Origin: Rhodoferax mekongensis
GTDB taxonomy: Bacteria > Pseudomonadota > Gammaproteobacteria > Burkholderiales > Burkholderiaceae_C
NCBI RefSeq assembly: GCF_032191775.1
Contig: NZ_CP132507.1
Coordinates: 3,063,001 to 3,127,000, forward strand
Direction: 5' to 3'
Length of the DNA: 64,000 nt
Shown here: positions 1 through 64,000 of the stretch, piece by piece
How the letters are laid out: each line of letters begins with the position of its first letter
Position numbering within the stretch: the first letter of the stretch is position 1
Program-made: the position numbers and the translations under genes
Notes under the pieces: model-generated
What the model was told of the DNA's origin: nothing
The model's input: the letters and a program-made list of their open reading frames with translations, nothing else
The model's database searches: none

Positions 1-1071
1 GCCGAAGGTAATCCGCTCGGCAATATCGGAGGACGTCAGTCCGGCAATCATCTTCAGCTGCACGAATTGCGCTGACAAATCAGGCCGGGCCAACAAGTAA
101 CCCACACGCAGGTTGGGCGAAATGGTTTTTGAATAACTGCCCACATACACCACGCGACGCAGCTGATCCAGACTGGCCAGCGTGGTGCGTGAAGTCGCAT
201 CCATGTCGGCATAAATGTCGTTTTCGACCAGCACAAAATCGTGCAGCTCCGCCAGTTGCAACAAGCGATGCAACTGCGCCACCGAAGCAACCGAACAGGT
301 AGGACTCTGCAAACGGGGTTGGGTGAAGAAGGCCTTGGGCTTGCGGGTTGTCAGAATGGCCTCCAGAGCAGCGAGGTCGTAGCCCACGCCCGTGCGCGGC
401 ACGCCGACCACGTCCACGCCCCAGAAGCGCAACATGAACAAGAGATTGGGGTAGCCCGGATCGTCTACCAGTACCGTGTCGCCCGGCTTGAGCAGGCAGC
501 GCGCCACCAGATCCAGCCCTTGGCTGGAGCCATGGGTCAACAACACCTGGCCGGCGTCTGCCGAAATCTGGTGTTCGGCCAATGACTCCGCAATGATCAT
601 GCGCAAGGCCATGTGGCCATAGGGCAGGCCATAGCCGTCCAATTCAGAGCCATCGCTGGAGAGATGGCGCATGCTGCGGCGCACGGCATCACCGAACAAC
701 CAATCATGCGGCAACCAGCCGCAACCGGGCTTTAACGGCAGGTTCCGGTTCTCGAAAATCTGCTTGAGGTACCAGCTTGCATCAAAACGGGGCGTTTCCA
801 CTTCGCGGGCTGGTGCCCCTACGCTGCCGCCCTCCTCACGCCGCTTTACGAAAAAGCCGGAATGGGCCCGCGAGACCAGCCATCCTTGGGCGACCAAGCG
901 GTCATAGGCCTCGACCACCGTAAATACGCTGACGTTATGCGCCACCGCAAATGCGCGGATGGAGGGCAACTTGGTACCGGGCTTGAGCACCTGCCCCGCA
1001 ATCAGCCCGCGCAGCCCGTCCACGATCTGGCTGACCAGGGGGGTAGCAATGTCGGGACTGAGTGTGAGCAT
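1..1071 (-). CDS. MocR/GabR-type GntR regulator with aminotransferase domain (partial)
   Basis: The minus-strand frame is open from an ATG at 1071 to the window edge, so the C-terminus is missing. It starts MLTLSPDIATPLVSQIVDGL, and the first ~75 residues form a GntR winged helix (PGTKLPSIRAFA then VSVFTVVEAYDRLVAQGWL). The rest resembles a class-I aminotransferase: VLVENDIYADM, and YVGSYSKTISPNLRVGYL with the candidate PLP-binding lysine in SYSKT. This architecture defines the MocR subfamily, whose members usually control PLP, GABA, taurine or amino-acid genes using PLP as sensor. It is divergent from gabT, with 173 nt between the start codons, so control of the GABA operon as in GabR is the natural inference. 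The effector is not shown by the sequence. Confidence 0.88.
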   Translation of the reverse strand, partial: MLTLSPDIATPLVSQIVDGLRGLIAGQVLKPGTKLPSIRAFAVAHNVSVFTVVEAYDRLVAQGWLVSRAHSGFFVKRREEGGSVGAPAREVETPRFDASWYLKQIFENRNLPLKPGCGWLPHDWLFGDAVRRSMRHLSSDGSELDGYGLPYGHMALRMIIAESLAEHQISADAGQVLLTHGSSQGLDLVARCLLKPGDTVLVDDPGYPNLLFMLRFWGVDVVGVPRTGVGYDLAALEAILTTRKPKAFFTQPRLQSPTCSVASVAQLHRLLQLAELHDFVLVENDIYADMDATSRTTLASLDQLRRVVYVGSYSKTISPNLRVGYLLARPDLSAQFVQLKMIAGLTSSDIAERITFG

Positions 1072-1128
1072 GGCACGATCGTAAAGCAGGCAGCGGGTGG
1101 TCAGAAAACGCACCAATTTAGGGAAACT

Positions 1129-1211
1129 CTGTACAGGATTTTAGACCTGCACAGTGTCTCGAAACTTTCATCAATGTGTACATGGTTGTTTGGGGACCGG
1201 GTTTCTATAGT
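1129..1211 (+). promoter_or_regulatory. gabT promoter region with three related octamers
   Basis: The gap between the MocR gene and gabT holds three similar short words: CTGTACAG at 1129-1136, CTGCACAG at 1147-1154 and GTGTACAT at 1176-1183. A possible -10 box TATAGT lies at 1206-1211 with only a poor -35 (TGGTTG, 1183-1188). MocR regulators often bind direct repeats in such divergent gaps, so these are candidate operator half-sites. The promoter is weakly supported. Confidence 0.35.
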
Positions 1212-1244
1212 TCGGCCACTCGTTCAACAACACCGGACTACCTT

Positions 1245-2537
1245 ATGCAAGCCGATCGCCAAGTTCTCAATGCCGCCCTGTATGCCCGTCGCCAATCCGC
1301 CGTTGCCCGCGGCGTCGGTCAGGCCCACGAGATTTTCATCAAGAACGCCCGTAACGCCGAGTTCTGGGATGTGGAAGGTCGCCGCTTCATCGACTTCGCC
1401 GGCGGCATTGCGGTGCTCAACACCGGCCACCTTCACCCCCAGGTGATTGAAGCCGTCAAGGCCCAGCTCGATCTGTACACCCACACCTGCTTCCAGGTGA
1501 TCGCCTACGAACCTTACGTCGAAGTGTGCGAGCGCCTGAACGCCATGGCACCCGGCAACTTTGCCAAGAAAAGCCTACTGCTGACCACCGGCGCCGAAGC
1601 GGTGGAAAACGCCATCAAAATCGCCCGCGCTCACACCAAGCGCCCTGGAGTGATCGCCTTCACTGGCGGCTACCACGGCCGCACCAATTTCACGCTGGGT
1701 CTGACCGGCAAAGTGGCTCCGTACAAGCTGGGGTTCGGCCCCTTCCCCGGAGAAGTGTTCCACGCCCTGTTTCCCAATGAACTGCATGGCGTGAGCGTGG
1801 CGGATGCCCTGCATTCTGTGGAGTTGATCTTCAAGAATGACATCGAAGCAGAACGCGTTGCTGCCTTCATCGTCGAACCGGTGCAGGGCGAAGGCGGTTT
1901 CTACGTCGCACCTCCCGATTTCATCTCCGGCCTCAAGGCCATGGCCGACAAGTACGGTATTTTGTTGATCGCCGACGAAGTGCAAACCGGCGCGGGCCGC
2001 ACCGGCACCTGGTTCGCCTGCGAACAATGGCCTGTGGCTCCTGATTTGATTACCACTGCCAAATCGTTGGCTGGCGGATTCCCCTTGTCCGGTGTGGTCG
2101 GCCGGGCTGATGTGATCGATGCACCAGCCGCAGGCGGCTTGGGCGGTACGTATGCCGGCAGCCCCGTGGCTTGCGCAGCGGCACTGGCCGTGATGAAGGC
2201 CTTTGAAGAAGAAAAACTCCTGCAACGCAGTCAAGACATGGGCGCCTTCCTGGTTGAAAAGCTCAAGGCCATCGCTACCAAGGTACCTGCCATCGGTGAT
2301 GTACGCGGCATGGGCGCCATGGTCGCCATCGAGTTGTTTGAAGGTGGCGATGTGCACCGCCCAGACGCGGTGCTGACCAAGAAAGTAGTCACAGAGGCTG
2401 CACGACGCGGGCTGATTCTGCTGTCCTGCGGTACCTACGGCAACGTCATCCGCATCCTGGTGCCTTTGACCGCGCCCGACGCGCTGCTGGAAGAAGGCTT
2501 GGCCATTCTGGCCGACAGCTTCGCCGCCGTGGCCTGA
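1245..2537 (+). CDS. gabT: 4-aminobutyrate aminotransferase
   Basis: PLP-dependent class-III aminotransferase of 430 aa, the usual GabT length. It moves the amino group of GABA to 2-oxoglutarate, giving succinic semialdehyde and glutamate in the cytosol. Visible motifs are FAGGIAVLNTGHLHP, TTGAEAVENAIKIAR, GYHGRTNFTLGLTGK, the IADEVQTGAGRTGTWFA block and the PLP lysine at about Lys273 in TTAKSLAGGFP. I chose the ATG at 1245 (MQADRQVLNAALYARR); the frame extends upstream to a GTG at 1176, but those residues look unrelated to the family. It is first in an operon ending in gabD, which consumes its product. It could also act on 5-aminovalerate, as several GabT homologues do. Confidence 0.93.
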   Translation: MQADRQVLNAALYARRQSAVARGVGQAHEIFIKNARNAEFWDVEGRRFIDFAGGIAVLNTGHLHPQVIEAVKAQLDLYTHTCFQVIAYEPYVEVCERLNAMAPGNFAKKSLLLTTGAEAVENAIKIARAHTKRPGVIAFTGGYHGRTNFTLGLTGKVAPYKLGFGPFPGEVFHALFPNELHGVSVADALHSVELIFKNDIEAERVAAFIVEPVQGEGGFYVAPPDFISGLKAMADKYGILLIADEVQTGAGRTGTWFACEQWPVAPDLITTAKSLAGGFPLSGVVGRADVIDAPAAGGLGGTYAGSPVACAAALAVMKAFEEEKLLQRSQDMGAFLVEKLKAIATKVPAIGDVRGMGAMVAIELFEGGDVHRPDAVLTKKVVTEAARRGLILLSCGTYGNVIRILVPLTAPDALLEEGLAILADSFAAVA

Positions 2538-2569
2538 TCGCCTTTTTGAATCTGCTTTTCGAAGAACAC

Positions 2570-3664
2570 ATGTCCTCTACTGAACCCTTGGTGCGCTTTA
2601 GCGGCGTACAAAAAACGTACGACGGCGAACAGCTGGTGGTGCGGGAGCTGAACCTCGATATCCAGCGCGGTGAATTCCTGAGCCTGCTCGGACCCTCGGG
2701 CTCGGGCAAGACCACCACCCTGATGATGCTGGCCGGGTTCGAGTCCCCCACAGCAGGCGACATCCTGCTCGACGGCAAGCAGATCACGCGCACCCCGCCG
2801 CACAAGCGCAACTTCGGCATGGTGTTCCAGAACTACGCACTGTTCCCCCACATGACGGTGGCACAGAACGTGGCCTACCCGCTCACCGTGCGCAAAGTGC
2901 CTAAAGACGAGCAAGAAAAGCGGGTGCAAAAGGCCTTGGACATGGTGCGACTGACCGGCATGGGCGAGCGCCTGCCCACCCGCCTCTCCGGCGGCCAACA
3001 GCAACGCGTGGCACTGGCCCGCGCGCTGGTGTTCGAGCCCCAACTGGTGCTCATGGACGAGCCCTTGGGCGCGCTGGACAAGCAGTTACGCGAACACATG
3101 CAGCTCGAACTCAAAGAGCTTCACCGCCAGCTGGGTGTGACCTTTGTGTATGTGACCCATGACCAGGGCGAAGCCCTGACCATGAGCGACCGGGTGGCGG
3201 TGTTCAACGAAGGTGTGATCCAGCAACTGGCGGATGCGCAAAGCCTGTACGAAGCCCCCAGCAACCGCTTTGTGGCCGGTTTTGTGGGGGACAGCACGGT
3301 GCTTCGAGGCACGTTGGGTGGCACTGCTGATGCCCCCTGCATCGTTCTGGGCCAAGGCCAGACGCTGCCCGGCATCAATGTCAATAACGCTGTTGCAGGC
3401 GCCATGGTGGAAGCATGTGTGCGGCCCGAGCGGATTGCATTGCACGTACAGGCGCCCGCTGCACTGAACACCGTCGCCGCCCAAGTGGCCGGCATTGTGT
3501 ACTACGGCGACCACGTGCGCTTGCTGTGCTCAATGGGTGCCGGCCAGGCGCAAGCCACCGTGAAGCTCCCGCTCACCCACGCATGTGCCCTCACACCGCC
3601 TGCCATGGGCAGCACGGTGCACCTTGAGTTCCCGACTCCCTTTACGCGCATTTACGCGCTCTGA
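2570..3664 (+). CDS. Polyamine/opine-type ABC transporter ATPase (PotA/PotG-like)
   Basis: Cytoplasmic ATPase subunit of 364 aa. It shows Walker A GPSGSGKTT, Q-loop NYALFPHM, signature LSGGQQQRVALARAL, Walker B LVLMDEP and H-loop YVTHDQGEA, followed by a C-terminal TOBE-type regulatory domain (about residues 240-364), as in PotA/PotG and FbpC. The ATG at 2570 is preceded by a purine-rich GAAGAA; an in-frame TTG at 2546 is less likely. It sits 32 nt after gabT and just before the cognate binding protein and two permeases. The flanking catabolic genes suggest that the cargo is 4-guanidinobutyrate, GABA or putrescine; that is inference from context. Confidence 0.9.
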   Translation: MSSTEPLVRFSGVQKTYDGEQLVVRELNLDIQRGEFLSLLGPSGSGKTTTLMMLAGFESPTAGDILLDGKQITRTPPHKRNFGMVFQNYALFPHMTVAQNVAYPLTVRKVPKDEQEKRVQKALDMVRLTGMGERLPTRLSGGQQQRVALARALVFEPQLVLMDEPLGALDKQLREHMQLELKELHRQLGVTFVYVTHDQGEALTMSDRVAVFNEGVIQQLADAQSLYEAPSNRFVAGFVGDSTVLRGTLGGTADAPCIVLGQGQTLPGINVNNAVAGAMVEACVRPERIALHVQAPAALNTVAAQVAGIVYYGDHVRLLCSMGAGQAQATVKLPLTHACALTPPAMGSTVHLEFPTPFTRIYAL

Positions 3665-3707
3665 AGTTTTCCCCCGTCCCTTCCTCAACCCTTAAGGAAA
3701 TCTCTCC

Positions 3708-4739
3708 ATGAAAAAAAGCCTGATCGCTGCTGCATCTATTGCTGCCTGCTTTGCGATGAATGTCCACGCCCAAGACGCCATTACCGTGGTGAACTTCGGT
3801 GGTGCCAATGCGAACGCCCAGAAAGTCGCCTACTACGAACCCGTAGCCAAGGAAGGTGTGAAGGTCACCGCAGTGGAATACAACGGTGAGCAAGCCAAGA
3901 TCAAGGCCATGGTGGAAACCAAGAATGTGACCTGGGACGTGGTGGAAGTCGAATCCCCTGACGTAGCCCGCGGCTGCGACGAAGGCCTGTTCGAAAAGCT
4001 GGACTACAGCAAGATTGCCCCCAAAGCTGACCTGCTGCCCTCCGCTGTGAGCGAGTGTGGTGTGGGTGTGTTTGTGTGGTCCACCGTGATGGCCTACAAC
4101 GGCGACAAGCTCAAAAAAGCCCCTACCAGCTGGGCAGACTTCTTTGACACCAACAAGATTCCCGGCAAGCGCGGCATGCGCAAAGGCGCCCGCTACAACC
4201 TCGAGTTCGCTTTGCTGGCCGACGGTGTGAAGCCCGCAGACGTCTACAAGGTTCTGGCCACCAAAGACGGTGCAGAACGCGCCTTCAAGAAATTGACCGC
4301 CCTCAAGCCCAACATCCAGTGGTGGGAAGCAGGCGCCCAGGCACCCCAGTTCCTGGTGGCTGGCGATGTGGTCTTGTCCACCGTGTACAACGGTCGTATT
4401 GACGCCGCCAACCGCGAAGGCCGCAACCTGCAAATCTACTGGCCCGGTGGCATTTATGACCTGGACTACTGGGTTATCCCCAAGGGCACTGCCAAGAAAG
4501 ACGCCGCCTACAAGTTCCTGAACTTCGCCATGAAGCCGGAGAACCAGGCGGTGTACGCCCAGAACATCGCTTACGGCCCGACCAACAAGAAGGCTCTGGC
4601 CAAGCTCAGCGCCAAGGTCTTGGGTGACCTGCCTACTTCCGAGAAGAACGCCAAGGAAGCTTTGCAGTTCAACACCACCTTCTGGGCTGACCAAGGCGAA
4701 GCCCTGGAAAAGCGCTTTGCTGCCTGGGCCACCCAGTAA
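3708..4739 (+). CDS. Periplasmic polyamine/GABA-type substrate-binding protein (PotD/PotF-like)
   Basis: A 343 aa extracytoplasmic solute-binding protein. The signal peptide is clear: MKKSLIAAASIAACFAMN followed by VHA cut before QDAITVVNFGG. The mature part has the PotD/SBP_bac_8 layout, with VNFGGANANAQ near the N-terminus, DVVEVESPDVARGCDEGLF, WADFFDTNKIPGKRGMRKG and IYWPGGIYDLDYWVIPKGT. The start has a good ribosome site (AAGGAAA, about 10 nt upstream). It should deliver a cationic or zwitterionic amine to the two permeases that follow. Which one cannot be read from the sequence. Confidence 0.9.
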   Translation: MKKSLIAAASIAACFAMNVHAQDAITVVNFGGANANAQKVAYYEPVAKEGVKVTAVEYNGEQAKIKAMVETKNVTWDVVEVESPDVARGCDEGLFEKLDYSKIAPKADLLPSAVSECGVGVFVWSTVMAYNGDKLKKAPTSWADFFDTNKIPGKRGMRKGARYNLEFALLADGVKPADVYKVLATKDGAERAFKKLTALKPNIQWWEAGAQAPQFLVAGDVVLSTVYNGRIDAANREGRNLQIYWPGGIYDLDYWVIPKGTAKKDAAYKFLNFAMKPENQAVYAQNIAYGPTNKKALAKLSAKVLGDLPTSEKNAKEALQFNTTFWADQGEALEKRFAAWATQ

Positions 4740-4766
4740 TCCGTAGACCGTCAGGAGCCTGAACCC

Positions 4767-6008
4767 ATGTCCATGCAAGCCAGTGCCATCCAGCCCCCGG
4801 GCGATCTCCGTGCGGCACTCTCCCGTGCGGAGTCCCGCCGCAAATGGCGGGCATTCAGCCTGACACTGCCCTTGCTGGTGTTTTTGCTCCTGACCCTGCT
4901 AGTTCCCATTGCAGCTCTCCTGATGCGCGCGGTGGAAAACCCCGAAGTCGCCAAGGCCCTGCCCACCACGGTAGAAGCCTTGGCAGGCTGGGACCGCACG
5001 TCCCAACCCCAAGCTGCGGCCTACGCCGCCTTGGTTCAAGATTTATCGCACCTGCCGGACACAGCAGATGCCGGCGCTCTGGCGCGCCGCCTGAACACCG
5101 AAGCGCCCGGGGCACGCTCGCTGATCATGGGTGCCTACAAGGCCCTGCCCATCGAAGGTGATGCTGAATCCGTCCGCCAGCAGTTGCTGGACAAAGACGC
5201 CCGCTGGGCCGAGCCGGAGTTCTGGCAGGCCATTGCCAAAAACGGCTCTCGCTGGACGCCCGACTACCTGCTGGCCTCGGTGGACCTGAAGCGTGATGCC
5301 AACGGCCATATCGAACGCATGCCCGAAGAACAGCGTGCTTACAGCGGCATTCTGGTACGGACCTTCCAGATAAGCTTTATCGTGACCCTGCTGTGCCTGG
5401 TGCTGGCATACCCGCTGGCCTACTGGCTCTCCACCTTGCCGGAGCGCAAAGCCAACGTGCTGATGATTCTGGTGCTGGTGCCTTTTTGGACCTCAATCCT
5501 GGTTCGGGTGGCGGCGTGGATCGTGTTGCTGCAGTCCGAAGGACTGGTCAACGGTGCGCTGCTGGGCATCGGTGTGATCAGCGAACCATTGGCGCTCCTG
5601 TTCAACCGTACCGGCGTCATCATTTCCATGGTGCACATCCTGCTGCCCTTCATGATTTTGCCGCTATACAGCGTGATGAAGAGCGTGCCACCCACCTATG
5701 TGCGTGCTGCTGTGTCGCTGGGCAGTGCTCCGCTGGCTGCATTTGTGCGGGTTTATGTACCGCAAACCTTTCCCGGTGTGGGTGCCGGCGCACTGCTGGT
5801 GTTCATTCTGGCCATTGGCTACTACATCACGCCGGCGCTGCTGGGTGGTGCAGATGACCAGATGCTGAGCTACTACATCGCCCGCTACACCAACGTTGAA
5901 GTCAACTGGGGCATGGCCTGCGCCTTGGGTGCCCTGCTGCTGGCCACCACACTGGTGCTCTATGGCGTGTACCGCCGCATCGGGAAATCCGACCTGGCCT
6001 TGGCATAA
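4767..6008 (+). CDS. ABC transporter permease with enlarged periplasmic loop (PotB/PotH-like)
   Basis: A 413 aa inner-membrane permease, about 100 residues longer than classical PotB. TM1 is LPLLVFLLLTLLVPIAALLM. It is followed by a soluble stretch of roughly 150 residues (about 55-200), and then by the canonical BPD_transp_1 membrane block beginning at LVRTFQISFIVTLLCLVLAY. The EAA-type loop with the conserved G sits in YVRAAVSLGSAPLAAFVRVYVPQTFPG. It ends 11 nt before the second permease and pairs with it. Confidence 0.9.
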   Translation: MSMQASAIQPPGDLRAALSRAESRRKWRAFSLTLPLLVFLLLTLLVPIAALLMRAVENPEVAKALPTTVEALAGWDRTSQPQAAAYAALVQDLSHLPDTADAGALARRLNTEAPGARSLIMGAYKALPIEGDAESVRQQLLDKDARWAEPEFWQAIAKNGSRWTPDYLLASVDLKRDANGHIERMPEEQRAYSGILVRTFQISFIVTLLCLVLAYPLAYWLSTLPERKANVLMILVLVPFWTSILVRVAAWIVLLQSEGLVNGALLGIGVISEPLALLFNRTGVIISMVHILLPFMILPLYSVMKSVPPTYVRAAVSLGSAPLAAFVRVYVPQTFPGVGAGALLVFILAIGYYITPALLGGADDQMLSYYIARYTNVEVNWGMACALGALLLATTLVLYGVYRRIGKSDLALA

Positions 6009-6019
6009 GAAAGACACCC

Positions 6020-6838
6020 ATGTTCAAACTGCCCGAATTTCCCCTCTACTTCACGCTGGCCGACAAGGCCGGTTGGTGGCTGTTGCGCATTGTGTGTGTG
6101 CTGGTGCTGGGCTACTTGCTTGCGCCCATCCTGGCCATCATTCCGCTGTCGTTTTCCAGCAGCTCATTCCTGACCTACCCCATTCCCGGCTGGTCGACCA
6201 AGTGGTACAGCCACTTGTTCACCGCGCCCGAGTGGTCCAACGCCATGCGCAACAGCTTCATCGTGGCGCCCGCCGCTACGGTGATTGCGACGGTCCTGGG
6301 CACCTTGGCTGCCGTGGGCCTGACCCGCACCGAATTTCGTTTCAAGGGCCTGCTGATGGCATTCCTGATCGCCCCCATGGTGGTGCCGGTGATCGTGATC
6401 GGCGTAGCCACCTACTTGTATTTCGCCCCCTTGGGTCTGAGCGACAGCTATGTGGGCCTGATTGCCGTGCACGCTGCCATGGGTGCCCCCTTTGTGCTGA
6501 CCACCGTGCTCGCCACCCTGGCCAACTTCAACCACAACCTGGTGCGCGCCTCGCTGAGCCTTGGCGAGACACCCTTCAACACCTTCATGCGGGTCACCCT
6601 GCCGGTGATTGCCCCTGGTGTGATTTCCGGCGCGCTGTTCGCCTTTGCCACCTCGTTTGACGAAGTGGTGGTGACCCTGTTCCTGGCTGGCGCCGAGCAG
6701 ACCACCCTGCCGCGCCAGATGTTCACCGGCATCCGCGAAAACATCTCGCCCACGATTGCAGCGGTGGCCACCTTGTTGATCCTGTTCACCACCGCCATGC
6801 TGCTGGTGTTGGAGTGGCTGCGCGGCCGCAAAGCCTGA
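6020..6838 (+). CDS. ABC transporter permease (PotC/PotI-like)
   Basis: Second inner-membrane permease of the same transporter, 272 aa, with about six membrane segments. The first runs LLRIVCVLVLGYLLAPILAI. The cytoplasmic EAA loop is seen in LVRASLSLGETPFNTFMRVTLPVIAPG, the coupling surface for the ATPase. FATSFDEVVVTLFLAG is typical of PotC/PotI. The spacing to its neighbours (11 nt upstream, 19 nt downstream) supports co-transcription with the transporter and ureohydrolase genes. Confidence 0.9.
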   Translation: MFKLPEFPLYFTLADKAGWWLLRIVCVLVLGYLLAPILAIIPLSFSSSSFLTYPIPGWSTKWYSHLFTAPEWSNAMRNSFIVAPAATVIATVLGTLAAVGLTRTEFRFKGLLMAFLIAPMVVPVIVIGVATYLYFAPLGLSDSYVGLIAVHAAMGAPFVLTTVLATLANFNHNLVRASLSLGETPFNTFMRVTLPVIAPGVISGALFAFATSFDEVVVTLFLAGAEQTTLPRQMFTGIRENISPTIAAVATLLILFTTAMLLVLEWLRGRKA

Positions 6839-6857
6839 CCCTGAACCCCGCTACCCT

Positions 6858-7802
6858 ATGAATTTGAACCAACCTCTTTCCGGCAACGCCATGCCGCGCT
6901 TCGGCGGCATCGCCAGCATGATGCGCCTGCCGGTCGCCACATCCGCCCAAGGGCTGGATGCTGCTTTCATCGGTGTTCCGCTGGACATCGGCACCAGCCA
7001 CCGCCCGGGTGCGCGCTTCGGTCCGCGCCAGATCCGGGCGGAATCCTGCCTGCTGCGCCCCTACAACATGGCCACCGGCGCCGCGCCGTTTGATGCCCTT
7101 CAAGTGGCGGATCTGGGAGATGTGCCCATCAACACCTATTCGTTGTTGAAGTCTGTCGACATCATCACCGCCTATTACGCCGAGGTGCTGGGCCACGGCT
7201 GCATACCCCTTACTCTGGGCGGCGACCACACCATTGCGCTACCCATTCTGCGGGCCATTGCAGCTCAACACGGCCCGGTGGCGATGGTGCATGTGGATGC
7301 GCATGCCGACGTGAATGAAGACATGTTCGGCGAGCGGATTGCGCACGGCACCCCCTTCCGCCGCGCAGTGGAAGAGGGCCTGCTCGATTGCAACAAGGTC
7401 ACCCAGATCGGCTTGCGCGGCACCGGCTACGCGGCCGATGATTTCGATTGGCCGCGCAGGCAAGGCTTTACGCTGGTACCCGCCCACGAGGTGTGGCACC
7501 AGTCCTTGGCACCCGTGATGAAGCAGGTGCGCCAGCGCGTGGGCAACACCCCTTGCTACCTGAGCTTTGACATTGACGGTATTGACCCTGCCTACGCCGG
7601 CGGTACCGGGACGCCTGAAATCGGTGGACTGACCGTGCCGCAGGCGCTGGAGATCATCCGGGGTTGCCGTGGGCTTAATATCGTTGGCGCAGACTTGGTG
7701 GAGGTATCACCGCCCTACGACACCACGGGCAATACCGCCTTGCTAGGGGCCAACCTGTTGTACGAGATGCTGTGTGTGCTGCCCGGGGTGCCGGTGCGCT
7801 GA
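6858..7802 (+). CDS. gbuA: Ureohydrolase, probable 4-guanidinobutyrase
   Basis: Arginase/agmatinase-fold enzyme of 314 aa with the full binuclear Mn site: GGDHTI, HVDAHADVN and SFDIDGIDPAYAGGTGTPE. The N-terminus (PLSGNAMPRFGGIASMMRLP) and the C-terminal SPPYDTTGNTALLGANLLYE match what I recall of Pseudomonas GbuA, which hydrolyses 4-guanidinobutyrate to GABA and urea. The neighbours fit, because gabT and gabD would then finish the conversion to succinate. Agmatinase (SpeB) activity is the main alternative. Family assignment is secure; substrate assignment is inference from resemblance and context. Confidence 0.82.
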   Translation: MNLNQPLSGNAMPRFGGIASMMRLPVATSAQGLDAAFIGVPLDIGTSHRPGARFGPRQIRAESCLLRPYNMATGAAPFDALQVADLGDVPINTYSLLKSVDIITAYYAEVLGHGCIPLTLGGDHTIALPILRAIAAQHGPVAMVHVDAHADVNEDMFGERIAHGTPFRRAVEEGLLDCNKVTQIGLRGTGYAADDFDWPRRQGFTLVPAHEVWHQSLAPVMKQVRQRVGNTPCYLSFDIDGIDPAYAGGTGTPEIGGLTVPQALEIIRGCRGLNIVGADLVEVSPPYDTTGNTALLGANLLYEMLCVLPGVPVR

Positions 7803-7824
7803 CGGCCGGCTACATACCTGAATT

Positions 7825-7880
7825 TGCTACGTTTTTCATAGCTGCTTGCGCATATTCCACGGGCGCTGGCAGCCAGTTTT
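7825..7880 (+). repeat. Dispersed LIAAC-type palindromic repeat, copy 1 (intergenic)
   Basis: This is a near-complete copy of the dispersed repeat, between gbuA and gabD. It has GCTAC, a T-rich loop, ATAGCTGCTTGCGCATATT, then CCACGGGCGCTGGCAGCC. Two small hairpins are possible: GCTAC/ATAGC, and GCTGCTTGCGC against GGGCGCTGGCAGC. It occupies most of the 100 nt gap inside the operon. Confidence 0.8.
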
Positions 7881-7902
7881 GTTTGTATATTGAGGAGACA
7901 CC

Positions 7903-9375
7903 ATGTCCACATCGCCGCTTTCCCTCTTGAAAGACCCCAGCCTGCTCAAGACAGACGCACTCATCAATGGCCAGTGGGTGACTGGCGCCAGCCGCTTTGC
8001 GGTGACCGATCCGTCCAACGGCCAGCACTTGGCCGATGTGGCCAACCTCGGTGCCGCAGACGCGGAAGCCGCCATCGCCGCGGCCAACGCCGCCTGGCCT
8101 GCGTGGAAAGCCAAGACCGCCAAAGAGCGCAGCATCATCCTGCGCAAGTGGTTTGATTTGCTGATGGCCAACCAGGAAGACCTGGCCCGCATCATGACCG
8201 CCGAGCAAGGCAAGCCGTTTGCCGAGGCCAAGGGCGAGATTGCCTACGGTGCCAGCTTTGTGGAATGGTTTGCCGAAGAAGCCAAGCGCGTCAACGGCGA
8301 GACCCTGCCCCAGTTCGACAACAACCGCCGCCTGGTGGTCATCAAGCAGCCCATCGGCGTGTGCGCAGCGATCACGCCCTGGAACTTTCCGCTGGCCATG
8401 ATCACGCGCAAGGTGGCGCCTGCGCTGGCAGCGGGTTGCCCGGTGATCATCAAACCTGCGGAGCTGACCCCCCTGACCGCGCTGGCCGCCGCCGAACTGG
8501 CCATCCGCGCCGGCATTCCGGCCGGTGTACTCAACATGATCACCGCCGACAGCGATCAGTCCATTGCCGTGGGCAAGGTCATTTGCGCCAGCGACGTGGT
8601 GCGCCACCTGAGCTTTACTGGCTCCACCGAAGTGGGCCGCATCCTGATGGCGCAAAGCGCGCCTACCGTCAAGAAGCTGTCGCTGGAATTGGGCGGCAAC
8701 GCACCCTTCATCGTGTTCGATGACGCCGATGTGGACTCCGCAGTGGAAGGTGCTCTAGCCAGCAAGTACCGCAACGCCGGCCAGACCTGCGTGTGCGCTA
8801 ACCGTTTCTATGTGCAGGCCGGCGTGTACGACCAGTTCGTGGCCAAGTTCAGCGCCAAAGTAAAGGCCATGAAGGTCGGCAACGGCTTTGAAGACGGCGT
8901 AGTGCAAGGCCCGCTGATCGAAGACGCCGCCGTGGAGAAGGTCAAACGCCACGTGGCGGACGCCGTGGCAAAAGGTGGCAAGGTGGAAACCGGCGGCAAC
9001 GCCCTGCAAGGGCAGTTCTTCGAGCCCACCGTCGTATCCGGTGCTACCGCTGACATGCTGTGCGCCCGCGAAGAAACCTTCGGCCCCTTTGCCCCGGTGT
9101 TCAAATTTCAATCCGAGCAAGAAGCCATTGACGCAGCCAACGCCACCGAATTCGGCCTGGCCAGCTACTTCTACAGCCGCGACATCGGCCGAATCTACCG
9201 CGTAGGCGAGGCGCTGGAGTACGGCATGGTGGGCGTGAACGTAGGCATTCTGGCGACCGAGCACGTGCCGTTCGGCGGTGTCAAACAATCGGGCCTCGGC
9301 CGCGAAGGCTCGCACTTCGGCATGGATGACTACATCGAGGTCAAGTACCTCTGCCTGGGCGACATCCTGAAATAA
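7903..9375 (+). CDS. gabD: Succinate-semialdehyde dehydrogenase, NADP type
   Basis: Aldehyde dehydrogenase of 490 aa that oxidises succinic semialdehyde to succinate, the last step of GABA breakdown. Visible are ITPWNFPLAMITRKVAPALA, the cofactor-site FTGSTEVGR, the general-base glutamate in LELGGNAPFIVF, the nucleophile in NAGQTCVCANRF and the C-terminal PFGGVKQSGLGREG. Length and motifs match GabD rather than betaine- or methylmalonate-type enzymes. TGAGGAGACACC precedes the ATG, giving a strong ribosome site. It is separated from gbuA by repeat copy 1, which may loosen coupling. A strong terminator follows. Confidence 0.92.
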   Translation: MSTSPLSLLKDPSLLKTDALINGQWVTGASRFAVTDPSNGQHLADVANLGAADAEAAIAAANAAWPAWKAKTAKERSIILRKWFDLLMANQEDLARIMTAEQGKPFAEAKGEIAYGASFVEWFAEEAKRVNGETLPQFDNNRRLVVIKQPIGVCAAITPWNFPLAMITRKVAPALAAGCPVIIKPAELTPLTALAAAELAIRAGIPAGVLNMITADSDQSIAVGKVICASDVVRHLSFTGSTEVGRILMAQSAPTVKKLSLELGGNAPFIVFDDADVDSAVEGALASKYRNAGQTCVCANRFYVQAGVYDQFVAKFSAKVKAMKVGNGFEDGVVQGPLIEDAAVEKVKRHVADAVAKGGKVETGGNALQGQFFEPTVVSGATADMLCAREETFGPFAPVFKFQSEQEAIDAANATEFGLASYFYSRDIGRIYRVGEALEYGMVGVNVGILATEHVPFGGVKQSGLGREGSHFGMDDYIEVKYLCLGDILK

Positions 9376-9395
9376 GCCTGCACCCGCATGCCTGG

Positions 9396-9423
9396 AAAGC
9401 CGGCTTGGGCCGGCTTTTTTTTA
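9396..9423 (+). terminator. Rho-independent terminator after gabD
   Basis: Perfect stem AGCCGGC (9398-9404) / GCCGGCT (9409-9415) with a 4 nt loop and a run of eight T. It closes the GABA operon. Confidence 0.9.
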
Positions 9424-9453
9424 GCCCATTCCATTGCCCATGCAATATCAGCC

Positions 9454-9482
9454 TTGACAATATTTGCTTAGGCAACTAATAT
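9454..9482 (+). promoter_or_regulatory. marR-efflux promoter with MarR-type operator
   Basis: A near-consensus sigma-70 promoter: TTGACA (9454-9459), 17 nt spacer, TAATAT (9477-9482). The spacer holds an inverted repeat TTGC-TTAG-GCAA (9464-9475), set in A/T-rich flanks, as expected of a MarR-family operator. Bound repressor would block RNA polymerase directly. The -10 ends 7 nt before the marR ATG, so the transcript probably starts at or next to that ATG. Confidence 0.82.
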
Positions 9483-9489
9483 TCGGGCT

Positions 9490-9999
9490 ATGCAACACAT
9501 TGCCCCTTCGTTTTACCGCCCCGACAGTTACCGGCCGGAAGACAGCGTCGGTTACCTGATGCGCAGCATCCTCTCGCACGTGGCCCAGTCGGTGGAGCAT
9601 CAGCTCGCCCACACCGACCTGACCAACGCGCAGTGGATACCGCTCTTCAAGCTGTACAACAAGCAGGCCTCGACAGTGGCCGAACTGGCCCGCGCCTGCG
9701 AGCTCGACAACGGCGCCACCACCCGCCTGCTGGACCGCATGGAGGCCAAAGGCCTGGTCCAGCGCGTGCGCTCCGAGCAAGACCGCCGGGTGGTCAACAT
9801 CCAGCTCACCCCTGCCGGCACGCAAGCCGCAGCCGACATTCCCCAGGTGCTTTGCGAGGTGCAAAACACCCACCTCGAAGGTTTCAGCACTGAAGAGTTC
9901 GAGAACCTCAAGGGCTATCTGCGCCGTATTCTGGATAACGCCCAACGCATCAAGGCAGCCAACAACGCCGCTGCCGACACCCCCTCTACCGACCGCTAA
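9490..9999 (+). CDS. MarR-family repressor of the efflux operon
   Basis: A 169 aa winged-helix regulator. The recognition region is QASTVAELARACELDNGATTRLLDRME, and the wing carries GLVQRVRSEQDRRVVNIQLT, the classic MarR D-R-R-V motif. An N-terminal ~30-residue arm precedes the dimerisation helix. It lies directly downstream of its likely operator and 7 nt before the outer-membrane channel gene, the usual arrangement of an autoregulated drug-efflux repressor in Burkholderiales. The inducing compound is unknown. The ATG has no room for a leader or Shine-Dalgarno sequence if the promoter above is used. Confidence 0.92.
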   Translation: MQHIAPSFYRPDSYRPEDSVGYLMRSILSHVAQSVEHQLAHTDLTNAQWIPLFKLYNKQASTVAELARACELDNGATTRLLDRMEAKGLVQRVRSEQDRRVVNIQLTPAGTQAAADIPQVLCEVQNTHLEGFSTEEFENLKGYLRRILDNAQRIKAANNAAADTPSTDR

Positions 10000-10006
10000 C
10001 CACCCC

Positions 10007-11506
10007 ATGCAAGACACCATCTTCTCCACTTCACAAGCACTGCGCTGGAGCCGTTTTGCGCTTAGCGCGGTGGCCATTGCGTCTTTGAGCGCGTGTGCCA
10101 ACTTCTCGGGCATCTTTTCGCAGGCCAAGCCCGTTGCTGCGCAGCAAGCCGGCTTGTCCACCCAAGCCATTCCTGCGGACAGCGTGGCACTGGACAGCCA
10201 GTGGTGGAAAGCCTACGGCGATGAGCAACTCAACCAGCTGGTCGCCCAAGCCCTGGCCAACAACCCCAACCTGCGCGTGGCCCAGGCACGTGTGCAGCGT
10301 GTGCAAGCAGGAATCGATAACGCCAATGCCGCCAGCGCGCCGCAATTGAACGCCGGGCTGGATGCCACCCACCAGCTCTACACCCGCAACGGCCTGGTGC
10401 CCGCACCGATTGCCGGCAGCGAGCGCGAGATTGCCACGCTGCAAGCCACTGGCAGCTGGGAGCTGGACCTGTTTGGCAAGAACCGCGCTGCGCTGGATGC
10501 CGCGATCGGCCAAAGCCGCGCTGCTCAAGCCGACGCCCAGGCCGCCCGCATGCTGCTGGCCAGCAATGTGGCACGCAGCTACTTCCAGTGGCTGCGGGTG
10601 CAGGGTCAGCTTGAAGTTGCTCAGCGCACCCTCGCACAGCGCCAGCAAACCCAACAACTCGTGAAAGATCGCCTGCAAGCCGGCCTGGACACCCAACTCG
10701 AGCTCCAACAAAGCGAGAGCGCCCTGCCTGATGCCCGCTTTCAGATCGAGGCCCTCAAAGAGCAGGAAGCTCTGCTCACCAACGCCCTCGCCGCCTTAAC
10801 CGGACAACAAAATGGAGGCCTGGCGCTCACCAACCGTGCGCCAGCAGCTATCAATTCCGTAGCAGCTGCACAAACCAAGGTACAAGCCGTGTCCATGGAC
10901 TTGTTGGGCCGGCGCGCCGACGTGGTCGCCGCCCGTTGGCGCGTCGAAGCTGCGACCCGCGATGTGGACAACGCCAAAACCCTGTTCTACCCCAACATCA
11001 ACCTGACCGCATTTGCCGGTTTCTCGAGCATCGGCTTTGACAAGCTGGTGCAAAGCAGCAGCGCCCAATGGGGCGTGGGTCCGGCCATCCGCCTGCCACT
11101 GTTTGAAGGTGGCCGCCTGCGCGCCAACCTCAAAGGCAAGGCTGCGGATCTGGATGCCGCCATTGAGACCTACAACGCCGCTGTGGCGGACGCCGTGCGC
11201 GACGTTGCCGACCAGCTGGCATCCACCCAATCGATTGAACGCCAGCAGGCCGAGCAAAAAGCCGCGCAGCGATCCGCCGAAAGCGCCTACGCCATTGCCG
11301 TGCAACGCTACGAGGCAGGCTTGGGCAACTACCTGAACGTGCTCAACGCCGAGACCGCCGTGCTGGCCCAGCGCAAGTTGGCCGTGGACCTGGCGGCCCG
11401 CAGCGTAGACACCCAGATCCAGCTGATCCGCGCACTGGGTGGCGGCTTCACCGACACCGACACCACCTCGGCCGCCGCACCGACGAGCGACACCGTAGTC
11501 CGCTAA
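10007..11506 (+). CDS. Outer-membrane efflux lipoprotein (NodT/OprM family)
   Basis: TolC-like channel of 499 aa. The N-terminus carries a signal peptide with lipobox LSAC (LSACANFSGIFS), so it is a lipoprotein. Two OEP repeats follow, with NPNLRVAQARVQRVQAGI and a coiled-coil region, then RADVVAARWRVEAATRDVDNAK and SSAQWGVGPAIRLPLFEGGR. It forms the outer-membrane duct for the EmrA/EmrB-like pump encoded next. An inverted copy of the dispersed repeat sits inside the gene and is translated as roughly LTNRAPAAINS (residues ~272-284), in the loop between the two halves, showing that the insertion is tolerated. C-terminal residues are Ser/Thr/Ala-rich. Confidence 0.92.
   Translation: MQDTIFSTSQALRWSRFALSAVAIASLSACANFSGIFSQAKPVAAQQAGLSTQAIPADSVALDSQWWKAYGDEQLNQLVAQALANNPNLRVAQARVQRVQAGIDNANAASAPQLNAGLDATHQLYTRNGLVPAPIAGSEREIATLQATGSWELDLFGKNRAALDAAIGQSRAAQADAQAARMLLASNVARSYFQWLRVQGQLEVAQRTLAQRQQTQQLVKDRLQAGLDTQLELQQSESALPDARFQIEALKEQEALLTNALAALTGQQNGGLALTNRAPAAINSVAAAQTKVQAVSMDLLGRRADVVAARWRVEAATRDVDNAKTLFYPNINLTAFAGFSSIGFDKLVQSSSAQWGVGPAIRLPLFEGGRLRANLKGKAADLDAAIETYNAAVADAVRDVADQLASTQSIERQQAEQKAAQRSAESAYAIAVQRYEAGLGNYLNVLNAETAVLAQRKLAVDLAARSVDTQIQLIRALGGGFTDTDTTSAAAPTSDTVVR
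10818..10862 (-). repeat. Dispersed LIAAC-type repeat, copy 2 (inside outer-membrane channel gene)
   Basis: Read on the minus strand this segment begins GGAATTGATAGCTGCTGGCGCA and ends in GAGCGCC, matching the repeat core. It is in inverse orientation within the channel coding sequence and keeps the frame open. Confidence 0.65.
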
Positions 11507-11559
11507 GCACTGACCACGGCCCCACCTAACTCGCACTGAACCAGATTGAAAGAAACACC

Positions 11560-12825
11560 ATGAGCACCTCTTCCACCACCACCGTTACTCCTACCGTTGC
11601 GCCATCCGGCAATCCCGCTCGCAAAAAAGCCCTGACTGTTCTCTCCATCGTCGTACTGCTGGGCTTGGCCTATGGCGGTTTTGAGTACTACGGCGCGCGC
11701 CATTCCGAAGAAACCGACAACGCCTATGTACAGGGCAACGTGATCCAGATCACCCCCCAAGTGGGCGGCACCGTCACCGCCATCCTGGCCGACGACACCG
11801 ACTTCGTGAAAGCCGGCCAGGCGCTGGTGAAGCTGGACCCGGCGGATGCCAAAGTTGCGCTCGACCAAGCTGAGGCCAACCTGGCGCAAGCGGTGCGTCA
11901 AGTCCGCACCCTGTATGCCAACAACGGCACGCTGTCGGCCCAGGTCACGCTGCGTGAGTCCGACATCGCCCGCGCGCAAACCGACATTGCCCGTGCGACC
12001 GACGACCTGAACCGCCGCCAGGCACTGGCAGGCAACGGTGCCGTGTCCAAGGAAGAACTCAACCACGCCAAGTCACAACTCACCACCGCGCAGAACGCAC
12101 TGTCCGCCGCCCAGGCAGGTGTGGCTGCTGCGCGTGAGCAGCTCTCCAGCAACCAGACCCTGACCGAAGGCACCAATGTGGAAAGCCACCCCAGCGTGGT
12201 TGCCGCATCCGCCAAAGTGCGCGAGGCCTTTATGGCGCTGCACCGCGCTGAGCTGCCCGCGCCCGTGGACGGCTACGTAGCCAAGCGCACCGTACAGCTG
12301 GGCCAGCGCGTCGCCGCCGGTGCCCCGCTGATGGCCATCATCCCCCTCAACCAACTCTGGGTGGATGCCAACTTCAAGGAAGTGCAGCTGCGCAACATCC
12401 GCATCGGCCAGCCGGTCAAGCTCACCGCTGATCTCTACGGCAAAAAGATGGAATACAAAGGCACGGTGGCTGGTTTGGGTGCCGGCACGGGCGCCGCCTT
12501 CTCCCTGTTGCCCGCCCAGAACGCCACCGGCAACTGGATCAAGGTCGTGCAGCGCGTGCCGGTGCGTGTGGCGCTGGATGCCGAGCAACTCGCCCAGAAC
12601 CCACTGCGCGTGGGCCTGTCCATGGAAGCCACAGTGGACGTGACAGACCAAAGCGGCAAGTCATTGGCTGATGCACCCCGCACGGCTTCTGCGACTCAAA
12701 CCGATGTGTACACCGCGCTCGACCAGCAGGCCAGCGACGAAGTGCGCAAGGTGATCGCTGCCAACCTCGGCCGCGGTGCCAAGCTCAATGCCCACGCTGC
12801 CGCCAAAAACGGCGCTGGTGTGTAA
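11560..12825 (+). CDS. emrA: EmrA-like membrane fusion protein
   Basis: HlyD/EmrA periplasmic adaptor of 421 aa. A cytoplasmic tail of ~25 residues precedes one membrane anchor (ALTVLSIVVLLGLAYGGFEYY). Next come the first lipoyl half ETDNAYVQGNVIQITPQVGG, a long alpha-hairpin (about residues 95-215) and the second half LPAPVDGYVAKRTVQLGQRV. It bridges the inner-membrane transporter to the outer-membrane channel. It ends 6 nt before the EmrB-like gene. The C-terminal ~55 residues are an extra polar tail. Confidence 0.92.
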   Translation: MSTSSTTTVTPTVAPSGNPARKKALTVLSIVVLLGLAYGGFEYYGARHSEETDNAYVQGNVIQITPQVGGTVTAILADDTDFVKAGQALVKLDPADAKVALDQAEANLAQAVRQVRTLYANNGTLSAQVTLRESDIARAQTDIARATDDLNRRQALAGNGAVSKEELNHAKSQLTTAQNALSAAQAGVAAAREQLSSNQTLTEGTNVESHPSVVAASAKVREAFMALHRAELPAPVDGYVAKRTVQLGQRVAAGAPLMAIIPLNQLWVDANFKEVQLRNIRIGQPVKLTADLYGKKMEYKGTVAGLGAGTGAAFSLLPAQNATGNWIKVVQRVPVRVALDAEQLAQNPLRVGLSMEATVDVTDQSGKSLADAPRTASATQTDVYTALDQQASDEVRKVIAANLGRGAKLNAHAAAKNGAGV

Positions 12826-12831
12826 CAAGGT

Positions 12832-14394
12832 ATGAGCGCCCCCGCCGCCTACACTGCGCCCGCTCCCTTGCAAGGGTCGGCGCGCCTGTGGGGCACGATT
12901 GCACTGTCAGCCGCCACGTTCATGAACGTGCTGGACTCCTCCATTGCCAACGTGTCCCTGCCCGCCATTGCCGGCGACCTCGGTGTCAGCTCCAACCAGG
13001 GCACCTGGGTCATCACCAGCTTCGGTGTGGCCAACGCCATTGCCCTGCCCCTGACGGGCTGGTTGTCCCAGCGCTTCGGCCAGGTGCGGTTGTTCGTCAC
13101 CAGCGTGCTGCTGTTTGTGCTCTCCAGCTGGTTGTGCGGCATTGCCCCTAACATGCCCTTCCTGATCGGTGCCCGCGCGTTGCAGGGCTTTGTGGCGGGC
13201 CCCATGATGCCGCTGGCGCAGACCCTGCTGCTCTCCAGCTACCCGCCGGCCCTCGCGGGTCTCGCCATGGCACTCTGGGCCATGACCACGCTCGTAGCCC
13301 CTGTGATGGGGCCGCTGTTGGGCGGCTGGATCACGGACAACGCGCATTGGGGATGGATCTTTTTCATCAACGTGCCCATTGGTTTCATCGCAGGCTTCAT
13401 CACCTGGACTATTTTTCACAAGCGCGAGACACCTACCCGCAAGTTGCCGATCGACACGGTAGGTTTGGCACTGCTGGTGATTGGTGTGACCGCCATCCAG
13501 CTGATGCTGGACCGCGGCAAGGAGCTGGACTGGTTCCATTCCGAAGAAATCATCCTCATGACCGTGGTGTCGGTGATTGCGTTTGCCTTTTTGATTGCCT
13601 GGGAACTGACCGATGACCACCCGGTGGTGGACTTGAAGCTCTTCAAGGTGCGCAACTTCCTGACCGGTACGGTGGCCATGTCGATTGCCTACGGACTGTT
13701 CATGGGCAACATCGTGTTGCTGCCGTTGTGGCTGCAAAGCTTTATGGGCTATACGGCTACCCAGGCCGGCATGCTGATGGCACCGGTAGGTCTGTTTGCG
13801 ATCATTTTGTCGCCCATCATCGGCAAGAACATTGCCAAGTTCGATACCCGCCGGCTGGCTACCGTGGCCTTTCTGGTGTTTGCACTGGTGCTCTGGATGC
13901 GCTCGCACTTCAGCACGCTGTCGGACTTCAACACCATGATGATTCCGACCCTGATCCAGGGCATTGCGCTGGCGCTGTTTTTCATTCCGCTCACCAGCAT
14001 CATTCTGGGGGGATTGCCGGGCGACAAGATTGCATCCGCCTCAGGCCTGAGCAGCTTCTGCCGGGTGTTGTTCGGTTCTTTCGGTACGTCGATCTCGGTC
14101 ACCGTGTGGCAGGACCGCACCGCCCTGCACCACGCCCAGCTCACCGAGATGATCAACCGGGGCAGCACGGCCTCCAACAGTGCCCTGGCAGGCCTGAACG
14201 CTGCGGGCCTGAGTGCAGAGCAAGCCTTCAGCCAGATCAACCGCATGATCGATCAGCAAGCAGCAACGCTGGCTGCCAACGACGTGTTTTACGCCTCTGC
14301 AGTGATCTTCGTGCTGCTGATCCCGCTGGTGTGGCTCTCTCGCCCGGCCCGTAGCGGTGCAGGGGCCTCCGAGGCAGCCGCCGGAGCGCATTGA
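12832..14394 (+). CDS. emrB: EmrB-like DHA2 multidrug transporter (MFS)
   Basis: Major-facilitator drug:H+ antiporter of 520 aa with about 14 membrane segments. TM1 holds the DHA2 motif FMNVLDSSIANVSLPAIAGD. Motif A variants appear in GWLSQRFGQVRLF, and motif C in the MGPLLGGWITDN region. It uses the proton gradient to expel hydrophobic compounds through the tripartite complex with the two preceding gene products. The substrate is unknown. It ends just before a bidirectional terminator. Confidence 0.92.
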   Translation: MSAPAAYTAPAPLQGSARLWGTIALSAATFMNVLDSSIANVSLPAIAGDLGVSSNQGTWVITSFGVANAIALPLTGWLSQRFGQVRLFVTSVLLFVLSSWLCGIAPNMPFLIGARALQGFVAGPMMPLAQTLLLSSYPPALAGLAMALWAMTTLVAPVMGPLLGGWITDNAHWGWIFFINVPIGFIAGFITWTIFHKRETPTRKLPIDTVGLALLVIGVTAIQLMLDRGKELDWFHSEEIILMTVVSVIAFAFLIAWELTDDHPVVDLKLFKVRNFLTGTVAMSIAYGLFMGNIVLLPLWLQSFMGYTATQAGMLMAPVGLFAIILSPIIGKNIAKFDTRRLATVAFLVFALVLWMRSHFSTLSDFNTMMIPTLIQGIALALFFIPLTSIILGGLPGDKIASASGLSSFCRVLFGSFGTSISVTVWQDRTALHHAQLTEMINRGSTASNSALAGLNAAGLSAEQAFSQINRMIDQQAATLAANDVFYASAVIFVLLIPLVWLSRPARSGAGASEAAAGAH

Positions 14395-14412
14395 TAAAGC
14401 AACAGTCAGACG

Positions 14413-14442
14413 AAAAAAACGGGGCCGAGGCCCCGTTTTTTT
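14413..14442. terminator. Bidirectional terminator between the efflux operon and the 14457 gene
   Basis: Stem ACGGGGCC/GGCCCCGT (14419-14436), flanked by seven A on the left and seven T on the right, so it can end transcription from both convergent genes. Confidence 0.9.
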
Positions 14443-14456
14443 CTGCAGCGATCTGA

Positions 14457-14945
14457 TCAGCTCAGCTCAGGCCCTTGCGGGTTGCTGGCGCGCGCATTGC
14501 GGTTTACGCCGTTGTTCACCGACCATGGAATGGAAGGTGCCCGGTCCAAAGGCGCAACCTTGGTCAACAGGGCCTGCCAGAAGAAGCCGCTTTGGATAGC
14601 GATAACGGCAAACAACATGTAGCTCTGCGAGCTGGAGGCCAGCCAAAGGTTGTACACCGGCATGAACACAAACGGAGACACCAGCAAAGGCAAACCAATG
14701 CGCAATGCCTGCATGGACTCCAGCCCCTTGCCGAGGTTGAACAAATCCCAGTAGTAGTTGGTAAACATGCCCATCACCATCCAGCAGCCCAAATGCCACG
14801 CATACACAATGGCGTGGTTGCGCACAAGGAGCGCAATCCAGGGTTGGGAGGTTTCATCCGCATTCACGATGAGAACCATGAAAGCCCCCGTGGTCGCGAA
14901 GACCACGAAGTAGATGAACATCAGAAATTTAAGCGCTCTGGACAT
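14457..14945 (-). CDS. Small integral membrane protein of unknown function
   Basis: A 162 aa protein with about four membrane helices: FLMFIYFVVFATTGAFMVLI, HAIVYAWHLGCWMVMGMF, IGLPLLVSPFVFMPVYNLWL and YMLFAVIAIQSGFFWQALL. Then comes a polar ~35-residue tail rich in Asn and Pro. I do not recognise a family. It ends at the shared terminator, and GGGGA precedes the ATG. It is separate from scoAB, which end 64 nt upstream on the same strand, so it could be a late member of that operon. Confidence 0.75.
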   Translation of the reverse strand: MSRALKFLMFIYFVVFATTGAFMVLIVNADETSQPWIALLVRNHAIVYAWHLGCWMVMGMFTNYYWDLFNLGKGLESMQALRIGLPLLVSPFVFMPVYNLWLASSSQSYMLFAVIAIQSGFFWQALLTKVAPLDRAPSIPWSVNNGVNRNARASNPQGPELS

Positions 14946-15009
14946 GTTTTCCCCGGGTTAGATACTGGAATCACGGCTGCGCAGCATCTTACCCGCTAGA
15001 AAGTGCATC

Positions 15010-15648
15010 TCAGAGCAGCGGCACACCCGTTTTGGCCTGCACCGCCTCGCGGGTGACGCCGGGCGCCAACTCCACCAGCTTCAGCCCTTCGGGAGTAACG
15101 TCCATGACGGCCAGGTCCGTGATGATGCGGTCCACCACACCCACGCCGGTCAAGGGCAAGGTGCAGCGGGGCAGAATCTTCAGGTCCTCGGTGCCGTCTT
15201 TCTTCTTGGCCACGTGCTCCATGAGCACAATCACGCGCTTCACACCGGCCACCAAGTCCATGGCACCGCCCATGCCCTTGACCATCTTGCCGGGAATCAT
15301 CCAGTTGGCCAGATCACCCTTTTCGCTCACCTGCATGGCGCCCAGAATGGAGAGGTTGATTTTGCCGCCGCGGATCATGGCAAAGCTTTGGTCCGAACCG
15401 AAGATGCTGCTGCCTTTGATGGTGGTTACCGTTTGTTTGCCGGCGTTGATCAGGTCCGCGTCCACCTCGTCCTCAGTCGGGAACGGCCCTATGCCCAACA
15501 TGCCGTTTTCGCTTTGCAGCCACACCTCTTTGTCTGCAGGCACATGGTTGGCCACCAGCGTGGGAATGCCAATCCCCAGGTTCACATAAAACCCGTCTTC
15601 CAGCTCGCGGGCTGCACGGGCAGCCATTTGGTCTTGATTCCAGCTCAT
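15010..15648 (-). CDS. scoB: 3-oxoacid CoA-transferase, subunit B
   Basis: The 212 aa beta subunit carries the catalytic glutamate in [12 protein letters not shown], which forms the glutamyl-CoA thioester. Other markers are [19 protein letters not shown] at the N-terminus and [18 protein letters not shown]. With subunit A it moves CoA from succinyl-CoA to acetoacetate or a related 3-oxoacid. It starts 2 nt after the scoA stop, so the two are translationally coupled. A 3-oxoadipate transferase (PcaJ) is the alternative; aromatic-degradation genes occur in the window but not next to it. Confidence 0.9.
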
Positions 15649-15650
15649 GT

Positions 15651-16358
15651 TCAGACTCCTGCTTTCTCTGTGATCGTGCGTTTTTCAATCCGCTTCTCGG
15701 GCGAAGCATTCAGGACGATGCGGTGCACATAAATGCCGGGCAGATGGACCTGGTCCGGGGCGATAGCGCCGGTCTCCACAATCTCTTCGACCTCCACCAC
15801 GCAAATCTTCCCGGCCATGGCCACGGCGGGGTTGAAGTTGCGAGCGGTAAAGCGGAACTGCAAATTGCCGGACTTGTCGGCACGATGGGCTTTGACAAGC
15901 GACACATCCGGCACCAGGGAGCGCTCCATGACATAGATCTCGCCATCAAACTCGCGCAGCTCTTTGCCCTCGGCCACCATGGTGCCCACGCCGGTTTTCG
16001 TGAAGAAAGCCGGAATGCCCGCACCTCCGGCGCGCAGCTTCTCGGCCAAGGTACCCTGGGGGGTGAATTCCAACTCCAGCTCGCCGGCTAGGTACTGGCG
16101 CTCGAACTCCTTGTTCTCACCCACATAGCTGGAAATCATCTTCTTGATCTGGCGGGTCTCCAGCAGTTTGCCCAGACCGAAACCATCCACGCCAGCGTTA
16201 TTGGAAATGGCGGTCAGGTTCTTGGCGCCGCTGTCGCGCAGCGCGTCAATCAAGGCCTCCGGAATGCCGCACAGGCCGAAACCACCCACGCCGAGCAACT
16301 GGCCGTCCTGGATGATGCCTTCAAGCGCCGCAGCGGCGCTGGGGTAAATCTTGTTCAC
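15651..16358 (-). CDS. scoA: 3-oxoacid CoA-transferase, subunit A
   Basis: The 235 aa alpha subunit shows [20 protein letters not shown] (the CoA-binding glycine loop) and [22 protein letters not shown], then [27 protein letters not shown], all typical of ScoA/AtoD. The start is GTG at 16358, backed by a strong AGGAGA 8 nt upstream. It is divergent from the PAS-LuxR gene across a 100 nt gap with a perfect palindrome, so the pair is probably controlled by that regulator. Confidence 0.92.
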
Positions 16359-16403
16359 TGCGCGTATCTCCTAAGTGGATAGAAACAACATGGCCGCTAC
16401 GAT

Positions 16404-16425
16404 ACTACGTAACCAGATACGTAGT
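16404..16425. promoter_or_regulatory. Perfect inverted repeat ACTACGTA-N6-TACGTAGT
   Basis: Two 8-bp arms (16404-16411, 16418-16425) with a 6 nt spacer lie in the middle of the scoA/PAS-LuxR divergent gap. Centre-to-centre spacing of 14 bp suits a dimer of a small HTH regulator such as the adjacent LuxR-type protein. TACGTA half-sites are known for some LuxR-type regulators. Assignment to this gene is inference. Confidence 0.6.
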
Positions 16426-16458
16426 TCCCCCTAAAGCCTTTCCCTCACTGCATATCGC

Positions 16459-17013
16459 ATGGATATTGACTACCGCCAAGCCTTTGACCTCGCGCCCGTC
16501 GGGCTGGCGCTGTCCCGCAACCGCACCATGATCGATTGCAACCAGCAACTGTGCGACATGTTCGGGGCCACCAAAGACCAGTTGGTCGGCCAGTCCTTCC
16601 AGGTGCTCTACCCCAGCGCCGACGAGTTTGAACGCCTCGGCGCGCGCATGGCCCCTTTGCTGAATCGCAATGGAACCTACGCGGATGACCGGATCATGAA
16701 ACGGCTGGACGGTCGCTTCAAGGGCGAAACCTTCTGGTGCCACGTGAGCGGCAGGGCCCTGAACCCCAGTGCCCCGCACGAAGCCGGCATTTGGACTTTC
16801 GAGGACCTGAGCGCCCTGCGTCCGGTGCGCGCGGAACTCACCCCCCGGGAGCGGGAAGTTGCGGCCTACCTCATGCAGGGTCAGACCTCCAAGCAGATCG
16901 GCAAAACGCTGGAGATCAGCCACCGCACCGTGGAAATCTACCGCGCACGGCTGATGCGCAAGTACAAGGCTTCAACCACGGCGGACTTGGTGCACAAATT
17001 GATGGCAGGCTGA
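16459..17013 (+). CDS. PAS domain - LuxR-type HTH transcription regulator
   Basis: A 184 aa cytosolic regulator. The PAS domain covers about residues 5-120 (AFDLAPVGLALSRNRTMIDC, FGATKDQLVGQSFQVLYPS). The C-terminal GerE/LuxR helix-turn-helix is LTPREREVAAYLMQGQTSKQ plus SHRTVEIYRARLMRKY. It lacks a receiver domain, so input is through the PAS fold (ligand, redox or partner) rather than a conventional phosphorelay. Divergence from scoAB and the palindrome between them suggest that it controls ketone-body or short-chain acid use. The sensed molecule is not visible. Confidence 0.9.
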   Translation: MDIDYRQAFDLAPVGLALSRNRTMIDCNQQLCDMFGATKDQLVGQSFQVLYPSADEFERLGARMAPLLNRNGTYADDRIMKRLDGRFKGETFWCHVSGRALNPSAPHEAGIWTFEDLSALRPVRAELTPREREVAAYLMQGQTSKQIGKTLEISHRTVEIYRARLMRKYKASTTADLVHKLMAG

Positions 17014-17017
17014 ACGC

Positions 17018-17470
17018 CTACGTTTTTTCCGCAAGTCGCGCAAGCAGCTCCGCCCTCTCCATCTCCAACACCTCCAACCTTTGCTCGGCCAGCCCCAGCT
17101 GCAACAAAGCCGCCTGAAGCTCTACTTCCAACCGATGCACTTCAGCGGCTAGCGTGTCTGCAGCCGCAGTGACCTTTTCTCGGGTGGCATCACGGGTGAC
17201 AGTCAGACCTGCCGTGACGGTATCGAGCCACGCAAGAATCTGGACCCGGGTGGTGTCTTTATGCAGCGGCGTCTGCAGAGTGGCCTTTTTGACATCCGCC
17301 CGGCGACACAACTCACTTTGGGTTACGCGACCGAAGTTGTACGGGTATACACCTTGGTGCGCTGCAATCTCGGCCTCTATCTCTGCCATCGCCTTGCGCA
17401 GCCGCGCTAGCGCTGCCTCGGTGCGAGGGTTCGCGTTCTCTGTGACGGGAAGATAGGTGCGGTCAGACAT
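17018..17470 (-). CDS. Hypothetical coiled-coil protein with possible HTH
   Basis: A 150 aa soluble protein I do not recognise with certainty. The first half is a possible DNA-binding segment (TQSELCRRADVKKATLQTPL). The second half, from about residue 92, is a long heptad-rich coiled coil with many Leu and Glu (RLEVELQAALLQLGLAEQRL onwards). KfrA-like and Tn554-TnpC-like proteins have this general build, but that is only a resemblance. It is convergent with the PAS-LuxR gene, with the stops 4 nt apart. Confidence 0.68.
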   Translation of the reverse strand: MSDRTYLPVTENANPRTEAALARLRKAMAEIEAEIAAHQGVYPYNFGRVTQSELCRRADVKKATLQTPLHKDTTRVQILAWLDTVTAGLTVTRDATREKVTAAADTLAAEVHRLEVELQAALLQLGLAEQRLEVLEMERAELLARLAEKT

Positions 17471-17542
17471 GCGTGAGTCTCAGGGTTGGGAGCCCGCGCA
17501 GTGTACTGAAGCTAGACTCTCCCGCATTTCCGAGAACTCACC

Positions 17543-17809
17543 ATGACCACCCACTACACCCCAGCCCCTTTTGAAACCGACGCGTGGATTGCCCTGAAGC
17601 AACTGGGAGACACCGCAGTATCCACCGGTGGCATGCAGGCCTTGCTGCAAATGTTCATCAGCGTGGTCACTTCCGCCGAGGAAGTAGCGCGGGTCAGTGA
17701 AGAAGCCGGCCACCCCGAGTCCATGACCACCCAGGTCATTTCTGAGTGGGTCAGCACCCAGTACGTGCCGGACATGCAGGCCCAGCTGCAGACGCCCGGC
17801 GAGGCTTAA
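17543..17809 (+). CDS. Hypothetical small protein
   Basis: An 88 aa acidic protein beginning MTTHYTPAPFETDAWIALKQ, mostly helical in appearance, without membrane segments or known motifs. Codon use matches neighbouring genes. Its stop overlaps the convergent IclR stop by a few bases. I cannot suggest a function. A competing minus-strand frame at 17480-17713 has poorer composition. Confidence 0.55.
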   Translation: MTTHYTPAPFETDAWIALKQLGDTAVSTGGMQALLQMFISVVTSAEEVARVSEEAGHPESMTTQVISEWVSTQYVPDMQAQLQTPGEA

Positions 17810-18612
17810 ATCAGGTTGCGCATGGCGCGTGCAGTTTCCTGCAACACGGGCAGCACGCGGCGCACCGCATCATCCGTACTCTCGTTACCCATGGGCATGG
17901 TGACGTTGAGCGCGCCCATCAGGGCGCCATGGCGGTCAATCAAAGGCACCGCCACGCCGCGGTAATTCATTTCGAGTTGCTGCTCTGAGACAGCCCAGCC
18001 CTGCTGCCGTATGCGCGCCAGCTCCACGCGCATGCGGTCTTTGCTGGCAATGGTGTGCGAGGTGTAGGCCTTGAACTGCCGGGTTTGCAACCAGTCCTCC
18101 AGCCAAGCCGGGTCGCGCATCGCGAGAATCAGCATGCCCGCAGACGTCACCTGCGCCTGTACCCGCGAACCCAACACATAGCCGGTACTCATGGGGCGGT
18201 TGCTGCCGTTGCGGGCGATGTAGACGATCTCGTCCCCGTCCAGCACGCTCACATACGCTATCTCCTGCGTACCCGCAGTCACCCTCTGCAAGAAGGGTTG
18301 CACCACGCGGGGCAAACGGGCCGACTCCAGGTAAGACTGCCCGATACGTAGCACCCGCGGCGTCAGCCAGAACAACTTGCCGTCACTCGCCACATAGCCC
18401 AGGTACTGCAAGGTCAGCAGATAGCGCCGGGCGGCGGTGCGGGTCATGCCACAGCGCTCGCCGGCCTGGCTGGCCGTCATGCGTGGGTGGGCGTCATCGA
18501 AGGCCTCAATCAGGCCCAAGCCTTTTTCCAGACCGGCAATCCAATCCTTTTTGTCCAAGGCGGGTGCGTCAATCCCCACAACAGGAGGGCGCAGGGCGAG
18601 TTCGGTAGTCAT
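17806..18612 (-). CDS. IclR-family transcription regulator (PcaR/PobR-like)
   Basis: A 268 aa regulator. The N-terminal winged helix covers about residues 28-85 (MTASQAGERCGMTRTAARRY, LLTLQYLGYV), and the C-terminal IclR effector domain includes SARLPRVVQPFLQRVT, YVSVLDGDEIVYIAR and LNVTMPMG. I chose the ATG at 18612 (MTTELALRPP); 18 further upstream codons are in frame but not family-like. This sub-branch controls beta-ketoadipate and hydroaromatic genes. It is divergent from the Liv-type transporter/dehydroshikimate dehydratase operon, its likely target. Confidence 0.9.
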   Translation of the reverse strand: MTTELALRPPVVGIDAPALDKKDWIAGLEKGLGLIEAFDDAHPRMTASQAGERCGMTRTAARRYLLTLQYLGYVASDGKLFWLTPRVLRIGQSYLESARLPRVVQPFLQRVTAGTQEIAYVSVLDGDEIVYIARNGSNRPMSTGYVLGSRVQAQVTSAGMLILAMRDPAWLEDWLQTRQFKAYTSHTIASKDRMRVELARIRQQGWAVSEQQLEMNYRGVAVPLIDRHGALMGALNVTMPMGNESTDDAVRRVLPVLQETARAMRNLI

Positions 18613-18718
18613 GGGCGCTGATTCTGGAGGTCTGAAAAACGGTGTCAGCCTAGTGCTTACCCGCAAAATGAACGATTATCGATCTTTAAAGTACGACAAA
18701 CGCTCAATCTGGCGATTC

Positions 18719-18742
18719 TTCGCTTTCATTCACACAAGCGAA
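18719..18742. promoter_or_regulatory. Candidate IclR operator TTCGCTT-N10-AAGCGAA
   Basis: A perfect 7-bp inverted repeat (18719-18725, 18736-18742) lies in the 220 nt gap between the IclR regulator and the transporter operon. Further GATT/CGAATC-like words are nearby. Position and symmetry suit an IclR dimer site. Confidence 0.5.
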
Positions 18743-18832
18743 TCGCTAAAGTCCGCTTCGAACCGCCCCATTCGTACGACTAGCGAACAGACGGTCTACC
18801 CCACCCGAACGCCATAACAGGAGACAGACACC

Positions 18833-20032
18833 ATGCAAAAACGGAACACTCTCAAATTGATAGCTGCATGCGCAATGCTGATGGGCGCTAGCAGCGCTTT
18901 CAGCCAGGAAGTGATCAAGATCGCCAATATCGTCGAGCTGTCCGGTGGTGGCGCATCCGCCGGCACCAACTTCAAAAACGGTGTAGAACTGGCCGTGAAA
19001 GAAATCAACGCCTCCGGCGGCATCCTGGGCAAGAAGATCCAGACCATCACTTCTGACACCCAGTCCAACCCCGGCGTGGCCAAGGGCCTGACACAGAAAG
19101 CAGTGGACGATGACGTATTCGCCATCTTCGGCCCCGTGTTCTCCGGCTCCATCATGGTGTCCATGGCCGAAAGCCGCAAAGCGGAGATCCCCAACTTCAC
19201 CGGCGGCGAGGCAGCCAGCATCACCACCCAAGGCAATCCCTACATCTTCCGCACCAGCTTCACCCAAGCGACTGCCATGCCCAAGGTGGCCCGCTACATG
19301 AGCGAACAGGCCAAGCTCAAGAACATCGCCATCATTTACGTGAACAACGATTTCGGCAAAGGTGGCCTGGACATGATCAAAAAGGCGCTGGCCAACTCCA
19401 GCACCAAGATTGCAGCCGAAATCTCGACCGATGCCGGCCAAGTGGACTTCTCTGCCGCCGTGCTCAAGGCCAAGCAGAGCAATGCCGACGGCGTGTTTGT
19501 GTACACCAACGAAGAAGAGTCCGCCCGTGCCCTGCGCGAACTGCGCAAGCAGGGCTGGAACAAGCCCATCGTCGGTGAAACCACCCTCACCGGCCAGAAG
19601 GTTATTGAACTGGCCGGCGAAGCCGCCAACGGCGCCGTCGCTCACGTGGGCCTGACGGTGGATGCCCCCATCCCCGCCGTGCGTGCGTTCCGCGCCAAGT
19701 TCGAACGTGAGTACAAATACATCTCCGACCACAACGGCATGAAGGGCTACTCCGGCATTTACACCTTGAAGGCCGCGATTGAGAAGGTCGGCAAGCTGGA
19801 CCGCAAGGCCGTAGCCAACGCGCTGCACAGCCTGGTGGTGACCACCGACAAGGAACCCGGCATCCTGATGAACGTGGCCTTTGACCAGAACGGCGATCTG
19901 GACCGCGAAAGTTTCCTGGTGGAGGTGAAAAACGGCAAGCAGGAAGTGGTGGCGACCCTGCCCCCGCTGAACCCCATCGTCGTGAACAAGCCCGCAGCCG
20001 CTGCCAAGCCCGCTGCACCGGCCAAGAAGTAA
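18833..20032 (+). CDS. Liv-type ABC transporter substrate-binding protein
   Basis: A 399 aa periplasmic binding protein of the Peripla_BP_6 family (LivJ/LivK-like). After the signal peptide come VIKIANIVELSGGGASAGTN, IKTI-type strand KIQTITSDTQSN, AIFGPVFSGSIMVSMAES and NIAIIYVNNDFGKGGLDMIK. The C-terminus is an Ala/Pro/Lys tail. The signal peptide is unusual: its core, LKLIAACAMLMGASSAF, is encoded by a copy of the dispersed repeat. It heads an operon with two permeases and two ATPases. The downstream dehydroshikimate dehydratase suggests a hydroaromatic or aromatic acid ligand rather than leucine; this is inference. Confidence 0.9.
   Translation: MQKRNTLKLIAACAMLMGASSAFSQEVIKIANIVELSGGGASAGTNFKNGVELAVKEINASGGILGKKIQTITSDTQSNPGVAKGLTQKAVDDDVFAIFGPVFSGSIMVSMAESRKAEIPNFTGGEAASITTQGNPYIFRTSFTQATAMPKVARYMSEQAKLKNIAIIYVNNDFGKGGLDMIKKALANSSTKIAAEISTDAGQVDFSAAVLKAKQSNADGVFVYTNEEESARALRELRKQGWNKPIVGETTLTGQKVIELAGEAANGAVAHVGLTVDAPIPAVRAFRAKFEREYKYISDHNGMKGYSGIYTLKAAIEKVGKLDRKAVANALHSLVVTTDKEPGILMNVAFDQNGDLDRESFLVEVKNGKQEVVATLPPLNPIVVNKPAAAAKPAAPAKK
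18852..18898 (+). repeat. Dispersed LIAAC-type repeat, copy 3 (signal peptide of binding protein)
   Basis: AAATTGATAGCTGCATGCGCA followed by GGGCGCTAGCAGCG matches the repeat core with few changes. It is translated LIAACAMLMGASS and forms the hydrophobic core and part of the cleavage region of the signal peptide. Confidence 0.8.
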
Positions 20033-20051
20033 TGGCCTGAAGCCCCCTGCT

Positions 20052-20075
20052 CGCTCGGGCATAGCCACCCGAGCG
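20052..20075 (+). repeat. Intra-operon hairpin CGCTCGGG-N8-CCCGAGCG
   Basis: A perfect 8-bp inverted repeat sits in the 119 nt gap between the binding-protein and permease genes, without a T tract. Such hairpins commonly protect the upstream mRNA from 3' decay and give more binding protein than membrane subunits. Confidence 0.6.
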
Positions 20076-20151
20076 GACCAGGCGGGCTTTCTCTTCAGGG
20101 GACTGGCGATCCACCAGTTCCCCGGCTGGCACCGCGCCCCAAGGACTCCGA

Positions 20152-21027
20152 ATGACCGACTTTCTCCAACTCTTCTTCAGTGGAATGGCCACCGGCGCCA
20201 TCTACTCACTGGCGGCCCTCGGCTTTACGCTGTTGTGGCAGGCCAGTGGCACCATCAACTTCGCCCAAGGCGAGTTTGTGATGCTGCCCGCTTTCATGAT
20301 GCTGGGCTTCATGAGCATTGGCGCCCCCCTGGCGGTGAGCTTCGCCATGACGGTCGTGTTGGCCGTGTTCCTGCTGGGCTGGGTGTTCAAACGCGGCTTG
20401 GTCGACCCTTTGTTCAAGTTCGGCATGATGCCCATCGTCGTGGCCACCATCGGCCTGTCCATTGCCATGCGCAACGGGCTGCGCGCCGGCTACAGCGCCG
20501 AAGCCCACCCCTTCCCCAGCCTGTTTGCAGACAAGCTCTTCAACATCGCCGGTGTGACCATTACCTTGGCGGATGTAGGTACCTTTGCGGTAGCTCTGAT
20601 CCTCGTCTTTGTGGTGCAAGCCTTCATGACCAAAACGGTCACCGGCCGGGCCATGCAGGCGGTGGCGCAAAACACCGAAAGCGCGTCGGTGCTGGGCATC
20701 AATGTGCCCCGCATGATTTTTTACGCCTTTGCCATCAATGCCGTGCTGGCTGTCGCGGCCGCGCTCTTAGTCACGCCCACCTACCTTGCCAAGTTCGACA
20801 TGGGTGAGAGCCTGGGCACCAAGGCCTTTTTCGCCGCCATCATCGGCGGCTTCAACAACTCACGGGGTGCGCTGTTGGGCGGACTCATCGTCGGCGTATG
20901 CGAGAACTTGGCTGCGGCCTATATCTCACCCGCGTACAAAGATGCGGTGGCACTCGTGATCTTCATGGTCGTGATTTTGTTCAAGCCGCAAGGGCTGCTG
21001 GGCAAAAAAGTGGAACGCAAAGTCTGA
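20152..21027 (+). CDS. Liv-type ABC transporter permease (LivH-like)
   Basis: A 291 aa inner-membrane permease of the BPD_transp_2 family with about eight membrane segments. Family markers are GMATGAIYSLAALGFTLLWQ at the start, GTINFAQGEFVML, the cytoplasmic loop TGRAMQAVAQNTESASVLGI and AIIGGFNNSRGALLGGLIVG. It pairs with the LivM-like permease 19 nt downstream. Confidence 0.92.
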   Translation: MTDFLQLFFSGMATGAIYSLAALGFTLLWQASGTINFAQGEFVMLPAFMMLGFMSIGAPLAVSFAMTVVLAVFLLGWVFKRGLVDPLFKFGMMPIVVATIGLSIAMRNGLRAGYSAEAHPFPSLFADKLFNIAGVTITLADVGTFAVALILVFVVQAFMTKTVTGRAMQAVAQNTESASVLGINVPRMIFYAFAINAVLAVAAALLVTPTYLAKFDMGESLGTKAFFAAIIGGFNNSRGALLGGLIVGVCENLAAAYISPAYKDAVALVIFMVVILFKPQGLLGKKVERKV

Positions 21028-21046
21028 GTACCACCTGGACACCCTC

Positions 21047-22030
21047 ATGAAAAAAATTACTCTCATTTTGATAGCTGCTTGCGCAATCCTGCTGCTCGCT
21101 GCGCCGCCTTTTCTTAAAAATTACGGCATCTACCTGCTCTCTTACTGGCTGGTGTTTGTCATCGCCACCATGGGCCTGAACCTCACCGTGGGTTACGCGG
21201 GCCAGAAGTCACTGGGGCATGCGGCTTTCTTCGGCATAGGCGCCTACACCGTCGCCATTCTGATGAAAGCGGGCTTCAGCTTCTGGCTGGGCTTGCCTGC
21301 TGCCGCGCTGATTTGCTTTTTTGTGGGCATCGCATTGGGCTTTCCGGCATTGCGGGTGCAGACGATTTACCTCGCCTTTGCCACGCTGGGCTTCAATACG
21401 GCCGTCTGGCTGGTGATGCGCAACGAAGAATGGCTGACCGGCGGCACTTTCGGCATCAACAACATCACCCGACCTTCTCTTTTCGGCTATTCCCTGGAAG
21501 GCAACCTTGCGTACTACTACTTTGTGCTGGGCACTGCCGTCGTTCTGGGTGCGCTGCAATGGGGCCTGCTGCGCAGCCCCTGGGGCAAGGCATTTACCGC
21601 GTTGCGGGACAACCCCATACGCGCCGAAAGCCTGGGTATCAACACCCGCAGCTACACGCTGCTGAGCTTTGCCATTGGCGCTGTCTATGCGGGCATTGCA
21701 GGGGCGTTGTTTGCTTCGCTGGTGCAGTTCATCGAACCCGCGCCCTTCACGGTCGGCGCGTCCATCATGATGTACCTGATGGTGGTGGTCGGTGGTCCCG
21801 GCTACTTCCTGGGCCCGCTGCTGGGTTCTGCCGTCGGCGTCATCCTGCCCGAATGGCTGCGCTTTGCGCAGGCCTGGTACCTCTTTGTGTTCGGCTCTGC
21901 GGTGGTGTTACTGATGATCTGGTTGCCGGATGGACTGCTGAGCATTCCTGACCGTATCAAGGCCAAACGCCAGGCCCGTGAAGCCAGCGCCGCCCGTGCC
22001 GCTGCCGCCCAACAACAGGGAGCCCGATGA
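21047..22030 (+). CDS. Liv-type ABC transporter permease (LivM-like)
   Basis: A 327 aa permease with GLNLTVGYAGQKSLGHAAFF and the loop GKAFTALRDNPIRAESLGIN, typical of LivM. The first membrane segment, MKKITLILIAACAILLLAAP, includes the translated dispersed repeat (LIAACA). The last ~20 residues are a charged, Ala-rich tail. Its TGA overlaps the ATG of the next ATPase gene (ATGA at 22027-22030), so translation is coupled. Confidence 0.92.
   Translation: MKKITLILIAACAILLLAAPPFLKNYGIYLLSYWLVFVIATMGLNLTVGYAGQKSLGHAAFFGIGAYTVAILMKAGFSFWLGLPAAALICFFVGIALGFPALRVQTIYLAFATLGFNTAVWLVMRNEEWLTGGTFGINNITRPSLFGYSLEGNLAYYYFVLGTAVVLGALQWGLLRSPWGKAFTALRDNPIRAESLGINTRSYTLLSFAIGAVYAGIAGALFASLVQFIEPAPFTVGASIMMYLMVVVGGPGYFLGPLLGSAVGVILPEWLRFAQAWYLFVFGSAVVLLMIWLPDGLLSIPDRIKAKRQAREASAARAAAAQQQGAR
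21062..21104 (+). repeat. Dispersed LIAAC-type repeat, copy 4 (first membrane helix of LivM-like permease)
   Basis: TCATTTTGATAGCTGCTTGC then GCAATCC matches the left half of the repeat exactly at TTGATAGCTGCTTGCGCA; the right half has diverged. It is read in frame as LIAACA within the first hydrophobic segment. Confidence 0.75.
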
Positions 22031-22788
22031 TGAGCCAACCCGTGCTTAAAGTTAGCAACATCAAAAAGGCCTACGGCGCCATTCAGGCCGTCGGCGGTGT
22101 GTCCTTCGAAGTCATGCCCGGAGAAATCTTCGGCGTGATCGGGCCCAACGGCTCGGGCAAGACCACCCTGTTCAACAGCATGCTGGGCCAGATCACGCCG
22201 GATGAAGGCAAGATCGAACTCAACGGCCAGGACGTGACCCACGCCGGTCCGCTGGAACTCAGCCGCCGTGGAGTGGGCCGCACCTTCCAGACCCTGCAGG
22301 TCTTCGGCAAGATGAGCGTGCGCGACAACCTGATCGTCGCCGCGCAGGAGCACCAAGGCTCCATGCTCAGCCGCATGTTCGCCCCGTCCGACTCCGGTTT
22401 GGGCGCCAAGGCCGATGCGCTGATCGACCAGTTCCGCATCCGCCATGTGGCCGACAAAAAGGCGGGCGAGCTGTCCTACGGCCAGCAAAAGCTGGTGGAC
22501 ATTGCCATGGCCTTCATGAGCGAACCCGATCTGGTGCTACTCGATGAACCTTGCGCCGGCGTGAACCCCAGCCTGGTAGGGGGCATCAGCACCCTGCTCA
22601 AGGAGCTCAACCAGAACCCCAAATTCGGCAAGAAGAGCTCGTTTGTGGTCATCGAGCACAACATGGACTTTGTGATGGACCTGTGCCACCGCATCATGGT
22701 GATGGTGGAGGGCCAGGTGCTGGCCATCGGCACCCCCGAAGAAATTCGCAACAACAAGCAGGTGCTGGACGCCTACCTGGGGAGCTGA
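22027..22788 (+). CDS. Liv-type ABC transporter ATPase (LivG-like)
   Basis: Cytoplasmic ATPase of 253 aa: Walker A GPNGSGKTTLFN, Q-loop region GRTFQTLQVFG, signature LSYGQQKLVDIAMA, Walker B LVLLDEPCAGVNPS and H-loop VVIEHNMDF. The degenerate signature (LSYGQ) is normal for LivG. The family-specific C-terminal GTPEEIRNNKQVLDAYLG is present. It works as a heterodimer with the next gene product. Confidence 0.92.
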   Translation: MMSQPVLKVSNIKKAYGAIQAVGGVSFEVMPGEIFGVIGPNGSGKTTLFNSMLGQITPDEGKIELNGQDVTHAGPLELSRRGVGRTFQTLQVFGKMSVRDNLIVAAQEHQGSMLSRMFAPSDSGLGAKADALIDQFRIRHVADKKAGELSYGQQKLVDIAMAFMSEPDLVLLDEPCAGVNPSLVGGISTLLKELNQNPKFGKKSSFVVIEHNMDFVMDLCHRIMVMVEGQVLAIGTPEEIRNNKQVLDAYLGS

Positions 22789-22791
22789 GTC

Positions 22792-23544
22792 ATGACCACA
22801 GACACCTGCATTGAATTCAAAGACGTGGTGGCCGGCTACAAGGATTTCATGATCCTGAACAACCTGTCCTTCCAAGCCAAGCGCGGCACCATCACCCTGT
22901 TACTCGGGCCCAACGGCGCGGGCAAATCCACGGTGCTCAAGACCCTGTTCGGCCTGCTCAAACCGCGCCAGGGCGACATCCTGCTTGACGGCGTGAGCGT
23001 GGCGGGCGCAAGCCAAAAGCAACTGCTCGCACAAGGCATTGCCTTTGTGCCCCAAGGGCGCAACCTTTTCGGACAGCTCAGCGTGTTTGAGAACCTGGAG
23101 CTGGGTGGTATCACCTTGGGCATGAAGACGACCCACGAGCGCATTCCGGAAGTGCTGGAGTTCTTCCCCCGTGTGAGCCAGCGCCTGCATTCACCGGCGT
23201 CCGCACTCTCAGGCGGGGAGCAAAAGCAGCTGGAAATCGGCCGCGCCCTGCTCTTGCGCCCCAAGGTGATTTTGATTGACGAACCCTCCATCGGCCTCTC
23301 GCCCATGGTGGTGGCCGATGTGTTCAAGCTCTTGCGCAAGCTCGCCGACCAGGGCACCACGGTGCTGATGGTGGAACAAAACGTGAAAAGTGCACTCAAG
23401 ATATCAGACGAAGCCATTGCCCTCGAATCCGGCCGCTTGGTGCTGCAAAAGCCGGCATCAGAGTTGCTGGCGGACCCGCATATTGAACGCCTGTTTCTGG
23501 GTGGGGCACACACCGGTGCGGCCACCAGCCCCGCCACCGCTTAA
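22792..23544 (+). CDS. Liv-type ABC transporter ATPase (LivF-like)
   Basis: A 250 aa ATPase with Walker A GPNGAGKSTVLK, the LivF-type loop FVPQGRNLFGQLSVFENLEL, signature LSGGEQKQLEIGRAL, Walker B VILIDEPSIGLSPM and VLMVEQNV. It starts 3 nt after the LivG-like stop. The C-terminal LGGAHTGAATSPATA is longer than in typical LivF. It is the last transport gene before the catabolic genes. Confidence 0.92.
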   Translation: MTTDTCIEFKDVVAGYKDFMILNNLSFQAKRGTITLLLGPNGAGKSTVLKTLFGLLKPRQGDILLDGVSVAGASQKQLLAQGIAFVPQGRNLFGQLSVFENLELGGITLGMKTTHERIPEVLEFFPRVSQRLHSPASALSGGEQKQLEIGRALLLRPKVILIDEPSIGLSPMVVADVFKLLRKLADQGTTVLMVEQNVKSALKISDEAIALESGRLVLQKPASELLADPHIERLFLGGAHTGAATSPATA

Positions 23545-23582
23545 ACCCTTTTGTATTTCTTTTTTGACGACCGGGAGAACCC

Positions 23583-24467
23583 ATGGCCAACACCCCACGC
23601 CCCAGCGGCGCAGACCGCGAACACATTGACGAAGGCCCCAACCCCTTGGGTCTGGAAGGCATTGAGTTCATCGAGTACGCCACCTCCAAGCCACAGGCGC
23701 TGGGCCAGGTGCTGGAAGCCATGGGATTCCGCCCCATCGCCCGCCACCGCTCGCGTGAAGTGCTGCTCTACCGCCAGGGCGATATCAACGTCATCGTCAA
23801 CGCCCACGGCCGGGGTGCTGCGCTGACCGAAAAGCCGGTGATCGCCGCCATCGCCCTGCGGGTGCAAGATGCGTCTGCCGCCTACAAGCGCGCCCTGGCC
23901 CGCGGTGCCTGGGCTGTGCCAGTGCAAGTCGAAGTGATGGAGCTGCACATTCCCGCCGTGCATGGCGTGGGCAACAGCCGCATTTACTTTGTGGATCGCC
24001 ACCGCGAGTTCTCTATTTACGACGTGGACTTCACGCCCGTACCTGCAGTCGACAAGAACCCGCCGGCCATCACCGGCCTGCACTTCTTCGGTGTGGTGCA
24101 GTACATCGGCAATGACCGCAGCGATGACTGGACCGAGTTTTACAGCGCCCTCTTCGGCTTTACCGCCCTGGAGCCCGAGACCCGCTTCGGCATCCTGCCC
24201 AAGGGGCGCATTCTGCAAAGTTCATGCAAAACCTTTTACCTGCAACTCATAGAGCCGGAGCCCGGTGTCCTGGATGTTGAAGACGACGAGTGCTTCCAGC
24301 GCGTGGGCCTGGGCACACCGGATGTGCAAGCCACCGTGGCAGCCCTGCGCCAGCGCGGTGTGGACTTTGTGCCCAGCAAAGACCCGGCGCAAGACAGCAA
24401 GGGCGCGCTCACCCGCCCCACCATGGGCAACGCCATGTTTGAGCTGGTTCACCACACTCGGGGCTGA
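23583..24467 (+). CDS. VOC/HPPD-like protein, probable second half of a split dehydroshikimate dehydratase
   Basis: A 294 aa vicinal-oxygen-chelate protein with two VOC modules. The N-terminal one (NPLGLEGIEFIEYATSKP, VLLYRQGDINVIVNAHGRG) and the YFVDRHREFSIYDVDF bridge closely resemble 4-hydroxyphenylpyruvate dioxygenase. The protein is about 60 residues shorter than HPPD. The usual HIALAT metal-histidine motif reads RVGLGT (about residue 240), so one iron ligand is lost and HPPD activity is unlikely. In QuiC-type 3-dehydroshikimate dehydratases a domain like this is fused behind a TIM barrel. Here the TIM barrel is the next gene, 5 nt downstream, so this is probably the detached partner domain. 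Confidence 0.72.
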   Translation: MANTPRPSGADREHIDEGPNPLGLEGIEFIEYATSKPQALGQVLEAMGFRPIARHRSREVLLYRQGDINVIVNAHGRGAALTEKPVIAAIALRVQDASAAYKRALARGAWAVPVQVEVMELHIPAVHGVGNSRIYFVDRHREFSIYDVDFTPVPAVDKNPPAITGLHFFGVVQYIGNDRSDDWTEFYSALFGFTALEPETRFGILPKGRILQSSCKTFYLQLIEPEPGVLDVEDDECFQRVGLGTPDVQATVAALRQRGVDFVPSKDPAQDSKGALTRPTMGNAMFELVHHTRG

Positions 24468-24472
24468 ACACC

Positions 24473-25375
24473 ATGAGCCAATTTGAAGGCAAATTCGACG
24501 ACTTCGGGATGGACACCATCACGCTGGCCGGGCCCCTGAAGGCCAAGCTGGACGCCATGAAGGCGGCCGGCTTTAGCCAGGTAATGCTGCTGGCCCGTGA
24601 CCTGGTAAGCCACCCCGAGGGCTGGCGCGCTGCGGTGCAAGAGGTCAAGGACAGCGGCTTGCGCGTGACCGGCTTTCAGGTGCTGCGCGATTTTGAGGGG
24701 CTCTCCGGTCACCTGCACGACTACAAGGTCGACATCGCCAAAAGCATGATGGAAATGTGCGCGGCCCTGGACTGCCGCGTCATGCTGGCCTGCTCCAGCA
24801 CCTCCACCCACGCCACAGGCGATACGGACAAGCTGGTGCAGGACCTGCGCAAGCTGGCCATGCTGGCAATTCCGATGAACATCAAAATCGCATTCGAGGC
24901 CCTGTCCTGGGGCCGGAACGTGAATGAGTTTCCCCAAGCGTGGGACCTCATTAGCCAAGCCGACATGCCCAATTTGGGTCTGGGCTTTGACTCCTTCCAC
25001 CTGTTTGCCACCAAGACTCCGCTGGACGAGCTGGAGATTCTGGCCCCCAGCAAGATCTTTCTGGTGCAGCTGGCTGACTTCATGTGGAACGAAATCAAAA
25101 CGGTCGAGGAGCGCATCACCACGGCGCGCACCTTCCGCGTGTTCCCCGGCGAAGGCGTGCACAGCGAGGCACTGGCGGAACTCGTGCTCAAGCTGCACCA
25201 GCTGGGCTACCGCGGTGACTACAGCTTTGAGGTATTCAACGACGACTACCAGCAAATGCCGCTGGAAACTGTGGCTGCCCGCGCGCGTCGCGCTGCCCTG
25301 TGGCTGGGCGAAGATGTGCTGCGCCGTTCGGTCCCCCTGCCCAACCAGATGCGCCTGCGCCAGGCTCACGCCTGA
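24473..25375 (+). CDS. Sugar-phosphate isomerase/epimerase-fold enzyme, probable 3-dehydroshikimate dehydratase
   Basis: A 300 aa AP-endonuclease-2-type TIM barrel. The four divalent-metal ligands expected of 3-dehydroshikimate dehydratase are visible: Glu142 (FEALSWG), Asp173 (GLGFDSFHLF), Gln199 (FLVQLADF) and Glu253 (YSFEVFNDDY). This activity converts 3-dehydroshikimate to protocatechuate. The protein matches the N-terminal half of bifunctional QuiC-type proteins; the C-terminal half is the preceding gene. IclR control, a Liv-type importer, a PcaB-like gene and a PcaC-like gene nearby agree with hydroaromatic catabolism. Other epimerase-family activities cannot be excluded. Confidence 0.75.
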   Translation: MSQFEGKFDDFGMDTITLAGPLKAKLDAMKAAGFSQVMLLARDLVSHPEGWRAAVQEVKDSGLRVTGFQVLRDFEGLSGHLHDYKVDIAKSMMEMCAALDCRVMLACSSTSTHATGDTDKLVQDLRKLAMLAIPMNIKIAFEALSWGRNVNEFPQAWDLISQADMPNLGLGFDSFHLFATKTPLDELEILAPSKIFLVQLADFMWNEIKTVEERITTARTFRVFPGEGVHSEALAELVLKLHQLGYRGDYSFEVFNDDYQQMPLETVAARARRAALWLGEDVLRRSVPLPNQMRLRQAHA

Positions 25376-25397
25376 TACCAAGGGGAACCCGCCCGCC

Positions 25398-26297
25398 ATG
25401 AGCAGTGTGTTTGACGACTTTCTGTATGCCCCCGAAGTGCTGGAGTCCTTCGGGGCCCAGCGCTTTGTGGCGGCCATGCTGCGGGTAGAAGCTGCGTTGG
25501 CGCAGGCACAGGCCGACCAGGGTTTGATTCCTGCCGAGGCCGCCGTCTCTATCGTCGGCACTTGCAAAGTGGAGCTGTTTGATGCTCCGAAGATTGTGCG
25601 CGACAGCGCCGCCACCGGCAGCCTCGCCCAGCCCTTGGTAAAGAGCCTGCGCGAAACCGTGGGCCTGTTTAACCCGGCGGCGGTGCCTTTTGTGCATTTC
25701 GGCTGCACCAAGCAAGACCTGGTGGACACCACCATGGCGCTCATGAGCCGCCAAGTGCTGGCCGTCACCCGAGGCTATGTACAGGACTGCGTAGACCATC
25801 TCGAACGCAAAGCCAACCAGCCCACTGCAGCTGCGCCCTTGCAACGGGCCTTGCAGCGCTTGGCACACAGCAGTGCAGACGCTCTGGCCGTGCAACTGGG
25901 CGGCACCATGGCCAGCCTGGGTACGCCGGGCGCTGCCATCCAGACCCAGGTGGCCAAGACCCTGGAACTCTGCGTACCCGCCTTCCCCTGGGATACCCAA
26001 CGCGATGCCTGGCTGGCCCTGGGTTGTGATGTGGCGCTGTTGGTCGGCAGTCTGGGCACTTTGGCCCGCACCCTGGTGCGGGACGCTGAGCAAGAGGAAC
26101 CCGCCGCAGGCTGCCTGGTGGCGCTGGCCATGGCACGACGCGCACCCCAGCGTGCAGCGGGGCTGTTGACCTCCATGCCCCACGCCCATGAACGTGGCCT
26201 GGGTTTCTGGCAGGCGGACCAGAGCGACTGGACCCAGCTGCTGATGGCAGCCCACGCCGCCTCTTGGGGCATGGCACAGACGCTACAAAAAAAGTAG
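25398..26297 (+). CDS. PcaB/adenylosuccinate-lyase-like protein lacking the signature loop
   Basis: A 299 aa member of the fumarase/aspartase superfamily, nearest to 3-carboxy-cis,cis-muconate cycloisomerase (usually 350-450 aa). N-terminal ATGSLAQPLVKSLRETVG and VHFGCTKQDLVDTTMALMSR align with PcaB. The conserved flexible loop with the catalytic serine (GSSxMPxKxNP) is absent: DAEQEEPAAGCLVALAMARR runs straight into TSMPHAHERGLGFWQ. It may be a pseudoenzyme or use different chemistry. The frame is open further upstream, but the ATG at 25398 begins the family-like sequence and follows AAGGGGAA. Repeat copy 5 overlaps its stop. Confidence 0.75.
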   Translation: MSSVFDDFLYAPEVLESFGAQRFVAAMLRVEAALAQAQADQGLIPAEAAVSIVGTCKVELFDAPKIVRDSAATGSLAQPLVKSLRETVGLFNPAAVPFVHFGCTKQDLVDTTMALMSRQVLAVTRGYVQDCVDHLERKANQPTAAAPLQRALQRLAHSSADALAVQLGGTMASLGTPGAAIQTQVAKTLELCVPAFPWDTQRDAWLALGCDVALLVGSLGTLARTLVRDAEQEEPAAGCLVALAMARRAPQRAAGLLTSMPHAHERGLGFWQADQSDWTQLLMAAHAASWGMAQTLQKK

Positions 26298-26335
26298 CTG
26301 CTCGCGCATATTTCACGGGCGCCAAAGCCCCATTT
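26284..26335 (+). repeat. Dispersed LIAAC-type repeat, copy 5
   Basis: GCTAC, seven A, GTAGCTGCTCGCGCATATTT, then CACGGGCGCCAAAGCCCC. It overlaps the last codons of the PcaB-like gene, whose C-terminus (LQKK) and stop are supplied by the repeat. Confidence 0.8.
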
Positions 26336-26385
26336 CACTCATATTCGGCTATCCACGCGCCCCACTTGCTGGGGTGAAGGCGGTG

Positions 26386-26409
26386 CTTGTGCGAATGAGT
26401 GTGTTCCGG
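26386..26409 (+). promoter_or_regulatory. Shared element upstream of the BLUF-like gene
   Basis: CTTGTGCGAATGAGTGTGTT recurs almost exactly at 26990-27009 (one change), upstream of the XRE gene. A common operator for both genes is the simplest reading. Confidence 0.45.
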
Positions 26410-26475
26410 TTGCGATCCCTGTTTTCTACAGTGCCGTGCTAGCTATTCCGCAAGACAAGAATCAGGTACACGTGA

Positions 26476-26886
26476 ATGGCATATGCCCGCTGGATTTTCA
26501 AAGCTTCCCTGGTAGACGAGTACGGCTTTGCCTTGCCGCCAGTGGTACAGGCTGCCTACGGTTCCGCCTACGGCAAGGAGTTGCATGGCATCACCCTTTT
26601 TGCCAACGGGCATGTGATGCAAATGCTGGAGGGGGAGCATGCAGCCCTGGAAGCCGCATCACGCAAGCTGCAGGACATCTGCAAGGTCTTCGGCATGGTG
26701 CCCGTGCTCCGCGAAGCAATTGGCAGCCCCGCATCCCACAAGGTTGCGGTCGGGGTGAACCGCTTTATGGACCAGATCGCGGTTCACCTCCCCCCGGAGG
26801 TGGAAGTTTTCAACCTCTGCAGCGAGGAAATCCGCGCGAGAACGCTCCCCGGAGCGGCACAGGATCTTCTGCTCGGATTCCTCTAG
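26476..26886 (+). CDS. BLUF-domain-like protein, degenerate
   Basis: A 136 aa protein whose middle (GITLFANGHVMQMLEGEHAA) is the BLUF core strand, normally ending in QxLEG; the flavin-contacting Gln is kept (about residue 54). The photoactive Tyr of the first strand appears as Phe (WIFKAS), and the two Asn usually preceding the GITG motif are absent (SAYGKELHGIT). Flavin photochemistry is therefore doubtful; it may be a non-photosensing relative. It is followed by an XRE regulator that shares its upstream element. Alternative frames here are larger but not protein-like. Confidence 0.65.
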   Translation: MAYARWIFKASLVDEYGFALPPVVQAAYGSAYGKELHGITLFANGHVMQMLEGEHAALEAASRKLQDICKVFGMVPVLREAIGSPASHKVAVGVNRFMDQIAVHLPPEVEVFNLCSEEIRARTLPGAAQDLLLGFL

Positions 26887-26925
26887 CCACGGGGTGCCAA
26901 CGCACGGACCGCACCCCCTGCATCG

Positions 26926-27267
26926 TTGGAGGATGGTGTCTTTGGAAGCCCGCGCTCCACCACCATGCCACGCCGCCCCGCGCCCCCAGCTTGTGCGAAT
27001 GAATGTGTTTGCAAGAAAACGCATTCGCCGGACACTGCGCCAGTGACAAAAAACAAGATCAATTACAAACGTATCGTCGGACAACGCATCAAGGGACTGC
27101 GGCAGGAAGCTGAAATTTCTCAGGAAGTTCTGTCAGAGCGCTGCGGCATTTACCGCACTTATTTGAGCCGTATCGAATCCGGCTCTGCCAACCCCACCCT
27201 GCTGGTTTTAGTGGCACTCGCCGACTCGCTGGGCGTTCAGCCCGCAGAGCTACTGTCCAACGACTAA
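26926..27267 (+). CDS. XRE-family small DNA-binding protein
   Basis: The C-terminal 75 residues are a textbook HTH_3 domain: RIVGQRIKGLRQEAEISQEV and then RTYLSRIESGSANPTLLVLV, with LADSLGVQPAELL. The start is uncertain. The frame begins at 26926, with an ATG at 26965 and a GTG at 27043 that begins just before the domain (VTKNKINYKR); the Cys-rich N-terminal 39 residues look non-coding, so GTG 27043 (74 aa) is my preference. If so, the shared element and inverted repeat at 26995-27028 lie directly upstream, as for an autoregulated repressor. Confidence 0.78.
   Translation: MEDGVFGSPRSTTMPRRPAPPACANECVCKKTHSPDTAPVTKNKINYKRIVGQRIKGLRQEAEISQEVLSERCGIYRTYLSRIESGSANPTLLVLVALADSLGVQPAELLSND
26990..27028 (+). 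promoter_or_regulatory. Second copy of shared element with inverted repeat, upstream of XRE gene
   Basis: CTTGTGCGAATGAATGTGTT repeats the sequence at 26386. In addition GCGAATG (26995-27001) and CATTCGC (27022-27028) form a perfect 7-bp inverted repeat with a 20 nt spacer ending 14 nt before the preferred GTG start. Confidence 0.45.
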
Positions 27268-27289
27268 GGCCTTCTGCAGCTGGCGCGGC

Positions 27290-27694
27290 TTATTTCTGCA
27301 CGCTCACCACGTCATTCGCAGAGCGGAACGCCTCCACTGCGGCAGGCACACCGCAGTACACCGTGGCGTGCAAGAGCACTTCCTGAATTTGTTCCACCGT
27401 CGCGCCGTTGTTCAGTGCGCCGCGCACATGGCCTTTGAGCTCGTTCTGCTTGCCTAGTGCGGTGAGCATGGCCACGGTAATCAGGCTGCGCGTCTTGCGG
27501 TCCAGCCCCGGGCGTTGCCACACATCGCCCCATGCCGCACGGGTAATGTGCTCTTGAAGCGGAGCCGTAAAGGCATTCGCCCCGGCAAAAGCAGCATCCA
27601 CAAACGCATCCCCCATCACCTCCCGCCGCGTGGTCAGGCCACGGGCAAAGGCTTCCGGGTTGCTGGACTCAAAGGCTTGGCTTGGTTCGGTCAT
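27290..27694 (-). CDS. Carboxymuconolactone decarboxylase family protein (PcaC-like)
   Basis: A 134 aa protein. GLTTRREVMGDAFVDAAFAG, ITRAAWGDVWQRPGLDRKTR, SLITVAMLTALGKQNELKGH and EVLLHATVYCGVPAAVEAFR match PcaC over its full length. PcaC converts 4-carboxymuconolactone to 3-oxoadipate enol-lactone in the protocatechuate branch. Related AhpD-fold proteins with other roles are hard to exclude. It is transcribed alone, on the opposite strand to the dehydroshikimate dehydratase operon, but fits the same pathway. Confidence 0.82.
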   Translation of the reverse strand: MTEPSQAFESSNPEAFARGLTTRREVMGDAFVDAAFAGANAFTAPLQEHITRAAWGDVWQRPGLDRKTRSLITVAMLTALGKQNELKGHVRGALNNGATVEQIQEVLLHATVYCGVPAAVEAFRSANDVVSVQK

Positions 27695-27721
27695 GGCGGG
27701 CTCTCAGGGAAAAGCCCCATG

Positions 27722-27814
27722 TTAGCCCGCGTGCCACTGACCCAGGTGCGACAAAAGCACGATCAAGTCCATTCCATTGATGACGATGCCGGCGCTGGTT
27801 TTGAGGTGTTTCAT
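27722..27814 (-). CDS. Possible 30-residue peptide
   Basis: ATG at 27814 reads MKHLKTSAGIVINGMDLIVL and 10 more residues to a TAA at 27722. AGGAG lies 9 nt before the ATG, and the site AGGA-GTGAA-TCCT can fold on itself, which could hide it. The peptide has a basic start and a hydrophobic middle. It lies 27 nt upstream of the pcaC-like gene on the same strand, so it could be a leader peptide. No homologue is known to me. Confidence 0.35.
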   Translation of the reverse strand: MKHLKTSAGIVINGMDLIVLLSHLGQWHAG

Positions 27815-27969
27815 GAGGATTCACTCCTGAGTTCGGGTTCAAGGTTTCTGCGGTGGTGAACAGTCGCCTGCCGCAGTAGGATGAATGGTAGGGAGCCGCG
27901 ACGCTGCTGTAAAAGCAATAAAAAGCATGACGGCCATAGCCACAATCAAAAACCGACCCGGGAAGACCC

Positions 27970-28554
27970 ATGACCAGCCCCTCCACACGCTACCCCCTGC
28001 CCGACCTCAACACCTTGCCTGAGGACTTGAAAACCAAAATTCTGGAGGTGCAGGAAAAGTCCGGCTTCATCCCTAATGTGTTCCTGGCATTTGCCCGACG
28101 CCCTGCTGAGTGGCGCGCCTTCTTTGCCTACCACGATGCCCTCATGCTGCGCGAGGGCAGCAGCCTCACCAAAGGCGAGCGCGAAATGATCATCACCACC
28201 ACCAGCGCGGCCAACCACTGCCTCTACTGCGTGGTGGCGCACGGCGCCATCCTGCGCATTTATGAAAAGAAGCCTTTGGTGGCAGACCAAGTCGCCATCA
28301 ATTACCGCAAGGCCGACATCACACCCCGCCAGCGCGCCATGCTGGACTTTGCGATGAAGGTCTGTCTGGAGAGCCATGCCGTGGAAGACGCAGACTTCAC
28401 CGCCCTGCACGCGCATGGCTTTGACGATGAAGACATCTGGGACATTGCAGGCATTACCGCCTTCTTCGGCCTGTCCAACCGCATGGCCAACGTGACCGGC
28501 ATGCTGCCCAACCCGGAGTTTTACCTGCTGGGTCGCGTACCCAAGGCCAAATAA
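27970..28554 (+). CDS. AhpD-fold peroxidase-related protein
   Basis: A 194 aa member of the carboxymuconolactone decarboxylase/alkylhydroperoxidase superfamily, of the size of the peroxidase-related subfamily. The redox pair is in NHCLYCVVAHGAILR (CxxC plus His). FIPNVFLAFARRPAEWRAFF and EDIWDIAGITAFFGLSNRMA are family hallmarks. A thiol-dependent peroxidase or related redox role is expected; the true substrate is unknown. Confidence 0.88.
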   Translation: MTSPSTRYPLPDLNTLPEDLKTKILEVQEKSGFIPNVFLAFARRPAEWRAFFAYHDALMLREGSSLTKGEREMIITTTSAANHCLYCVVAHGAILRIYEKKPLVADQVAINYRKADITPRQRAMLDFAMKVCLESHAVEDADFTALHAHGFDDEDIWDIAGITAFFGLSNRMANVTGMLPNPEFYLLGRVPKAK

Positions 28555-28579
28555 CTTGTCTTGCTCCGCCAGAGGCCCT

Positions 28580-30436
28580 ATGCCCACTCGCCACCACACT
28601 CTCAGCACGCTTGCCTCTCTGGCAGTGGCCGCGCTGCTTGCCGCCTGTGCATCCGGTCCGACACCTGTCCCCTTGAACTACATCTCCCCGCCGACTCAGC
28701 CGGAAGCGGCTACCGGCAGCAGCACCAAGCCGGGCTGGGCCACGCGCAACTATGCGGTTGCCGCAGCCAACCCTTTGGCCACCGACGCGGGCCGGCAGGT
28801 ATTGGCCGCAGGCGGTAGCGCGGTGGACGCGGCCATTGCCGTGCAAATGGTGCTGGCGCTGGTGGAGCCGCAAAGCAGTGGCATCGGGGGCGGTGCGTTT
28901 CTGCTGCACTTCGACGGCAAAACCACCCAGGCCTTCGATGGCCGGGAGACTGCACCCGCCGGCGCAACGCCCGCCCTGTTTCTGGACGACAAGGGGCAAC
29001 CCCTGAAATTCACGGACGCAGTAGTGGGCGGCCGCTCGGTGGGCGTGCCCGGTGCAGTGGCCATGCTGGCACAGGCCCACGCACAACACGGCAAGCTGCC
29101 TTGGGCCAGCCTGTTCCAGCCGGCCATCACCCTGGCAAGAGAAGGCTTTGCGGTCAGCCCGCGTATGGCGGCCCTGCTGGCCGCAGAACCGCATCTGAAA
29201 AAAGACCCGGTGGCCGCGGCCTACTTCTATGACGCGGCCGGCAAACCCTGGCCTGCGGGGCATGTGCTGCGCAACCCCGAGCTGGCTGCGGTGCTGCAAG
29301 GCATTGCGGACCGCGGCCCCTCTGCCCTGCTGCAAGGCGAGGTAGGCCAAGCCATCGCCCGCAAAGTGCAAAGCCACCCCACCAACCCCGGCAGCCTGAG
29401 CACCCGGGATCTGGCCGGCTACCGCCCGGTGGTGCGCGAGCCACTGTGCTTTGACTACCGCGCAACCCGTGCCGGTGCCCCCGCGCGCGAGGTGCGTATC
29501 TGCGGCATGCCACCCCCCAGTTCGGGCGCCCTGGCGATTGGCCAGATCCTGGGCATGCTGGACAGCACCCCCGCTTCCGCCCTGCCACTGGTCCAAGGGC
29601 TGCCGACGACGGATTGGGTGCACCTCTACACTGAAGCTGCGCGTCTGGCCTTTGCCGATCGTGCGCAGTACCTGGGCGACCCCGCCTTTGTGCAAGCTCC
29701 CGGTGGCACTTGGACCAGCTTGCTGAACCCCGCTTATCTGCGCAACCGCGCTGCACTGATCGACAGCAGTCCGCAAGGAAAGAGCATGCAAATGGCCCTG
29801 CCCGGCCAGCCCGCAGGCACCCCGCTGAGCTACGCCCCCATGCCGGACCAGATCGAATACGGCACATCGCACATCTCGGTGGTGGATGCTTACGGCAACG
29901 CCGTGGCCATGACCACCACGATTGAAGATGCTTGGGGTTCGCGCCAGATGGTCAACCGCGGAGTAGGTCTTTCCGGCGGGTTCCTGCTCAACAACCAGCT
30001 CACCGACTTCAGCTTCAGCCCCACAGGAACCGACGGCCGGCCCGTGGCGAACCGGGTAGAACCGGGCAAGCGGCCACGCTCCAGCATGTCGCCCACCCTG
30101 GTGTTCGACAAAGCCAGCGGCAAGCTGCTGATGAGCGGGGGCAGCCCTGGCGGCGCGCTCATCATCCACTTCACCGCCAAAACCTTGTACGCAAACCTCC
30201 ATTGGGGCCTGAACGCCCAGCAGGCCATAGACCTGCCCAACTTCGGCTCGCTCAACGGCCCCACCCTGCTGGAGGCCGGCCGCTTTGATGCCGCCACGGT
30301 GCAAGCCCTGCGTGCCCGTGGCCACACCGTGCTGGAGGTGCCCATGCCCAGCGGCCTGCAGGCCATTGAGCGCACCACCGCGGGCTATTTCGGCGGGGCC
30401 GACCCGAGGCGCGAAGGAATTGTGTTGGGCGACTGA
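28580..30436 (+). CDS. ggt: Gamma-glutamyltransferase lipoprotein
   Basis: An N-terminal-nucleophile enzyme of 618 aa that cleaves glutathione and other gamma-glutamyl compounds outside the cytoplasm. The N-terminus ends in lipobox LAAC (AALLAACASGP), so it is probably membrane-anchored. Early motifs are GGSAVDAAIAVQMVLALVEP, SSGIGGGAFLLHFDG and DGRETAP. Self-cleavage is expected before the Thr of YGTSHISVVDAYGNAVAMTT; the usual TTH reads TSH, and the oxyanion SGG-type PGGALI follows. The ATG at 28580 precedes the signal peptide. Transcribed after the AhpD-like gene with a 25 nt gap, so possibly with it. Confidence 0.92.
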   Translation: MPTRHHTLSTLASLAVAALLAACASGPTPVPLNYISPPTQPEAATGSSTKPGWATRNYAVAAANPLATDAGRQVLAAGGSAVDAAIAVQMVLALVEPQSSGIGGGAFLLHFDGKTTQAFDGRETAPAGATPALFLDDKGQPLKFTDAVVGGRSVGVPGAVAMLAQAHAQHGKLPWASLFQPAITLAREGFAVSPRMAALLAAEPHLKKDPVAAAYFYDAAGKPWPAGHVLRNPELAAVLQGIADRGPSALLQGEVGQAIARKVQSHPTNPGSLSTRDLAGYRPVVREPLCFDYRATRAGAPAREVRICGMPPPSSGALAIGQILGMLDSTPASALPLVQGLPTTDWVHLYTEAARLAFADRAQYLGDPAFVQAPGGTWTSLLNPAYLRNRAALIDSSPQGKSMQMALPGQPAGTPLSYAPMPDQIEYGTSHISVVDAYGNAVAMTTTIEDAWGSRQMVNRGVGLSGGFLLNNQLTDFSFSPTGTDGRPVANRVEPGKRPRSSMSPTLVFDKASGKLLMSGGSPGGALIIHFTAKTLYANLHWGLNAQQAIDLPNFGSLNGPTLLEAGRFDAATVQALRARGHTVLEVPMPSGLQAIERTTAGYFGGADPRREGIVLGD

Positions 30437-30455
30437 GCCTTCAATCCCCTATGAA

Positions 30456-30513
30456 AACGGGCTCTGGCGCCCGTGGAATATGGGCGAGCAGCTTCTGAAT
30501 TGATAGCAAAAAC
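30456..30513 (-). repeat. Dispersed LIAAC-type repeat, copy 6
   Basis: On the minus strand: TGCTATCAATTCAGAAGCTG, CTCGCCCATATTCCAC, GGGCGCCAGAGCCC. It lies between ggt and dnaG. Confidence 0.8.
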
Positions 30514-30560
30514 ATCGCTTTAGCACACCCCGGAAGAGGCGCCGACATGGCGTACCTCCC

Positions 30561-30566
30561 TACAAT
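30561..30566 (+). promoter_or_regulatory. -10-like hexamer TACAAT next to the dnaG start
   Basis: TACAATCGCCCC directly precedes the dnaG ATG (30573), so a transcript from this -10 would begin at or very near the start codon. No good -35 is visible. The same word, ACAATCG then four bases then ATG, precedes trhO at 43894. Confidence 0.4.
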
Positions 30567-30572
30567 CGCCCC

Positions 30573-32600
30573 ATGGCCATCCCCCAAAGCTTCATCCAGG
30601 AACTGCTCGCGCGTGCGGACGTGGTGGAGATCGTGGGTCGCTATGTGCAACTCAAGAAGGGGGGCGCCAACTTCATGGGCCTGTGCCCGTTTCACGGAGA
30701 AAAATCGCCCTCGTTCACGGTGAGCCCGACCAAGCAGTTCTACCACTGCTTCGGTTGCGGCAAGAGCGGCAACGCCATCGGCTTCCTCATGGAACACGCC
30801 GGCATGACCTTCATCGAGGCCGTCAAGGACCTGGCCGGCCAGTTCGGCATGGTGGTGCCGGAAGAAGAAAGCAGCCCCCAGGACCGGGCCCGCGCCCAAG
30901 CCCAGCGCGAAAGGCAGAACACCCTGACCAGCGTGCTGGAAAAAGCCTGCGATGCCTACAAGCGCGGTCTCAAGGAGTCGCCCCGCGCGATTGAATATTT
31001 CAAAGGCCGCGGCCTTTCCGGCGAAGTGGCCAAGCAGTTCGGGCTGGGCTATGCCCCCGAAGGCTGGCGCAATCTGGCGAGTATCTTCCCCGAATACACC
31101 GACCCGCTGTTGGTGGAAAGCGGCCTGGTCATCCTTCACGAAGCGGAAAACGGTGCCGACGAGAAACGCTACGACCGCTTCCGGGACCGCGTGATGTTCC
31201 CCATCCGCAACATCAAGGGCGAGTGCATAGGCTTTGGCGGGCGCGTGCTGGGCGATGAAAAGCCCAAGTACCTCAACTCCCCCGAAACCCCGGTCTTCAG
31301 CAAAGGGCGTGAGCTCTACGGTTTGTTTGAAGCCCGCAGCTCACTGCGTGAGCACGGCTATGTGCTGGTGACCGAGGGCTACATGGACGTGGTGGCACTG
31401 GCCCAACTGGGCTTTCCGAATGCCGTGGCCACGCTGGGCACGGCGTGCACCAACGACCATGTGCAAAAGCTGTTCCGCTTCACGGACGCTGTGGTGTTCA
31501 GCTTTGATGGAGACGCCGCAGGTCGACGCGCTGCCCGCAAGGCGCTGGATGGCGCGCTGCCCTTTGCGTCCGATGTGCGCAGCATCAAGTTTTTGTTCCT
31601 GCCTGCCGAGCACGACCCGGACAGCTTCATCCGCGCCTACGGCAAGGAGGCCTTTGCCGACTACGTGGCCAAGGCCACGCCGCTGAGCCGATTTCTGGTG
31701 GAGTCGGCCCAGGACGGCTGCGACCTGAGCACCGCCGAAGGCCGGGCCCGCATGGCCAGCAACGCCAAGCCTCTGTGGAACCAGCTGCCCGATGGCGCGC
31801 TCAAGCTCCAGTTGCTGAGCGAAATTGCCCAACTGGTGCAACTGGGCAGCACCGAGCTGGGCGCCCTGTGGGCAAACGGGGCAGCCAAGCCCGCGCCTGC
31901 GGAAACGCCACGGCGCAAACGCGAAGCGCCAGCCGCCACCGAGTTCGGCCCGGACGACGAGCACTTTGCTTATGACGAGCCGGCAGAGTTCTCAGAGCCC
32001 TGGATTCCGCAGGACGAATGGAAAAAGAAAACCGAGTGGAAAAAAGAAGGCTGGACGCCCCGTGGCAAGGGCGACGGCAAATGGGAAGGCAAGTGGTCCG
32101 GCAAAGGGAGCAAATTCGGCAACCGCGAAGCGCGCCCCGCCGGCCCGCTGGCCAAACTGGACAGCCGGCCGGACCTGGCGGCCCGCATTCTGCTCAACCA
32201 CAGCGAGTTGTGGGACATTCTTTCCAGCGAAGACCACGGCCTGCTCTGCGAGCTGCCGGCACCCCATGGCGAGCTTTTCACTTGGCTGGAAAGCCAGTTG
32301 CATGAGCACGGGCCGGTATCGCGCGGCACCTTGAAAGAAGAAATCGTGGGACACCCGGCCGAAGACCTGGTGCAGCGCCTCACCGCCGGCCCCGTGCTGG
32401 CCTCGGAGCCCCTGAGTGAGTCCGGGCCTGAGTTGCGCGATTTGCTCAACCGCATGCTGATCGACAAGCTGAAACTGCAAGAAACCGAGGCCATTTCAGC
32501 GGCAGCCAAAGACCCTCAAGCGTTGGCACGCTACCGGGAATTGCAACACCGGCGCAAGCAACTTGAGCTGGCCGTGCAACCGACGGCAGCAGACAGCTGA
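30573..32600 (+). CDS. dnaG: DNA primase
   Basis: A 675 aa primase that lays RNA primers for replication. The N-terminal zinc finger is CHC2 type: Cys38, His41, Cys59, Cys62 (GLCPFHGEKSPSF, YHCFGCGKSGNAIGF). The TOPRIM core shows VLVTEGYMDVVAL and FSFDGDAAGRRAARKAL. The C-terminal helicase-binding domain covers roughly the last 150 residues. Between them is an unusual ~100-residue linker that is charged and repetitive (EWKKKTEWKKEGW, then GKGDGKWEGKWSGKG). A strong Shine-Dalgarno sequence is missing. Confidence 0.97.
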   Translation: MAIPQSFIQELLARADVVEIVGRYVQLKKGGANFMGLCPFHGEKSPSFTVSPTKQFYHCFGCGKSGNAIGFLMEHAGMTFIEAVKDLAGQFGMVVPEEESSPQDRARAQAQRERQNTLTSVLEKACDAYKRGLKESPRAIEYFKGRGLSGEVAKQFGLGYAPEGWRNLASIFPEYTDPLLVESGLVILHEAENGADEKRYDRFRDRVMFPIRNIKGECIGFGGRVLGDEKPKYLNSPETPVFSKGRELYGLFEARSSLREHGYVLVTEGYMDVVALAQLGFPNAVATLGTACTNDHVQKLFRFTDAVVFSFDGDAAGRRAARKALDGALPFASDVRSIKFLFLPAEHDPDSFIRAYGKEAFADYVAKATPLSRFLVESAQDGCDLSTAEGRARMASNAKPLWNQLPDGALKLQLLSEIAQLVQLGSTELGALWANGAAKPAPAETPRRKREAPAATEFGPDDEHFAYDEPAEFSEPWIPQDEWKKKTEWKKEGWTPRGKGDGKWEGKWSGKGSKFGNREARPAGPLAKLDSRPDLAARILLNHSELWDILSSEDHGLLCELPAPHGELFTWLESQLHEHGPVSRGTLKEEIVGHPAEDLVQRLTAGPVLASEPLSESGPELRDLLNRMLIDKLKLQETEAISAAAKDPQALARYRELQHRRKQLELAVQPTAADS

Positions 32601-32606
32601 GCAAGG

Positions 32607-33407
32607 CTAGCGGGTGTTCTTGAGCAGGTATTTCTGCCGCAACTGGTTGTAGCGCCCGTCCGCCTTGGATTTGAGCAGGGCCTGATCCAGTCGCTTGGCA
32701 ATATCCGGCGGGATGGCAGGATTCAATCCAAACCAATACGCCGCAGCATCGTCCAGCACCAAGGCTGGTACCAGCAAAGCGGGATCAATGCCGGCATTTT
32801 TGGCGTTGTGCACTGCCGCCCAGTCCAGCGACACCAGCAAGTCGAAGCGTTTGGCAATGAACTTGCGCATGTTCGCCTCGTCATTCACACCCAGCTCCAG
32901 TCCGCCGCCGGCCGCGTCCGTGGCGGGAATGGGCGCAAAACCCTGCTTTTCCAACAACTTGGTAGACGCGGACTCCAGGGTCGTGCCGATCCGGTAAGGC
33001 CGCGCGTCATCCAGCGTTTTGAGCACGATGTCATTGCGGTCCGCCCAGCGGTACAGCACTACACGGCGCGGACTGATGGGCCCCACCCAGCGGAACAAAT
33101 TCTCCCGTTCGGGCGTGCGGACCATGGAGTAAATCAGGGTGTCACCCTGTCGCAGTGCGCGGTCGTAAGCACGGGCCCAGGGCAGAACTTGCTTTCGAAC
33201 GGTTATGCCGGCGTCCGCCGCCATCATGTCCAAGAGCTCACTGGCAAAGCCTGTGACCTTGCCGTCGACCTCCATATTCAGGGGCGGCAATTGCTCGGTG
33301 AGCGCCATCAGCTCCAAGGGCGGTCCGGCCGAATGCACCCCACCGGCCACACCTATCAGGCAGGCCAACATAGTGTCCCTGAGGCACCGGGTCCATCTGT
33401 TTTTCAT
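32607..33407 (-). CDS. Transporter substrate-binding-like protein (SBP_bac_3)
   Basis: A 266 aa secreted protein. The ATG at 33407 starts a signal peptide (MKNRWTRCLRDTMLACLIGV, cleaved after VHSA). The mature part shows ALTEQLPPLNMEVDGKVTGF, ASELLDMMAADAGITVR and LPWARAYDRALRQGDTLIYS, as in amino-acid-type binding proteins found as stand-alone genes in betaproteobacteria. No transporter subunits adjoin it. It is convergent with dnaG (stops 7 nt apart) and separates dnaG from rpoD. The ligand is unknown. Confidence 0.85.
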   Translation of the reverse strand: MKNRWTRCLRDTMLACLIGVAGGVHSAGPPLELMALTEQLPPLNMEVDGKVTGFASELLDMMAADAGITVRKQVLPWARAYDRALRQGDTLIYSMVRTPERENLFRWVGPISPRRVVLYRWADRNDIVLKTLDDARPYRIGTTLESASTKLLEKQGFAPIPATDAAGGGLELGVNDEANMRKFIAKRFDLLVSLDWAAVHNAKNAGIDPALLVPALVLDDAAAYWFGLNPAIPPDIAKRLDQALLKSKADGRYNQLRQKYLLKNTR

Positions 33408-33671
33408 CCAACGACTCACTATGTTTGAATCACAACTATAATGTCTGATTGTTTCGGCAAGAGCGACAGCAGCACCTCCGGGCCAGGCCACCGTGAAACT
33501 CCACTCACAAACGGCCACCTTACCGCAAGGACTGCACTCCAAATGATCGCCCTCCCATCTTGCCACCGGGGAATCAGTCTCCCTGCCTTGCCACTACACC
33601 GCGTCCCGCACGCAACGTAGCCGGCGCCTGTTCTGTCGTTTGTTAGTTTTTTGTTGACCAGAGGTTTCTGC

Positions 33672-35975
<2,304 letters not shown>

Positions 35976-36057
35976 TGTGGCCCCCACGCTCCGCCCCTGC
36001 GTGGGTCGCTGCCCCCCAAGGGGGCTAATTTCCCTTGGGGCGGCCCTACGGGAAATT
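35976..36057. repeat. GC-rich palindromic element after rpoD
   Basis: A run of short palindromes: CCCACGC/GCGTGGG, GCCCCC/GGGGGC and AATTTCCC (36027-36034) / GGGAAATT (36050-36057). A related sequence occurs at 56288-56365. I recognise this style as REP-like elements frequent in Comamonadaceae genomes. Confidence 0.6.
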
Positions 36058-36067
36058 TCTCTACGCA

Positions 36068-36114
36068 ATAGCGCCCCGGCCCACATGCGATGTGCGCGGG
36101 GCGCTATTTTTTTG
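36068..36114 (+). terminator. Terminator after rpoD
   Basis: Stem ATAGCGCCCCG (36068-36078) / CGGGGCGCTAT (36097-36107) with a 18 nt loop and a T7 tail. Confidence 0.85.
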
Positions 36115-36151
36115 ATAGTACCGATTTCACTTCCCGTTTATCCGACCTGTT

Positions 36152-36994
36152 ATGGCTAACGATCAACCTTACCGACTTGCCGGTGTCATGGGATGGCCTG
36201 TGGCCCACTCCCGCTCCCCCATCATTCACAACCACTGGATCGCCGAACACGGACTGCGCGGTGCCTACGTGCTGCTGCCTGTTCAACCCGAGAAACTTGA
36301 GCAAGCACTGCGCGCCCTGCCCGTGCTCGGTATTGCGGGATGCAACCTCACCATCCCCCACAAAGTGGACGCGATGAACATCGTCGACCACGTGGATGCT
36401 TTGGGGCAGCGCATCGGTGCAGTCAACACCATCGTGGTGAACGCGGACGGCAGCTTGAGCGGGCGTAATACCGACGCGTTCGGATTTATCCAGAGTCTGT
36501 ACGAGGCCGGCAGTAGTTGGAAGCCGGCTGATGGTCCCGCTTGCGTGGTGGGCGCCGGTGGTGCTGCCCGCGCCGTGATCGTTGGCCTGCTGGATGAAGG
36601 TGTGCCGGACATTCGCCTGACCAACCGCAGCGACCACAAAGCAGTGGACATGGCACAGGAGTTCGGCCCCCGCGTAACCGCTGTAGCGTGGTCTGAACGA
36701 CACGATGCTTTGGCCGGTACAGCCCTGTTGGTGAACACCACCAACCAGGGCATGCATGGTCAACCGGCGCTGGACCTGCGTTTGGACGCTTTGCCCGTGT
36801 CTGCGCTCGTGTCCGACATTGTGTATGTGCCGCTGGAGACACCGCTGCTGGCAGCCGCTGCTGCAAGAGGTAACCCCACGGTGAATGGCTTGGGGATGCT
36901 CTTGCACCAGGCGCGCCCAGCCTTTGAGGCTTGGTTCGGCCAGTTACCCTCGGTGAGCCCCGCGCTGCTCCACAAAGTGCTGGCGACTTTCTAG
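36152..36994 (+). CDS. aroE: Shikimate dehydrogenase
   Basis: A 280 aa NADPH enzyme that reduces 3-dehydroshikimate to shikimate in aromatic amino-acid synthesis. The substrate site has HSRSPIIHN, catalytic Lys71 in GCNLTIPHK and Asp108 in RNTDAFGF. The nucleotide site is VVGAGGAARAVIVGL, and the C-terminal Gln is in GMLLHQARPAF. Its substrate is the same compound that the dehydratase at 24473 drains to protocatechuate, so the two compete if both are active. Confidence 0.95.
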   Translation: MANDQPYRLAGVMGWPVAHSRSPIIHNHWIAEHGLRGAYVLLPVQPEKLEQALRALPVLGIAGCNLTIPHKVDAMNIVDHVDALGQRIGAVNTIVVNADGSLSGRNTDAFGFIQSLYEAGSSWKPADGPACVVGAGGAARAVIVGLLDEGVPDIRLTNRSDHKAVDMAQEFGPRVTAVAWSERHDALAGTALLVNTTNQGMHGQPALDLRLDALPVSALVSDIVYVPLETPLLAAAAARGNPTVNGLGMLLHQARPAFEAWFGQLPSVSPALLHKVLATF

Positions 36995-37027
36995 GATGAG
37001 GGCAAGGCGCCGCCTTGCCCACGGAAT

Positions 37028-37315
37028 TTACGCCTCGGGTGCCGTCTTGGCGCTGCGCTCGCCCACGAAGCGGAATGCAAAGGAAAGCACTTCTTCGAGG
37101 GATAGCTCGATCGCCTGGCGCTCCTGTTCGGTCAGGTAAAACATCATGTCCACATCGTGACGGACATAGCGGGCCGGCAGGCGATTCAAGGCAACGCAAG
37201 ACACGTCGGCCAGCATGTCATTGGTGAACCCGGGGTACTGGGCGGCACGCTGCACTACCTCTTCAAACACCAGCCGTTCGTAGTAATTGTGAACCTGTTC
37301 AAAGTTGAAAGTCAT
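37028..37315 (-). CDS. ComFB-like late competence family protein
   Basis: A 95 aa protein. SCVALNRLPARYVRHDVDMM matches the ComFB core (cysteine, ALNxLPxRYV), with the helical lead NYYERLVFEEVVQRAAQYPG. In cyanobacteria ComFB-type proteins bind cyclic dinucleotides; whether this one does is unknown. I start at ATG 37315 (MTFNFEQVHNYYERL); ten upstream codons are in frame but less likely. Confidence 0.78.
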   Translation of the reverse strand: MTFNFEQVHNYYERLVFEEVVQRAAQYPGFTNDMLADVSCVALNRLPARYVRHDVDMMFYLTEQERQAIELSLEEVLSFAFRFVGERSAKTAPEA

Positions 37316-37451
37316 GGTGCGGCTGCCTCCGGATAAGTCGATCACGCGATGCTAACCGGCAACCATAGCACCCGCGTCGCTGAGTGACAAGTACAGACAG
37401 GACATAGACGTCACTTGGGCAATTGGTAGGGGTGACGCCCTGTTTACATAC

Positions 37452-37486
37452 GTTAACAGCTATGAAACTTGTAGCAGCTGAAAAAC
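37452..37486 (-). repeat. Partial dispersed repeat, copy 7
   Basis: On the minus strand GCTGCTACAAGTTTCATAGC resembles the left-end hairpin of copy 1 (GCTACGTTTTTCATAGC). The right half is missing. Confidence 0.4.
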
Positions 37487-37497
37487 TGCGCTATAGT
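37469..37497 (+). promoter_or_regulatory. Promoter for the HxlR-like gene
   Basis: TTGTAG (37469-37474), 17 nt spacer, TATAGT (37492-37497). It leaves a leader of about 75 nt. The -35 box overlaps the partial repeat copy 7. Confidence 0.5.
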
Positions 37498-37578
37498 TTC
37501 TCCTCGATTTCGATTTGGTGGCCCGACGCCACCGAACCGCCGGAACCAAACAAAGTACCAACAACAAAGGGCAAGGTA

Positions 37579-37890
37579 ATGAGTGCAAAAGAAACGGTCG
37601 CAGTGGGACAACTGTTGGAATTGCTGGAATCCCGTTATGCGATACGCGTTTTGTGGGCCTTGCGCGACGGCCATGCCCAGACCTTCCGCCTATTGCAAGA
37701 CAGCGTGGGCGGCATCACCCCCAATACCCTGAACACCCGTATCAAGGAACTGCGCGAGGCGGGCCTCCTCACCCACGGCTCCGACGGCTACGTGGTCACC
37801 GCTGCAGGCGCAGATTTGCTCAAGCGTTTGGGTGACCTGCAGGCATTTGCCGTGAAGTGGTCAACCGCCCAAGCGAAAAAGACGAAATAA
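37579..37890 (+). CDS. HxlR-like winged-helix regulator
   Basis: A 103 aa single-domain protein. LLELLESRYAIRVLWALRDG, QTFRLLQDSVGGITPNTLNT and RIKELREAGLLTHGSDGYVV follow the HxlR pattern. The N-terminal Cys that makes many HxlR proteins redox- or aldehyde-responsive is absent. The ATG at 37579 follows AAGG. Transcribed as a single unit between a promoter and a terminator. The target is unknown. Confidence 0.82.
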   Translation: MSAKETVAVGQLLELLESRYAIRVLWALRDGHAQTFRLLQDSVGGITPNTLNTRIKELREAGLLTHGSDGYVVTAAGADLLKRLGDLQAFAVKWSTAQAKKTK

Positions 37891-37925
37891 GCATTGAACG
37901 GCCGTGTTGCGGCCCTCCCACCATC

Positions 37926-37951
37926 AGACAGGCCATGCCTGTCTTTTTTTT
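37926..37951 (+). terminator. Terminator after the HxlR-like gene
   Basis: Perfect stem AGACAGGC (37926-37933) / GCCTGTCT (37937-37944), 3 nt loop, T8 tail. Confidence 0.92.
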
Positions 37952-38042
37952 GCGTGGGGCATAATCGAGGGTTTTTCCGGCCGCCAGCGCCCATTGCACT
38001 TTGCGCGGCCAGCTCCTGTTTTTATAGCAAAAGGAATTGACC

Positions 38043-38396
38043 ATGCCTACTACCGCCAGCGGCCTGCAGTTTGAAGACACCATCGAGGGCACCGGCCCCG
38101 AGGCCTCCAGAGGCCAAAGCGTGACCGTGCACTACACCGGATGGCTGTACAACGATGGCGTGCAAGGTGCCAAGTTCGACTCCAGCAAAGACCGCAACGA
38201 TCCGTTCGTGTTCCACCTGGGCGCCGGCATGGTGATCCGCGGTTGGGACGAAGGCGTGGCCGGCATGAAAGTCGGCGGTGCCCGCACCCTGATCATCCCC
38301 GCAGCATTGGGCTACGGCTCCCGCGGTGCGGGAGGCGTGATCCCCCCCAACGCCACGCTGAAATTTGATGTGGAATTGCTGGGCGTTCGCGGCTAA
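38043..38396 (+). CDS. FKBP-type peptidyl-prolyl isomerase
   Basis: A 117 aa single FKBP domain, cytosolic, without signal or extra modules. Visible are GQSVTVHYTGWLYNDGVQGA, KFDSSKDRNDPFVFHLGAGM, VIRGWDEGVAGMKVGGARTL and GVIPPNATLKFDVELLGV, all active-site strands of the family. It speeds proline isomerisation during folding and sits just ahead of the heat-shock operon. AAAAGGAA provides a good ribosome site. Confidence 0.94.
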   Translation: MPTTASGLQFEDTIEGTGPEASRGQSVTVHYTGWLYNDGVQGAKFDSSKDRNDPFVFHLGAGMVIRGWDEGVAGMKVGGARTLIIPAALGYGSRGAGGVIPPNATLKFDVELLGVRG

Positions 38397-38462
38397 CCCC
38401 GAGATCTTCAGCCAGCCACTGCGCGCTTGACCGGATATCGCAAAGATATCCGGCAAGTCCCC

Positions 38463-38491
38463 CTTGAAAACATGGTTATGCATCGCCATAT
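38463..38491 (+). promoter_or_regulatory. Sigma-32 (heat-shock) promoter of grpE
   Basis: CTTGAAA (38463-38469), 14 nt spacer, CGCCATAT (38484-38491). This differs at one position from the RpoH consensus CTTGAAA-N13-15-CCCCATNT. It lies 34 nt before the grpE ATG. Confidence 0.75.
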
Positions 38492-38524
38492 AGGGCGCAA
38501 TCGCATTCAACCGGATTGAACCGT

Positions 38525-39085
38525 ATGTCAGATACCCCAAGCACCCCCAGCACCCCGGCCACAGACGCCCCCCAAAGCCCCGAAGAGATTCTGGCGGCTG
38601 CGGCTGCCAACGAAGTCGATGCGCTGACCGCAGCGCAGGCTGAGCTGGCTACCCTGAAAGCCAAGAGCGCTGAGTTGGCTGATCAGTTCCTGCGCGCCAA
38701 AGCCGAAGCCGAAAATGCCCGCCGCCGCGCAGAGGACGAAATCTCGAAGGCCCGCAAATTTGCCGTGGAAAGCTTTGCCGAGAGCATGCTGCCCGTAGCG
38801 GACAGCCTGGAAGCCGGCCTGGTCATCAAAGACGCTACCCCCGAGCAGATCCGCGAAGGCGCCCAAGCCACCCTGCGCCAATTGGTCGCCGCGCTGGAGC
38901 GCAACAAGGTCATTGCCATCGCGCCAGCAGCCGGCACCAAGTTCGACCCGCACCAACACCAAGCCATCAGCGTGGTGCCTTCCGAGCAGGAAGCCAACAC
39001 CGTGGTCAATGTGCTGCAAAAAGGCTATTCCATCGCGGACCGCGTGTTGCGCCCCGCCTTGGTTACCGTGTCAGCACCCAAATAA
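38525..39085 (+). CDS. grpE: Nucleotide exchange factor GrpE
   Basis: A 186 aa DnaK cofactor. A Thr/Pro/Ala-rich N-terminus precedes the long dimeric helix ([40 protein letters not shown]) and the beta domain with [20 protein letters not shown] and [17 protein letters not shown]. It releases ADP from DnaK and is first in the grpE-dnaK-dnaJ heat-shock cluster. I start at ATG 38525 rather than the TTG nine bases upstream. Confidence 0.95.
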
Positions 39086-39138
39086 GCGCGCCAGCGCACG
39101 CCACAAACGCAATATTTCGTTTTTTGAACCTGTGGGCA

Positions 39139-39164
39139 CTTGAAACGTTTTGAGTAGCCCACAC
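39139..39164 (+). promoter_or_regulatory. Possible sigma-32 promoter of dnaK
   Basis: CTTGAAA at 39139-39145 is a perfect RpoH -35. The -10 (GCCCACAC, 39157-39164) matches only partly, and the 11 nt spacer is short. It may be a secondary heat-shock promoter within the operon. Confidence 0.4.
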
Positions 39165-39204
39165 GTTATCCACATCTGAATTTTTAGAGTTTAAGGAGTA
39201 CACC

Positions 39205-41151
39205 ATGGGAAGAATCATCGGCATTGACTTGGGAACCACCAACAGCTGCGTCGCTGTGATGGAAGGCAATACGCCCAAAGTGATCGAGAACGCTGAAGGC
39301 GCACGCACCACCCCGTCCATCATTGCGTACCAGGAAGATGGCGAAGTGTTGGTGGGTGCATCCGCCAAGCGCCAGGCCGTGACCAACCCCAAGAACACCC
39401 TGTACGCGGTTAAGCGCCTGATCGGCCGTAAGTTCACTGAAAAAGAAGTCCAGAAAGACATCGACCTGATGCCTTACACCATTGCCGCTGCCGATAACGG
39501 CGACGCATGGGTGGAAGTGCGCGGCAACAAGCTGGCCCCCCAGCAGGTCAGCGCCGACGTGCTGCGCAAGATGAAGAAAACAGCTGAAGACTACCTTGGT
39601 GAAGAGGTGACAGAGGCCGTGATCACCGTCCCAGCGTACTTCAACGACGCGCAGCGCCAAGCCACCAAAGACGCTGGCCGCATTGCCGGTCTGGACGTCA
39701 AGCGCATCATCAACGAACCCACCGCTGCTGCCTTGGCATTCGGTATGGACAAGAACGAAAAAGGCGACCGCAAGATCGCCGTGTACGACTTGGGTGGCGG
39801 CACGTTTGACGTGTCCATCATCGAAATCGCTGACGTCGATGGCGAGAAGCAGTTCGAAGTGTTGTCCACCAACGGCGACACCTTCCTGGGTGGTGAAGAC
39901 TTTGACCAGCGCGTGATCGACTACATCATCTCCGAGTTCAAAAAAGAACAGGGCGTGGACTTGTCCAAGGACGTGCTGGCTCTGCAACGTTTGAAGGAAG
40001 CCGCTGAAAAGGCCAAGATCGAACTCTCCAGCAGCTCGCAAACCGACATCAACCTGCCCTACATCACCGCAGATGCGACTGGCCCCAAGCACCTGAACAT
40101 CAAGCTGACCCGCGCCAAGCTGGAGTCCTTGGTGGAAGAGCTGATTGAGCGCACCATTGCCCCTATCCGTACCGCCCTGAAAGACGCCGGCGTGTCCGCC
40201 TCCGAAGTGCATGACGTGATTCTGGTCGGCGGTATGACCCGCATGCCCAAGGTGCAGGAGAAGGTCAAGGAGTTGTTCGGTAAGGAGCCACGCAAAGACG
40301 TGAACCCTGACGAAGCAGTGGCCGTCGGTGCTGCCATCCAAGGTCAAGTGTTGTCTGGTGACCGTAAGGACGTTCTGTTGTTGGACGTGACCCCCTTGTC
40401 CCTGGGTATTGAAACCCTGGGCGGCGTCATGACCAAGATGATCAGCAAAAACACCACCATTCCAACGAAGTTTGCGCAGACCTTCTCGACGGCAGAAGAC
40501 AACCAGCCTGCCGTAACCATCAAGGTGTTCCAGGGTGAACGCGAAATCGCTTCTGCCAACAAAATGCTGGGCGAGTTCAACCTTGAAGGCATCCCACCCG
40601 CAGCGCGCGGCACACCGCAGATTGAAGTGTCGTTTGACATTGACGCCAACGGAATCTTGCACGTGGGCGCCAAGGACAAGGGCACCGGCAAGGAAAACAA
40701 GATCACCATCAAGGCCAACTCCGGCTTGTCGGAAGAAGAAATCCAGCAGATGGTGAAAGACGCCGAGCTGAACGCCGCTGACGACAAGAAGAAGCTGGAG
40801 CTGGTCCAGGCCCGTAACGAAGCCGAAGCCAACGCCCACAGCGTGAAGAAGAGCTTGGGCGAGTATGGCGACAAGCTGGACGCCGGCGAGAAGGAAAAGA
40901 TCGAAGCGGCCATCAAGGACGTGGAAGACAGCCTGAAGTCCGACGACAAGGACGCCATCAAAGCCAAGAGCGAAGCGCTGATGGCAGCAAGCCAGAAGCT
41001 GGGCGAGAAGATGTACGCTGACATGCAAGCCAAGCAAGCCGCTGAAGGCGGTGAGCAGCCTGCTGCCGCGGAACAAAGCGCACAGGGCTCCAAGCCAGCA
41101 GACGATGACAACATCGTGGACGCTGAAGTCAAAGAAGTGAAAAAAGGCTAA
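39205..41151 (+). CDS. dnaK: Hsp70 chaperone DnaK
   Basis: A 648 aa chaperone. The ATPase domain begins [20 protein letters not shown], with [20 protein letters not shown], the linker region [20 protein letters not shown] and the substrate-binding domain after residue ~390. The helical lid ends in an Ala/Gln-rich tail and [20 protein letters not shown] precedes the ATG by 7 nt. Works with GrpE and DnaJ encoded on either side. Confidence 0.98.
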
Positions 41152-41178
41152 GCTGGCACACTAGCGCAGCACAAAGAT

Positions 41179-41217
41179 GCCGCGTTGAACGCCAGTCGGG
41201 GTTCAACGCGGCTTTTC
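41179..41217 (+). terminator. Hairpin between dnaK and dnaJ
   Basis: A perfect 12-bp stem GCCGCGTTGAAC (41179-41190) / GTTCAACGCGGC (41201-41212) is followed by TTTT and C. It may act as a partial terminator that lowers dnaJ relative to dnaK. Confidence 0.75.
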
Positions 41218-41242
41218 TGTTGTTAACAGGCACAAGAGACAC

Positions 41243-42373
41243 ATGGCCAAACGCGACTATTACGAAGTACTGGGCGTCAGCAAGGGCGCCTCGGAAGAAG
41301 AGATCAAAAAGGCCTATCGCAAACTGGCGATGAAGTACCACCCTGACCGCAATCAGGGTGACGCTGCCAAAGCCGCTGAAGAGAAATTCAAGGAGGCCAA
41401 AGAGGCCTATGAGATGCTCTCTGACGCCCAGAAGCGCGCGGCTTACGACCAATACGGCCACGCCGGCGTGGACCCCAATCGGGGTGGCGGCGGCGGTGAA
41501 GGCTTTGGTGGATTTGCTGAGGCCTTTGGCGACATCTTTGGCGACATGTTCGGCCAACAGCGTGGTGGTGCACGGGGTGGACGTCAGGTTTATCGTGGCA
41601 GCGACCTCAGTTACGCCATGGAAGTCACGCTGGAAGAAGCGGCGCGAGGCAAAGATGCCCAAATCCGCATCCCCAGCTGGGACAACTGCGACACCTGCAA
41701 AGGCACCGGCGCCAAGCCGGGCACCCAGGTCAAGACCTGTGGCACCTGCAACGGAGCCGGTTCCGTGCAGATGCGCCAAGGTTTCTTCAGCGTGCAACAG
41801 ACCTGCCCCACCTGCCGCGGCAATGGCAAAGTCATCCCCGACCCCTGCAACACATGCAGTGGCCAGGGCAAGATCAAGCGCCAGAAGACATTGGAAGTCA
41901 AAATCCCGGCCGGTATTGACGGAGGCATGCGCATCCGCAGTGCTGGCAACGGCGAACCCGGTACCAATGGGGGCCCGCCCGGCGACCTGTACATCGAGAT
42001 CCGGCTCAAGAAACACGACATTTTTGAGCGCGATGGCGATGACATCCATTGCTCGGTGCCCATCAGCTTCATCACCGCCGCTTTGGGTGGCGAAATTGAT
42101 GTGCCGACGCTGGCGGGTAAAGCAGCGATCGACATCCCCGAAGGCACCCAGACCGGCAAGCAGTTCCGACTGCGCGGCAAGGGTATCAAGGGTGTGCGCT
42201 CCAGCTACCCCGGCGACCTCTATTGCCACATCACCGTGGAAACACCGGTCAAGCTCACGGAGCATCAGCGCAAGCTGCTCAAGGAGCTGGATGAATCGTT
42301 CAAAAAAGGCGGCAGCAAACACTCGCCGTCCGGTGACAGCTGGACCGATCGTTTGAAGAGCTTTTTCAGCTGA
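41243..42373 (+). CDS. dnaJ: Hsp40 co-chaperone DnaJ
   Basis: A 376 aa co-chaperone with J-domain HPD motif ([11 protein letters not shown]), a Gly/Phe-rich segment ([20 protein letters not shown]) and four CxxCxGxG zinc repeats ([32 protein letters not shown]). The C-terminal substrate domains and [16 protein letters not shown] complete the family layout. Separated from dnaK by an attenuator-like hairpin. Confidence 0.97.
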
Positions 42374-42383
42374 TCTGCATCAA

Positions 42384-42449
42384 GTTCAGGGCATGCCCTG
42401 AACACGAAATAAGCCGCTGCGGTCTATAAAGGACCCGGCGGCTTTTTTT
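42384..42449 (+). terminator. 20-bp palindrome and terminator after dnaJ
   Basis: GTTCAGGGCATGCCCTGAAC (42384-42403) is a perfect palindrome. It is followed by AAGCCGC (42411-42417) / GCGGCTT (42438-42444) with a T7 tail, ending the heat-shock operon. Confidence 0.82.
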
Positions 42450-42490
42450 GTGTGCATCCTGCACACTGCAGCGGCCGCAAGGAATGCAGC

Positions 42491-43855
42491 ATGTCTGTCA
42501 ACATCACGTTTCTGGGAGCCGCAGGCACCGTGACCGGCTCCAAATACTGGGTACGCCACGGCGATCAAAGTTTACTGGTGGATTGCGGCCTGTTTCAGGG
42601 CTACAAACCTCTGCGGCTGCGCAATTGGGCACCGGTCCCCCTGGAACCGGATGCATTGGGCGCGGTATTGCTGACACATGCCCACCTCGACCACAGTGGC
42701 TATCTGCCTTTGTTGGCACGCGAAGGTTTCCGGGGCAAGGTGTACTGTTCTGCCGGCACACGCGATCTCGCTCGCATCCTGCTGCCGGATAGCGGTCACA
42801 TCCAGGAAGAAGATGCCCTGTTTGCCAATCGCCATGGCTTTTCCAAACACCAGCCTGCCCTGCCGCTCTATACCCGCCAGGACGCGCTGGATTGCCTTCC
42901 ACTGTTCAAAACTGTCCCCCAACGTAGCACCTTCGCGCCCCTTACCGGCTGGAAAGCGACTTTCCAGCCAGCAGGCCACATTCTGGGCGCATCCAGCATC
43001 CTGCTGGAGGTGGCCGGGCGTCGCATTTTGTTTTCAGGCGATTTGGGGCGCCCGGACGACAGCCTGATGAATCCGCCCGATGCCCCCCCTTCCGCCGATA
43101 CCGTCCTGATCGAATCCACCTACGGTGACCGAACTCACCCACAGGACCAGTTGCTCCATGAACTCGGCCCGGTGTTGCAACGCCTCGCCGCCCGCGGGGG
43201 GGTTGCAATCGTGCCCGTGTTTGCAGTGGGGCGGGCACAGGCCTTGTTGTTGGCGATCGCACAGCTCAAAGAGCAGGGCCTGATTCCCCATGGCCTCCCT
43301 GTGTTCCTGGACAGCCCCATGGCAGTGAGTACCACCCACCTGTTCGAACACCACCCGGGAGAGCACCGCCTCACTCCCCACGAAGTGCGGGCCATGACTC
43401 GGGCCGCCACCATGGTCAGCAGCACCGATGAATCGAAGGCACTCGCAGCACGCCATGGACCCATGGTGATTCTGTCGGCCAGCGGCATGGCCACCGGAGG
43501 CCGGGTTCTGCACCATCTGGCGCACCATGCCGGCAACCATCGCAACATGGTGATCCTCACTGGTTACCAATCCCCCGGCACCCGTGGAGCTACCCTGGCG
43601 TCCGGAGCGCGTACCGTGCGCATTCATGGCAAGGACGTGGAGATCCAGGCTGAGGTGATGCAGCTCGAATCCGCGTCCGCGCACGCGGACTCCGATCAAT
43701 TGCTGCGCTGGCTGCAACAGATGCCGAGCCCGCCTGATCAGGTCTATGTGGTCCACGGTGACATGCCAGCCGCTGATAACTTGCGCACACGGATTGAACG
43801 GGAGCTCCATTGGCGGGCCATGGTGCCGGAGCAGGGATCGACATGGCCATTGTGA
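42491..43855 (+). CDS. Beta-CASP metallo-beta-lactamase-fold ribonuclease-like protein
   Basis: A 454 aa protein of the CPSF/RNase-J-like MBL family. Metal-binding motifs are THAHLDHSGY, QPAGHILGASS and FSGDLGRPDD. The beta-CASP insert and the C-terminal motifs MVILSASGMATGGRVLHHLA, GYQSPGTRG and SASAHADSDQ follow. Members are probable RNA endo/exonucleases; no KH domain is present. Start ATG 42491 has AAGGA upstream. It is followed 49 nt later by trhO, so RNA metabolism may link the two. Confidence 0.88.
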   Translation: MSVNITFLGAAGTVTGSKYWVRHGDQSLLVDCGLFQGYKPLRLRNWAPVPLEPDALGAVLLTHAHLDHSGYLPLLAREGFRGKVYCSAGTRDLARILLPDSGHIQEEDALFANRHGFSKHQPALPLYTRQDALDCLPLFKTVPQRSTFAPLTGWKATFQPAGHILGASSILLEVAGRRILFSGDLGRPDDSLMNPPDAPPSADTVLIESTYGDRTHPQDQLLHELGPVLQRLAARGGVAIVPVFAVGRAQALLLAIAQLKEQGLIPHGLPVFLDSPMAVSTTHLFEHHPGEHRLTPHEVRAMTRAATMVSSTDESKALAARHGPMVILSASGMATGGRVLHHLAHHAGNHRNMVILTGYQSPGTRGATLASGARTVRIHGKDVEIQAEVMQLESASAHADSDQLLRWLQQMPSPPDQVYVVHGDMPAADNLRTRIERELHWRAMVPEQGSTWPL

Positions 43856-43904
43856 GGCGGCGGCCTCTGCTGCGGGCAGCCTGCGCGGCAGGCACAATCG
43901 GGGG

Positions 43905-44846
43905 ATGTCGAAACCTGTTTACATGACCGCTGCGTTTTACAAGTTTGTGGACCTGCCGGACTACGCCGAACGCAAAGCGCCTCTGTTGGCTTTCTGCGAA
44001 AGCCACCATGTCAAAGGCATGATCTTGTTGGCCCGCGAAGGGATCAACAGCACGATTGCAGGTATGCCTGAGGACGTCCATGCCGTTCTGGCTTATCTGC
44101 GAGCGGACCCGCTGTTGGCGGATTTGCAGCACAAAGAGTCCTTTTCCGAAAAAGCCCCGTTCTACCGGATGAAAGTGCGGCTGAAAAAAGAAATCGTCAC
44201 CATGCAGGTGCCGGGCATCAGTCCCACCAAAATGGCCGGCACCTATGTGAAGCCGGAAGACTGGAACGCCTTGATCTCCGACCCCGATGTGGTGGTGGTG
44301 GACACCCGCAACGATTACGAAGTGGAGATTGGTACCTTCGCGGGCGCCGTTGACCCTCACATCAAAAGCTTTGCCGAGTTGCCTGCTTGGATCGAGCAGT
44401 CCGAACTGCTGGGACGATCCGGCAAAAAGCCCAAGGTGGCCATGTTTTGCACAGGCGGCATTCGCTGCGAAAAGTCCACTGCCTACATGCGCGAGCGAGG
44501 CTATGACGAGGTCTATCACCTCGAGGGCGGCATCCTCAAATACTTGGAGACCATTCCTCCGGAACAAAGCCTCTGGCAAGGCGAGTGCTTTGTGTTTGAC
44601 GAGCGCGTCTCGGTAGGACATGGGCTGGTTCCGGGGCCGCATGGCCTGTGCCGTTCGTGCCGCTACCCTCTGGAGGAAGGAGCCACCGATTCCCCGCTGT
44701 ATGAAGCCGGCGTCAGCTGCCCCCGCTGCCATGGCCACACCTCCGACACGCAAAAGGCCAGTGCCCGCGAACGCCAGCGCCAATGGGAACTGGCCAAGGC
44801 ACGACAACAAGTGCACATAGGCGCCGTCATGCCGCGCGTTGACTGA
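43905..44846 (+). CDS. trhO: tRNA uridine(34) hydroxylase, rhodanese-fold
   Basis: A 313 aa YceA-type protein that makes 5-hydroxyuridine at the tRNA wobble base using oxygen. The N-terminal domain has YKFVDLPDYAERKAPLLAFC and REGINSTIAG. The rhodanese domain has DTRNDYEVEIGTFAGAVDPH and the catalytic Cys182 in FCTGGIRCEKSTAYM. Four C-terminal cysteines (CRSCRYPL and CPRCHG) look like a zinc site. CACAATCGGGGG immediately precedes the ATG, so a leaderless start is possible. Confidence 0.93.
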   Translation: MSKPVYMTAAFYKFVDLPDYAERKAPLLAFCESHHVKGMILLAREGINSTIAGMPEDVHAVLAYLRADPLLADLQHKESFSEKAPFYRMKVRLKKEIVTMQVPGISPTKMAGTYVKPEDWNALISDPDVVVVDTRNDYEVEIGTFAGAVDPHIKSFAELPAWIEQSELLGRSGKKPKVAMFCTGGIRCEKSTAYMRERGYDEVYHLEGGILKYLETIPPEQSLWQGECFVFDERVSVGHGLVPGPHGLCRSCRYPLEEGATDSPLYEAGVSCPRCHGHTSDTQKASARERQRQWELAKARQQVHIGAVMPRVD

Positions 44847-44864
44847 ATCTGGCCGCATGGCACC

Positions 44865-45515
44865 ATGACGGAACCCATTCTGTACTCCTTCCGCCGCTGC
44901 CCCTACGCCATGCGTGCACGTCTGGCGCTCTTGGCGAGCGGCACGCGCGTCCAACTGCGGGAAGTCGTGCTCAAGGATAAACCTGCCGCCCTGCTGGCCG
45001 CGTCCCCCAAGGGCACCGTACCGGTCATGGTGACGGCGAATGGCGAAGTCATAGACCAGAGCTTGAACATCATGCTCCGGGTACTGCGCGAGTATGACCC
45101 TTTGCACTGGCTACCCGCGACTGACGATGCGCTGGAGCGCAGCCTGCATCTCATCGCCCGCTGCGATGGGGAGTTCAAACAACACCTCGACCGCTACAAA
45201 TACCCGCATCGCTTCCATCTGTTTGACGGGCTTGAAAATCGTGCGCAAGGCGCTATGTTTTTAATAGCAATCAATGAGGTGTTGAGCGTGCAGGATTTCT
45301 TGCATGGACCGCATTGGGGCATGGCAGATGCTGCCATTGCTCCCTTCATACGGCAATTCGCACATACCGATGCTCACTGGTTTTCCGCGCAACCCTGGAA
45401 CGCCCTGCAAGGCTGGTTACAGGCCTTTGAAGCATCGGACACCTTTGCCCGCTGCATGCACAAAGCGCCTGCATGGAAAGAAGGGGATGCGGTGACCTGG
45501 TTCCCCGAGCACTGA
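44865..45515 (+). CDS. Glutathione S-transferase family protein
   Basis: A 216 aa two-domain protein. The thioredoxin-like N-terminus has the CPYA motif (SFRRCPYAMRARLALLASGT) and KGTVPVMVTANGEVIDQSLN with the cis-proline. The C-terminal helical domain follows. Cysteine GSTs of this kind act in thiol transfer or dehalogenation; the substrate is unknown. A partial copy of the dispersed repeat lies within the gene, translated near GAMFLIAINEVL. Confidence 0.88.
   Translation: MTEPILYSFRRCPYAMRARLALLASGTRVQLREVVLKDKPAALLAASPKGTVPVMVTANGEVIDQSLNIMLRVLREYDPLHWLPATDDALERSLHLIARCDGEFKQHLDRYKYPHRFHLFDGLENRAQGAMFLIAINEVLSVQDFLHGPHWGMADAAIAPFIRQFAHTDAHWFSAQPWNALQGWLQAFEASDTFARCMHKAPAWKEGDAVTWFPEH
45251..45280 (+). 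repeat. Partial dispersed repeat, copy 8 (inside GST gene)
   Basis: GCTATGTTTTTAATAGCAAT matches the left-end hairpin (GCTAC/ATAGC type); the core is not retained. Confidence 0.35.
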
Positions 45516-45705
45516 GCTTTTCCGCAACGCGGTAAGCAATTACAACTGGTTACCAGAAACCATGCTCCAACGGGCCCGGACGACCTCAAATTGCCCCTCG
45601 CCCCCTGCCCTGCACAGCGGGTCCGTGCGATCATTCCAGCTCAGTTAAACCCCAGAAAAATGTGCGTGGAGGTCGAATCCGTCACTGCCACGCCCACGTT
45701 GGTTC

Positions 45706-48099
45706 ATGAGCGCCTTCCAGTCATTACATGCCGGCAACAGCACGCCCGAGACACGCGCCCGGGCACAACGTCTGGTGCGTGCCATGGTCGGCAAAACGCT
45801 GGGGTATTTTGAAGAACGCGACGCGGAGCAAATCAAGCATCTGCGCGGGCACTTGCTGGATTTGGCCGATGGCAAAGTGCCCATGATGCACGGGCAAAAC
45901 TTGCGTGCTGCATCCATGCTGCTGGACCGTCAGTCCGAGCGCTTTCTGAAGAACTATCGCGCTGAATTGCAAAAGTCTTTGCATGAGGACATTGCCCAGG
46001 TGTGGCCGGGCATGACCCAGCTTTCCGCCCCCGTGCAGGCGCATGGCCAAACGCTGGACGGCATGTCGCTCAGCCTCATTGATGTGGATGAAGTCCACCG
46101 CATCCTGTTGCTGGACCGGGTGGCTCAGCGCTTTAACAATCGGTTTGAACCCCTGTTGACTGCGCTAAGTACCAAGCTGGCTGCTCTGGTCGGCGATGAA
46201 ACTGTTTCCTTGTCCCAGAACCCGTTCCGCCCCCTGGTACTGCTCAAGGGATTCATGCTGGGCTGGGAGAAGAGCGAGCTGGACCCCCAGGTGACGGAGC
46301 ATTTGGTCGATGCGCTGGAGCCCGGTCACTTCATCGACCTGGAGCCGCTGTACACCGACCTGATTTCCATGCTGACGCAGGCAGGTGTGCAAGCCACCAC
46401 CGTGCACCGCATCCGCAAGGCGCCAAGTTCACCGTCCAATTTCGCCCCCTTGTCTGCGCCCGCACCCTTGGGAGCGGCCCATCAGGCAACTCCGACCGGA
46501 ACACAAGAAAACGGCAGTCCAGTCGCAGCCGGACCATCGGTAGGCGCTGGGGCCGTTGCCCCTCCAAATTCCGGCAACCGCCCCGCTTGGGCCGCGTTGG
46601 CGCCCACAGGGCAACAGATCGTCCAGCAAGTACGCAACTTCCTGCAGCGCTTGGGTGTAGGCCGCGCCTCTGCCGCCGGCGCGGAAGGGTTTGAAATGTC
46701 CGGCGAAGACGGCGATGCACAGGGTCATGGTTCGAGCATCGCCATTCCGGCCGACCCCGCTTTGCTGCAATACCTGGGCGCCATGCAAGCAGGTGCAGGA
46801 CGTGGCTCGCAGTTCCAGTTTTTGCAGGACGACCAGCCTGAAGGAGAACCGGCACAGCACCGCAACGTGTTGCGCCAACTCCGGGCCCAACCCGCTTTTC
46901 AGGACGCCCAGGAGCTGGACCGCGGCACCGTGGATGCACTGGCCGAGGTGTTTGACTACGTGTTTGCGGACGGGGCTATTCCGGCAGAGCTCAAAGTCAT
47001 CATCGGGCGCCTGCAGATTCCGGTGCTGCGCGCAGCCATGATGGACCGCGACTTCTTCTTGAGCACGGAACACCCGGCCCGCAAACTGGTGGACACCTTG
47101 GCGTCAGCCTCTGTCACTTGGACACCTGAAAAAGGCGAACAGGATCCTCTCTACCTGCGGATTGAAGGCACCGTTCAGCGGGTGTTGCACGAGTTTGATG
47201 ACGACTTGGCACTCTTTACCGTGCTGCTGGCGGAGTTCACCGAATTCCTGTTCGAGTGCGAACAGCAGGTGGATGTGCACATTGAGCCCGTCACCCAGAA
47301 AGAAAACAACCAGGAACAACTCAACGCAGCGCTGGCCCATGCCGACGAGATCGTGCATGCACGCATTACTGCCCTGCCGGCCCATTTGCCACTGGCGCCC
47401 TTTCTCAAGCCTTTCCTGGCCATGCAGTGGCGACAAGTGATTGCTCTGGCCTGGATGACCGAAGACAGCCATGCGGGCCACTGGAACCATACACTGGACA
47501 TCATGGACCAGCTGATCTGGAGCACGCAGCCCAAAACCACCAGCGAGGAGCGGCAGAAACTCGTCGCCCTGCTGCCTGAGCTGGTCCGTACCCTGAACAC
47601 GGAGCTGGACAGCATTCACTGGGAAGGCGAAGACCGTGGCAACTTCACACGCCGCTTGATCGCCACCCACATGCTGGCCATCCGCATGAAGGCCGCTGCG
47701 CCCCTGGACACCCAAGGTGCGGCACTGGAAGAAAGTGCGGGCGAGGAAGCCATGCAGGCGCTGGATGAGCGGCGCGCCATCAAGCTGGCGGAGCAGGACC
47801 AGAGCCAGATGGATGAATTCGATGCTAACGCGCAGTTGCTGACCCGTGGCGTGTGGTTTGAAAAAGTGTCTCCTGACACTCCGCCCTTCCGCTGCCGCCT
47901 GAGCTGGGTCAGCCCGATGCGCACGCGCTTTTTGTTCACCAACCGCGAAGGCTTCGACGCCTTCGTGCTGTCCGAGCGGGAAGTCGCCGCCATGCTGCGC
48001 CGCCAGGAGCTGCAGATGCTCGATCAGGCGCCTATCGTGGAACGCGCATTGAACCGGCTCATGGCAGACAACGAGCCCGAGCTACGTCTGCAAGCCTGA
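45706..48099 (+). CDS. DUF1631 family protein
   Basis: A large 797 aa protein of the DUF1631 family, common in beta- and gammaproteobacteria. It has helical segments throughout, an Ala/Pro/Gly-rich linker (about residues 245-300) and a C-terminal region ending in FVLSEREVAAMLRRQELQML, preceded by the beta-rich PPFRCRLSWVSPMRTRFLFT. The latter looks like a PilZ-type barrel with its RxxxR partly changed; a cyclic-di-GMP link is only a suggestion. No membrane segment. Single gene, no obvious partner; 190 nt upstream have no feature I can name. Confidence 0.82.
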   Translation: MSAFQSLHAGNSTPETRARAQRLVRAMVGKTLGYFEERDAEQIKHLRGHLLDLADGKVPMMHGQNLRAASMLLDRQSERFLKNYRAELQKSLHEDIAQVWPGMTQLSAPVQAHGQTLDGMSLSLIDVDEVHRILLLDRVAQRFNNRFEPLLTALSTKLAALVGDETVSLSQNPFRPLVLLKGFMLGWEKSELDPQVTEHLVDALEPGHFIDLEPLYTDLISMLTQAGVQATTVHRIRKAPSSPSNFAPLSAPAPLGAAHQATPTGTQENGSPVAAGPSVGAGAVAPPNSGNRPAWAALAPTGQQIVQQVRNFLQRLGVGRASAAGAEGFEMSGEDGDAQGHGSSIAIPADPALLQYLGAMQAGAGRGSQFQFLQDDQPEGEPAQHRNVLRQLRAQPAFQDAQELDRGTVDALAEVFDYVFADGAIPAELKVIIGRLQIPVLRAAMMDRDFFLSTEHPARKLVDTLASASVTWTPEKGEQDPLYLRIEGTVQRVLHEFDDDLALFTVLLAEFTEFLFECEQQVDVHIEPVTQKENNQEQLNAALAHADEIVHARITALPAHLPLAPFLKPFLAMQWRQVIALAWMTEDSHAGHWNHTLDIMDQLIWSTQPKTTSEERQKLVALLPELVRTLNTELDSIHWEGEDRGNFTRRLIATHMLAIRMKAAAPLDTQGAALEESAGEEAMQALDERRAIKLAEQDQSQMDEFDANAQLLTRGVWFEKVSPDTPPFRCRLSWVSPMRTRFLFTNREGFDAFVLSEREVAAMLRRQELQMLDQAPIVERALNRLMADNEPELRLQA

Positions 48100-48133
48100 G
48101 TGTCACGGGGCATAGCCAAGCCCGACGTTCTGC

Positions 48134-48186
48134 ACTATCAAAAAAATAGCGCCTCGCGCAAGTAGCGCGGGCGCTAGCAGACTAAA
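48134..48186 (+). repeat. Dispersed LIAAC-type repeat, copy 9
   Basis: CTATCAAAAAAATAGCGCCT, CGCGCAAGTAGCGC, GGGCGCTAGCAGAC, lying between the convergent DUF1631 and nitronate monooxygenase genes. Confidence 0.75.
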
Positions 48187-48196
48187 TCGCTTTTTT

Positions 48197-49162
48197 TCAG
48201 GCGTAATTGCGCGCCAGCAGTTCAGCCTTGGCAGCGGCGTACTCCCGCTTGAGCTGAGCCACAAACTCGCCTGCAGGTTGAATTTTGTCGACGGCGCCGA
48301 TGCCCTGCCCGCAGCCCCAGATATCTTTCCAGGCTTTGGCCGATGCGCCGCCAAAATTCATCTTGCTCGGGTCGCTCTCCGGCAGGTTGGCAGGGTCCAG
48401 GCCCGCCGCGCGGATGCTGGGCGCCAGGTAGTTGCCGTGCACACCGGTGAAGAGGTTGCTATACACAATCTCATCCGAGTTGTTGTCCACGATGGCCTGC
48501 TTGTATTCCTGCACGGCGCGGGCTTCTTCGGTCGCAATAAAGGCCGAGCCGATGTAAGCGAAGTCTGCGCCCATGGCTTGCGCCGCCAGCACCGAGGCAC
48601 CCGTGGCAATGGAGCCGGACAAGGCCAATGGGCCATCGAACCACTGGCGGATTTCCTGCACCAGGGCAAACGGGCTCTTCACACCCGCATGACCACCGGC
48701 ACCAGCAGCCACGGCGATCAGGCCGTCCGCGCCTTTTTCAATGGCTTTGTGCGCGTGCTTGTTGTTGATGATGTCATGCAACACCACACCGCCGTAAGAG
48801 TGAGCTGCGGCATTGATGTCTTCGCGCGCGCCCAGTGAGGTGATGATGATCGGCACCTTGTACTTCACGCACAGAGCCATGTCGTGCTCCAGGCGGTCGT
48901 TGCTCTTGTGCACGATCTGGTTGATGGCAAAAGGCGCGGCCGGTCGGTCCGGATGGGCCGCGTTGTGGGCCGCCAAAGCCTCGGTAATCTCTTTCAGCCA
49001 GTCCTCCAGCAACTCGGCCGGACGCGCATTGAGTGCCGGCATGGAGCCCACCACACCCGCAATGCATTGGGCAATCACCAGCTTCGGGTTGCTGATGATG
49101 AACAGCGGCGAGCCGATCACCGGAAAGGGCAGCGTATCCAGCGGTGCAGGCAGTTTGGACAT
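48197..49162 (-). CDS. Nitronate monooxygenase-type flavoprotein
   Basis: A 321 aa FMN TIM-barrel. GSPLFIISNPKLVIAQCIAG, FAINQIVHKSNDRLEHDM, the FMN-phosphate motif AVAAGAGGHAG, and ALSGSIATGASVLAAQAMGA with DFAYIGSAFIATEEA are class markers. It oxidises alkyl nitronates such as propionate-3-nitronate, a natural toxin, although some relatives are enoyl reductases. The ATG at 49162 follows GAGGAGA. It is framed by two copies of the dispersed repeat. Confidence 0.9.
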   Translation of the reverse strand: MSKLPAPLDTLPFPVIGSPLFIISNPKLVIAQCIAGVVGSMPALNARPAELLEDWLKEITEALAAHNAAHPDRPAAPFAINQIVHKSNDRLEHDMALCVKYKVPIIITSLGAREDINAAAHSYGGVVLHDIINNKHAHKAIEKGADGLIAVAAGAGGHAGVKSPFALVQEIRQWFDGPLALSGSIATGASVLAAQAMGADFAYIGSAFIATEEARAVQEYKQAIVDNNSDEIVYSNLFTGVHGNYLAPSIRAAGLDPANLPESDPSKMNFGGASAKAWKDIWGCGQGIGAVDKIQPAGEFVAQLKREYAAAKAELLARNYA

Positions 49163-49197
49163 GGGGTCTCCTCGGGTACTTGTAGGGAAGTAATCGA

Positions 49198-49252
49198 CTG
49201 GTAGCGCCCGCAAAATATGCGCGGGAAGCTACCAAATCTATAGCATCAACTT
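49198..49252 (-). repeat. Dispersed LIAAC-type repeat, copy 10
   Basis: On the minus strand: TGCTATAGATTTGGTAGCTT, CCCGCGCATATTTT, GCGGGCGCTACCAG. It fills the gap upstream of the nitronate monooxygenase gene. Confidence 0.78.
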
Positions 49253-49275
49253 TGCCGTCATCGCCGGCAAGCCCA

Positions 49276-51066
49276 TCAGAAAGCGTCGAGCGGCAAGGCG
49301 GTGACGCTGTCGGCACCTTCCACAATGCTGTCGCGCAGGCCACCGGCCTTGCTCAACAAGTGGTCGGCATAGAAGCGTGCGGTAGTGATCTTGGCCTGCA
49401 TGAAGGCCACATCCTCACCCGCAGCAATGGCCTTTTCGGCGACCAACAGCGATCGGGCCAGTTGCCAGCCGGCCATCAAGTTGCCTGCGAGCATGAGGTA
49501 CGGCACGCTGCCGGCGAACACGGCGTTTGGACTGGCCTTGGTGTTGCCAGCCACGAATTCGACCACGTCGATGAACGCCAAACGTGCTGCCTTCAGGCGC
49601 TTGGCAACAGCCAAGGCATGCGCGGAGCCGCTGGCCAGCAAATCGGCTTCGGTCGCCTCCACTTGGCCGGCGATACCCTTGGCAATCTGGCCACCGTCGC
49701 GGGAGGTCTTGCGCCCCACCAGGTCATTGGCCTGAATGGCCGTGGTGCCCTCGTAAATGGTGAGGATCTTGGCATCGCGGTAGTACTGGGCTGCGCCGGT
49801 TTCTTCGATGAATCCCATGCCGCCGTGCACCTGCACACCCAGCGAAGTGACTTCCAGGCTCATCTCGGTGCTGTAGCCTTTGACCAGCGGCACCATGAAC
49901 TCATAGAAGGCCTGGTACTGCTTGCGGGCCTCAGTGTCAGGGTGGTGGTGCGCTGCGTCGTAGGCGCTGGCAGCCACGCTGGCCAAGGCACGGCAGCCTT
50001 CGGTGTAAGCGCGCATGGTCATCAACATGCGGCGCACATCAGGGTGGTGAATGATGGGGGCGCTGCCGGGTGTAGAGCCATCCACCGGGCGGCTTTGCAC
50101 GCGGTCGCGTGCGAATTGCACCGCCTTCTGGTAAGCGCGCTCGGCAATCGCAATGCCCTGCACACCCACGCCATAGCGGGCCGCGTTCATCATGATGAAC
50201 ATGTACTCCAGCCCCCGGTTTTCCTGGCCCACAAGGTAGCCAATGGCACCACCGTTGTCGCCGTACTGCAGCACTGCAGTCGGGCTGGCTTTGATGCCCA
50301 TCTTGTGCTCAATGGAGACGCAATGCACATCGTTGCGGGCGCCCAAAGACCCGTCTTTGTTCACCATGAATTTGGGCACCACAAACAGGCTGATGCCTTT
50401 GACGCCCTCAGGAGCGCCGCTCACACGGGCCAGCACCAGGTGGACGATGTTCTCGGCCATATCGTGCTCACCCCAGGTGATGAAGATTTTGGTACCGAAG
50501 ACTTTGTAAGTGCCGTCCGGCTGAGGCTCAGCGCGGCTGCGCACCAGGGCCAGATCGGAACCTGCCTGGGGCTCGGTCAGGTTCATGGTGCCTGTCCATT
50601 TGCCGCTCACCAGGTTTTCGAGGTAGGTAGCTTTGAGTTCATCAGACCCGGCTGTCAGCAAAGCCTCGATGGCACCGTCCGACAACAGAGGGCACAAGGC
50701 AAAGCTCATGTTGGCGCTGTTGACCATTTCGCCGCAGGCGGCACCAATGGTTTTGGGCAGGCCCTGACCGCCGAAGTCCGTAGGGTGCTGCAGGCCTTGC
50801 CAGCCACCGTCGGTGAATTGCTTGAACGCATCCTTGAAACCCGGAGTGGCGGTGACCACGCCGTCTTTCAGACTGGAGGGGTTTTTGTCGCCTTCCCAGT
50901 TCAAGGGCGCCAATACGCCTTCGGTGAATTTGGCGGATTCTTCCAGCACGGCCTGGGCGGTGTCTAGGCCGGCATCTTCAAAGCCGGGCAGTTGGGCGAT
51001 CTGTTCGATGTTGGCCAGGTGCTGAATATTGAACAGCATGTCCTTGACGGGGGCGACGTAACTCAT
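49276..51066 (-). CDS. Long acyl-CoA dehydrogenase (DmdC-like)
   Basis: A 596 aa FAD enzyme, much longer than classical acyl-CoA dehydrogenases (~380-400 aa). Core motifs are [73 protein letters not shown] and the catalytic Glu region [20 protein letters not shown]. The C-terminal ~130 residues form the extra domain seen in the 3-methylmercaptopropionyl-CoA dehydrogenase branch. I start at ATG 51066. It lies downstream of etfBA, the electron acceptor for its reaction. Confidence 0.9.
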
Positions 51067-51122
51067 GGTGAGTCTCCAGTTATTGTGGGGGGTTACAGAC
51101 AGGGTAGGTAACGGGCTGGACC

Positions 51123-51155
51123 AAAAAAAGGGCACCGCGCGCGATGCCCCTTTTT
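51123..51155. terminator. Bidirectional terminator between etfA and the acyl-CoA dehydrogenase
   Basis: Seven A, GGGCA...TGCCCC around an alternating GC centre, then five T. It can end etfBA transcription on the minus strand and suggests that the dehydrogenase also has its own promoter. Confidence 0.7.
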
Positions 51156-51165
51156 CGGACCGGCA

Positions 51166-52098
51166 TCAGAGTGCCGCAATCAGTTCCGGCACCGCAGTGA
51201 AGAGGTCGGCTTCCAGACCGAAATCCGCCACGCTAAAAATGGGGGCCTCAGGGTCCTTGTTAATGGCGACGATGACCTTGGAATCCTTCATGCCAGCCAA
51301 GTGCTGGATGGCTCCGCTGATACCGCAAGCCACATACAGCTGGGGTGCCACGATCTTGCCAGTCTGGCCCACTTGCCAGTCGTTGGGCGCGTAACCGGCG
51401 TCCACCGCGGCGCGGGATGCACCCAAGGCCGCACCCAGCTTGTCAGCGAGGGGCGTCATGACTTCAGTGAACTTTTCAGAGGAGCCCAAAGCACGCCCAC
51501 CGGAGACGATGATCTTGGCAGCTGTCAGCTCGGGACGGTCGTTTTTGGCGATCTCAGAGCCCACAAAAGTCACGGCAGCGCTGGTGGCAGCAGCAGCCAC
51601 AGTTTCCACCGCTGCACTGCCGCCAGTGGCCGCTGCGGGGTCGAAACCGGTGGTGCGCACGGTCAGCACTTTCACGGCGTCGGTGGCTTGCACCGTGGCG
51701 ATGGCGTTGCCGGCATAAATGGGGCGCTCGAAAGTGTCGGCGCTCACCACTTTGGTGATGTCGGACACTTGGCCCACATCCAGCTTGGCCGCCACACGGG
51801 GAGCGATGTTCTTGCCGGAGGCAGTAGCCGGGAAAACGATGTGGCTATAGGCACCGGCGATGGCCAGCACTTGCGCTGCCACGTTCTCGGCCAATCCATG
51901 TTCGAACGCTGCGGTGTCGGCATGGATCACTTTGGACACACCGGCGATTTGCGCAGCGGCAGCAGCAGCGGCAGCCGCATTGCTGCCGGCAACCAGCACG
52001 TGCACATCGCCACCCGCTTGAGCGGCAGCAGTCACGGTGTTCAGGGTGGCACCCTTGATGGATGCGTTGTCGTGTTCGGCGATAACAAGAGCGGTCAT
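51166..52098 (-). CDS. etfA: Electron transfer flavoprotein, alpha subunit
   Basis: A 310 aa subunit. The C-terminal FAD domain shows [60 protein letters not shown] and [20 protein letters not shown]. The N-terminal half is more Ala-rich and variable, as usual. With EtfB it carries electrons from acyl-CoA and related dehydrogenases to ETF:ubiquinone oxidoreductase. Confidence 0.96.
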
Positions 52099-52100
52099 GA

Positions 52101-52850
52101 TCAGATTACCTTTGCAACATTCTTCAGTTTGTCCACCAGGGTCGCCACATCGGGCACCTTAATACCGGCGCTGCGCTTGGCAGGTTCAGCCACGCTCAGA
52201 GTCTTGATGCGGGGAGCCACATTCACGCCAAGGTCTTCAGGCTTGAAGGTGTCGAGCTGCTTCTTCTTGGCCTTCATGATGTTGGGCAAGGTGACGTAGC
52301 GGGGCTCGTTCAGGCGCAGGTCGGTGGTAATGATGGCCGGCAGGGTCACGGCCAGGGTTTCCAGGCCGCCGTCCACTTCACGGGTCACGTGGGCCTTGCC
52401 GTCCACCACTTCCACCTTGGAAGCAAACGTGGCCTGGGGCAAATCAGCCAGGGCTGCCAGCATCTGGCCGGTCTGGTTGCAATCGTCGTCAATGGCTTGC
52501 TTGCCCAGGATCACGAGGCCGGGCTGCTCTTTGTCGACCAGCGCCTTGAGCAGCTTGGCCACGGCCAAGGGTTGCAGCTCTTCGGTGGTTTCCACCAGGA
52601 TGCCGCGGTCGGCACCAATGGCCATGGCGGTACGCAAGGTTTCCTGGCACTGGGTCACGCCGCAGGACACCGCGATCACTTCCGTGACCACGCCCTTTTC
52701 CTTGAGGCGCACGGCTTCTTCCACGGCGATCTCGTCAAAGGGGTTCATGCTCATCTTGACGTTGGCGATGTCTACACCCGTGTTGTCCGACTTGACGCGA
52801 ACCTTCACGTTGTAGTCCACCACACGTTTGACGGGTACCAGGACTTTCAT
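52101..52850 (-). CDS. etfB: Electron transfer flavoprotein, beta subunit
   Basis: A 249 aa subunit with [60 protein letters not shown] and the recognition-loop sequence [20 protein letters not shown]. It is 2 nt from etfA and co-transcribed. A 16-bp palindrome lies 40 nt upstream of its start. Confidence 0.96.
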
Positions 52851-52889
52851 TGCTGCGACTCCAGATGGTTAAAAATTTGGTCGTTTTAG

Positions 52890-52905
52890 TTGACGTGCAC
52901 GTCAA
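52890..52905. promoter_or_regulatory. Perfect palindrome TTGACGTGCACGTCAA upstream of etfB
   Basis: An exact 16-bp palindrome, 40-55 nt before the etfB start. Its TGACGTNNACGTCA form resembles operators of regulators of fatty-acid or branched-chain acyl-CoA genes (LiuR- or TetR-type). The cognate regulator is not encoded in this window. Confidence 0.6.
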
Positions 52906-53067
52906 TCATCAGATTCTATGCCGGACTGCCTGCTCCCTGCGAAAGGCGGGAACCGGCAAGCTGAAATAGATAAAATAGAACGACCGTGCTTTTTTGCGAT
53001 TATAGCGGGGCTCGCCGGTCTGTGCAGACTTGTCCCGCGAACTTTTAGGGCGGGGACTCAGAAACCG

Positions 53068-54354
53068 TCAATGCACCTTGGTATGCACGACCCGTTGGGG
53101 GTAGGGAATGTCAATGCCGTGCTCGCGCAGGGTCTTGAGTATGGCGAGGTTGATTTCTGAACGCAGATTGCCCTGCCCGTTTTCCAGATCATCAATCCAG
53201 TAAGCCACAGAAAACTCCAGCCCATCTGCCCCGAAGTTGGCCAATTGCACCGCCGGTGCTGGCTCCCGCAACACGCGCGGCTGACTCAGTGCCGCCTCCA
53301 GCAGCAAGGCCATGACCTGCTCCACATGGCTGTCATAGCCCACGGTCACCGACACACTCTGGTTCACCTTGGGGTCTGCCAGTGAGAGGTTTTCCACGCG
53401 CTGGGTAATCAGCATTTCATTCGGCACGATGGACTCGCGCCCGGTCTGGCTGCGCACCACGGTGTAACGGGCGTTGATCTGGGTGATCTGCCCCTCAAAC
53501 CCGTCGACCCGCACCACATCACCAATGCGCATGCTGCGCTCCGTCAGAATCACAAAGCCCGATACATAGTTGGCCGCCAGCTTCTGCAAGCCCAGACCGA
53601 TACCCACGCCGACGGCCCCGCCCAGCACCGAGAGAGCGGTGAGATCAATGCCCACGGCTGAGAGCGCCATCATCAAACCCACGAACATCAGCACCGCGCG
53701 AACAGCATTGCTGGCCGCCTTGCGCAGCGAGAGTTCGCCGCCGGTGGCTGAGCGGAGCAGGCGGGATTCAATGCCGGCCGAAATCCACAGCGTGATGATG
53801 AGCACCGCGCCCGCGGTCACCATGCCTTCGAGAATGTTGCGCACCGACAGCGTGGTTCCGCCCACCTTCCAGGTGATCAAATCCAGCTCATTGAGGATGA
53901 CCGGCAACAAGCCGCTCACCCACAGCACCATGGCCATCCAGGCGACCCATGAGATGGTCTGTTCCAAAGGTTTGATCCAAGTCGACTCCGCAAACGTTGC
54001 CTGCAACACCTTGACGCCCACCCGGATCACTACCAGCGAGATCAACACCGGTATCACGACCCGGAACACCGCGATGTTTACAAAGTGGCTCAGCAGCTCC
54101 AGCGCCACATAGCCCAGGCACAAAAGCACCAAGGGGAACAAAACCCCGTCGATCACCCGCCGGCCGAACCAGATCGATTTCTCTTGCTGCTGCCCCAGCG
54201 CTTTGCGCAACGCGGCCACCAGCCCCCAGGCGGCAAGCACGCTCACGCCCAATGCCGCCAGCTCCAGCAAAACTGTCGCTTGGGTAAATGCATCCAGCCA
54301 GCCGGCAAAGTCATCAATCGGCTGGGGTGCGGGAATGTGTTTCAAAGAAGCCAT
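53068..54354 (-). CDS. MscS-family mechanosensitive channel
   Basis: A 428 aa inner-membrane protein. Four or five N-terminal helices (TVLLELAALGVSVLAAWGLV, VLFPLVLLCLGYVALELLSH and others) precede the pore helix VLGGAVGVGIGLGLQKLAAN and the cytosolic beta domain (LTERSMRIGDVVRVDGFEGQ, IVPNEMLITQRVENLS). It releases solutes on hypo-osmotic shock. ATG 54354 is assumed; a GTG three codons upstream is possible. No Shine-Dalgarno sequence is visible for either. Confidence 0.92.
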   Translation of the reverse strand: MASLKHIPAPQPIDDFAGWLDAFTQATVLLELAALGVSVLAAWGLVAALRKALGQQQEKSIWFGRRVIDGVLFPLVLLCLGYVALELLSHFVNIAVFRVVIPVLISLVVIRVGVKVLQATFAESTWIKPLEQTISWVAWMAMVLWVSGLLPVILNELDLITWKVGGTTLSVRNILEGMVTAGAVLIITLWISAGIESRLLRSATGGELSLRKAASNAVRAVLMFVGLMMALSAVGIDLTALSVLGGAVGVGIGLGLQKLAANYVSGFVILTERSMRIGDVVRVDGFEGQITQINARYTVVRSQTGRESIVPNEMLITQRVENLSLADPKVNQSVSVTVGYDSHVEQVMALLLEAALSQPRVLREPAPAVQLANFGADGLEFSVAYWIDDLENGQGNLRSEINLAILKTLREHGIDIPYPQRVVHTKVH

Positions 54355-54373
54355 CGGTTTCACAAAATATCAA

Positions 54374-55327
54374 TTACAAATCTGCCAGCACACGCACATG
54401 GGCTTCCACGCTGCGCGCCAAGGCGTCGAGGTTATACCCGCCCTCCAGGCAGGAAACGATGCGTCCCTGCGCATGTCGGTCCGCCACCGCCTTGATCTGC
54501 CGCGTCATCCACGCGTAGTCGTCTTCCAACAAGCCCATCTGGCCGAGGTCGTCGTCCCGGTGGGCATCAAAGCCGGCGCTGACAAAAATCATCTCCGGGC
54601 GATATGCCTCCAGGCGCGGCAGCCACTGTTCCTTCACCAGGTCCCGAATGGCATCGCGCCGGGTATAGGCCGGCACGGGCACATTCAACAGATTGCTGGC
54701 ATGCGACTGGGCGCCCCCGTAGGGGTAAAACGGATGCTGGAAAAAACCCAGCATCAATATGCGCTGGTCGCCGGCGACGATGTTTTCTGTGCCATTGCCG
54801 TGGTGCACATCAAAGTCCACGATGGCCACGCGCTGCAAACCGTGACGCTCCAGCGCGTAACGCGCAGCCACTGCCACATTGTTGAAAATGCAAAAGCCCA
54901 TACCTTCGCTTTTGCAGGCGTGGTGCCCGGGCGGGCGCACCGAGCAAAACGCATTCTCCAATTCCCCCGCCATGACCGCGTCGGTGGCGGCCAATGCGGC
55001 ACCTGCCGCGCGCAAAGCCGCATCCCATGTGTGGATATTCATGGAGGTATCGGGGTCCACCTGGGCATGGGTCGGACCACCCGCCGCAACATCGTCGCGC
55101 AAGGCGTCAGCGCGTCCACGGACTGAGGCCACGTACATGCGGCTGTGGGCCAACTCCAAGTCAGCCAGCGGCGCCAGTGGCGGCTCCCGGCGATCCAGCG
55201 CATCCAGTACGCCGGCGGCAAGCAGCCTGTCGTCGATCGCACTCAAGCGTTCGGGGCATTCCGGATGGCCGCGGCCCATCTCGTGCAAGAGGCAATCGCG
55301 GTGCGTAAAGTATCCGGTCTTCTTCAC
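54374..55327 (-). CDS. Histone-deacetylase-family hydrolase
   Basis: A protein of 317 aa with the full HDAC/AcuC catalytic set: GHPECPERLSAIDDRLLAAG, RPPGHHACKSEGMGFCIFNN, the zinc ligands in VDFDVHHGNGT and SAGFDAHRDDDLG, and SCLEGGYNLDALARSVE. Bacterial members remove acetyl groups from polyamines or protein lysines. The start is uncertain: GTG 55327 (VKKTGYFTHRDCL) keeps clear of the divergent moxR, while ATG 55375 would overlap its first codons. The 40 nt between them must hold both promoters. Confidence 0.88.
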   Translation of the reverse strand: MKKTGYFTHRDCLLHEMGRGHPECPERLSAIDDRLLAAGVLDALDRREPPLAPLADLELAHSRMYVASVRGRADALRDDVAAGGPTHAQVDPDTSMNIHTWDAALRAAGAALAATDAVMAGELENAFCSVRPPGHHACKSEGMGFCIFNNVAVAARYALERHGLQRVAIVDFDVHHGNGTENIVAGDQRILMLGFFQHPFYPYGGAQSHASNLLNVPVPAYTRRDAIRDLVKEQWLPRLEAYRPEMIFVSAGFDAHRDDDLGQMGLLEDDYAWMTRQIKAVADRHAQGRIVSCLEGGYNLDALARSVEAHVRVLADL

Positions 55328-55367
55328 CTGTGTCTCGGCTTTTTTGATTTTCGGGTAAGGTCTCTTT

Positions 55368-56288
55368 ATGGACATCCAAGACAAACTCAGATCCCTGCTC
55401 AACCAGCTTAACACGGTGATTGTGGGCAAACCCGATCAGATCCGCGACTGCGTAGCCTGCCTCTTGGCCGGTGGTCACCTGCTGATTGACGACGTACCCG
55501 GTGTAGGCAAAACCACCCTGGCCCACGCGCTGTCGCGCACCTTCGGCCTGCAGTTCTCGCGGGTGCAGTTCACCTCCGACCTGATGCCCAGCGATCTGAC
55601 CGGCGTGTCGGTGTATGAGCGCGGCAAAGAAGCTTTTGTATTCCACCCCGGCCCCCTGTTTGCCCAGGTGTTGCTGGCGGACGAAATCAACCGCGCCAGC
55701 CCCAAGACCCAAAGTGCCTTGCTCGAAGCCATGGAAGAAAAGCAGGTCACCGTCGAAGGTGAAACCCGCGCCCTGCCCCGCCCTTTCTTCGTCATCGCCA
55801 CCCAAAACCCCTTGGACCAGCTCGGCACCTACGCGCTGCCCGAATCCCAGCTGGACCGCTTTCTGATGCGCATCTCCCTGGGCTACCCGGACCGTGCGGC
55901 TGAGCGCGCACTGCTCGCAGGCGAGGACCGCCGCGCCATGGTGGACCACCTGCCCAGCCTGCTGCAAGGCGACGAACTCGATCGCCTGCAGCAGGCGGTG
56001 CAAGCCGTGCATGCCGCCGACCCGCTGCTGGACTATGTGCAAGACCTGATCACCGCGACCCGCAGCGGCCGCTGGTTCCTGCAAGGTCTGTCGCCCCGCG
56101 CCGTTATTGCGTTGCTGCGAGCCGCCAAAGCCCAGGCCCTGATCAGCGGCCGGGACTACGTGGCCCCCGACGATGTGCAGGCCGTGCTGCCACAAACCAT
56201 TGCGCACCGGCTGATTCCGGTGGGTGACGCGGGGCGCGGTGCTGAAGAGCAGGTGCGCGCGATGTTGCAAGCAGTTCCGCTGCCCTGA
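55368..56288 (+). CDS. MoxR-family AAA+ ATPase
   Basis: A 306 aa chaperone-like ATPase. Walker A is DDVPGVGKTTLAHALS, Walker B is VLLADEINRASPKTQSALLE, with EMEE-type AMEEKQVTVEGET, sensor-1 FVIATQNPLDQLGTYALPES and QLDRFLMRISLGYP. MoxR proteins usually assist in the maturation of complexes encoded nearby, together with DUF58 proteins. AAGG lies 8 nt before the ATG. Its stop overlaps the ATG of the next frame. Confidence 0.94.
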   Translation: MDIQDKLRSLLNQLNTVIVGKPDQIRDCVACLLAGGHLLIDDVPGVGKTTLAHALSRTFGLQFSRVQFTSDLMPSDLTGVSVYERGKEAFVFHPGPLFAQVLLADEINRASPKTQSALLEAMEEKQVTVEGETRALPRPFFVIATQNPLDQLGTYALPESQLDRFLMRISLGYPDRAAERALLAGEDRRAMVDHLPSLLQGDELDRLQQAVQAVHAADPLLDYVQDLITATRSGRWFLQGLSPRAVIALLRAAKAQALISGRDYVAPDDVQAVLPQTIAHRLIPVGDAGRGAEEQVRAMLQAVPLP

Positions 56289-56365
56289 TGGCCCCCCCAC
56301 TAAGCGCCCTTGGCGCCTCCCCCCCAGGGGGGCGCACCCGGCGGCCCAGCGAAGCTGGTTCCACA
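56288..56365. repeat. GC-rich palindromic element at the DUF58 start
   Basis: CCCCCCCACTAAGCGCC, GGCGCCTCC, CCCCCAGGGGGGC and GGCGGCCCAGC. It shares the C-run/G-run layout and GGCGGCCC word with the element behind rpoD (35976-36057). Confidence 0.6.
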
Positions 56366-57355
56366 GGTGCCCTGACTTGGAATCCGGTCACCCTTGTGCG
56401 GCGGCGCTTTCAAGCCTGGTGGCAGGCGCGCTTGCCACTCAAGGACAGCACCACCCTCAACCAGCGCAATGTGTACATCCTGCCCACGCGGCCGGGGTTC
56501 ATGCTGGGGCTCACGCTGCTGGTGCTGCTGGTGGCCAGCATCAACTACCAGCTTAATCTGGGCTACCTGCTCACCTTCATGCTGACCGGGGCGGCCATCA
56601 TCGGCGTGCATGTGTGCCACGGAACGCTCAGCGGTCTCACTATGCATTTGATAGCACCTGACGCACATTTTGCGGGCGCCAGCGTGCCATTGGGCATACA
56701 ACTCAACAACCCGTCCAAACGCAACCGTTACGGCATAGGCCTGGCTGTTCTGGGCAGCGGACACTGGAGCTGGACCGACGTGGGCCCGCAAGGCAGCGCC
56801 AAGGTGCAGATCAGCTTTCCCGCCACGGTGCGTGGGCTGCAGCCCCTGCCTGCCTTGACCGCAGAAACCCGCTTTCCGCTAGGGACCTTCCGGGTCTGGA
56901 CCGTGTGGCGCCCGGCCTCCAAGGTGCTGGTTTACCCCGCGCCGGAATTGAACCCGCCCCCCTTGCCACCGGGCGAGCCCCGCAGCGGCGGCGCCCAAAC
57001 CGCGCAGCGCCACACCACCGGCGAGTTCGATGGCGTACGCGCCTACCGCCGGGGCGACCCGCTCAAACTCGTGGTCTGGAAGAAGGCCGCCAAGAGCGAC
57101 GAACTGGTCAGCCGCGACGCCCAACAAGCCCAGCGACTGGAGCTGTGGCTGGACTTGGGCGCTGTGGAAAACCAGCTCCGCAACCGCGCTGCCGGTGGCG
57201 TGCGAGAGCTGGCCCTCTCGCGCCTGTGTGCATGGGTGCTGCAAGCCGAAAGCCGTGGCCTGCGCTACGGATTGCGTTGGGGCTCGCACGAGTTGGCGCC
57301 CGATAGCGGCCCGGCCCACCAGAAGAACTGCTTGCAAGCCCTGGCGCTGGCCTGA
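56288..57355 (+). CDS. DUF58 membrane-linked protein
   Basis: 355 aa if started at the ATG overlapping the moxR stop. Two adjoining membrane helices (LPTRPGFMLGLTLLVLLVAS, GYLLTFMLTGAAIIGVHV) precede the DUF58 signature TTGEFDGVRAYRRGDPLKLV. The first ~25 residues (APPLSALGASPPGGRTRRPS) are encoded by a GC-rich palindromic element, so the true start may be GTG 56396 (VRRRFQAWWQARL). A copy of the dispersed repeat inside the gene encodes MHLIAPDAHFAGASVPL at about residues 118-134. It works with MoxR and the transglutaminase-like protein that follow the same order in many genomes. Confidence 0.88.
   Translation: MAPPLSALGASPPGGRTRRPSEAGSTGALTWNPVTLVRRRFQAWWQARLPLKDSTTLNQRNVYILPTRPGFMLGLTLLVLLVASINYQLNLGYLLTFMLTGAAIIGVHVCHGTLSGLTMHLIAPDAHFAGASVPLGIQLNNPSKRNRYGIGLAVLGSGHWSWTDVGPQGSAKVQISFPATVRGLQPLPALTAETRFPLGTFRVWTVWRPASKVLVYPAPELNPPPLPPGEPRSGGAQTAQRHTTGEFDGVRAYRRGDPLKLVVWKKAAKSDELVSRDAQQAQRLELWLDLGAVENQLRNRAAGGVRELALSRLCAWVLQAESRGLRYGLRWGSHELAPDSGPAHQKNCLQALALA
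56643..56690 (+). repeat. Dispersed LIAAC-type repeat, copy 11 (inside DUF58 gene)
   Basis: CATTTGATAGCACCTGACGC, ACATTTTGC, GGGCGCCAGCGTG. It is read in the same frame as the other in-gene copies (LIAPDA...GAS) in the segment after the second membrane helix. Confidence 0.7.
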
Positions 57356-57379
57356 GCCCACCGAACCCCGACAACCGCC

Positions 57380-59386
57380 ATGCTGCAACGCCTTCAAACC
57401 CTGCCCCGTGAGGCCCGCGACACCCTGTTTCTGTTGGGGGTGATTGCCTGGGTCATCCTGCCGCAACTGGACCGTCTGCCCTGGTGGTGCAGCGCGATGG
57501 CAGGCGGCGTGCTGCTGTGGCGCGGCGTGCTGGCCTGGGGCAGCCGCCCCCTGCCTTCGCGCTGGTGGCTGCTGGCCTTGTTGGCACTGGCCACGGCCGG
57601 CACCTGGTTCAGCTACCGCACCCTGCTCGGGCGGGATGCCGGGGTCACCTTCATCGTGGTGCTGCTGGCACTCAAAACCCTGGAGATGCGTGCAAGGCGC
57701 GATGCCTTCGTCATTTTCTTTCTGGGCTTTTTCACCATACTCAGCAACTTCTTTTTCTCGCAAAGCCTGCTGACTGCGGGGGCCATGGTGATCGCCCTGC
57801 TGGGCCTGCTGACGGCACTGGTCAACAGCCACATGCCGGTCGGCCGCCCGCCCCTGATGCAAGCCGCACGCATGGCGGGGTGGATGGCGCTGGCCGGCGC
57901 CCCCATCATGGCGGCACTGTTCATGCTGTTCCCCCGCATCGCTCCGCTGTGGGGCTTGCCGGGCGACGCGATGAGCGGGCGCAGCGGCCTCTCCGGCCAA
58001 ATGCAGGTAGGCACGATTGCCAGCCTCGCATTGGACGACAGCATTGCCATGCGCATCAAGTTTGACGGCCCGCCGCCGCCCCAGGATCAAATGTATTTCC
58101 GCGGCCCGGTGTTCTCCACCTTTGACGGGCGGGAATGGAAACCCCTGCGCTCGGCTTTCCCCTCCCGCGTCCAGCTGCAGCCCGAACTCGCGGTACGCGG
58201 CAACCCAGTGAGCTACCAAGTCACCCTGGCGGCTAACAACCGCCCGTGGCTCATGGTGTTGGACGCCACACCACAGGCACCCGAGATCGTGGGCTATAGC
58301 GTGAGCATGGGGCCCGACCTGCAATGGCAAGCCGACCAGCCGATTGCGGATCTGGTGCGCTACCGCGCCACCAGCTACCCTGACTTCCGGCACGGCCCCA
58401 ACCGCTTGGCCGTGGGCCTGCAGGACTTCCTGGACCTCCCTCCGGGCTTCAACCCACGTACCTTGCAGCTCGCCGCTGAATTGCGCCGCCAGCCGGAGCT
58501 GGCAACCGCCGGAGCCCAAACCCTCGTCGAGGCGGTGATGAACAAGCTGCGCACAGGAGGCTACGAATACACCCTAGAACCGGGTGTCTATGGCACCCAC
58601 ACGTCCGACGAGTTCTGGTTCGACCGCAAGGCCGGTTTTTGCGAACACATTGCGTCGAGCTTTGTCATCCTGATGCGCGCTTTGGATATACCCGCCCGTG
58701 TAGTCACCGGTTACCAGGGCGGGCAGGTCAACACTGTGGATGGTTTCTGGACCGTACGGCAAAGCGATGCCCACGCGTGGGCTGAAGTCTGGATGGCCGG
58801 CCGCGGCTGGGTGCGGGTGGACCCGACATCGGCCGTCTCGCCGGGCCGGGTGGGTATAGGCACCTACACCCGCTTGCAGCCCCAACCCAATGTGTTTACC
58901 CAAGCCCTCAACACCGTGAGCCCCGGCTTCTCGGTGAACCTGCGCGCGATCTGGGAAGCCACCAACAACCGTTGGAACCAGTGGGTGCTGAACTACAGCC
59001 AGGCCAAGCAAATGGATTTGCTGCGCAACATCGGCTTCAGCGCGCCAGATTGGCAGGACCTGAGCACCGTGCTGATAGTCCTGATCGTCACGGCCAGCCT
59101 GGCGGGCGCTGGCTGGAACTGGTGGGAGCGGCAACGCCAGGACCCCTGGCTGCGCTTGTTGCAAGCTGCAAGACAGCGCCTGCGTGCACTGGGCCTGCCG
59201 GTGCCGGACGATGGGACGCCACGCGCACTGGCGAACTTGCTTCAGGGTGACGCGCGGGCCACGCCCGAGGCTATCGCTTGGCTCATGCGCTTGGAAGCCT
59301 GGCGCTATGCCAAACAGAACGGCAACGCCGCGGATTTGCGCAACTTGCGCGGCGAACTGAACACCCTGCGCTGGCTCCAGGCCTGA
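57380..59386 (+). CDS. TgpA-type membrane transglutaminase-like protein
   Basis: A 668 aa protein. Five to six N-terminal helices (to about residue 180, DUF3488) are followed by a periplasmic transglutaminase-like domain with triad Cys421 (RKAGFCEHIASSFVILMRAL), His465 (SDAHAWAEVW) and Asp481 (RVDPTSAVSPGRVG). A further helix (LSTVLIVLIVTASLAGAGWN) and a cytosolic C-terminal DUF4129 end it. In Pseudomonas TgpA is essential; the substrate is not settled. It completes the moxR-DUF58-tgpA set. Confidence 0.93.
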   Translation: MLQRLQTLPREARDTLFLLGVIAWVILPQLDRLPWWCSAMAGGVLLWRGVLAWGSRPLPSRWWLLALLALATAGTWFSYRTLLGRDAGVTFIVVLLALKTLEMRARRDAFVIFFLGFFTILSNFFFSQSLLTAGAMVIALLGLLTALVNSHMPVGRPPLMQAARMAGWMALAGAPIMAALFMLFPRIAPLWGLPGDAMSGRSGLSGQMQVGTIASLALDDSIAMRIKFDGPPPPQDQMYFRGPVFSTFDGREWKPLRSAFPSRVQLQPELAVRGNPVSYQVTLAANNRPWLMVLDATPQAPEIVGYSVSMGPDLQWQADQPIADLVRYRATSYPDFRHGPNRLAVGLQDFLDLPPGFNPRTLQLAAELRRQPELATAGAQTLVEAVMNKLRTGGYEYTLEPGVYGTHTSDEFWFDRKAGFCEHIASSFVILMRALDIPARVVTGYQGGQVNTVDGFWTVRQSDAHAWAEVWMAGRGWVRVDPTSAVSPGRVGIGTYTRLQPQPNVFTQALNTVSPGFSVNLRAIWEATNNRWNQWVLNYSQAKQMDLLRNIGFSAPDWQDLSTVLIVLIVTASLAGAGWNWWERQRQDPWLRLLQAARQRLRALGLPVPDDGTPRALANLLQGDARATPEAIAWLMRLEAWRYAKQNGNAADLRNLRGELNTLRWLQA

Positions 59387-59390
59387 GGGC

Positions 59391-60749
59391 TCAGGAAGCC
59401 GGTGCGGCGGGGGGACCCGCAGGCGCTTCTGAAGGCGCCACTGCGGGCAGCTCCTCCTCGGGCAGTGCCAAACTCTCACCCGCCAGAAACGCTTTGATCC
59501 AGGCATCCAGCTTCTGGAGACCCAGTTGCACCATGGCGCTATCCAGCGTTTTGCCGCTGACTTTCAGGATGCCGCCGCCGTACTCAAAGCCGGCTTGCAC
59601 CCCATCAGGTACTTCATTCACGTACCCGGTGGACAAGGCGAATGCCTTTTGCTCAGGCTGCATGAGCTTGCCCTTGATATGGATGCGCCCGCTGCTGGAG
59701 AGCTGGCTGGCGAGCAACACTTCGTCGCCCTGCGCGGGGGCCAGGGTCAGCACCAGATTGCCATCCAGACCGCCTTCGTTGCCGCTGCCCTGCAGCTTGG
59801 GGATGCCCACACTGAACCCGGCGAGCAGCAGCTTCTTCAGGGCAGTGCGCATTTGCAGCTTCTCGTCGGCCGTCGCGTTTTGCAGGCCGCAACTCTCACT
59901 GAACACTTTGCTCAGCGTCTGCACGCTGGCGGTATGCAAGCCTTTGACTTCGGCCTCCAGCACCAGGTCTTGGAGGTTTTGCCCCAGCAACTGCGCACTG
60001 CGCACCGACTCGGTAACCCTGGAGTCCAGCCGGTCACCGCGCTCGGTCGTTTCGCTGCTGACGCGAAGGCCTTGCAGGGTCACGCCGGTGGTACTCATGC
60101 TTTCAATGTCCAAAGCCGCGCGGCCCGTACCTACCGTCCGGTTTTTCAGATCCAGGCTCAGGGCGATGTGTTTCGCCTCCAGGGCATGGCCAATGCCGCG
60201 CAATGCCATGCGTTCAAAGACCCAGTCAAAGCGCAAGGCCGTTTTCCCAAGCTCCATGCGCCCGCCGGAGGGCGTCACCTGCAGAGTTTCGCCCTTGGCC
60301 ACCATGGCCAGCTCAGGCAGTTGCATCTCGGTACTGAAAGTGCCATCGAAGCCCGCGTGCCCGGTTCCGGTGAGTTTGCCCCCGCGCAGCAGTTGTTGCA
60401 CACCGGTAGCTGCCTCGCCCGCCGGCGCTGCAGACCAGTCAAAGCGCGTCAGGCCCTTCCAATCCGGCACATGGCGGGCGCGGTACTCCAGATGCACTAC
60501 GGTCGGCCCCTGGGAGTCTTCGGCACATTGGTTATGCCATTCCAGATCCAGCGCTCCAGAAGAATTGAACCAACCGGCCTCGTGCGCCAGATTACGGATG
60601 CGCAAGTCGCCCTTGGAGTGCTCGAGCGCCAGCTCCTGCAAGCCGGCCGCCAACATGCGCGAGCTGTACCAGGGAACCGCCAGGGCGCCTGCAGTGATAA
60701 CAAAGGCACTGCCGGCCAGGACGACACAGAGGCGAGAGGAAAGACGCAT
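59391..60749 (-). CDS. DUF945 (YdgA-like) family protein
   Basis: A 452 aa envelope protein. An N-terminal helix (MRLSSRLCVVLAGSAFVITA) anchors or exports it; the rest is beta-rich, with WNS-type SSGALDLEWHNQC and LDIESMSTTGVTLQGLRVSS. A Glu/Pro/Ala-rich tail ends it. ATG 60749 follows GAGAGGAAAG. It is convergent with tgpA, the stops 4 nt apart. Role unknown. Confidence 0.78.
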   Translation of the reverse strand: MRLSSRLCVVLAGSAFVITAGALAVPWYSSRMLAAGLQELALEHSKGDLRIRNLAHEAGWFNSSGALDLEWHNQCAEDSQGPTVVHLEYRARHVPDWKGLTRFDWSAAPAGEAATGVQQLLRGGKLTGTGHAGFDGTFSTEMQLPELAMVAKGETLQVTPSGGRMELGKTALRFDWVFERMALRGIGHALEAKHIALSLDLKNRTVGTGRAALDIESMSTTGVTLQGLRVSSETTERGDRLDSRVTESVRSAQLLGQNLQDLVLEAEVKGLHTASVQTLSKVFSESCGLQNATADEKLQMRTALKKLLLAGFSVGIPKLQGSGNEGGLDGNLVLTLAPAQGDEVLLASQLSSSGRIHIKGKLMQPEQKAFALSTGYVNEVPDGVQAGFEYGGGILKVSGKTLDSAMVQLGLQKLDAWIKAFLAGESLALPEEELPAVAPSEAPAGPPAAPAS

Positions 60750-60877
60750 GAAAACTGCTACCCGATGAACACAACAAGCTGGCATTGTGCCCGCAAGCCC
60801 TTCGGCACTGGCTACACTGCCATGCAAATGCCGGCCTCTGACGGCAGACCGGCACCCACCCTTTGCAAGACTCTATT

Positions 60878-61981
60878 GTGTCCCTGAAAAAAATCCTGAC
60901 CGCTCTCATTTTGATAGCTGCTTGCGCACATTCCATGGGCGCCAATGGCAAAAAACACCATAAAACCAAAGCCACTTCAAAGCCTGCAGTAGCAGCCACC
61001 GAGGGCACGCCGTACGGCCAGAGGGAAGACGTCATGCGCGCGGCAGACGACATCGCCCAGCGCCGCAACTTGGACCCTGCCTGGGTCCGCGCCACCTTGT
61101 CCAAGGCCCGTATGGTGCCGGCCATCGTGCGGGCGATCACGCCACCTGCGGTAGGCACCCCCAAAAACTGGGCCCTCTACCGCAGCCGCTTCGTGGAGCC
61201 CATCCGCATCAAGGCAGGCGTCAAATTCTGGCTCGCCAACCAAGAGACGCTGGCCCGCGCAGAAGCCCAGACAGGTGTACCGGCCAGCATCATCGTCGGC
61301 ATCATCGGTGTCGAGACCATTTACGGCCAGCAACTCGGCAACTACCGCGTCATTGACGCGTTGACCACCCTGAGTTTTGATTTTCCGGACGCCCACCCGC
61401 GCAAGGCTGCACGGGCTGCCTACTTTTTGACCGAACTTGAGGCCTACCTCAGCCTCACCCAACGCACCGGCACCGACCCCATGGCCCTGCGCGGCAGCTA
61501 CGCCGGCGCCATGGGCTGGCCACAGTTCATGCCCTCGAGTTGGGCCAAGTACGGTATCGACTTTGACGCGGACAGCCGGGTAGACCTGTTCCACAGCCAG
61601 GCCGATGTAATCGGCTCCGTGGCCAATTACTTCCAGGCCTTCAAGTGGCAACGGGGCATGCCCACCCACTACCCGGTGCAGTTCGACATGGCACGCCTGG
61701 ACCAAGCGGCCTTGATGGCGCCGGACATCGTGCCCACCTTCAGCCCCCCCACCATGCAGGACAAAGGTGTGGTGCTGGATGCCGCAGGCCAGGCGCACCC
61801 CGGCCTGCTGGCCCTGATCGAACTGCAAAACGGGGCCGAGCCCCCGACCTATGTGGCAGGCACCGAGAACTTTTACGTCATTACCCGCTACAACTGGAGC
61901 AGCTACTACGCCATGGCGGTCATTGATCTCGGACAGGCCGTGGCCCAAGCCGTACAAGCCCAGACAGGCATGCCAAAATAA
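60878..61981 (+). CDS. mltB: Membrane-bound lytic murein transglycosylase B
   Basis: A 367 aa lipoprotein that cuts the peptidoglycan glycan chain and forms 1,6-anhydro ends. The catalytic Glu146 is in IIGVETIYGQQLGNY, and GSYAGAMGWPQFMPSSWAKY and SVANYFQAFKWQRGMPTH are family marks. The signal is LKKILTALILIAACAHSMGA: its hydrophobic core and lipobox IAAC come from a copy of the dispersed repeat. GTG 60878 is my start (a TTG lies 5 codons upstream). The next gene begins 3 nt after the stop. Confidence 0.93.
   Translation: MSLKKILTALILIAACAHSMGANGKKHHKTKATSKPAVAATEGTPYGQREDVMRAADDIAQRRNLDPAWVRATLSKARMVPAIVRAITPPAVGTPKNWALYRSRFVEPIRIKAGVKFWLANQETLARAEAQTGVPASIIVGIIGVETIYGQQLGNYRVIDALTTLSFDFPDAHPRKAARAAYFLTELEAYLSLTQRTGTDPMALRGSYAGAMGWPQFMPSSWAKYGIDFDADSRVDLFHSQADVIGSVANYFQAFKWQRGMPTHYPVQFDMARLDQAALMAPDIVPTFSPPTMQDKGVVLDAAGQAHPGLLALIELQNGAEPPTYVAGTENFYVITRYNWSSYYAMAVIDLGQAVAQAVQAQTGMPK
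60904..60950 (+). repeat. Dispersed LIAAC-type repeat, copy 12 (lipobox of MltB)
   Basis: CATTTTGATAGCTGCTTGCG, CACATTCCAT, GGGCGCCAATGGC, with only a few changes from the full consensus. It is read as LIAACAHSMGAN. Confidence 0.85.
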
Positions 61982-61984
61982 GCC

Positions 61985-63406
61985 ATGGCCACCGCCCCCA
62001 CCACCGCACTGGACAACACGGACGAGCACTCCACCACCGCGCTCTACCGTGCGGCCATCGGTGACATCAGCAACGGCTACTACCTGCCCCGCTTTACGCG
62101 GTTCGAGGCAGCAGACCGTCCGGGGCTGAGTTGGAACTGGGCTGCTGCGCTCAATACCCTGAACTGGCTGATGTTCCGCCAACTCTGGCATGCAGCCCTG
62201 GTGTACAGCGGCAGCATCGTGGCATTGGCCCTGTTGTTGTTCGGCATCGGCAAACTGGTGTTCCAGTTTTCGGAAGGCACCCAGTGGGGCTTGCTGGCAG
62301 CTTTGGTGGGCTTGGCCTTTGCTGTGCCCGGCTTGGGTGGCAACGCGCTTTATTACCTAGCCACCCGCCAACGGGTGCAAAACGCCCTCGCCAAAAATCA
62401 GACCGTGCCGGAGGCCTGCGCCCAACTCAGCAAACAGGCCAGTACCCGCAAAGGTTTGATCATCATTGCCGCGTGCAACGTGGCAGTAGCCGCCATCGCT
62501 GCCCAGTCGTATGCCATGTTTTCCGGCTTTGAGCCCCTGCCCGCGGGCACGCCCGTGGCGGTAAGTGCAGCACCTGAAGGGCGCAATGTGGCGAGCGGCC
62601 GGGCGGTAGACGCCACGGCGGCGGACAGCGCCAAAGCCTCTGCTTCGGTACCTTCGCTGGCGTCATCTGCAGCGGCGCCGGCCAGCTCAACCGCAACTCC
62701 TGCAGCCCCTGGGACCAGTTCCGCTGTCATTGCCGCGAAGCCGCCCACCGTAGCGGCTTCTTCACCCGCAGCCAAGCCCGGGCAGACTGCAGCCAGTGCG
62801 CCCGACCCCGCCGCATCGACCCCGGCCAAATTGCCCGCTGCCGCAGCCTCTGCAACAGCCGCAAAAGCCCCGGTATCCGCATCTGCGCCTGCCGTCGCGA
62901 ACAAGCCAGCGGCCTCCGCGAGTGCCGTGACTCCCGTACGCCCTGCTCCAACCGCCGTAGCATCTGCCCCGGCCCCGGCCCCGGCCCCTGCGCCAGCCAA
63001 GTCCTCCGGTGAAAAAGCTGCCCCCAAACCACCCGGGCCGGCACCGGTGGCGTTGCGCTCTGCCGCTGCGGAGTCCGCCGCGCGCGAAGTGGCTGCATCC
63101 CTGGGACAGTCAGCTCCCGTGGCACCAGCAACACTACGCACTGCTGTGATCGCGCCTGAAGAAACGCCGGCTGCCGGTCGCTTCGTGGTGAATGTGGGGC
63201 TGTTTGGCGATGCCAACAACGCACGCAATGCGCTGGTCAAACTCATGGACGCGGAACTGCCGGTGGTGAGCAAAGAGATCCGCTTCCCCAAAGGCAACCG
63301 CACCCGCGTCCAGGTGGGTCCGTTTGATACCTTGGCCGAGGCCGACGCCGCGGCCGACAAGGTGCGCGCTTTGGAGCTGGAAGCCCGCGTCGCCCCCCTG
63401 CCCTGA
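61985..63406 (+). CDS. SPOR-domain inner-membrane protein
   Basis: A 473 aa protein. The N-terminal ~170 residues resemble DUF2628, with three helices (ALVYSGSIVALALLLFGIGK, WGLLAALVGLAFAVPGLGGN and GLIIIAACNVAVAAIAAQSY). A long Ala/Pro/Ser linker (about 190-390) leads to a C-terminal SPOR fold (GRFVVNVGLFGDANNARNAL, RTRVQVGPFDTLAEADAAAD), which binds denuded peptidoglycan. Immediate coupling to mltB (3 nt) is meaningful, because lytic transglycosylases create the denuded glycans that SPOR domains recognise. Confidence 0.88.
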   Translation: MATAPTTALDNTDEHSTTALYRAAIGDISNGYYLPRFTRFEAADRPGLSWNWAAALNTLNWLMFRQLWHAALVYSGSIVALALLLFGIGKLVFQFSEGTQWGLLAALVGLAFAVPGLGGNALYYLATRQRVQNALAKNQTVPEACAQLSKQASTRKGLIIIAACNVAVAAIAAQSYAMFSGFEPLPAGTPVAVSAAPEGRNVASGRAVDATAADSAKASASVPSLASSAAAPASSTATPAAPGTSSAVIAAKPPTVAASSPAAKPGQTAASAPDPAASTPAKLPAAAASATAAKAPVSASAPAVANKPAASASAVTPVRPAPTAVASAPAPAPAPAPAKSSGEKAAPKPPGPAPVALRSAAAESAAREVAASLGQSAPVAPATLRTAVIAPEETPAAGRFVVNVGLFGDANNARNALVKLMDAELPVVSKEIRFPKGNRTRVQVGPFDTLAEADAAADKVRALELEARVAPLP

Positions 63407-63445
63407 ACCACGTTGCTTAAGCCCGCTTGCCGGGCGCCTGACAGT

Positions 63446-64000
63446 TTAAAAACCGGCAGGGCCGGTGAACTGTTCGTGCAGGGCGTCCGACCAGTGCTGA
63501 ATTTCCTCCCCGCTCACGTGCAGGAAGGTCAGACACTCCGCTCCGTGCAGCTCCCATTCCCGGTTTTCCTGTGCCCCCTCATGCAAGGCGACCAGATGTT
63601 CCGCGAGCAAGGCCATGGCCACCAGGGTGCGGACCGTGGACGGAATGTTGTCGTCCTTGAGCACCGTGAAATCGTGGTGCAGTCGCACGGCGTGGGCCAC
63701 ATTGGGAGAAAGGCGCCAAGTTTTGGCGACGATAGCCCCCACCACCGCATGGTCGGTACGGTGCGCATCGTTCTCCAGCTCTGTTCCGGTTTTCTCCGTC
63801 TGCGCCAAGGCATGGGCCAGCGTGGCCTCGTAGCCCTTGATGCCTTGCAACATCACCGGTATGCCCACATTGCAAAACAAGCCGCAGGTGTGGGCGATGT
63901 CCGCATTCACGCCGTACATCTGCCTCGCGATGTAGCCCATGGCATAGGCCCGCCGGGTCGACGTTTCCCAAAAGTGTTCGAGCAAGGGCGACTTGACCCG
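63446..64000 (-). CDS. HDOD-domain protein (partial)
   Basis: The C-terminal ~185 residues of a minus-strand gene that continues past the window edge. FWETSTRRAYAMGYIARQMY, AHTCGLFCNVGIPVML and HAVVGAIVAKTWRLSPNVAH with AVRLHH follow the HDOD pattern, a degenerate HD hydrolase fold used in signalling. The N-terminus and any partner domain are not visible. Confidence 0.85.
   Translation of the reverse strand, partial: RVKSPLLEHFWETSTRRAYAMGYIARQMYGVNADIAHTCGLFCNVGIPVMLQGIKGYEATLAHALAQTEKTGTELENDAHRTDHAVVGAIVAKTWRLSPNVAHAVRLHHDFTVLKDDNIPSTVRTLVAMALLAEHLVALHEGAQENREWELHGAECLTFLHVSGEEIQHWSDALHEQFTGPAGF

Follow-up and report, generated by a model that had tools for sequence, protein, structure and literature searches.

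The repeat shared by four genes of the window (the whole stretch of 64,000 nucleotides analyzed here) is very probably a DNA motif that arises in place and is read in trans. That it is, more specifically, a genome-wide DNA recognition motif of ~67 bp, carried by some Comamonadaceae and most similar to uptake sequences, we regard as an even call. A first-pass annotation had taken the repeat for a ready-made hydrophobic export cassette captured by genes. At the sites tested, however, the motif inside genes appears and disappears in place, and the length of the protein is unchanged.

A scan of the window for the core, TTTGATAGCTGCTTGCGCA, located the four copies inside genes on which that annotation was built at 18856 (two mismatches), 21067 and 60910 (no mismatch in either) and 56647 (four mismatches, more diverged). 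The copies lie a few bases away from where they had first been placed, and their translations are as originally given. They are also far above chance: allowing up to three mismatches, the window contains five core matches, three of which belong to these four copies, compared with 0.04 expected from shuffles. Using a matrix of 68 positions built from the copies in the genome, and calling a motif at 14 bits or more, we found 11 copies in the window (Table 1), whereas 20 simple shuffles of the window produced nothing at or above 8 bits. Nine of the 11 are matched at the same place, again at 14 bits or more, in the related genome G001.

Table 1. Copies of the motif called in the window, with matrix scores and the state of the site in other genomes
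Copy	Position	Strand	Score (bits)	Remarks
In livK-like gene (18833-20032)	18844..18911	+	52.2	Overlaps signal peptide
In livM-like gene (21047-22030)	21055..21122	+	50.2	Exact core; overlaps TM1
Mid-gene, DUF58-like gene (56288-57355)	56635..56702	+	46.0	No gaps in two sets of orthologous loci (28 and 80)
In mltB (GTG start ~60878, end 61981)	60898..60965	+	74.8	Exact core; overlaps signal peptide
Intergenic, core 31 nt past stop codon	7822..7889	+	80.3	Conserved in G001
Antisense, inside gene 10007-11506 (APAAIN reading)	10800..10867	-	52.0	Same site occupied in G001
Across 3' end of gene 25398-26297	26278..26345	+	54.9	Diverged copy at same site in G001
Intergenic	30444..30511	-	49.2	Same site occupied in G001
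Weak copy	36056..36123	-	14.8	Same site occupied in G001
Intergenic	48130..48197	+	23.8	Absent from G001 (within ~100 bp segment missing there)
Intergenic	49181..49248	-	53.6	Absent from G001 (within ~100 bp segment missing there)

Three of the four gene products carry Pfam domains, namely Peripla_BP_6 in the Liv-type binding protein (LivK), BPD_transp_2 in the LivM-like permease and SLT_2 in MltB; the product of 56288-57355 gave no Pfam hit, and we take it to be DUF58-like. Translated over the motif, the four genes read MQKRNTLKLIAACAMLMGASSAFSQ (LivK), MKKITLILIAACAILLLAAPPFLKNYG (LivM-like), LTMHLIAPDAHFAGASVPL (DUF58-like) and (V)SLKKILTALILIAACAHSMGAN (MltB, with a probable GTG start at 60878). 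Judged by eye and by hydropathy, the motif forms the signal-peptide core of LivK and part of TM1 of the LivM-like permease, just as the first-pass annotation had proposed, and it supplies a signal-peptide or TM1 core in five proteins altogether: these two, MltB and two further carriers of N-terminal copies that are presumably DUF1775-like and TctC-like. A third further N-terminal copy, MKLIAASAHSTGAEG, is not signal-peptide-like. In MltB, the motif had been credited with both the hydrophobic core and the lipobox. The core does come from the motif, but the lipobox cysteine does not follow it: of nine genomes in which the motif in mltB is recognizable at 14 bits or more, five have Cys (G000, G001, G007, G012 and G019), and in G003, G008, G014 and G021 the residue is His, Pro, Tyr or Tyr.

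The genome to which the window belongs (G000, 3.89 Mb) contains 128 copies of the core with at most two mismatches, distributed 69 and 59 between the strands; a reversed control gave 0. We examined 102 of the 128 (100 listed copies and two more in the window). Their consensus, beginning TTGCTATnnTTTTGATAGCTGCTtGCGCAnATTCcACGGGCGCTAG, spans ~67 bp around a conserved core of ~19 bp and includes a near-palindromic part, GCTAT...ATAGC. By a home-made gene finder based on codon usage, 57 copies are intergenic; of those inside genes, 17 run in sense and 28 in antisense orientation. The MltB copy is classed as intergenic here, its GTG start having escaped the finder. Most of the copies examined lie outside signal peptides. 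For 37 of 56 intergenic copies the upstream gene is on the same strand, its stop codon at a median distance of 23 nt, and this placement shortly past stop codons is also what a 3'-end or REP-like element would show. Strand polarity was absent across the 102 copies (P=0.48), and we rejected a motif of the KOPS or Chi type on these grounds. An RNA helix was likewise rejected: in the 57 intergenic copies no possible stem showed covariation, paired counts staying within 2 of the column expectation for every pair tested, and the window holds no Rfam match at the gathering score.

The copies inside genes are strongly biased in reading frame. The four copies of the window share one frame, as noticed in the first pass, and this frame, in which the motif reads LIAACA, is used by all 17 sense copies of the genome sample (15/15 outside the window). 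Antisense copies favor the phase that reads AQAAIK (22/28, with 4 and 2 in the other phases; 21/27 outside the window), and eight further copies inside genes, found with the matrix, fall in the same phases (6/6 and 2/2). We rejected stop codons as the sole cause of this sharing, since the intergenic copies keep further frames open: among the 57, translation could run through the LIAACA frame in 52 cases, through a second sense frame in 35 and through the third in none, and on the antisense side the AQAAIK frame is open in 50, the second in 47 and the third in 3. The least open antisense frame is still used by 4 of the 28 antisense copies. Because stop codons rule out some but not all of the unused frames, we ascribe the remaining bias to what the peptide tolerates. 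The LIAACA frame also gives a more hydrophobic peptide than any of the other five (FAIILIAACAY in the typed consensus, mean Kyte-Doolittle 2.59). Signal peptides and first transmembrane helices probably tolerate LIAACA well, and the motif could therefore overlie an export signal that already exists.

The first-pass annotation had also proposed a test of whether position within genes is non-random. With the window included and MltB added by hand, 6 of 18 sense copies fall in the first 30 codons (2.0 expected, P=0.009). The window was chosen for these very genes, so a fair test leaves its copies out; outside it, 3 of 15 sense copies fall there (1.73 expected, P=0.24). The additional sense copies found with the matrix (1/6, 0.58 expected) and the antisense copies (2/27, 2.2 expected) were similarly counted. 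Thus, of the two proposed regularities, that of frame stands, whereas an N-terminal preference of sense copies is not established.

Orthologous genes with and without the motif bear most directly on its origin. LivK and LivM carry it in G001 and G019 and lack it in G017, where both proteins have equal lengths and align without gaps. The G017 LivK has a nearly identical peptide, MQKRRTLKLIAAAAILICAGSAFA, encoded without motif DNA, and LLATCALQAGA occupies the corresponding place in MltB of G006, G013 and G017, again without motif DNA; such a peptide in orthologues that lack the repeat is an outcome which the first-pass annotation had itself named as contradicting capture. G026 LivK has a signal peptide of its own. 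The motif is present in 6 of 18 DUF1775-like loci, the remainder beginning with signal-peptide-like stretches of their own that are about as long, and in 3 of 21 TctC-like loci. The other 18 TctC-like loci, which are more distant relatives (46-52% identity) within a large family, have other starts in 17 cases and, in one, a contig that ends before the start.

Two further sites behave in the same way. The alignment at the DUF58-like site covers 28 loci of the genus and the order; none of them has a gap there, and in nine the motif scores at least 14 bits (two of the 30 loci, short matches that do not reach the site, were omitted). The best 80 of 571 relatives, a sample that leans to close kin by its selection, are likewise ungapped in 80 of 80 cases, with or without the motif. 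In 43 of these 80 the motif scores at least 14 bits at the identical nucleotide, and in none does it lie elsewhere within 30 nt; five score 0-14 and 32 below zero, many of them through synonymous GC-rich codons. On a quick tree built with the site excluded, parsimony requires 18 changes of motif state. Ten DUF58-like rows from other families lack the motif. In TruB, which bears an antisense copy, all 24 rows from the same genus are ungapped and ten carry the motif, every one at a single offset. The loop is gapped, and the motif missing, in the six rows that come from other families.

The motif occurs in several genera of the Comamonadaceae and tends to go with whole genomes. Among the fetched loci, G000 and G001 aside, the density is 0.5-2.9 copies per 10 kb in nine genomes, counting overlapping loci twice and including orthologous sites, and 0 in 28 genomes, 14 of them from the genus. 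G001 has 82 core copies (34 and 48 by strand) with at most two mismatches. A survey drew 300 genomes from the order, G000 being the sole member of its genus among them, and 22 had a match: 128 in G000, 70 (34 and 36) in G117 of the same family, 11 in G318, six each in G228 and G207 (those of G207 all one variant) and one in each of the others. Only G117 comes near the count of G000. This division into carriers and non-carriers has exceptions: G022 lacks the motif at its DUF58-like and truB sites yet has a copy of 71.7 bits beside an IS200-type gene, G006 has one exact core, and G008 lacks the DUF58-like copy. An Acidovorax record also lacks the DUF58-like copy and has another copy nearby.

Where it is present, the motif shows genome-specific dialects across unrelated genes, albeit in a small sample (four genes, in ten genomes or eight). 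Copies in different genes are more alike within than between genomes (identity 0.598 vs 0.566, P=0.0008, all genomes), and this holds with one of the three closest relatives kept (0.623 vs 0.570, P=0.0002). In G008, ATAGCTGCTCCCGCA recurs in mltB, truB and the DUF1775-like gene. CGAGGGCTA is common to several copies of G003, G011 and G021 and is not found at the DUF58-like site; there G003 and G011 have CGGGGGCTA, compared with CGAGGGCTA in some of their genes, so that dialects are not uniform.

These patterns are best explained by a reader that acts in trans and would favor DNA bearing the motif. Copies would then be built by substitution or by short replacement wherever the peptide tolerates LIAACA in sense or AQAAIK in antisense orientation. 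The reader may be the machinery of DNA uptake or recombination in natural transformation, as for the DUS of Neisseria and the USS of Haemophilus; we favor this as the most likely identity, but only tentatively.

Several other explanations account for part of the evidence. The repeat could be a mobile element of the REP or MITE kind, spread by a transposase such as a RAYT, with copies inside genes representing insertions that were kept when in frame. Its abundance, extragenic preference and placement shortly past stop codons would suit such an element, as would the Y1_Tnp genes (RAYT-like or IS200-type) matched in 28 of 30 genomes searched, one of which is flanked by two copies in G014 and another of which, in G000, ends in a weak copy. 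The two window copies inside ~100 bp intergenic segments that G001 lacks are also suggestive of mobility and count against a motif formed in place. However, both indels have ends that differ from the motif ends, and no target duplication was seen by eye. The possible stems do not covary, the orthologues of genes with the motif are ungapped, and Y1_Tnp genes are found alike in motif-poor and motif-rich genomes, on which account a link to RAYTs seems doubtful to us. We consider a mobile repeat rather unlikely. The export cassette of the first-pass annotation, a repeat captured for its hydrophobic signal-peptide core and lipobox, is very improbable. It has in its favor the single sense frame, the hydrophobic peptide, the five signal-peptide or TM1 cases and the N-terminal excess obtained with the window included. 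Against it stand the unchanged lengths relative to the motif-less LivK and LivM of G017, the motif-less orthologues with signal-peptide-like starts of their own, the 28 antisense copies and the lipobox cysteine, which only five of nine motif-bearing MltB proteins possess; a cassette acquired by insertion was rejected on the ungapped orthologues and the position test outside the window.

Two further explanations share the in-place behavior of the motif. It could be conserved as a binding site for a protein that structures or repairs the chromosome, bound as DNA with no role in uptake. The evidence for a motif read in trans serves this explanation equally well, and the near-palindromic GCTAT...ATAGC adds to it. 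Strand polarity is absent, though, and the hundreds of copies would seem many for such a site; we judge it unlikely. Alternatively, copies could spread in concert by ectopic gene conversion or short-patch recombination among themselves, with no reader at all. Replacement in place and the dialects would follow, but it is not easy to see how a first copy would form in a conserved gene with no insertion or deletion, or why motif-poor genomes lack the motif at several sites together, making this quite unlikely in our view.

If a motif read in trans shapes coding sequence, part of the protein variation in this family, in signal peptides and in the TruB loop, would reflect selection on DNA and not on protein function. 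The motif would also offer a direct test for uptake-type signatures in another family. For annotators, it follows that stretches of LIAACA or AQAAIK, and apparent lipoboxes, may be translations of the motif.

Among known repeats, REP/RAYT and MITE elements are short, repeated and preferentially extragenic. The motif resembles them in all three respects and differs in having neither a covarying stem nor a demonstrated insertion, its sites inside genes being ungapped. Rickettsia palindromic elements are repeat DNA that is translated within proteins and lengthens them by in-frame insertion; the motif is translated inside proteins too, but protein lengths are unchanged at the sites tested. BRE, as described in the consulted excerpt of PMC3110155, is likewise a repeat of Betaproteobacteria including Comamonadaceae with some copies in genes; its length of ~90 bp, its GC content of 69% in Bordetella and its tandem arrangement at some loci are given there, and by published length and GC we judged it different and set it apart on that description. 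Neither GATAGCTGCTTGCGC nor AGCTGCTTGCGC was found as unbroken letters in the literature searched, and use of the motif in signal peptides was not described in the titles and abstract openings listed on repeats or palindromes in Comamonadaceae, Rhodoferax or Polaromonas, on uptake sequences and on Rickettsia palindromic elements.

Polaromonas and Acidovorax are genera of the same family. In 2017, ATAGCT(N)22CAAAAG was listed as a potential novel motif of Polaromonas naphthalenivorans, with 125 copies, 101 intergenic and 18 in genes, and GCTTAT(N)5AAGCG as one of Acidovorax ebreus, with 114 copies; the genome with the most motif pairs, 140, was Rhodoferax ferrireducens T118 (PMC5217627). ATAGCT is common to this listing and our motif, and the copies are mostly intergenic, near genes, with some inside genes; the spacing and the second half differ, and the section consulted there does not take up reading frames, orthologues or dialects. 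An Acidovorax copy in our set (L286) reads GCGCTTTAATAGTAAGCGC, which is close to, and not identical with, GCTTAT(N)5AAGCG. We think it probable that the published pairs and our motif are related.

Known uptake cores are far shorter than ~67 bp. One trait of uptake sequences that is absent here is the short core of ~9-12 bp (~19 bp within ~67 bp in our motif), and the cores given in the excerpt of PMC2346458 have 10-12 bases. Along with its length, the common placement of the motif just past stop codons suits an uptake sequence less well. Unlike DUS and USS, the motif is much longer and belongs to another family, and its likeness to them is one of sequence traits: numerous copies on both strands, restriction to a lineage, origin in place and dialects across unrelated loci. 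As in the DUS of Neisseriaceae and the USS of Pasteurellaceae, the many copies lie on both strands, with biases of orientation and position inside genes (PMC2346458, in the part consulted), and, as in uptake sequences, they fall into lineage dialects (PMC3630211, likewise in part). It is conceivable, if doubtful, that we are looking at a self-recognition signature of Comamonadaceae, which would make them the third uptake-type lineage after Neisseriaceae and Pasteurellaceae, set apart by an unusually long motif with species dialects and by TruB and signal peptides rewritten in place.

The related genome G001 lacks two intergenic segments of ~100 bp that are present in the window, each with one motif copy, and the genes flanking both missing segments nearly abut or overlap in G001. 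Within genes, antisense motif copies encode a recurring AP...[AV][QR]xA[IT]K-like peptide in unrelated proteins, TruB among them.

In G117, which belongs to another genus, the motif core is unchanged and the 3' half is different, with GCGCT often present; all 14 copies that we saw in 12 stretches of this genome (L416-L427) were placed between genes by the gene finder. The orthologous genes tested in G022 contain no motif, but elsewhere that genome has a copy scoring 71.7 bits, which lies close to an IS200-type gene. Two strong copies lie beside a RAYT-like Y1_Tnp gene of G014, one on either side.

Locations of motif copies and of motif-bearing segments
Feature	Location
~100-bp segment, absent in G001	window:48096-48195
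~100-bp segment, absent in G001	window:49167-49269
Antisense copies with the peptide	window:10800-10867; L224, L004, L028, L029, L214, L217
Copy in G022	L434:2321-2388
Copies flanking the G014 gene	L436:1335-1402 and 2217-2284
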